24,733 nucleotides of DNA from a virus: positions 1 through 24,733 of IMG/VR virus record IMGVR_UViG_3300030520_000106. One strand, 5' to 3'. Made by a program: the position numbers and the translations under genes. The notes beneath the pieces were generated by a model, which made no database searches, was not told where the DNA came from, and was given only the letters and a program-made list of their open reading frames with translations. Shown here piece after piece: positions 1 through 24,733 of the stretch. How positions within the stretch are numbered: position 1 is the first letter of the stretch; the number at the start of each line of letters is the position of its first letter.

Positions 1-134
1 CCATGGAAGGTGAGGGAGTAGATGAGAGCTTCGGCTTCCTGCTTGATCGAAAGGTGTTTGCGATAAGCGAGGACGGCGACCGTGGTGAGAAGGCCGACGC
101 CGAAGGTAAGGGCGATGTAGAGGATGTGGTGCAT
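1..134 (-). CDS. Small membrane protein, 3' end cut by window edge
   Basis: Not recognised. The frame opens with ATG at 134 and stays open for the 44 codons visible before the window ends. AGGAG lies five bases before the ATG, in the 20-base gap after the spanin-like gene, which supports the start. Residues about 4-24 are a hydrophobic membrane segment (starting ILYIALTFGVGLLTTVAVLA), followed by a basic stretch and a helical, glutamate-containing part. As last visible gene of the lysis cassette it could be a second holin, an antiholin or another lysis accessory protein, but nothing specific shows this. The short spacing suggests cotranscription with the lysis genes. Confidence 0.55.
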   Translation of the reverse strand, partial: MHHILYIALTFGVGLLTTVAVLAYRKHLSIKQEAEALIYSLTFH

Positions 135-154
135 GATTTCTCCTGGTGCTGGAT

Positions 155-841
155 TTAGAACAATGAACAGGTGGTGATGCCCGCGGCGGACCCGATCGCC
201 GCAGCGGTTGCCGGCGAAGTCTTATCAACCTTGGCACCGACGTACGCGCCGGCAGCCCCGCAGAGCACCTTTTTGCCGATGCCCAGGAAGCGGTGGAACT
301 TCGTTCCGCCCTTGGCGGCGTTCTCCCAGCTCGTCGACTCGGCCGTCTTGGCCGTGAGCTGGGTCTGCCGATCGGCGAGATCCGCTTTGCAAGTCGAGAG
401 GTCGTTCTGCGTCACCGTGCAGGCGAGATCTGCTTTCGCCTGGGCCAGGGTCTGTGCCTGAGTAAAGATCGTGTAGCTTGGCGAGTCCGGAACGTCCTTT
501 TGCGCCGCCGGCGACAGATCAGCTTTCGCGATCACAACGGGCCCAGGCGACGCCGGTGCGCCAGTAGGGGCGGGAAGGTATCGCGTAATGACCTGGACGG
601 CCTGCTGGGGCGTTTGCATGGCCGCGGATTGCGCTTCGAGGATCTTGTCCTTCTGCGCGGCTACAGCATCGCGGACCACGATCGCCTGCTGGGCAGACGC
701 GATGACCTTCTCCTGGGCCGCCGTGACAGCCTCAGCCTGGTTGCGCGCCTTGCGCTCGAGCAGCCAGCCACGGAGGAAGACGCCCGCAAGCAACAGGGCG
801 GCAATGCCCACTACGAGTGTGATTTTGTGTGCGCGGGTCAC
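155..841 (-). CDS. Spanin-like lysis protein (Rz-like position and layout)
   Basis: The protein has 228 residues. Residues about 7-25 are a membrane segment, followed by an alanine/glutamine-rich helical region (about 28-80), a proline-rich linker (about 89-102), another helical region, and a glycine/alanine-rich hydrophobic end (about 185-228) with two cysteines. An N-terminal anchor plus periplasmic coiled coil directly after the lysozyme is the usual place and shape of an inner-membrane spanin, which helps disrupt the outer membrane. The start is GTG at 841; it overlaps the lysozyme stop as GTGA, and GGAGG sits just upstream. The family is normally shorter (about 150 residues), and the glycine-rich hydrophobic tail is odd. 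I found no embedded Rz1-type lipoprotein. Role inferred from position and topology. Confidence 0.55.
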   Translation of the reverse strand: MTRAHKITLVVGIAALLLAGVFLRGWLLERKARNQAEAVTAAQEKVIASAQQAIVVRDAVAAQKDKILEAQSAAMQTPQQAVQVITRYLPAPTGAPASPGPVVIAKADLSPAAQKDVPDSPSYTIFTQAQTLAQAKADLACTVTQNDLSTCKADLADRQTQLTAKTAESTSWENAAKGGTKFHRFLGIGKKVLCGAAGAYVGAKVDKTSPATAAAIGSAAGITTCSLF

Positions 842-1338
842 GCGGCCTCCAGGAAGAGTTCTTGTTCGGCATACAGGCGCTCGAGCTCACGATCGGCGCG
901 AGCTTGCAGGAAGAGAGTTTGTTCGGCGTCGCGGCGTCCGAGGAGCGGAGCGCTTGCCGTCGTGCCGGCGTGATCCCACCGGGGGAACTCTGCAGCAGCG
1001 CCAGCGAAATCTCCGAGGTCGAGCTTTTTTAGCAGCGTCGAGCCGATAAAGTTCATCGAGCCGACGTTGAAGACGAAGTCGACCAGGGCGTCGAACCGGT
1101 TCTGGTTCAGTGGGACTGTGACGCGCTGGTTCACACACGCAACAGCAGAGGCGATGTCAGCACGCAGAAGCGCGATCGCATCGGCCATCGTGATCGTTTG
1201 ACCAGGACCGACGCTCTTGCCGGTATGGCCGAAGCCGATGGTCCAGATCCCACGGATGTCCTGGTAACTGGTGAAGCGAAGGCCTTCGAAGCGCTCGGTG
1301 AGCGAAAGCCCGCGGGCGCTGTAATTGAAGTTATTCAT
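838..1338 (-). CDS. Endolysin, GH24 phage lysozyme
   Basis: A muramidase of glycoside hydrolase family 24, cleaving the MurNAc-GlcNAc glycan backbone of peptidoglycan at the end of infection. The 166 residues match a one-domain T4/P22-type lysozyme in length. The Glu-8-Asp-5-Thr catalytic spacing is intact: E18 in the FEG motif, D27 after YQ, and T33 in WTIGFGH. No signal peptide or N-terminal anchor is visible, so it should need a holin to leave the cytoplasm. The ATG at 1338 overlaps the stop of the upstream holin candidate (ATGA) and CGGAG lies six bases before it, showing translational coupling. Its own stop overlaps the spanin-like start. Identification is firm. Confidence 0.95.
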   Translation of the reverse strand: MNNFNYSARGLSLTERFEGLRFTSYQDIRGIWTIGFGHTGKSVGPGQTITMADAIALLRADIASAVACVNQRVTVPLNQNRFDALVDFVFNVGSMNFIGSTLLKKLDLGDFAGAAAEFPRWDHAGTTASAPLLGRRDAEQTLFLQARADRELERLYAEQELFLEAA

Positions 1339-1754
1339 GGTTCACTCCGGAGGGGTGCGCCGAGAACGAGCGGCCGCTGTGCGCCGCTTCCCTGCACCAT
1401 GAGATTGAAGATCTGCTGCTGGCCGGCTTCGAGCGACCCTAGGGTAATGTCGAGCTGTGTGGTGTCGTGCTCGTAAGACGAGCGCTTCACACAGTCACTG
1501 AGCTGCGCAGCGTGTTGATCGAGACGGGCTGCGTCATACTTCTGATCGTTGGCGAGGGTGGCAATCTGGTTGGAGGAGGAGACGTGCATGCCCACCATCG
1601 CCGAGATAAGGCCGATCACGGCCACGATGCCTTTCAGATCGAAGGCGGTGCCGAACCAGCGGGCGCCGGGATGCTCGCTATTGTCGGCCGAGGCCTCCAG
1701 GCGCTTTACCCTATCCGGGTCCGGTACGAATCCAATCTTGAACATCAACCGCAT
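1335..1754 (-). CDS. Holin candidate, single-span membrane protein
   Basis: The protein has 139 residues from ATG at 1754. That start is preferred over the GTG six bases upstream because AAGGAG lies at the correct distance only from the ATG. One hydrophobic segment at about residues 40-60 (around IVAVIGLISAMVG) is followed by a soluble helical part with repeated Gln/Asp/Leu that could form a coiled coil. It lies immediately before the lysozyme with a 4-base stop-start overlap, the standard holin position. One membrane segment plus a long cytoplasmic or periplasmic helix is unusual for lambda-type holins and recalls XhlA-like proteins. Family not established; role inferred from context. A promoter-like site (1777-1806) precedes it, making it the first gene of the lysis unit. 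Confidence 0.5.
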   Translation of the reverse strand: MRLMFKIGFVPDPDRVKRLEASADNSEHPGARWFGTAFDLKGIVAVIGLISAMVGMHVSSSNQIATLANDQKYDAARLDQHAAQLSDCVKRSSYEHDTTQLDITLGSLEAGQQQIFNLMVQGSGAQRPLVLGAPLRSEP

Positions 1755-1776
1755 CGCCACTCCTTCTGGTTCGCAG

Positions 1777-1806
1777 AATGTAGGGCGATGCGGCGGATTC
1801 GGTCAA
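1777..1806 (-). promoter_or_regulatory. Promoter-like site 9, before the lysis genes
   Basis: TTGACC followed by G, 18-base spacer, then TACATT, reading on the minus strand in the 62-base gap after the lectin-like gene. It is the only one of the nine sites followed by a leader with a Shine-Dalgarno sequence: the ATG at 1754 lies 22 bases beyond the second hexamer. The expected transcription start is near 1770. Confidence 0.55.
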
Positions 1807-1816
1807 AACGGCTGGA

Positions 1817-2659
1817 TCAGCTGTAGCGCGCGGAGAGCCACCCGTCTGCGGTCGTCAAGTCGGAGCTCGTGTAGACGCGGCTAACCGTGAAGACCTCCAG
1901 CAGTGTTCCATACATGCTGTCCGCGGCTGTGGCAGAGAAATTGCCGAAGCCTTGCGGAGAAGACGAGCTGATCCAGGTCGAGGTGAGAGCGGGACTGGAA
2001 TAGACGACCAGCGTGTCCTGCGCACCGTTGATGTAAAGGTTCAACCCTGCTGCGGTCCCGCTGCCGTCATAGGTCATGTGAACGCGGTAGAGCGTACCCA
2101 CCGTGAGCGCCAGCGTCCCATGCACCAGGATACCGCTGGGTTCTCCAGCAAAAGAGTCCATGAGGATATTGATCTTGCCTGCGCCGAAAGCGGCGGCGTT
2201 GGCGCCGGGCATGAGAGCCCAACCACAGCCGACCTCACTTGAAGGTGCGAACGCGCCGACGACGATACTTTGGCCCGCTCCCGAAGCGCAGCCTCCATAG
2301 ATGAAGGCCAGGGAAACGGAAAACGGCTTGTTCCAGTCGTAGACGCTTTTCGCACCTGCCGCAGTAGAGAGGAAGCCGCTCGCGGGGCTAGCTCCATAGT
2401 TGTTACTGACGCCGCCAAGGGAGCCAACGGCATCGGGGGTATATGGAATCGACCCAGTGAGGACCGCAGCATTTGTACTGCGCTCGGTGATCGAAGTCAG
2501 GAGGCCCGACGCGACGGTAGCGTTGGTGGAAAAATCCTCCCACAGATCACAGGCCAGTCCAAAGAAGGCGGGCGGCCCAACGGCATTGTCGATGCGAAGT
2601 CCGGTGCCCGCGAAGTTTGCACCGGCGATAGTGAATAAAGCGCCTACAGCACTGCTCAT
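1817..2659 (-). CDS. Lectin-like (LamG/concanavalin-fold) tail-associated protein
   Basis: The protein has 280 residues, rich in Ser, Gly, Ala and Thr, and looks all-beta. The pattern around residues 185-216 (YRVHMTYDG, then NLYINGAQD) is that of LamG/concanavalin A-like jelly rolls: a strand with 'his/thr-tyr-asp-gly' followed by 'leu-tyr-ile-asn-gly'. Such domains bind carbohydrate. In tail tip regions they serve as receptor-binding or virion-decorating proteins. The ATG at 2659 has AGGAG upstream, about eight bases away. The gene starts 28 bases after the tail-spike stop and should be cotranscribed with it. No catalytic motif is visible. It could be a tail appendage protein or a secreted adhesin. 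Confidence 0.6.
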   Translation of the reverse strand: MSSAVGALFTIAGANFAGTGLRIDNAVGPPAFFGLACDLWEDFSTNATVASGLLTSITERSTNAAVLTGSIPYTPDAVGSLGGVSNNYGASPASGFLSTAAGAKSVYDWNKPFSVSLAFIYGGCASGAGQSIVVGAFAPSSEVGCGWALMPGANAAAFGAGKINILMDSFAGEPSGILVHGTLALTVGTLYRVHMTYDGSGTAAGLNLYINGAQDTLVVYSSPALTSTWISSSSPQGFGNFSATAADSMYGTLLEVFTVSRVYTSSDLTTADGWLSARYS

Positions 2660-2687
2660 GATGATCTCCTGGGTTCAACAAGATTGG

Positions 2688-5018
2688 TTAGGTTAGGGTG
2701 AGTTTGAAGTGCGGGGCCCAGTGGTACATGTTGGGGTGCCCGTAAAAGGAAGGCGTGGGATTGGAGTCTCGGAGATTGCCGCGCGGGCCTGTAAGAGGAC
2801 CGCCGAATGCCCCAGGGATTCCCGACCATCCATAGCCGACAGATCCGCCCACTGGGGAAGACCCTAGCTGCAGGACGACGCTTTCCTGATCCGCGCCGAT
2901 GGCCACGCTGAGAATCGGAACCACCGCACCAGTCGAGTCCCAAACCTCGAATCCCTTCATGCTCCCGGGGATCGTAGAAGCTGTGTCCGCCACTTGGATC
3001 GTGTCGAACACAAGCGGTCCATTCACCACATTGAACGGAAGGACGATTGTGTTGTTCACCAGGAGCGGTGTCTTTGGAATAACCGCGGTCGACGGGAGGC
3101 CGAGCATAAAGTTCAGCTTCGTTTCGGCGTAATACTCCCCAAGCCATTGCTCGGTTGGTCCAGTGAAGTGGATGCCATCCTGTGGAGCCGCCGGCACAAA
3201 GTAAGTTGCTGTGGAGAAGAGGAACAGCGTCGGATGGTCGAGACACACCTGCAGCTGCTGAGGAGCGACCACCGGCGTCACCAAGCCGTTCACAGCACGC
3301 CCTGGACTCACCACTGACCAGCGACCTGGTTGCATGATGACCAAAGGCACCGATCTGCTCTGCCCCGTCGCTGATTGGATGGCGGTTTGTACCGCAGTCT
3401 GATAGGCCACCATGTCCGCGTAAAAACCAGTGTTCCCCGCACCGACATCGTCGTTGATGCCAAGAATCACTGTCACGCTTAGCGCGCCGACGGTGCCATA
3501 GGTCGAGCCTGCAGTGCTTACTGCCGCTGCAACGATCTGCTCGAACTGCGAGAACATCGTCGTACCAGGAGCGATGGCCGAGTAAGGCGCGCCCGGCAAG
3601 GAACTGTCGGAGGCCAAGAAGCGCGCCTTCGTGCCTAACGTCAGCAGGTCGCTTGTCATTCGATCGCAGATACCGTTTAGTGCAGTCTCGCCGAAGAGGG
3701 CTCCGGCGATCGCTCCCGTTCCTAGCTCCAAGAATTGGATCAAGGGAACAAACGAGGTTAGGCCCGTGAGAGGCGGGATCGTCAGCGTATACGAACTGAT
3801 GGACCCATTGCGCACGCCGGCACTGAACATGAGGTTCTGCCATGGCTGCGTGGTACTTACGATCGGGACCGAGTTGACGCCTGACCCGGTGCTTTCCCCG
3901 GTGACGAGTTCGAGATTCAAACCGAAGAGAGGCGTGAGCGTGCCGGCGCGAAGGTTGGTTGCTTTGCCGATGGGCGCGGGGACTGGGTAATCGGCCAGCT
4001 GCCCAACGATCTTGCCGTCTACGGCTCGGATTCCGAAGGCGACGTTACCTTCCCGATCCGCGACAACGAGGCCGACTAGGCCCTCCTCGTTGGATGGGAG
4101 CGGGCTCTGCACCGCTGCACCCCATTCAAGAGATGGAAGTGAAGCGTTGCCGATAACCTCCAGGGTTGCAATCTGCGTGGTTCCGTCTTTCAACACCACC
4201 TGAGAAAAGTTCCCGTTCCCATCTCCGATACCGAAGACAGCGCCGACGGGATTGGTCGGCAACGGGGTGAAGCTGACAGCACCATTGACCGAGAGGGACG
4301 TCAACACCGCTTGCCCGTTGCCCAGGATGAGCAACGCCGCATTCCCTTCAGAGTCCGCGATAGCATAGATGGCCCCGTTTGTCTGCGACACCATGGGAGT
4401 GATGGTGAGCTCACCCACCGTGACCTGCTCCAACGCAAGAGGCCCCGTATACGCACCAGAGAGAACGCCGGCGAGAGAGTTGATCATCCACCAGGTCGGC
4501 GACGCGTTGGGCGTGTTTCCCGTATTGCCATTCGCTAGGCTGATATAGCTTGAGCCATCGGTAAAGCTCACCACGGCGCCCCGGTCGTAAACCGTGCCAG
4601 CGTTATAGGGACCGCTGGGGACCAAGGAGAGACCCTGCGGTCCAGTCTGCACGACGGCTTGCGGTGCGACGTTGGGCTCATAGGTATCGAGGTCTAGGGT
4701 GGCGCTGGTGGTCTGAACATAGCGGATGGTCCAGATCGGAACGCCGGTAGCGTCTGAGATCACTAGGCGATAGCAGATATTTGGGGGGCTCGTATAGCGT
4801 GTGTCTGCTATCCAGGTATTCGCCGGCAGCGCACCGTTTGTGATGGCTACTTCACCTTCTGCAGCGATCGGACCGCCGGCGCCGCCGGCGACGGCCGTGA
4901 TGGGATTGTCCTTGTCATCGGTGGTGATGACGGTGAGGATACCAGCGGTGAGCTTATTGCCGAGGGCATCCTGGATGTTTGCAGCGGTAAGGGCAGAGTA
5001 TTCGGCCGGTGTTGGCAT
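2688..5018 (-). CDS. Tail spike with SGNH-hydrolase (deacetylase-like) domain
   Basis: The protein has 776 residues from ATG at 5018, chosen because the promoter-like site ends five bases before it; an upstream ATG at 5108 would overlap the J-like gene and adds an arginine/cysteine-rich leader. Residues about 135-180 resemble a carbohydrate-binding module of the CBM5/12 type (Gly-Pro-Tyr, valine-Tyr, Ser-Tyr, ending Trp-Trp). The region of about 200-345 has repeated beta units. From about 365 there is an SGNH esterase: S376 in GES, N522 in GIND, D614 and H617 in DGIHFTG are blocks I, III and V. Such domains remove acetyl groups from surface polysaccharides. It follows the J-like tip gene, so it is probably the receptor-degrading spike. 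Confidence 0.8.
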   Translation of the reverse strand: MPTPAEYSALTAANIQDALGNKLTAGILTVITTDDKDNPITAVAGGAGGPIAAEGEVAITNGALPANTWIADTRYTSPPNICYRLVISDATGVPIWTIRYVQTTSATLDLDTYEPNVAPQAVVQTGPQGLSLVPSGPYNAGTVYDRGAVVSFTDGSSYISLANGNTGNTPNASPTWWMINSLAGVLSGAYTGPLALEQVTVGELTITPMVSQTNGAIYAIADSEGNAALLILGNGQAVLTSLSVNGAVSFTPLPTNPVGAVFGIGDGNGNFSQVVLKDGTTQIATLEVIGNASLPSLEWGAAVQSPLPSNEEGLVGLVVADREGNVAFGIRAVDGKIVGQLADYPVPAPIGKATNLRAGTLTPLFGLNLELVTGESTGSGVNSVPIVSTTQPWQNLMFSAGVRNGSISSYTLTIPPLTGLTSFVPLIQFLELGTGAIAGALFGETALNGICDRMTSDLLTLGTKARFLASDSSLPGAPYSAIAPGTTMFSQFEQIVAAAVSTAGSTYGTVGALSVTVILGINDDVGAGNTGFYADMVAYQTAVQTAIQSATGQSRSVPLVIMQPGRWSVVSPGRAVNGLVTPVVAPQQLQVCLDHPTLFLFSTATYFVPAAPQDGIHFTGPTEQWLGEYYAETKLNFMLGLPSTAVIPKTPLLVNNTIVLPFNVVNGPLVFDTIQVADTASTIPGSMKGFEVWDSTGAVVPILSVAIGADQESVVLQLGSSPVGGSVGYGWSGIPGAFGGPLTGPRGNLRDSNPTPSFYGHPNMYHWAPHFKLTLT

Positions 5019-5023
5019 ACAAA

Positions 5024-5053
5024 GTCTTAGGCCGGGTCGCGCGAAACAGTCAA
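5024..5053 (-). promoter_or_regulatory. Promoter-like site 8, before the tail spike
   Basis: TTGACT followed by G, an 18-base spacer, then TAAGAC, and only five bases to the ATG at 5018. The site begins just before the J-like stop codon and continues into the gap. No Shine-Dalgarno sequence is visible. The second hexamer and the GTTTC after the first are the same as at site 1 (23244-23273), 18 kb away. Confidence 0.65.
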
Positions 5054-5055
5054 AA

Positions 5056-8000
5056 CTATGGGATCGTCGGCATGGCCTTCTGGTTGTGGGTCCAGACGCC
5101 GTCAACAACCAGGTACTCGTGCGAAGGGCCAGTCAGCTCGATCGCGAGAACCTCATTCGGCTCCTCCATCCGCGTTACGAGGAAATCCCGATAGCCCTTC
5201 ACCGTTTCGACCTGAGATCCACTCGCGATATCAGAACACCAGCGATGTCCACCCCCGCGCACCTTCAATGGCAAGCTGGCTGATCCGCCAAACATAGCGA
5301 AACCTAGGACTTGCACCCTGTACCACTCGTCGACGGCGACCCACTCGGCCGAGAGGATGCGCTCCGGACCTTCGCGCCCGATCAGGAACACTTCCTCGCC
5401 GGCGTCGAAACGTGCCTTGATGTCCTCATTGCTCAGCAGCCCTTCCGGCGTTGGCAGCTCTGTGCCGCGGACTGTGCAGCGGAAACCAACACCACCTCCC
5501 ACACCTCCGGTGGCTCCAGAAGCGGCCGTCGTCGCTGTGAAGCCACCAGGAGTCAACGCGACCCGGCCGTCCTGTTTGCAGGCAGCGTCAGCAAGCACAT
5601 CATACGCGGCACTCAGAATCTCCGGCGTCCCGATCGGTGTAGTGGGAGTTACCGCCTTCACTCCCCCGTTGATGATGTCGAAGTAAAGGAACGCATAGTA
5701 CTCCGTGGTTGCGGTGAGTCCGCTGATCGTCATCGAACCGTCGGACACATAGGTGAACCCGCCATCCGGCCACGCGATCACGAGGTTTGACCAGGAGATG
5801 ACGAGGCCGCTTGATGTGCTGGTATAGGCAAACGTTCCGGTGAAGGTTGGCACCACCGAACCCTGGACGCGCAGCCCGGTGCTCGAACCGAGCGTGAAGA
5901 TATCCAGAACGTTTCCACTGACGTCAATGTCGGCCCACGCGCTGGGTGCGGTCTGGCCGGACGTCGCAATCTCGAGGAGGAAGTGGTTGAGGTTGACCGT
6001 CGATCCGACGGGTATGTTCAGACTCGTGCCGGCAATGGAGGCCGTTGCCGAGACGAGCGTCGTGCCGGCAGGGATGATCGTAGATGCAGTGTTGTAGCGC
6101 TTCAATAACGGCGTGGCACCGTTCAGCGCGGCCGTCGCACTTACAGAGCTGATGGTTGCGCCCGAGGAATTGAGGAAGACGATCGATAGCAGAACACTGC
6201 CAACGTTTGGCGCTGCACCATTGACGCAAGTGTCCTCGACATATCCCGAGAGCATGAGGTAATCACCGACCGCCCACTTGGTCGACGGCACGTTCTGGAA
6301 ACAAATCATCTGCGCGGCCGTGAGAGCTGTGCCGACAGTCGTATAGACGGCTTCACCATCGTCCGTGAGATCGGGGAGGAAGGTGTCACCAGCCCGCGGG
6401 CTAACGCTCCAAAATGCGAAGCCCGTCTGGAAGGTCGAGCCCTGCAGCAGGTTCACAGCGATTCCCACAGCCGCAATCGTAACGTTGGGCGCGGAGTTGA
6501 AGCCGACGAAGTTGTTGTTCACGTCGAAGCCGACGACGGTGTACTCGATCGTCGTGCCAACCTGCGCCGGCGTAGACCAGTTCGTGGCCTGGTTGGTGAG
6601 CCGCGCAACCATTTGTGGAAGCGACGTCTGCACGCCGAGTGGCGCGGTCACTACGTTCTGCGCGTAGATAGCTACGCCCACCGTGTCCGAACCGTTCTTC
6701 CAGGACAGATTGGCGCTGCCGGCATACGTGCCGGAAACCAGCGTCCAGGACTCGCTGCCAAGCAACGACGTCACACCAGGGTTCGAAGTGGTGGCAGCAG
6801 AGGTTTCTCCGATGACCGGCGTGGCGTCGACATAAACCTCGGGGTCGTAATCGATCCACTCGATCTTGGCGCGGAAGTCGCTCGCCTTCCTCACGGAAGT
6901 GACCCGCGCGAGCTTCTGTGCGCCTGTCACGCCATAGAGGTAAATGGCATAGTCGACCGGTGCAGCGGAGAGCGGCGTGCCCAGGGTGACCGTCTGGATG
7001 CCGTTGCGCATGGTTACGGCTGTGACTGGGCATGTTTCGAGGACGTCCGTGTCGTAGAGCTGATAAGTATCGCCAGTGGCGGGCGTGTAGCCGGGCGGAG
7101 GCGTCACGATCAGGGAGCCAACAGCGGAGCTCACTATCGCGCAGTCGTATGCGATGCCGTCGCGCGTAAGGACTGCGCGCGTGATTCTGTTGTCGCCGTC
7201 GAAGGTGCTCGCTGCGATCGACGTGCCGACGGTATAACCGGTGCTGTCGATCACCTGCGAAACCGCGCCAACGGTCCCTGAGTAACGCAGAATCGCCGGA
7301 TGCAGCACGACCAGGCTGTAGCTCGTCCCGCCAGTGGATACCAGGTCGTTGCGGTCCATGATGACGGCCGACGCGGTCGAGCCGGGCATCGTGCGGCCGC
7401 TCCAGCCCCACTGAGGGACGTCGTGCGACAGAATGATGACATTGCCCGCACGGCAGGCAACGGCGCCGACGTCGCAGCTGAACGCTCCGGAGCGCAGCAG
7501 GAACTCATTGCAGCGCTCCTTGTAGCGCGCGAAGTGCCAGGCCTGCGCCGGGATCGTGATCCCGAGCGCGTTGAAGCGCATGTTCTTGATCGTGACGCCG
7601 GCGTCCTGGAACGCGGGGTCCATGTAAGCGATCGGGTTGTCCTGTTTGTAACTCCTGGTGGCGTCGGCGAACTGGACCTCGATCTGGTTGGCGCGCGCGT
7701 CCAGCTCGAGCCAGGTCTCGGAGAACGAGTCCTGCGCCATGTTGCCCATCGTGAAGATCTGCACCGGCACATCCGGTCCGTCGATGAAGACGTCATAGTC
7801 GCGGCCTATCGGGATGAGCTGCGCGCGCGACATGTTGCCAACGGCGTTGACCTGATTCCAGAGGTTACCCCCGTCGCTGTCGAAGACGCCGTTGAAGACG
7901 TGCCGACGGATGCTGCCACCGTTGCCGTCGGCGACGAGTTCGTCGTTCATCTCGGCCCACGCAACCCACTTGTCGATGAAGCGGTTGATGTTCGCGAGCG

Positions 8001-9684
8001 TCACGCCGGGGTACTGGCCGCCACCGTACAGCGGGTCGAGCATCATGTCGGCCGCCACGCACGCGGGGTTGTCTTCCTCGAACGCCTGCAGCTCGGCCGG
8101 CAGCATGTTGTTATCCAACGTGCGCAGGCCGTGGGTGATGTTGGCCGTAACGTTGATGTCCGAGCCGCCGAGCTGCCCGGTGGCCAGTGCGCGAACGCCG
8201 ATCAGGACCATATTCGGGTAAGCGAGATCCTGCAGCTGGATCTCGTTGACCGAGTGGATCCACATATCCTGCCCGATGTTCGGCGAGAAGTTGTCGCCGG
8301 GATAGAGCGTGTGTTTGTCCTGGCAGCTGCCGTATTTGGTGACCCGGATGTCATAGCAGCCCGGCGTGAGTCCATAGATCGACGTGCGGTTATAGCAGAC
8401 CTGCGTGGTCGCGTTGCAGTAGGCGACGTAGCCGGCGCCCCAGCTCGTGACCTCGACCTGGTTGATGTCCGGGTCAGTCATCTGCCACTCGCCGATGAAG
8501 GTCTTGGTGTAGCTGGAGGTCGACAGATCTGGATTGACGACGAGAACCGTTTCCGTTCCAGACCAGGGATCGCCGGGATTGTGGGGCCCGTTGTCCGAGG
8601 CGTAGACGATTCCGCTATCAGGCGGCTGGTCGGTGGCCACCGCAACCCAGGTGTTGTAGGTCTCAATCTCACCGGTGATGGGGTTGTACGCGACGACATC
8701 CTCGGTCGCGTCGGGTTGGATGACCGGCTGCCAGTCATTTGCTCCAGTGAGTGAGTACTCGACCAGGTAGGTGATCCATGCCGGCACGATGTTGCCGTCG
8801 TTGGTGTGGACGAATACGCCGTCCGGAAACTGGATGTCGACCTGGAGGATCTGCGTGAGCGTGCCGGTACCAGGAACGATGACGGGCTGAGCGGCGAGAC
8901 ACTGAGCGTCCTGCGGATAGCCGTTGACGATGCGGTTGAAGTTGCCGATCGGCGTCTGGTCATTCGATCCCAGGCGCGTGTAGTACTGCACGTTCGCGTA
9001 CTCGGCGATCGACTTGCCGTTGATCTCGATGTCGGTGATCGAGCGCGCCGGGCCGAAGCCGAAGCACACCAAGACGTTCAGGTACTGATCGATGCCCTCG
9101 ACGTCGATGAAGCTGCTTATGATGTTGCCGCCCCAGCCGAATGTGCCGTAGCCCTTGGGGATCACGGTTCCGGACTGCGCGAGCGAATGGGGCCCGTCGA
9201 AAGCGTAGGTCGGCGTCTGCTGCTTCGCTGCCGGCGTCAGCAGGCTCGTGATCGCGCTTATCGCCAGGTTGCCGACGATGCTGATGGATCCACCTAAGAT
9301 GGCGTTGCCCGTGACCGTCGAGACCCCTAACGCCGCGCCAAGGCCTGCGCCAACTCCGGAAGCGATCAGCGCGATCGACGCCGCGGCGATCGCAACCTCG
9401 CCTAGGGCTTTGAAGACAGTTCCGTTGCCAATGTTCGGGCTAATGACGATGCAATCACCGTCACGCGGTGTGATCTCGTTCCAGATCGAGCGCGGCCAGA
9501 CATGACCGTTCAGCGAAACAATTATGTCGTCGAGGAACGCTTTGGATTCCCCATCAGCCTGGATCCCTCGAAAGGAATGCTGCAGAAGGTATTTCTCAAG
9601 GGTTAGGCCCGATGGGTAGATGTCGATCTTCTCAAGGCCAACAGACGGCTGTAGCGGGTTCGTTACGCGGACGATGCGAATCAA
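5056..9684 (-). CDS. J-like tail tip / host-specificity protein with C-terminal Hint domain
   Basis: The protein has 1542 residues. Residues 1-90 resemble the beta-grasp tip assembly protein gpI; about 93-150 is a hydrophobic glycine/alanine segment; about 158-900 carries the central tip-protein core of the gpJ family. Fibronectin-like and jelly-roll (from N1078, NLLQGSTF) modules follow, then a glycine-rich linker and a Hint domain at 1403-1534. The start is TTG at 9684, overlapping the K-like stop (TTGA), with GGAGAG upstream. No separate gpI gene exists, so gpI and gpJ functions appear fused. It would form the central tip that contacts the host receptor. The intein-like end is unusual for the family. 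Confidence 0.85.
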   Translation of the reverse strand: MIRIVRVTNPLQPSVGLEKIDIYPSGLTLEKYLLQHSFRGIQADGESKAFLDDIIVSLNGHVWPRSIWNEITPRDGDCIVISPNIGNGTVFKALGEVAIAAASIALIASGVGAGLGAALGVSTVTGNAILGGSISIVGNLAISAITSLLTPAAKQQTPTYAFDGPHSLAQSGTVIPKGYGTFGWGGNIISSFIDVEGIDQYLNVLVCFGFGPARSITDIEINGKSIAEYANVQYYTRLGSNDQTPIGNFNRIVNGYPQDAQCLAAQPVIVPGTGTLTQILQVDIQFPDGVFVHTNDGNIVPAWITYLVEYSLTGANDWQPVIQPDATEDVVAYNPITGEIETYNTWVAVATDQPPDSGIVYASDNGPHNPGDPWSGTETVLVVNPDLSTSSYTKTFIGEWQMTDPDINQVEVTSWGAGYVAYCNATTQVCYNRTSIYGLTPGCYDIRVTKYGSCQDKHTLYPGDNFSPNIGQDMWIHSVNEIQLQDLAYPNMVLIGVRALATGQLGGSDINVTANITHGLRTLDNNMLPAELQAFEEDNPACVAADMMLDPLYGGGQYPGVTLANINRFIDKWVAWAEMNDELVADGNGGSIRRHVFNGVFDSDGGNLWNQVNAVGNMSRAQLIPIGRDYDVFIDGPDVPVQIFTMGNMAQDSFSETWLELDARANQIEVQFADATRSYKQDNPIAYMDPAFQDAGVTIKNMRFNALGITIPAQAWHFARYKERCNEFLLRSGAFSCDVGAVACRAGNVIILSHDVPQWGWSGRTMPGSTASAVIMDRNDLVSTGGTSYSLVVLHPAILRYSGTVGAVSQVIDSTGYTVGTSIAASTFDGDNRITRAVLTRDGIAYDCAIVSSAVGSLIVTPPPGYTPATGDTYQLYDTDVLETCPVTAVTMRNGIQTVTLGTPLSAAPVDYAIYLYGVTGAQKLARVTSVRKASDFRAKIEWIDYDPEVYVDATPVIGETSAATTSNPGVTSLLGSESWTLVSGTYAGSANLSWKNGSDTVGVAIYAQNVVTAPLGVQTSLPQMVARLTNQATNWSTPAQVGTTIEYTVVGFDVNNNFVGFNSAPNVTIAAVGIAVNLLQGSTFQTGFAFWSVSPRAGDTFLPDLTDDGEAVYTTVGTALTAAQMICFQNVPSTKWAVGDYLMLSGYVEDTCVNGAAPNVGSVLLSIVFLNSSGATISSVSATAALNGATPLLKRYNTASTIIPAGTTLVSATASIAGTSLNIPVGSTVNLNHFLLEIATSGQTAPSAWADIDVSGNVLDIFTLGSSTGLRVQGSVVPTFTGTFAYTSTSSGLVISWSNLVIAWPDGGFTYVSDGSMTISGLTATTEYYAFLYFDIINGGVKAVTPTTPIGTPEILSAAYDVLADAACKQDGRVALTPGGFTATTAASGATGGVGGGVGFRCTVRGTELPTPEGLLSNEDIKARFDAGEEVFLIGREGPERILSAEWVAVDEWYRVQVLGFAMFGGSASLPLKVRGGGHRWCSDIASGSQVETVKGYRDFLVTRMEEPNEVLAIELTGPSHEYLVVDGVWTHNQKAMPTIP
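5083..5478 (-). other. Hint (intein-like) domain at the end of the tip protein
   Basis: Codons 1403-1534 of the J-like gene. The domain starts with C1403, right after a glycine-rich linker, with CTVRGTELPTPEG as block A. A block-B-like histidine lies at H1480 (GGGH), and it ends with VVDGVWTHN (H1533, N1534) as block G. At 132 residues it has the size of a minimal Hint or bacterial intein-like domain, with no room for a homing endonuclease. The residue after the terminal Asn is Gln, not Cys/Ser/Thr, and only eight residues follow. Self-cleavage is therefore more likely than protein splicing. Recognition is by motif only. Confidence 0.7.
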
Positions 9685-10091
9685 AGGGCACTCTCCACGC
9701 GGTAGAAACCGAGCACGCGCCGCGACCAGGCGCAGCGCGTCAGGACCTCAAGGGTGGAAGCGCCGGCGTCTTCCGAGGCATGAAGCATGCGGTAGCGATC
9801 GACCATGCTGCCGATGTGCCGGTGAAAGTCGCTCCCCGGAGATCGGAGCAGGACCACGCAGCCAGGCTCCGCGGCGTCAAGGCGATGTGCTTCGCTGAAC
9901 TGGCCGCCGTCGGCGATCGCGCGGTGCAGCTCGTCGACGTCCGTGAGATATGCCGGCAGCGCTAGCCCACGTCGGCGCTGGAACTCCATCGCCAGTCCGA
10001 GGCAGTCGTATTCGAACGGACCGCGGCCATGGAGCGCGAACGTCTTCCCGACGAGGTCCGCGTAGATGCGTGCTGGGATCGGTGCGTTCAT
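9681..10091 (-). CDS. NlpC/P60 peptidase, lambda gpK-like tail protein
   Basis: The protein has 136 residues with an NlpC/P60 cysteine peptidase fold: C30 in the YDCLGL motif is the nucleophile and H92 in HRHIG is the likely base. These enzymes cut peptide bonds in peptidoglycan; in tail tip modules they help the phage cross the cell wall at entry or assemble the tip. Lambda gpK carries an extra JAB domain before this one; here that domain is absent, as in many siphoviruses. The ATG at 10091 overlaps the L-like stop (ATGA), and the stop overlaps the J-like TTG, so the L-K-J genes are translationally linked. No strong Shine-Dalgarno sequence is visible. Confidence 0.85.
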   Translation of the reverse strand: MNAPIPARIYADLVGKTFALHGRGPFEYDCLGLAMEFQRRRGLALPAYLTDVDELHRAIADGGQFSEAHRLDAAEPGCVVLLRSPGSDFHRHIGSMVDRYRMLHASEDAGASTLEVLTRCAWSRRVLGFYRVESAL

Positions 10092-10855
10092 GCCACGCTC
10101 GCGACGGCAGCGCCGTTGGTGTCGATGCCGGGGAACGTCCCAATCCGGATCACGTTGTTATGCGCCTGGCAGCCAGTGGTGCCGTCTATCGTGTGCGAGC
10201 ACGTCGTCATCGAGCCGATGTAGCCGCACGGCGCACCGGGATTCTGGAAAGCCGTATTGCCGGCGGCCAGAGCAGCTGCGGCCGCAGCCTGCAGCGCGGG
10301 CGAGTTGTACTGCCAGATACAGAAGTTCGGGCGGTACATCGATATAGGAAAGAGCCGGCGCAGGGGTGAGCTCGCGCCGAGTTTAAGCTTCACCAGCTTG
10401 GCGTCCGACGTGGTCGATGTGACTGTGAACGCGATAGACAGATCCGGCTCGCCGGCGGGGTTGGTCGTATTGACCGCATAGAGGTAGAGGTTGGCGCCGA
10501 CGACGCCGGCGTACTGCTCGATGATTCCCTGCAGCACGCGCATGACGTTCGAGGCCTGGATCTCGCAGTCCGGCACGCTGCCGTTGCTGGAGACAGTCAG
10601 GTCGCCCATCGTGAAGTTGAAGGGCTCATAGACCTGCGGACCTGCGCCGTCACCGGCGTCGAAGGTAATCGGCTCCAGGTTCCTCACCAGGCGAACGTGT
10701 GACTGCGCTACGGTGAGGCCAGGTTGCGCCGGCAGACCGTTGCCGGGATACTCGATATCCATCAGCAACAGCCATGGCTCGCCGCTGGCGAGCTTGTGGC
10801 GTTCCATATTGGCGATGACGGAGAGAAGCGAGATCGGAGGGCTTGGCTGCGACAC
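10088..10855 (-). CDS. Minor tail protein, lambda gpL-like, probable Fe-S protein
   Basis: The protein has 255 residues from GTG at 10855, chosen because GGAGG lies seven bases before it and the preceding stop is adjacent; a longer frame reads back into the M-like gene as arginine/serine-rich noise. Four cysteines in the C-terminal part, C179, C210, C219 and C229, match the cysteines that hold an iron-sulfur cluster in the gpL family; C210 sits in CGYIG, a family hallmark. An alanine-rich insert (about 187-199) separates the first from the second cysteine. Position between M-like and K-like genes agrees. It should be part of the tail tip baseplate. Confidence 0.85.
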   Translation of the reverse strand: MSQPSPPISLLSVIANMERHKLASGEPWLLLMDIEYPGNGLPAQPGLTVAQSHVRLVRNLEPITFDAGDGAGPQVYEPFNFTMGDLTVSSNGSVPDCEIQASNVMRVLQGIIEQYAGVVGANLYLYAVNTTNPAGEPDLSIAFTVTSTTSDAKLVKLKLGASSPLRRLFPISMYRPNFCIWQYNSPALQAAAAAALAAGNTAFQNPGAPCGYIGSMTTCSHTIDGTTGCQAHNNVIRIGTFPGIDTNGAAVASVA

Positions 10856-10856
10856 G

Positions 10857-11222
10857 CTACACCTCCCGAATCGTGAAGGTGCAGTCCTGGCGGAACTCTC
10901 CCTCGACGTTGCCGGAGTCTGTGTATGCCGGCAGGGTGCTGAACCGGACCTGGTAGTTTTGCGGGTTCTTCGGGTCGCGCGGATCCGGGAACAGGAACAC
11001 CTGCGCACCGTAGATCGTTTTGCGCTCGACGAAGCTCTGCAGCTTGAGGACGTCGCCGGGCTTGAGCATGTCGATCGAGATCTCCCACTGCCTGCGCATG
11101 CGTGTGTAGCGTGCGCGCGTGGTCTCCATCCCGTTCTCCATTGGGTCGCGGAGAGTGGGATCGATCATGGTGCCGTGCGTCTTGAGCGCGGGCTTCCGGC
11201 TGAGCTGGGGGAACGTAAGCAC
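10857..11222 (-). CDS. Minor tail protein, lambda gpM-like
   Basis: The protein has 121 residues and matches the general layout of gpM/DUF2460-type tip proteins: FPQLSRKP at the start, TRARYTRMRRQWE in the middle, a loop with FVERK and FLFPDP, and a VRF strand near the end. It initiates tip formation below the tape measure. I place the start at GTG 11222, six bases after GATAAC of promoter-like site 7; a GTG in the same frame at 11270 lies upstream of that hexamer and would add residues unlike the family. No Shine-Dalgarno sequence is seen. It opens the M-L-K-J unit, and its stop is one base from the L-like start. Confidence 0.75.
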   Translation of the reverse strand: MLTFPQLSRKPALKTHGTMIDPTLRDPMENGMETTRARYTRMRRQWEISIDMLKPGDVLKLQSFVERKTIYGAQVFLFPDPRDPKNPQNYQVRFSTLPAYTDSGNVEGEFRQDCTFTIREV

Positions 11223-11228
11223 GGCGAG

Positions 11229-11258
11229 GTTATCGCTCGGATTGCCGGATTCAGGCAA
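11229..11258 (-). promoter_or_regulatory. Promoter-like site 7, before the M-like gene
   Basis: TTGCCT followed by G, an 18-base spacer, then GATAAC, and six bases to GTG at 11222. The same second hexamer followed by CTCG occurs before the helix-turn-helix gene. Its first hexamer lies back to back with that of plus-strand site 6; together they form TTGCC and GGCAA arms seven bases apart. Confidence 0.65.
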
Positions 11259-11271
11259 AACGACGCACACT
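11242..11271 (+). promoter_or_regulatory. Promoter-like site 6, before the plus-strand tail gene
   Basis: TTGCCG followed by G, an 18-base spacer, then CACACT, and six bases to GTG at 11278. It is the only site on the plus strand and lies exactly before the only plus-strand gene. The second hexamer is the weakest match of the set, but spacing and start distance fit. No Shine-Dalgarno sequence precedes the start. Confidence 0.55.
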
Positions 11272-11277
11272 CACCGC

Positions 11278-12045
11278 GTGCTGAAAATGACCAGCGACTT
11301 CTCCGGACCACTTGCCGGCATCGAGCAGATGCTCGGCGACGATCTGCCGTTCACGATCGCGCGGTTCCTCACTATGCAGGCGCAGTCCGGACAGAAGGCA
11401 GCGCGCGCCGGTGAAAAAGGCGTCTTCAAACTCCGCAACGACTGGACTACACAGAACACGAAGATCACGCCGGCGAAGAAGACGACCCTGTTTTCCGAGG
11501 TTTACACAGACACCAGCAACCGGCAGACCGGAGCTGAGGATTACCTTCCCCGCCAGGACGAGGGCGGCGAACGCGTTCCTGTAGCCGGCCACAGGTTCCT
11601 CGCAATCCCGACCAAGTATCTCCGCAAGGTTGCACCCGGAATCATCCCCGACGCGCTGCGCCCGAAGAACCTGCTGCCGCCGGGCATCGAGATCGGCGTC
11701 AAGTATGCCGGCAGCTTCAACTCGCGCACACGGCCGCGCCGCGGGCTTGGACGGGATACCAGGAAGAAGCTCGGCAACAGCGACTTTATGGCCTTCGTAC
11801 AAACTACAAAATCAGGAACGCTGTGCATTTTCGTCCGGCACGGCGGCGTGGGCTATCACGCCGGCAACAACGACGCCGAGCCCTGGTACACGCTGGTCCG
11901 CAATGCACACATCAAAGCAATCTTTCCGATGGAGCAACTCGTCGCCGAGGCCCTCGACGCGGACCAGGAGAAGAACTTCGATCGCGCGGCCGCCGAAGTA
12001 CTCGTCAACAACGCCCTGAAAAATGGATTCCAAGTTCGTTTCTAG
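11278..12045 (+). CDS. Minor tail protein Z-like, the only plus-strand gene
   Basis: The protein has 255 residues from GTG at 11278 (an ATG three codons later at 11287 is the alternative). Its overall pattern is that of tail-completion proteins related to minor tail protein Z: an N-terminal helix with many small residues, FKLRNDWT, a GGERVPVAGHRFLAIPT strand pair, and a C-terminal alanine-rich helix (AAAEVLVNNALKNG). Identification is by pattern and moderate. In lambda, Z lies between FII and U on the same strand as its neighbours; here it sits inverted between the tape measure region and the M-like gene. It is divergent from the M-like gene, and its TAG shares the tetranucleotide CTAG with the opposing stop. 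Confidence 0.7.
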   Translation: MLKMTSDFSGPLAGIEQMLGDDLPFTIARFLTMQAQSGQKAARAGEKGVFKLRNDWTTQNTKITPAKKTTLFSEVYTDTSNRQTGAEDYLPRQDEGGERVPVAGHRFLAIPTKYLRKVAPGIIPDALRPKNLLPPGIEIGVKYAGSFNSRTRPRRGLGRDTRKKLGNSDFMAFVQTTKSGTLCIFVRHGGVGYHAGNNDAEPWYTLVRNAHIKAIFPMEQLVAEALDADQEKNFDRAAAEVLVNNALKNGFQVRF

Positions 12046-12578
12046 TGCAGCAGCTTCACCTTGCCGCCCTGGGACCGCAATTTGCCGGTGAAGACTTCGC
12101 GCGTGGCGGCGATCAAGCTGATCCTGGTCCGCTTGTAGGCAGCCTTCTTACGCAACAGGATCGCCGCGCCGGTGAAGGTAGCGCGCGTCAGCGTCCAAAT
12201 CTTCTCGCGCATGTCAGCGACGTGGGCGTCGGCGAGCTCGTAGCTCATCCCCAGCTCAACGTTCGGCTTCATCATCTCTGCCGTGACCTCGGGAAAGTCG
12301 CGACCATAGATGTAGCCCTTGACCAGGAGCTCGTCAAGATGGATATAAGCGTCGGTGATGACGCCGCATTTCTGCCGGGCGTCATGGCCGTCCCAATCCT
12401 GCTTATAAGCAACAGCCATCCCGATCAGCGAGTCGAGCGCGTCCTCCGCCGCTTCCCTGGTGAGAATGACACGGTGGCCGCGAGACCCGCTGGGTGCGCT
12501 ATCGCTGGGTTCGTCCAGGCGGGTGAGCACGCCTTCGAAGAGGATCCGGTTCGGATGTTTGTCTCTACCTGATTTCAC
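12042..12578 (-). CDS. Prohead-protease-like protein after the tape measure gene
   Basis: The protein has 178 residues. Its layout resembles capsid maturation proteases of the HK97/herpesvirus assemblin fold: an N-terminal strand ILFEGVLTRLDEP, a helix, H65 in DWDGHDARQKCGVI, a strand pair LLVKGYIYGRDFPEV, then S112 in ELGMSYEL, and a late FTGAAILLRKKAAY block. H65 and S112 are candidate catalytic residues. A second protease of this kind is already fused to the capsid protein, and a tail-module position is unusual. It could instead be an inactive relative. The GTG start at 12578 lies six bases after promoter-like site 5, with no Shine-Dalgarno sequence. The stop interlocks with the opposing gene at CTAG. 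Confidence 0.5.
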   Translation of the reverse strand: MKSGRDKHPNRILFEGVLTRLDEPSDSAPSGSRGHRVILTREAAEDALDSLIGMAVAYKQDWDGHDARQKCGVITDAYIHLDELLVKGYIYGRDFPEVTAEMMKPNVELGMSYELADAHVADMREKIWTLTRATFTGAAILLRKKAAYKRTRISLIAATREVFTGKLRSQGGKVKLLH

Positions 12579-12584
12579 CCGTTG

Positions 12585-12614
12585 TGTATGCGGCTACAAG
12601 CTGGTTTCTGGCAA
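12585..12614 (-). promoter_or_regulatory. Promoter-like site 5, before the protease-like tail-region gene
   Basis: TTGCCA followed by G, an 18-base spacer, then CATACA, and six bases to GTG at 12578. It starts two bases beyond the tape measure stop codon and fills the 37-base gap. No Shine-Dalgarno sequence is visible before the start. Confidence 0.6.
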
Positions 12615-12615
12615 A

Positions 12616-15153
12616 TCAACTGCCTGCGCCGATTGCCGACGTTGGACCGCCCTGGGCGTGGTCCTCAAGGATTGTGTGGATGATGAACGACTTCATCTCC
12701 GAGTTATAGGACACCTTGGGTGCCTGCGCCGTCACCGGCTGGGACGACTGATTGATGATGTTGCTCTGCACGCTGATGCCGCGCGAGCCTCCACCACCGC
12801 CGCCGGTAAGCTGCGTGGCGAGGTCCTTGTTCGAGATGATCGATCCACCGCGCAGGGGCGGCTGCCAAACCTCCGGACCTTTCTCTCCGATGATCTGCGG
12901 TCCGCCGCCGGCGTTGTCTGTTCCGTCGGCGTGCTGATCGAAGAGCGAGGCCTCTATATCTGGGCCAGCCGTGGGAACGGAGCTGGATCCGCCGCCGCTG
13001 CCCATGCCCGCCAGCGCCGGGAAAAGCCACTTCTGTGCTGCGAGCTTGATCAGGAGGTCCGCGAGATCCTTTTCGATCGACATCGCCATCTTGTGAAACG
13101 AATCCTTGCCGCTGATGGTGGCATCGGCCATGCGCTCAGCCATGGAGGTCATGCCCTCGCCGAGAGTCTTCGAGAACTGTGCGTCGCTTTTCTGGCTCGG
13201 CCGGTTCAACTTATCGAGCTCCGCCTGCAGATCCTTAGCCTTCTTCAGGAAGTCGCCGCCGAGCTCGCTGGCCAGAGCCGTATATTCGGCGACCAGGACC
13301 TTGAGCTGTGCGGCCTCCTGGGCGTTGAGCTTGTTGATCGCATCGGCCGCTTCCTTCTTGAGCCGCGGGTCTTTTGCGGCAGCATCGTTCAACGCTTCGA
13401 CGGCGCGCTTATTGTCATCCTCGGCGTCAGTAATCTGCTTGGTGAGCTGCTCGATCTGCAGCTTCTTGACCTCGACCTCGCCCAGGGCGCGCACGTTCGC
13501 GGCGTCGGCCGACGAGCCGCCTTCGTTGGTGACTTTCTGTGCTTCGAGTTCCTTCTCCTGCCGAATAAGGGCGATCTGCGCAGTGATGCCATCATTGCGC
13601 TGCTTCTCCAGCTCCGCCGCCAGGCGAAGGCTTGCGATGTCCGAGGCCTTGTTACTGCCGGACGTTTCGGCCGTCGCGGCGCTCGAGTTCGCTGCACGCT
13701 TGGTTTCGAGTGCGTCGAGCTGCTCCTGGACCTGCAGCATCTCCTTCTGTGTGCGAAGCTCCTCGGCCGAGTTCCCGGACTTGTCGCGCTTTGCGTTCTT
13801 GTCGGCGTGCTGTTTGTCATAGAGCTGCTGCAGCGTGGCCTGCTTGGAGCGCAGGGCTTCGGCCTCGGCATCGAGAGCGTCATTCTGCAAGCGGAGTTTT
13901 TCTGCATAGAACTCCTGGTCGGCGACGAGGCCCATCTTGTGCTGAGCTTCGAGCTCTGCCAGCGCCGTCTGGTCCGACTCCTTCTGCTTGTCGGCTGCAG
14001 ATTTACTTTGCTCCTCAGCCAGCGCCGCGGCCGCGCGCGCGATCGAATCATCGGACTTGGCTTTCGCCGCAGCCGGCGCACCGTCAAAACCGCTGCCGGC
14101 ACCGCCGCCGCCAGCTCCGGAGATCAGTGGCGAAATCGCAGCCGAGCTATTGCCGAATGCAATGTCGTGCATGCCCTGCGCTTTCTGCTTGAGCTCGAGC
14201 GCGGCAGCCTGGTCGGTGCGGCCGGCCTGCGTCAGACGGCCGCCTTCGGCGATCGAGAACATCCCCTCAAGCGCAGCGGCCGCGCTATAGGCCACTTCCC
14301 CGATGAACGCGATGGTTTTGGAGAGATCGCGTCCCCAGCTCTGCATCGCTTCCATCTGCGACTTGCCACCGGAGATGATGCTGAAGATCTGCGTCAGCCC
14401 GGGTGCCATGCCTTCTGTCAAAGCTAGACCCGCACCCTCGATGTGCTGCTCGAGATCCTTCATGCGCTGGCTGGTGTCGGCCAGCGCTTTGGCGGTGTCC
14501 CCGGTCAGGACAACGCCGGCAGCCTCGGCGCGGGACTTGAACTCATCCCAATGCTCTGCGATCTCCAGCAGCATCGGGATCTGCGCGGAGCCAGCCTTGC
14601 CAAGCAAGCCCATCGCTAGCTCGTTGCGACGGATCGGCGACTCTGTCTGCCCCAGCACCGTGACGAAGCGATGGAACGCTACCTCAGCGCCGTCTGTGCG
14701 GCCGGCGAGGTCCTTGGCGTCAAGGCCCAGGGCTTTGATGAAGGTCGACGCCTGCTTATTCCCGTCGGCGGCCTGCCCGATCGTGCGACTCATCCGGCCG
14801 AGCCCATTGACTAGGCCGTCGAAGTCTCCACCAGTCACCTGTGCTGCATAATGCAGCACAGACAGCGACTCCACCGTGAGCCCGGTGCGCTGGCTGGCCT
14901 TGAGCAGCTGCTCCCCCAGCTCCATCGAACCGACGGTGAGCTCCTTCAGACCCGCGATCGCCTCGCGGACGCCCATGTACAGGCCGACCGTTTCAAGCGC
15001 GCTCTTGACGCGCTCCATGTTCTCAGCGATTTCAGAGGAGCTTTCCTTGCTCTCGTCGGCTGTGGCAGCCAACTGCTCGCGCACCATCTCGAGCGCTTTG
15101 CGTGCGCTCTCGCCATCGCCCTCGATCCTGATGACAATGCCGCGCGGTGCCAT
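12616..15153 (-). CDS. Tail tape measure protein
   Basis: The protein has 845 residues and is largely helical. It sets tail length and is ejected with the DNA. The N-terminal third (about 80-250) has the tail-tape-measure pattern with GLTVESL, GGDFDGLVNGLGRM and ALGLDAKDL; a long, charged coiled-coil region spans about 350-660. The C-terminal part has FPALAGMGSGGG, then GEKGPEVWQPP, the glycine-rich end typical of lambda gpH relatives. At about 0.15 nm per residue, a family rule of thumb, the tail would be roughly 125 nm. The ATG directly follows the frameshift product's stop (TAGATG), with CAGGGA upstream. Its position after the frameshifted chaperone confirms the call. Confidence 0.93.
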   Translation of the reverse strand: MAPRGIVIRIEGDGESARKALEMVREQLAATADESKESSSEIAENMERVKSALETVGLYMGVREAIAGLKELTVGSMELGEQLLKASQRTGLTVESLSVLHYAAQVTGGDFDGLVNGLGRMSRTIGQAADGNKQASTFIKALGLDAKDLAGRTDGAEVAFHRFVTVLGQTESPIRRNELAMGLLGKAGSAQIPMLLEIAEHWDEFKSRAEAAGVVLTGDTAKALADTSQRMKDLEQHIEGAGLALTEGMAPGLTQIFSIISGGKSQMEAMQSWGRDLSKTIAFIGEVAYSAAAALEGMFSIAEGGRLTQAGRTDQAAALELKQKAQGMHDIAFGNSSAAISPLISGAGGGGAGSGFDGAPAAAKAKSDDSIARAAAALAEEQSKSAADKQKESDQTALAELEAQHKMGLVADQEFYAEKLRLQNDALDAEAEALRSKQATLQQLYDKQHADKNAKRDKSGNSAEELRTQKEMLQVQEQLDALETKRAANSSAATAETSGSNKASDIASLRLAAELEKQRNDGITAQIALIRQEKELEAQKVTNEGGSSADAANVRALGEVEVKKLQIEQLTKQITDAEDDNKRAVEALNDAAAKDPRLKKEAADAINKLNAQEAAQLKVLVAEYTALASELGGDFLKKAKDLQAELDKLNRPSQKSDAQFSKTLGEGMTSMAERMADATISGKDSFHKMAMSIEKDLADLLIKLAAQKWLFPALAGMGSGGGSSSVPTAGPDIEASLFDQHADGTDNAGGGPQIIGEKGPEVWQPPLRGGSIISNKDLATQLTGGGGGGSRGISVQSNIINQSSQPVTAQAPKVSYNSEMKSFIIHTILEDHAQGGPTSAIGAGS

Positions 15154-15528
15154 CTACTTGATCCCTGCTTTCTTCATCCGTCGCTTTAAGTTTCGGAGAT
15201 CCTTTTCAGCCTGGGACTCGCGAGCGGCGACGTCGTTGTGCTCTTCTTCGCCCATGAGCTTTTCGACCGTGTAGGTCTCACCCGTCTGCGCGGAAATGAG
15301 CAGCGACATCCAGTACGCAGTGCGACGCTTCTTCACGTCTAGGTCGTCGAAGTATCCCTGACGCGCCAGGTTGAACTCGCGCGGCGTTACCTGCCAGAAG
15401 ATCTCCGGGGTCCAGCCGAGGACCGCGTAGGAGAAGCGCTGCGCTTCAGCGAAGTCGAAACCTTTGTGGGGCCCGGCGTCGGCTTTGCTTTGGCGGCCGG
15501 CTTTGCCGCGGTGCCGGTCGCCGGCGTT
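15154..15528 (-). CDS. -1 frameshift extension of the tail assembly chaperone (G-T type)
   Basis: This stretch is read after a -1 shift at the slippery heptamer ending at 15528 and adds 124 residues to the first 119, giving a 243-residue fusion like lambda gpG-T. The frame is open from the shift site to the stop at 15154. It contains GFDFAEAQRFSYAVLGW and TPEIFWQVTPREF, the conserved core of such extensions, and ends in a basic helix (LRNLKRRMKKAGIK). Most of it lies before the only internal ATG (15336), so it cannot be a normal independent gene. The fusion is thought to bind the tape measure while the short form binds the tube protein. Confidence 0.88.
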   Translation of the reverse strand, partial: NAGDRHRGKAGRQSKADAGPHKGFDFAEAQRFSYAVLGWTPEIFWQVTPREFNLARQGYFDDLDVKKRRTAYWMSLLISAQTGETYTVEKLMGEEEHNDVAARESQAEKDLRNLKRRMKKAGIK

Positions 15529-15884
15529 TTTCCCGGCTGCACTGGAGTGGTGGTGTCGGCCATGAGCGCGACGACGACGGCGTTGAATATCTTCGTGTAT
15601 GTGAAAGGCCGAAGCTGCTCTGCCGCCATGTCCATCGTGAACTCTTCGCCGCGCTGTCTTGCATCAGCCTGCAGGCCTGCCCATAGGAAGTACTGCAGGA
15701 CCTCCATGTCCTTCAGCTCCACCCAGGACTTGCCACCGGGCAGCGACTTGGCCACATAGAGGGCAGTGAGGAATTGGCTCCCATACCTCTGGATGAGCAG
15801 CCAGGTGGCTCTCATATCGAAGATCAGGGTGCGAGGGATGTCGAGGTCGACGGGGATGGCGCCGCGCTGCAGTGTGAGTTCCAT
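15387..15884 (-). CDS. Tail assembly chaperone, short form (lambda gpG-like)
   Basis: Zero-frame product of 165 residues. Residues 1-112 are the folded chaperone: beta start (LTLQRGAIPVDLDIPRTL), then helices with LLIQRYGSQFL and DMEVLQYFLWAGLQ. From about residue 113 it becomes proline/alanine/lysine-rich, and after about 145 serine/arginine-rich, which is typical of a frame that no longer encodes the conserved part. The shift heptamer covers residues 117-119. It acts as a chaperone in tail tube and tape measure assembly. The ATG at 15884 has no Shine-Dalgarno sequence and lies six bases after promoter-like site 4; a palindrome covers the start codon. Confidence 0.85.
   Translation of the reverse strand: MELTLQRGAIPVDLDIPRTLIFDMRATWLLIQRYGSQFLTALYVAKSLPGGKSWVELKDMEVLQYFLWAGLQADARQRGEEFTMDMAAEQLRPFTYTKIFNAVVVALMADTTTPVQPGKTPATGTAAKPAAKAKPTPGPTKVSTSLKRSASPTRSSAGPRRSSGR
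15468..15474 (-). promoter_or_regulatory. Second possible slippery heptamer GGGCCCC
   Basis: On the minus strand the zero frame reads CCG GGC CCC, so G GGC CCC fits the X XXY YYZ rule for a -1 shift into the same extension frame, 60 bases after GGGAAAA. Strong G-C pairing makes it a poorer slip site; it may have no role. Confidence 0.3.
15528..15534 (-). promoter_or_regulatory. Programmed -1 frameshift site GGGAAAA
   Basis: The zero frame reads CCG GGA AAA ACG; G GGA AAA is a canonical -1 slippery heptamer, one base from the GGGAAAG of lambda G-T. The -1 frame runs open into the conserved chaperone extension. A GCCGGC self-complementary pair at 15520-15525 and 15496-15501 could form a downstream hairpin with an 18-base loop. 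Confidence 0.88.
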
Positions 15885-15903
15885 GCACAGTATCTATGTG
15901 CAT
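15883..15903. repeat. Palindrome over the chaperone start codon
   Basis: Perfect 7-base inverted repeat ATGCACA / TGTGCAT with a 7-base centre. On the minus strand its 3' arm includes the first two bases of the start codon, and its centre overlaps the second hexamer of promoter-like site 4. It could be an operator for a dimeric regulator or an RNA hairpin hiding the start. Confidence 0.45.
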
Positions 15904-15920
15904 ATCCGCAAAGCCGTCAA
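15891..15920 (-). promoter_or_regulatory. Promoter-like site 4, before the tail assembly chaperone
   Basis: TTGACG followed by G, an 18-base spacer, then TAGATA, and six bases to ATG at 15884. The first hexamer overlaps the T tract of the upstream terminator (TTTTTGACG). No Shine-Dalgarno sequence lies before the start, so a leaderless transcript is likely. Confidence 0.65.
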
Positions 15921-15955
15921 AAAGAGATGAGCCCCGCCAAAGCGGGGCTCATCTC
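15919..15955 (-). terminator. Rho-independent terminator after the tail tube gene
   Basis: A perfect 14-base-pair stem (15942-15955 with 15924-15937) has a GC-rich core, a 4-base loop and, in minus-strand reading, a run of five T directly after it. It begins 13 bases after the major tail protein stop. It should end most transcripts of the capsid-to-tube unit. Confidence 0.92.
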
Positions 15956-15967
15956 CAGGAGGACCTC

Positions 15968-16918
15968 CTACTCCTCCGCTTGCTGACCGGTGACGGTGTT
16001 CGGCTGCGCGATCGGCGCCGTCTGCACGAGCTGCGTCAGCGGACCGGTTCCCTTCAGGCTGCAATCTAGGCCGACGACTTTGCCCATACCCGAAGCCATG
16101 GTGATGCCGTCAACATAAGCCTTGCCCTGGAAGCCGGCGCGGCCGACAGCGATCGTCGGGAAGAAGTTCCACACCTGCGCACCCTGCGGCGTCGCGATCG
16201 TAGCAAGAATGTAGGTCGCCTGCGAGGAATCACCGTCGATGAACATGTACTTAGACTTCACGGTCCAGCTGGCGGTGGACGCCAGCGAGGATTCGTAGGT
16301 GTCATCGTCGGTGGTGGTGGCGTCGACCGTCTTGCGCTTCCAGTCGATCGTCCACTCGGCCAGGCCGAGGACCTGCGTTTCACCGGAGACGGCGATCGCA
16401 ACGGCGGATCCTGCCGCCGTCGCATTGGCCGACATGGTCAGCGGGCTGAGAGTGATGATGGTCGTACCGGCGGGGATTCCGGTACCCGACACAGCGTTGC
16501 CGATTGCGATGCCTGTGGTCGAGGACGGTGACGTGATGATGGGACTGGCACTCGTAAGCGTGCCGGTGATCGAGAGCGACTGCCCGACGCTGGTCTGCGC
16601 GAGATCTCCAACGATCTTGCTGGGCGTGACGCCGGTGGCCTGCAGCGACTCCAGGACCTCAGACATCTCATCGGACTCATACTCGCTGGTGGGCGCGGGG
16701 ATGCTGGCCTGGATGGAGCAGATGAGGCCGTGCTCGTCGCGCTCGACGACGGCCGTGCCGCCGGATGCTTCGCAAAGCGCCAGGATGTCTTCGCCTGTGA
16801 CCTCGCGCTGCTCGATGTTGTCCTCATTCGCGGCGATGCTCATGACGATGTTCTTGAGCTTGCGAGCGGCGAGGATGCTGAAGTCGATGACTTTGACCTT
16901 GATCGTTTCTACTGACAT
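15968..16918 (-). CDS. Major tail (tube) protein with inserted beta domain
   Basis: The protein has 316 residues from ATG at 16918; AGAGGAG at 5-6 bases upstream fixes this start over one five codons earlier. Position before the chaperone and the fold pattern identify the tube subunit. The tube core appears in the C-terminal part: WTIDWKRKTVDATTTDDDTYESS, SKYMFIDGDSSQ, QVWNFFPTIAVGR, then GKVVGLDCSLKGTG. Residues about 112-178 are a Thr/Ser/Gly-rich block (SITGTLTSASPIIT, TGIPAGTTI, SANATA), a small beta module found in many phage structural proteins and probably exposed on the tube. A strong terminator follows the gene. Confidence 0.8.
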   Translation of the reverse strand: MSVETIKVKVIDFSILAARKLKNIVMSIAANEDNIEQREVTGEDILALCEASGGTAVVERDEHGLICSIQASIPAPTSEYESDEMSEVLESLQATGVTPSKIVGDLAQTSVGQSLSITGTLTSASPIITSPSSTTGIAIGNAVSGTGIPAGTTIITLSPLTMSANATAAGSAVAIAVSGETQVLGLAEWTIDWKRKTVDATTTDDDTYESSLASTASWTVKSKYMFIDGDSSQATYILATIATPQGAQVWNFFPTIAVGRAGFQGKAYVDGITMASGMGKVVGLDCSLKGTGPLTQLVQTAPIAQPNTVTGQQAEE

Positions 16919-16929
16919 TGTGACTCCTC

Positions 16930-17370
16930 TCAAAATCCCGAGACCGTAGGGTCCTGGCGGGTGGTGCTGAATTCAACTTCGTACGTCACGGCGAGGACGA
17001 CGGTATCCAGCTCGCCCTTTTCCATCTCCCATTTGCGGCCGATATAGCGGCAGTAACGGACCATGCCGCCAAGCGTGGGATCGGCCTGCAGCAGCTTGTA
17101 GCCGCGGACATAGCGCAGATCCACGGCCTTGTCGACAGCGTCAACCGCGGCCATCGTGTGGCGCACTATGAACTTGTGCATGAGCTCGACGCCGCTGTTG
17201 TCCTGGTACTCGGCAGCTTCGTCTTCGGGAAGCACGTTATCAGCCGGCAGCTCGGCGATGGCGAAGGGGGTGAACCGCGTGCGATAGACAGAGGCTGCCG
17301 AACCACCGAGGATCGCCACCACGGCGTCGAGGATGTCGGACTGGATGCTCTGGCCGTTTGCCGCGCTCAT
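16930..17370 (-). CDS. Tail terminator protein (gpU-like)
   Basis: The protein has 146 residues. Its pattern is of tail terminators: an N-terminal helix (SDILDAVVAILGG), a strand with FAIAELPADNVLPEDE, a central beta block (FIVRHTM), a helix DKAVDLRYVRGYKLLQADPTLGG, and a final strand pair ending TYEVEFSTTRQDP. The 'read-out' of aspartates followed by DPTLGG is common in this group. It caps the tube at the head end and stops tail growth. The ATG overlaps the gpFII-like stop by four bases, with GAAGG upstream. It lies directly before the tube gene, as U/V-type genes do. Confidence 0.7.
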   Translation of the reverse strand: MSAANGQSIQSDILDAVVAILGGSAASVYRTRFTPFAIAELPADNVLPEDEAAEYQDNSGVELMHKFIVRHTMAAVDAVDKAVDLRYVRGYKLLQADPTLGGMVRYCRYIGRKWEMEKGELDTVVLAVTYEVEFSTTRQDPTVSGF

Positions 17371-17684
17371 GATGTCGCCTTCAGCTGGTAACAGAGGAAC
17401 GCACCGTCGTCCTCTGACGTGGGTTGGTAGACCGTATATTCGGTGCCGTCGACGGTGACGGTATCACCGGTCTGCGGCATCGGATCGAAAGCGTTGAATG
17501 GAAGCCGAAGCTCAGGAATCGCAACCTCGACGCCACCGATTCCTTCACCCGGCAACTTCATCTCGATAGGCCGGTCCAGCAGGCCTTTTACGCAGGCGCC
17601 ATCCGGATACGTCGAGACGCCGTTGAAAGTGATGGGCACCCCCGTCCCGCAGAAAGCCCGCAGATCGGGGGCGCCATAGACCAT
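17367..17684 (-). CDS. Head-tail joining protein, gpFII-like
   Basis: The protein has 105 residues. The layout follows lambda gpFII: a small N-terminal part, a strand with a 'G.....G.ld.P' pattern (GACVKGLLDRP), a loop, then a PQTGDTVTVDGTEYTVYQP hairpin and a DDGAFLCYQL last strand. In the family these form the head-tail connector ring to which the tail binds. It starts three bases after the preceding gene's stop; the Shine-Dalgarno match is weak (GGGCGGCAAG). Its order before the tail terminator agrees with the role. HK97 gp7/gp10-type head closure is the alternative name for the same function. Confidence 0.75.
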   Translation of the reverse strand: MVYGAPDLRAFCGTGVPITFNGVSTYPDGACVKGLLDRPIEMKLPGEGIGGVEVAIPELRLPFNAFDPMPQTGDTVTVDGTEYTVYQPTSEDDGAFLCYQLKATS

Positions 17685-17687
17685 CGC

Positions 17688-18029
17688 TTACTTGCCGCCC
17701 TTCGCGTCAGCTGCTGAGGCAGCCTGTGCGGCTTCCTCTGCGGTGGACGCAACAGCGAAATTGCGGGAAATGACCGCGTTTGCATCGAGCTCGCGCATCT
17801 CGACGAAGTCGCCGGCCTTGATCAGCTCGCCAGCTTCATAGAAGTTTTCGGTGGCCTTGACCCACTGCAGCTTGCCGGTGACGGTGGAAAAACCGCGCAC
17901 GGCTTGCGCCTGGACGGCGGAGAGCGTGCCTTTGTCTGCCGATGCGCTGAGGGACTCAAGGACGTTGGACTGCGGATAACGTGCCGCGAAAGCGGCAGAG
18001 AGGGCGGGTGCGGAGTGGGCGCGTGACAT
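17688..18029 (-). CDS. Small hypothetical head-module protein
   Basis: Not recognised. The 113 residues start with a helical, alanine/serine-rich part and have a compact middle (GFSTVTGKLQWVKATENFYEAGELIKAGDF interrupted by glycine turns), then VEMRELDANAVISRNFAV and an alanine-rich tail. The 'glycine-aspartate, valine-glutamate, alanine, leucine/isoleucine' pattern recalls small proteins often found right after capsid genes, some of which are head accessory or stability proteins. The ATG at 18029 has AGGAG five bases upstream. It is separated from the capsid gene by 80 bases containing a strong stem-loop, and likely belongs to the capsid transcription unit. Confidence 0.65.
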   Translation of the reverse strand: MSRAHSAPALSAAFAARYPQSNVLESLSASADKGTLSAVQAQAVRGFSTVTGKLQWVKATENFYEAGELIKAGDFVEMRELDANAVISRNFAVASTAEEAAQAASAADAKGGK

Positions 18030-18066
18030 GTTGGCTCCTGAAGTTGGTTATGCGGCGGAAGCATGT

Positions 18067-18095
18067 GGGGCGCAGGCAGGTTCGCGCTGCGCCCC
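18067..18095. other. Strong stem-loop after the capsid gene
   Basis: A perfect 9-base-pair inverted repeat, GGGGCGCAG / CTGCGCCCC, with an 11-base loop, beginning 14 bases after the protease-capsid stop. In minus-strand reading it has no T tract, so it is not a classic terminator. It may slow polymerase or protect the 3' end of abundant capsid mRNA. Confidence 0.7.
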
Positions 18096-18109
18096 TCTTC
18101 GGTTGTGTC

Positions 18110-20272
18110 TTAGCTGGGCAACGCCGAGGTGCAGGCAGCGAAGCTCTCAATGTGGCGGACGTTGATGTCGTAGAAGGCATGCTCGGTGATGATGACCTTC
18201 GCGGCAGCGGCGCCGGTGACGTTGTCGACGATGACCTCGGACAGGCCCCAGTCGCCGATCAACAGCTGATCCCACACGCCGAGGATGATGGCGTGAAGGT
18301 TGGCTACGCTGTTGGCGGTGAAACCGGTGAGGTAGCTGGCGGCGGTGCAAAGCGCGCCGTAACCGAGCGGACCCGCCTGGATGCCACCGGCGCCGACCGT
18401 CGATCCATCGGGCCAGACCATCTTGGCCGTTGCCGCACCGGGCACCTGCGGAATACTGCGAGCGGCCGCGCGGATCTTCGGGGTGGTCAGCCAACGCATC
18501 GTGCCGATGTCGCCGTTTGCCGTGGAGATCACGGCTTCCATGTTGTTCCAGTCAACGTAGGTCGGAGGAACTCCGCCGAGTCCGGTGGTCACGGTTCCGT
18601 TGGCAGCTCGGGTGGTGCCCGCGAGGACGGCGGCTAGACCGCTCTGGTTGAGCAAGCCTAGCGGAACTGGTGCGGTACCCGATCCGGAGATGGCCGCCGT
18701 GTCGAGCGCACGCTGCAGAACCTGGTAGCGGTCCTCTGCGAGCAGCGGATCGATAGCCAGCGCCGACTGCGCGAAGAAGTCGCGGTAGTAGCTGTTCTGC
18801 ATGTTCAGGTGGTTGGGAGACATGATGAAGTCGCCCAGGGTGAGGTCGGAGTTCGTCGCGTTCGTGCCTTCCGTCACCCAGTTGCTGCTTGCAGCACCGG
18901 TCTGCTTCGGCATCTGGATCTTGCCCTTGAGGCCGCTCAGGTAACGAGCACCGAGAGCGAAGACCGCAACGCGCGAGCGAAGCAGCTCGATCGGGTCCTG
19001 CTCGACCACGGTGAAGTTGGTGGCCGTGCCAGCATTGCCGCCGGATGCGATCGTACGCTTGGCAGCCGCGGAAGCGCGGGAGCTGAGGCTCGGAATCAGC
19101 ACGCCATTGCCGATGCCGTCGATGCCGCGCTCACTCGCCAGCTTGCGAAGCGACTGGCTGACATCCAACACCAGGCCGGTTGCACCCTTGTCGGTGAAAG
19201 TGCCAGGGCTGCGGGCGTTGATGGCCGCCGCGTACGCATCGCGGAGCGAGTACTGCGCGAGCTCGCGGGCACTCATGCTGCCGAGAACTTCATCGCCGAT
19301 GGTGGGAACGTCTTCGCGACGCGAGCCTTCGATGATCGAGTTGGCGATCGAACGCTGGATCTCAGCGACGGGGACATTGAGCCCTTCAGCCGCGGCAAGA
19401 GCGCGTGCGTTGAACTCCTGAGGATACTGCGTATGCAGCGCACGGAGAGCGGTTTTACGTTCCGCCTCCTGGGCTGCGAGGTCAACAACTGCGGTGGGTT
19501 CCATGATGGGTGTCCTCTGTTCTGCTGGAGTGGTGGGGATGGTTGGTGCTGAACTTTCGGCTGCAGCGGCATCGGCAGTGCGCTGCGCCTCGGCCTGAGC
19601 GGTGCGCTCGGCTTCGGCCATGTCGGTGGTATCCGTGTCGTCGACGACGTCATTGCCGTTCTCATCGATCGTGCGGAAGCTGCGGATGTTGGGTTTGGGA
19701 TCGGAGGACCGACCGACGCCAACTGAGGGATCGGCAGGGACGGTGACAGGCGAGACCTCAAGGAGCGTCCACTGCGTCGCCGTATACGTGCGTTCACCGG
19801 TCTTGGCGTTCTCAGTGATGTCCCACTCTTCGACGGTGTAGCTGATCGAAACGTCTACCAGGATTCCACTGGCGATGTCAGCTTCCTTTTCGAGAGCGAG
19901 AGGGTTTGTGCCAAAGCGGCAAGTGACGCGGAGAGGATCTCCGAGCTCGTAGCTAACAGAGCGCCCGATGTGGGCGTCCATGTTGTGGTTGAAGAGCATG
20001 GCCACGCCGTTATCGAGGCGCTCGGTATTGAGCGCACCCTTGTCGTGACTGAGGATCTCCGTCCCGAAGTAACGCTGCACCGGCGTCGACGAGCTGACGG
20101 CCATAGTTACCGTGTGCGCGTCCTTGTCGTAACCGGAGAGCGTTACCTTGCGCTGCTGCAGGCCGAGGTGTTTGGGAACACCTCGCGCATCAAGCTCCGC
20201 GCCCACGGCCGCAGCGGCGGCAGAGAGGGAGCGCAAGATGCCGGGTTTCGGCTGGTAGGCGACTTCATTCAT
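18110..20272 (-). CDS. Prohead protease fused to HK97-fold major capsid protein
   Basis: A single 720-residue protein. Residues about 40-190 are an HK97-type prohead protease: H96 in LFNHNMD (followed by IGRS) and S142 in DVSISY are the candidate catalytic pair, with the hallmark LLEVSPVTVPADP after them. Residues about 205-330 are a charged/alanine-rich linker and a helical delta (scaffold-like) region. The rest is an HK97-fold capsid subunit. In most phages these are two genes. The protease probably frees itself and trims the delta region during maturation. The start has GATAAC of promoter-like site 3 eight bases upstream and no Shine-Dalgarno sequence. An internal in-frame ATG could yield the capsid part alone. 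Confidence 0.88.
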   Translation of the reverse strand: MNEVAYQPKPGILRSLSAAAAAVGAELDARGVPKHLGLQQRKVTLSGYDKDAHTVTMAVSSSTPVQRYFGTEILSHDKGALNTERLDNGVAMLFNHNMDAHIGRSVSYELGDPLRVTCRFGTNPLALEKEADIASGILVDVSISYTVEEWDITENAKTGERTYTATQWTLLEVSPVTVPADPSVGVGRSSDPKPNIRSFRTIDENGNDVVDDTDTTDMAEAERTAQAEAQRTADAAAAESSAPTIPTTPAEQRTPIMEPTAVVDLAAQEAERKTALRALHTQYPQEFNARALAAAEGLNVPVAEIQRSIANSIIEGSRREDVPTIGDEVLGSMSARELAQYSLRDAYAAAINARSPGTFTDKGATGLVLDVSQSLRKLASERGIDGIGNGVLIPSLSSRASAAAKRTIASGGNAGTATNFTVVEQDPIELLRSRVAVFALGARYLSGLKGKIQMPKQTGAASSNWVTEGTNATNSDLTLGDFIMSPNHLNMQNSYYRDFFAQSALAIDPLLAEDRYQVLQRALDTAAISGSGTAPVPLGLLNQSGLAAVLAGTTRAANGTVTTGLGGVPPTYVDWNNMEAVISTANGDIGTMRWLTTPKIRAAARSIPQVPGAATAKMVWPDGSTVGAGGIQAGPLGYGALCTAASYLTGFTANSVANLHAIILGVWDQLLIGDWGLSEVIVDNVTGAAAAKVIITEHAFYDINVRHIESFAACTSALPS
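19502..19518 (-). promoter_or_regulatory. Internal in-frame start with Shine-Dalgarno inside the fusion
   Basis: AGAGGA (19513-19518) lies eight bases before the in-frame ATG at 19504, codon 257 of the protease-capsid gene. Starting here would give a 464-residue protein containing the delta region and capsid, without the protease. The position, exactly at the protease-capsid junction, is what an independent capsid start needs. Confidence 0.55.
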
Positions 20273-20496
20273 GCGCGAGGGTTATCCTTCGCGGACGAAT
20301 TTTCTGTCAAATCAGCGCCGACCCAGACACATCGATTCCCTACACGGCGGAACTCCCGCCAGGTGGAGGGGTCGTCCGCAAGGATCTGGTAGACGCGCTG
20401 TCGCGAAATGCCGTATTTCTCGGCGACGGCACTCGCCGACATCGTCTGGCGAACGGCTCGAATCTGGTGACGCGTCGCGATGGAGAGGAATGACAT
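20269..20496 (-). CDS. Small helix-turn-helix DNA-binding protein
   Basis: The protein has 75 residues with a clear helix-turn-helix at about 19-41 (SASAVAEKYGISRQRVYQIL), of the kind in resolvase-type and small phage regulators, and a C-terminal WREFRRVGNRCVWVG segment. It probably binds DNA; the target is unknown. The start is ATG at 20496, seven bases after GATAAC of promoter-like site 2, with no Shine-Dalgarno sequence. The stop overlaps the protease-capsid start (ATGA), and that gene's promoter-like site lies inside its own 3' end. A small DNA-binding protein between portal and protease is unusual. It could regulate late genes or act on DNA during packaging. Confidence 0.75.
   Translation of the reverse strand: MSFLSIATRHQIRAVRQTMSASAVAEKYGISRQRVYQILADDPSTWREFRRVGNRCVWVGADLTENSSAKDNPRA
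20281..20310 (-). promoter_or_regulatory. Promoter-like site 3, before the protease-capsid gene
   Basis: TTGACA followed by G, an 18-base spacer, then GATAAC, and eight bases to ATG at 20272. The two hexamers are identical to those of site 2, which lies 223 bases upstream. The site lies inside the 3' end of the helix-turn-helix gene. No Shine-Dalgarno sequence precedes the start. Confidence 0.68.
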
Positions 20497-20503
20497 CGCC
20501 GAG

Positions 20504-20533
20504 GTTATCGCGGCGATGTCGAAAACCTGTCAA
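20504..20533 (-). promoter_or_regulatory. Promoter-like site 2, before the helix-turn-helix gene
   Basis: A full consensus first hexamer TTGACA followed by G, an 18-base spacer, then GATAAC, and seven bases to ATG at 20496. It lies wholly in the 43-base gap after the preceding gene. No Shine-Dalgarno sequence is seen. Confidence 0.7.
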
Positions 20534-20539
20534 ATCCGG

Positions 20540-20752
20540 CTAGTCAGTCGGAGCGCACTCGAGTTCGTCAATAATCTGGAGCAAGAGGGCTGTGCATTGC
20601 TCGCCGTAAGAAGGCACCCTTCCCTGCGATGCCTGGGAAAGAAAGTTGTCGACGATCGCGTGCTGAGCTTCAAACTTGGCCGGATCCTCAGTAAAGCGGC
20701 GCATCCACTCGTTGAAGCCTTGTTCCAACTGCGCTTTCGTTAGCTGTCTCAT
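20540..20752 (-). CDS. Small hypothetical protein after portal
   Basis: Not recognised. The 70 residues are mostly helical, with aromatic and acidic positions (FNEWMRRFTEDPAKFEAQH) and an acidic end. The ATG overlaps the portal stop (ATGA), and GGAGGT lies eight bases before it, so it is a real, coupled gene. No cysteine pair, membrane segment or enzyme motif is present. A head assembly accessory role is possible from context only. It closes the unit that starts at promoter-like site 1; the next gene has its own promoter-like site. Confidence 0.75.
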   Translation of the reverse strand: MRQLTKAQLEQGFNEWMRRFTEDPAKFEAQHAIVDNFLSQASQGRVPSYGEQCTALLLQIIDELECAPTD

Positions 20753-22383
20753 TTTGCTTTACCTCCGTTGCCCTGCTTTGCGCCACCACCGGCAGTGCCG
20801 TCCTTGGCGCCTGAAACCTCGGCCGCTTCCTTCTCATCGCCGGCAGAGACGCCCTTGCCGCCCTGGTCGCCAGAGATGTCGACGCCGTAAACGATGCCGT
20901 TCTCGTCGAAGAACTCCTGCTCACGCTTGCGCTGCAGGGCGATCTCCTGCCAGTCGTAACCGAGTTTTCCGGACTCTTCCTCGTAGGTGGAGAGACCTTC
21001 GCCGAGCTTGAGAATCGTCGCCGCCGCGTCCTTCTGTGGATCGACCCACTCCCAGCCGCGCGCGTTCCAAGCGACCTGGTCCATCTGAACCGGCGTAAGC
21101 GTGATGTCCGACAGTGTGGTGAGCAACGCCATCTTGAGCCAAGCCATGCGAATCGGCTCGAGGAAGTCGTTGACGAAGAATCGTTGAACCATGCGCCACA
21201 TATCGCGCTCGTCGATAAGGCCGGCGCGGATGGAGCTGAAGTTGACACCCTCGAGATCAGAAGCCAGCGAGGGATAGCTCACCAACAACCCGGAGCAGAT
21301 CTCCTGCAGCATCGATTTCGAATACTCCTTGTAGGAGGTCATCGGAAATCGAGGATCGGTATAGTCGAACTTTTGGCCTGGATCGAGCTGTAGGAACTCG
21401 CCAGGGTTTGCGCTCATGACCTGAGTGCCGTCGGCGTTGGTGTCGTCGCCGTCGTAATCCTCGTCACCATCGAAGCCGTCCGCATACTCTTCGGTAATTA
21501 CGCCGAACTTGGCCGCGGATGCACGCGCGGCAACGAGCGAGGCTTCCGACCAGCCGCCGTGGTTCTTCATCGGGATGAGCGACGCGGAGAGCCAGGTATA
21601 GCCTCGCGTCTGTCCAGGGCGCTCCCAGAAGGCTGTGTGACAGATGTAGGCAGACGGCACGCGCTTGCGCTCGCGGCTGGTCGCGATGAGATCATTAGGG
21701 TGTCCGGACCATAGCCAGTAGGCAACGGGTCGACGGTACTTGTTGACTTCAACGCCCATGCGTATCTCGGAGCCGTCGGTGCTCTGCGTCATGAGCGTGT
21801 CGTCGAGCTGGTCGTTATCAAGCGGCTGCAGGGCAAAGCCGGTGTCGTTGAACTCACGGCCGTAAACATACTTGACGAGGTTCTCGCCTTCCTTCGCAAC
21901 CGTGCCGGCAGCGAGCTGCTGGTACTGGACGAAGTCGAACTTACCATCGGCAGTGCAACGGCCTTTTTTGCACCAGCGCTTCCACTCCTCATCGATGCGC
22001 TGATTGATCTTGTCGGTCGCAGCCGTGTCGTTCCCGTTGGCGCCGATGACCTTCGACTTCATCTGGATGCCCTTGGGGCCGACGACGTTTTGCTTGAACA
22101 TCCAGACAAACTTGCGAGCGTGAGGATTGCTTTCGGCGAGCTCGCGCGCACGAGCACGCATGAGCTTATTAGCTCCAAAGAGATCTTGGTCGGCCGAGTT
22201 CGATCGCGAGACGAAGTCCGCCAACAATCGGCCGACCTTGGCTCCCGCGAAGGACGTGCCACCACCGTAGCCGCCAGCGAGGAAAGCGGGTGTGTTGCCT
22301 TCGCCGAGCGTGCGCTTACCGCGCCGCGGCGATTGCTTGTAGCCTTCGAGAGGTTTGGCATTGGCTAGGTCGAAGATGGGCAT
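20749..22383 (-). CDS. Portal protein, lambda gpB family
   Basis: The protein has 544 residues and belongs to the gpB-type portal family, close to the usual length of about 530. Family landmarks: LMRARARELAESNPHARKF near 75-93, GEN in the wing region, the SASLIPMKN and SRE/RV segment, SSIRAGLIDERD near 385, and ARGWEWVDPQKDA near 443-455, a hallmark of the family. A glycine/lysine-rich end follows about residue 515. Twelve copies form the ring through which DNA enters and leaves and to which terminase docks. The ATG directly follows the preceding stop (TAGATG), with GGAAGGGG upstream. Confidence 0.95.
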   Translation of the reverse strand: MPIFDLANAKPLEGYKQSPRRGKRTLGEGNTPAFLAGGYGGGTSFAGAKVGRLLADFVSRSNSADQDLFGANKLMRARARELAESNPHARKFVWMFKQNVVGPKGIQMKSKVIGANGNDTAATDKINQRIDEEWKRWCKKGRCTADGKFDFVQYQQLAAGTVAKEGENLVKYVYGREFNDTGFALQPLDNDQLDDTLMTQSTDGSEIRMGVEVNKYRRPVAYWLWSGHPNDLIATSRERKRVPSAYICHTAFWERPGQTRGYTWLSASLIPMKNHGGWSEASLVAARASAAKFGVITEEYADGFDGDEDYDGDDTNADGTQVMSANPGEFLQLDPGQKFDYTDPRFPMTSYKEYSKSMLQEICSGLLVSYPSLASDLEGVNFSSIRAGLIDERDMWRMVQRFFVNDFLEPIRMAWLKMALLTTLSDITLTPVQMDQVAWNARGWEWVDPQKDAAATILKLGEGLSTYEEESGKLGYDWQEIALQRKREQEFFDENGIVYGVDISGDQGGKGVSAGDEKEAAEVSGAKDGTAGGGAKQGNGGKAK

Positions 22384-22650
22384 CTAGTCGGCCCCTTCCT
22401 TGAATTCCCGCAGGAAGCGGACGAAATTGCGAGGATGGATCGTCGACTCAGATACGCGCTCGCCCACAATCAGTGGGGGTCCCTGTCGCACGACTCCACC
22501 GTCGGCGAAACTCTTAGACATTCCACGGAGCACTGCCGCAGCTCTTCGCCTCCTATGAAAATCATCCGCAATAGCCCGGGCAAACCCATAGGTCACTCCG
22601 AAAACTGCGGACCAGAGCGCCCCGATCAGGATGTATTGTGCATTTTCCAT
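22384..22650 (-). CDS. Small single-span membrane protein
   Basis: Not recognised. The 88 residues start with ATG at 22650, which overlaps the preceding stop (TGATG) and has GGAGG about seven bases upstream; a longer reading to 22749 would be arginine/histidine-rich and lie over the preceding gene. Residues 3-22 are a membrane segment (from NAQYILIGALW), followed by a basic stretch HRRRR. The second half has FADGGVV, LIVGER and ESTIHP, close to a pattern at the C-terminal end of tape measure proteins (GEKGPE with a following P). A membrane protein in a head module is unexpected. It stops directly before portal. Confidence 0.7.
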   Translation of the reverse strand: MENAQYILIGALWSAVFGVTYGFARAIADDFHRRRRAAAVLRGMSKSFADGGVVRQGPPLIVGERVSESTIHPRNFVRFLREFKEGAD

Positions 22651-23237
22651 CAGCGGCCTCCGAAGGTGATGCCGATGGTGTCGGAGCGAACCTTTTCGCC
22701 GCGGCGTCGGCGTGCACGCTTGACGCGGCCTTCGACGATGGCTTCCCACTTCATGAGGTCGAGGCGCGGCATCTTCGTGAGCTCGCGGTTGCCGATCTTG
22801 TACATGACGGCGTCGTCGAGCGCGGCACCCTCAAGTAGCTTCCTGATTGATCCGAGGAGCCTTTCGTTATAGGTGCGAGGATCAACCGGAGATGTGCCGG
22901 CGGGGTTCGGCTCGATGCGGATCTGTCCCTGGGCGAGTTCGAACCGTTGTGCATCGGCGTCGACGCCGAAGCAGACCCACTGATAGCGGCCAGGTGCATA
23001 GTTCAACGTGTCCGTACTGGCCAGCGTGAAAGCTGCGACACCAGTAGCGCCGACGGCCACGCCGGCACCGCCGATCGTGATGCGCGTGGGCACGTTCGAG
23101 ATGACACCGGTGAGGACGAAGAAAATACTCGCGCCGAGCGGCAAACGAGTTTGTACGGACCAGGCGTGCGCGTCGCCGGCACGCAGCCACGGAGGCAGAG
23201 CGGATTTCGGGTCGAGTGGGTTTGCGGGCCAAGTCAC
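22650..23237 (-). CDS. Protein in gpW slot: beta domain plus gpW-like C-terminus
   Basis: The protein has 195 residues from GTG at 23237, six bases after TAAGAC of promoter-like site 1. Residues about 22-115 look like a beta-sandwich (FFVLTG, FTLASTDTLNYAPGRYQW, GQIRIEPNP), as in adaptor or BppU-like domains. Residues about 125-185 are helical with KIGNREL and a basic end (KRARRRRG), like the head-tail connector gpW, which is normally about 70 residues. In gpA-type terminase/gpB-type portal phages gpW lies exactly here. I therefore infer a gpW-like connector with a beta domain added. This is a pattern-level assignment. A tail fibre attachment protein is an alternative. Confidence 0.5.
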   Translation of the reverse strand: MTWPANPLDPKSALPPWLRAGDAHAWSVQTRLPLGASIFFVLTGVISNVPTRITIGGAGVAVGATGVAAFTLASTDTLNYAPGRYQWVCFGVDADAQRFELAQGQIRIEPNPAGTSPVDPRTYNERLLGSIRKLLEGAALDDAVMYKIGNRELTKMPRLDLMKWEAIVEGRVKRARRRRGEKVRSDTIGITFGGR

Positions 23238-23243
23238 CGCATG

Positions 23244-23273
23244 GTCTTAGCGGCGTGGTGGTGAAACGGTCAA
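23244..23273 (-). promoter_or_regulatory. Promoter-like site 1, before the gpW-slot gene
   Basis: TTGACC followed by G, an 18-base spacer, then TAAGAC, and six bases to GTG at 23237. It begins seven bases after the CCA end of the tRNA-Ser(CGA) gene. No Shine-Dalgarno sequence is seen before the start. It may also reflect a break between tRNA and head transcripts. Confidence 0.65.
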
Positions 23274-23280
23274 ATCAAAG

Positions 23281-23369
23281 TGGCGGAAGGTGAAGGAATC
23301 GAACCCTACTGGCTCATCACCAGTCCACGGTTTTCGAGACCGCTTGCCGACCATTTAGCGGCACCTTCC
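23281..23369 (-). tRNA. tRNA-Ser(CGA)
   Basis: An 89-base gene with encoded CCA. The acceptor stem GGAAGGT/ACCTTCC has a G discriminator. The anticodon loop CTCGAAA carries CGA, reading UCG. The long variable arm ACTGG/CCAGT marks a class II serine tRNA. The T loop is TTCGATT; its stem has one G-U and one mismatch. All expected parts are present, so it is probably functional. Confidence 0.95.
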
Positions 23370-23373
23370 AATT

Positions 23374-23465
23374 TGGCGGAGGGTAAGGGATTCGAACCCT
23401 TGAAGCCTTGAATGGGCTTACTCGGTTAGCAACCGAGCGCGATAGACCAACTCTGCCAACCCTCC
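23374..23465 (-). tRNA. tRNA-Ser(GCT)
   Basis: A 92-base gene with encoded CCA. The acceptor stem GGAGGGT/ACCCTCC is perfect, with a G discriminator. The anticodon stem CTCGG/CCGAG encloses TTGCTAA with anticodon GCT, reading AGC and AGU. The long variable arm AAGCC/GGCTT marks serine. The T arm AAGGG/CCCTT with loop TTCGAAT is perfect. It lies four bases from the second tRNA-Ser gene; both are probably cut from one transcript. Confidence 0.96.
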
Positions 23466-23476
23466 AGAAACACGAA

Positions 23477-23496
23477 ACCCTCCACGCAGGGAGGGT
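23477..23496. other. Hairpin with the tRNA-Ser(GCT) acceptor sequence
   Basis: ACCCTCC, six bases, GGAGGGT: a perfect 7-base-pair stem identical to the acceptor stem of the tRNA-Ser(GCT) gene 11 bases downstream. No T tract follows on the minus strand. It could be a relic of a deleted tRNA gene or an RNA that competes with tRNA folding. The rest of the 120 bases between it and terminase shows nothing clear. Confidence 0.65.
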
Positions 23497-23586
23497 CGAC
23501 GACGCGGCTTTGCAGCAGCGGCGTCAGGAGATCGAACTTGAAAGCAGGTGGAACATCACGAAAATCAGATTAGCACGATATCGGCA

Positions 23587-24733
23587 CTATTGCCCTTGAA
23601 TCCAGCCAAAACCGGGGCGTTTGAAGACTTTTCTCCGTCTTTTCGGCGGATTAGGAGCTGGCTGCGAGGGTGATACTACAGAGGATTCCGGTGACAGCGA
23701 GGACTGCACGGCGACGGCGACTTGCGCCATCTGCTTGACCAGGCGTTCTGCCGGCGTGATCCGCGACGCGCGCTCCCAAAGCTGACGGTGCAGAACTCGC
23801 AACGGAGCTTTGACGAAGACTTTGGCTGCGTAGGCGTAGACCGCGCAGTCCAGCGCTTCGTTTCTGCGATTGAGCTTTACCCATGAGGACCTCTCTCCGC
23901 CCTTGGTGTTCGTCGTGACGAGGGCTTCTGCTGTGAGATGCGCGAAGTATTCCTTCCCGCAACCCGATTCTATAGAGGTTGGAAAGTGAACGTAGCCAGG
24001 CGCAGCCTTGTCGTGGATCTGCAGGCGCCCATAAATAACGTCCTTCGCTGTAGAAACGCCCACCATGACGAGCAGCGTCCGCAGCTTCCCGACACGCTTC
24101 GCTGCGCTGACGAGCGTGGCACCGGTCTGCGAGCTGCCCTTGCAGGCAAATACCTTTTCACGCTCGCGGCTGCGGCAGTACTCGTACACGGCCTGCGTGC
24201 GGTTGCCGTCGCCCGAATCGACGAACGTGCAGCAGACGGGCAGCGTGAGGCCGGACTCATGCTCGATCCGCAACCGGCGCCAGGCATCAAACTCTGCCCA
24301 CGCTCCCATGCGTGCGTTATCGGTATCGCCATAGAAGACGCGGTGCTCGATCGCTCCGGAGACTTCGTCCAGGCCCCAGCCCCACTTTGTGGCCTCTATA
24401 CGGTCCTTCTGAACGTCCGCACCACAAGTGAAGATGACGGCCCACGACGGTGCCTGAGCGGTGTATTCCTCGGCATGCTTCTGGACTTCATTGAGATCCA
24501 CGCCTTCGGCCTGCTCGTCCCATGGCAGCGCAAGGACCGTGTTCGTGAATACCTGCAGCCTGTCAGGGATGCCCTTGCATTTTTCATAGTCGGCGATGAT
24601 CTCTGACCACTCATAGCCGATGGTCGAATAGAGCGCATTGAGATGGAAACCGGCTGTGCGGCCGTCTCCGCCGCCGGGGTTGTGCGCGCGCCATCCGCCC
24701 CCCTTTTCCTTAGCGTGGCGAATCATGGCGAAC
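23587..24733 (-). CDS. Terminase large subunit, GpA family, C-terminal part (5' end cut)
   Basis: The reading frame is open to the window edge, so the N-terminal ATPase half is missing; about 381 residues are visible. FHLNALYST with nearby RAHNPGG is the linker pattern of the GpA family. The nuclease half shows three likely metal-binding aspartates: D in GADVQKDRIE, D in FVDSGDGN, and D in RRNEALDCAVYAYAA, a family hallmark. It cuts concatemeric phage DNA and drives packaging; the basic, proline-rich C-terminus probably docks on the portal. The ATG at 24726 is internal, not a start. The stop is about 120 bases before the tRNA genes. Confidence 0.95.
   Translation of the reverse strand, partial: FAMIRHAKEKGGGWRAHNPGGGDGRTAGFHLNALYSTIGYEWSEIIADYEKCKGIPDRLQVFTNTVLALPWDEQAEGVDLNEVQKHAEEYTAQAPSWAVIFTCGADVQKDRIEATKWGWGLDEVSGAIEHRVFYGDTDNARMGAWAEFDAWRRLRIEHESGLTLPVCCTFVDSGDGNRTQAVYEYCRSREREKVFACKGSSQTGATLVSAAKRVGKLRTLLVMVGVSTAKDVIYGRLQIHDKAAPGYVHFPTSIESGCGKEYFAHLTAEALVTTNTKGGERSSWVKLNRRNEALDCAVYAYAAKVFVKAPLRVLHRQLWERASRITPAERLVKQMAQVAVAVQSSLSPESSVVSPSQPAPNPPKRRRKVFKRPGFGWIQGQ

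Follow-up and report, generated by a model that had tools for sequence, protein, structure and literature searches.

Late genes of a family of tailed phages are preceded by copies of a two-block repeat, most of them directly in front of the start codon, and these repeats are very likely late promoters that are read by the host RNA polymerase and give mostly leaderless mRNAs. The window, i.e. the whole stretch of 24,733 nucleotides (24.7 kb) that was analysed, comes from a viral metagenome contig and covers a tailed-phage late region with nearly all genes on the minus strand. It encodes a fragment of the terminase large subunit, the head-tail joining protein, the portal, a fused capsid/protease protein, tail proteins, the tape measure, a J-like tail tip, the tail fibre and an endolysin. 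Relatives of the window phage were found in viral metagenomes only, with capsid proteins 52-62% identical (45% in L115, a divergent family member), and comparison with sequenced bacterial genomes gave no close relative. Three relatives are near-complete and include their early regions (G001, 38 kb; G003, 42 kb; G007, 45 kb). As homologues of an integrase (G003 and G007) and of a repressor (all three) were identified in these relatives, the phage family is temperate.

Table 1 Predicted late promoters of the window and associated features. Positions are those of the window; the last column names relatives in which an orthologous site or gene was found.
Feature	Position	Strand	Sequence and start	Relatives
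Predicted promoter, head-tail joining gene	23244..23273	-	TTGACC-N18-TAAGAC; GTG at 23237, 6 bp after -10	G001, G003, L012; hold-outs G008, G009
Predicted promoter, 75-aa helix-turn-helix (HTH) gene	20504..20533	-	TTGACA-N18-GATAAC; ATG at 20496	
Predicted promoter, major capsid/protease gene	20281..20310	-	TTGACA-N18-GATAAC; ATG at 20272, 8 bp after -10	L010, L012, L013, L021, L022, L023, L024, L115
Predicted promoter, tail gene preceding tape measure region	15891..15920	-	TTGACG-N18-TAGATA; ATG at 15884	G001, G003, G007, L023, G008, G010
Predicted promoter, 178-aa gene	12585..12614	-	TTGCCA-N18-CATACA; GTG at 12578	G001, G003, G007, L023, G008
Predicted promoter, sole opposite-strand late gene	11242..11271	+	TTGCCG-N18-CACACT; GTG at 11278	G001, G003, G007 (no clear site in G008)
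Predicted promoter, 121-aa virion gene	11229..11258	-	TTGCCT-N18-GATAAC; GTG at 11222	G001, G003, G007, G008
Predicted promoter, tail fibre gene	5024..5053	-	TTGACT-N18-TAAGAC; ATG at 5018, 5 bp after -10	G001, G003, G007, G008 (5-bp distance retained)
Predicted promoter, lysis unit	1777..1806	-	TTGACC-N18-TACATT; short Shine-Dalgarno leader, AAGGAG before GTG at 1760	G001, G003, G007 (leader kept, next called start 18-28 bp on)
Intrinsic-terminator-like hairpin	15919..15954	-	AGATGAGCCCCGC-TTTG-GCGGGGCTCATCT; T-run continues into -35 TTGACG	
Conserved opposite-strand gene, 255 aa, inside late cluster	11278..12045	+	own site	G001, G003 (72-75% identity)

The preliminary description had listed nine copies of the repeat, all of which were found at the positions and on the strands given (Table 1). 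The plain pattern TTG[AC]CNG-N17-NANNNN matches the window 11 times compared to 5.4 matches expected from shuffled sequence, the two additional matches being intragenic (9305-9334, plus strand, and 14058-14087, minus strand); without positional context, the consensus is thus only about twofold enriched. When an ATG or GTG is required 5-8 bases after the second hexamer, however, nine matches stand against 0.74 expected (at most 4 in 200 shuffles). The position of the sites relative to ATG or GTG is not due to chance. To avoid circularity, a 34-bp matrix was built from the sites of the relatives and run over both strands, the sites of the genome under scan being excluded from the matrix each time. 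In the window, the matrix trained on relatives only gave nine matches above 9 bits, which are exactly the nine reported sites (2.0 expected above 9 bits and 0.2 above 13 bits), and both intragenic pattern matches fell below 9 bits. Above 13 bits, G001, G003 and G007 contain 7, 9 and 10 matches, respectively, where 0.2-0.4 were expected.

The preliminary description had proposed scoring such a matrix over relatives and had named, as a result that would speak against it, good sites being as frequent within genes as in front of starts. This was not the outcome: the scan of the window and the three near-complete relatives marked the same late genes in each, with the high-scoring matches nearly all located before late genes, and left the early regions of G001, G003 and G007 almost free of matches. 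The matrix also recovered sites at the same genes in three hold-out contigs (G008, G009 and G010), which were found later and lay outside the training set. When 2.9 million viral contigs were searched with the pattern only, 12 contigs were returned. Ten of these belong to this phage family and have the site at the start of the capsid gene, among them the divergent L115 and the almost identical pair L110 and L113; the other two are AT-rich chance matches. The motif is absent from metagenomic capsid relatives of at most 32% identity.

Across the family, 55 sites were aligned. Their two blocks, 18 bp apart, have the layout of sigma-70-type promoters, in which TTGACA-like and TATAAT-like hexamers are separated by 16-18 bp. 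The first block reads TTGA in 40 and TTGC in 15 of the 55 sites. The second has A at position 2 in all but one (54/55), whereas the T of sigma-70 promoters is mostly missing from position 6, where C occurs in 31 sites; this counts against the promoter reading. The G following the first hexamer, which had been described as fixed, is invariant in the window but occurs in only 41 of 55 sites across the family. Likewise, the exact 18-bp spacing holds for the window, but is near-rigid rather than absolute in the family, with one 19-bp case at the capsid gene of G008. A T precedes TTGAC in 50 sites, and spacer positions 3 and 4 are A or T (W) in 53 sites each. Apart from the -10 element, only a box spanning -3 to +9 relative to TTGAC carries information, and the spacer sequence has diverged between relatives. 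Positions -60 to -5 relative to TTGAC hold a mean of 0.05 bit (55 sites) and thus no conserved activator site, which is evidence against an upstream-binding activator. Late promoters of the activator-dependent type, as for P2 Ogr or Mu C, were rejected on the same grounds, as the region in which the activator site would be expected is uninformative.

The distance between the sites and the start codons is equally constrained. Measured from TTGAC or TTGCC to the called start, distances peak at 36 (18 cases), 39 (8) and 35 (5), with 0-2 cases elsewhere; 31 of the 48 TTGMC occurrences located 20-70 bp before called starts fall at one of these three values. Given sigma-70-type initiation, +1 would fall on the start codon or, for the capsid gene, three bases upstream. 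The spacing of 5-8 bases between -10 and start noted previously applies to the window, but it is not random within this range and is set gene by gene (mostly 6, capsid 8-9, tail fibre 5). In the relatives, it amounts to 6 bp for the head-tail joining, 121-aa and opposite-strand genes, 8-9 for the capsid gene, 6-7 for the tail gene starting at 15884, 5 for the tail fibre gene and 6 for the 178-aa gene (9 in G001). The start codon lies 6 bp after the -10 element in 21 of 36 sites, and in 31 of 36 the sixth nucleotide after the -10 is a purine (G or A). For the capsid gene, +1 is predicted 2-3 bases upstream of the ATG, so that its mRNA would not be strictly leaderless.

Correspondingly, the preliminary description was right that Shine-Dalgarno sequences are lacking at the eight start-proximal sites and present at most other genes and at the site at 1777-1806. 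The median energy of the Shine-Dalgarno duplex is -1.1 kcal/mol for 33 start-proximal genes vs -6.65 kcal/mol for 96 others (p = 5.5e-11), and the affinity at the motif genes is below that of random sequence. Both the distance from -10 to start and the absence of a Shine-Dalgarno sequence are as in leaderless genes, and this site geometry together with the missing Shine-Dalgarno sequences suggests leaderless transcripts. GTG accounts for 16 of 37 starts. Leaderless GTG is efficient in mycobacteria but poor in E. coli (PMC4633059), so the frequent GTG starts count against the leaderless reading.

From the sequence, we infer transcription from these sites and its exact +1. The host RNA polymerase with a sigma-70-family factor would recognise a -35 box of the consensus GATTTGAC-N-G-N-W-W and, 18 bp from it, an NATAAC-like -10 element with A at position 2. 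The head-tail joining gene, the HTH gene, the capsid block, the tail block, the 178-aa gene, the opposite-strand gene, the tail-tip block, the tail fibre gene and the lysis genes would each form a separate unit, some virion units lying directly behind a terminator. Upstream of the head-tail joining unit, the window carries a tRNA-Ser(GCT) (23374-23465, minus strand) called by ARAGORN, for which only weak matches were obtained in the five genomes tried. It is followed by a putative second tRNA-Ser(CGA) (about 23281-23369, minus strand) that was not called by ARAGORN; its 3' CCA stops 7 bp short of the -35 of the head-tail joining promoter. The small HTH gene (20269-20496, minus strand) sits between the portal and capsid genes. 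An HTH-like gene with its own promoter occurs in the same arrangement in G007, and other relatives have different genes there. This gene was considered as a source of the activator and rejected, since the genes that occupy its position in G001 and G003 do not appear to encode HTH proteins.

Quite possibly, though we would not call it likely, the sites are ordinary host sigma-70 promoters that work without any phage factor, the leaderless arrangement being the style of the host and late timing resulting from copy number or relief of repression. Early promoters use nearly the same hexamers: G001 and G007 have an early promoter with a leader, TTGACA-17-GATAAA, in their immunity regions. Sigma-70-type promoters on the phages' own toxin genes are leaderless (TTGACA-17-TATAGT-6-ATG and TTGACA-17-TACATT-6-ATG in G001). 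In bacteria, TTG is found at -34 to -37 in Caulobacter housekeeping promoters (PMC4287350), and leaderless mRNAs, which occur in many bacteria, are made by Caulobacter (375; PMC4117421) and Sinorhizobium (171; PMC3616915). The late sites are nevertheless set apart by a spacing of 18 rather than 17 bp, the T before and the G after the first block, and the two A/T at spacer positions 3-4. The three early promoters examined do not have these features as a set, and the matrix matches almost nothing in early regions. Moreover, temperate phages with integrase and repressor need their virion genes silent in the lysogen. The earlier statement that the motif looks specific is unproven, given the near-identical hexamers of the early promoters.

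Because early and toxin promoters use nearly the same hexamers and some are leaderless, the host polymerase very probably reads both the early and the late class and copes with leaderless starts. By themselves, the late sites would be weak owing to their 18-bp spacing, their weak -10 and the additional conserved bases around the -35, which suggests that a phage factor operates at the -35 box. Late timing would need a phage-encoded factor that acts at this box and the 18-bp spacing. As a tentative extension, a dedicated late initiation factor may bind over the -35 box, redirect the host RNA polymerase to promoters with 18-bp spacing and switch on nine or ten mostly leaderless virion units at once; these units would stand in place of the single antiterminated late operon usual in siphophages. 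A candidate by distribution only is a conserved early protein of 205 aa that has a weak SWIM-like zinc motif (CxC...CxH). It is encoded by G001 (L098 8049-8666, plus strand), G003, G007, L122 and L124, and among 2.9 million viral contigs scanned it occurred in this phage family only. The Pfam SWIM match of this protein lies under the curated cut-off, no match was obtained among phage records, and the mean pLDDT of its structure model (54) is too low for use. Among the early proteins scanned, which make up part of the early proteome, no sigma factor or RNA polymerase was found. The early region of G001 also encodes a single KH-domain protein of the RNA-binding KhpA/KhpB type (L098 8777-9019, minus strand).

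We regard it as very improbable that the repeats are scattered repressor-binding sites like the stoperators of mycobacteriophage L5, in which case TTGAC would belong to an asymmetric operator. The sites are indeed asymmetric, co-oriented with transcription, located in short intergenic gaps and built around a TTGAC core, and the site at 11242..11271 overlaps the divergent promoter through a dyad (TTGCCGGATTCAGGCAA); a repressor could bind in addition. Stoperators, however, do not require that the motif genes lack Shine-Dalgarno sequences, nor do they account for a -10 block conserved at a fixed spacing together with the first block, and hardly any sites lie in the early region, although operators would be needed there most.

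Least probable of all is a signal for translation initiation or another start-associated DNA element, like the Start-Associated Sequences (SAS) of cluster K mycobacteriophages: most copies do lie at a fixed short distance from start codons, but two blocks are conserved at promoter spacing, the site sequence has no affinity to 16S rRNA (pairing with the anti-Shine-Dalgarno is below random), sites at terminase and lysis genes lie upstream of leaders, the opposite-strand gene has its own copy, and terminators adjoin the -35. Sites upstream of Shine-Dalgarno leaders, the opposite-strand copy and sites that begin within a terminator U-tract thus argue for promoters rather than translation signals. 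With respect to the leaders, lysis sites are separated by about 16-31 bp from the start of the lysis gene, which has its AAGGAG, and in five relatives a site lies at some distance upstream of the gene for the terminase small subunit. The hairpin in front of the tail gene starting at 15884 has a perfect stem of 13 bp (-36.0 kcal/mol for a 53-nt stretch) and was not listed by a consensus terminator scan; strong hairpins occur at the orthologous site of G007 and G003, and similar hairpins also precede the lysis site in G001 and G007. The 255-aa opposite-strand gene has no Pfam match and at its 3' end shares 4 bp with the convergent 178-aa gene. L097-L104 and L127-L130 have in common a strongly conserved region, located between the first late promoter and the gene for the terminase small subunit (about 10850-10980 in G001, reversed orientation), that contains GCGGGTAACGCGCCACCGC and repeats of TTTCCGTTTCC-like motifs. 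It is probably the cos packaging site; the contig of the window ends before it.

Virion genes of siphophages are usually seen as one long late operon with one or two promoters, and expression levels are set by Shine-Dalgarno strength and coupling. The phage family described here appears to set late expression gene by gene, through about nine promoters that are nearly identical and mostly leaderless. If this is true, much of virion assembly would depend on leaderless translation, the major capsid protein included; this would offer a clean natural test of leaderless mRNA competition late in infection and would predict a host lineage in which leaderless GTG starts work well. The matrix is also of practical use as a marker by which late promoters and the correct start codons can be recognised in related phages from metagenomes.

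Compared to known systems, the sites share with leaderless sigma-70-family promoters of bacteria (Caulobacter, Sinorhizobium, mycobacteria and Deinococcus-Thermus) a +1 predicted on the start codon, the absence of a Shine-Dalgarno sequence and ATG or GTG starts, but differ in that they form a late set throughout the phage, combine 18-bp spacing with a weak -10 and an extended -35, and are conserved at each gene between divergent phages. The middle promoters of T4, which depend on MotA and AsiA, have a conserved box overlapping the -35 region at a rigid distance to the -10. Their box sequence and spacing are different and they serve middle genes, whereas late genes are concerned here, and the early proteins scanned include no MotA or AsiA homologue. 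The known phages Rhodobacter RcCronus and Roseobacter CRP-406, which have related virion proteins, possess compact late operons by annotation. The middle and late transcripts of Thermus phage P23-45 are reportedly leaderless. Its late-gene promoters are read by the host RNA polymerase and are of the extended -10 type (PMC7403470); they are -35-independent, while the -35 box is the most conserved part of the sites described here. L5 stoperators and cluster K SAS are also short, asymmetric intergenic repeats, mostly located before genes and co-oriented with transcription (PMC9283540, PMC3203893), but they are single 13-bp blocks and SAS have the potential to pair with 16S rRNA, in contrast to the two promoter-spaced blocks without Shine-Dalgarno sequence in this family. 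Searches of the open literature gave no siphophage for which a similar set of leaderless late promoters is described, which is not proof of novelty. Leaderless phage promoters as such are already known, and the set described here is a variation on them.
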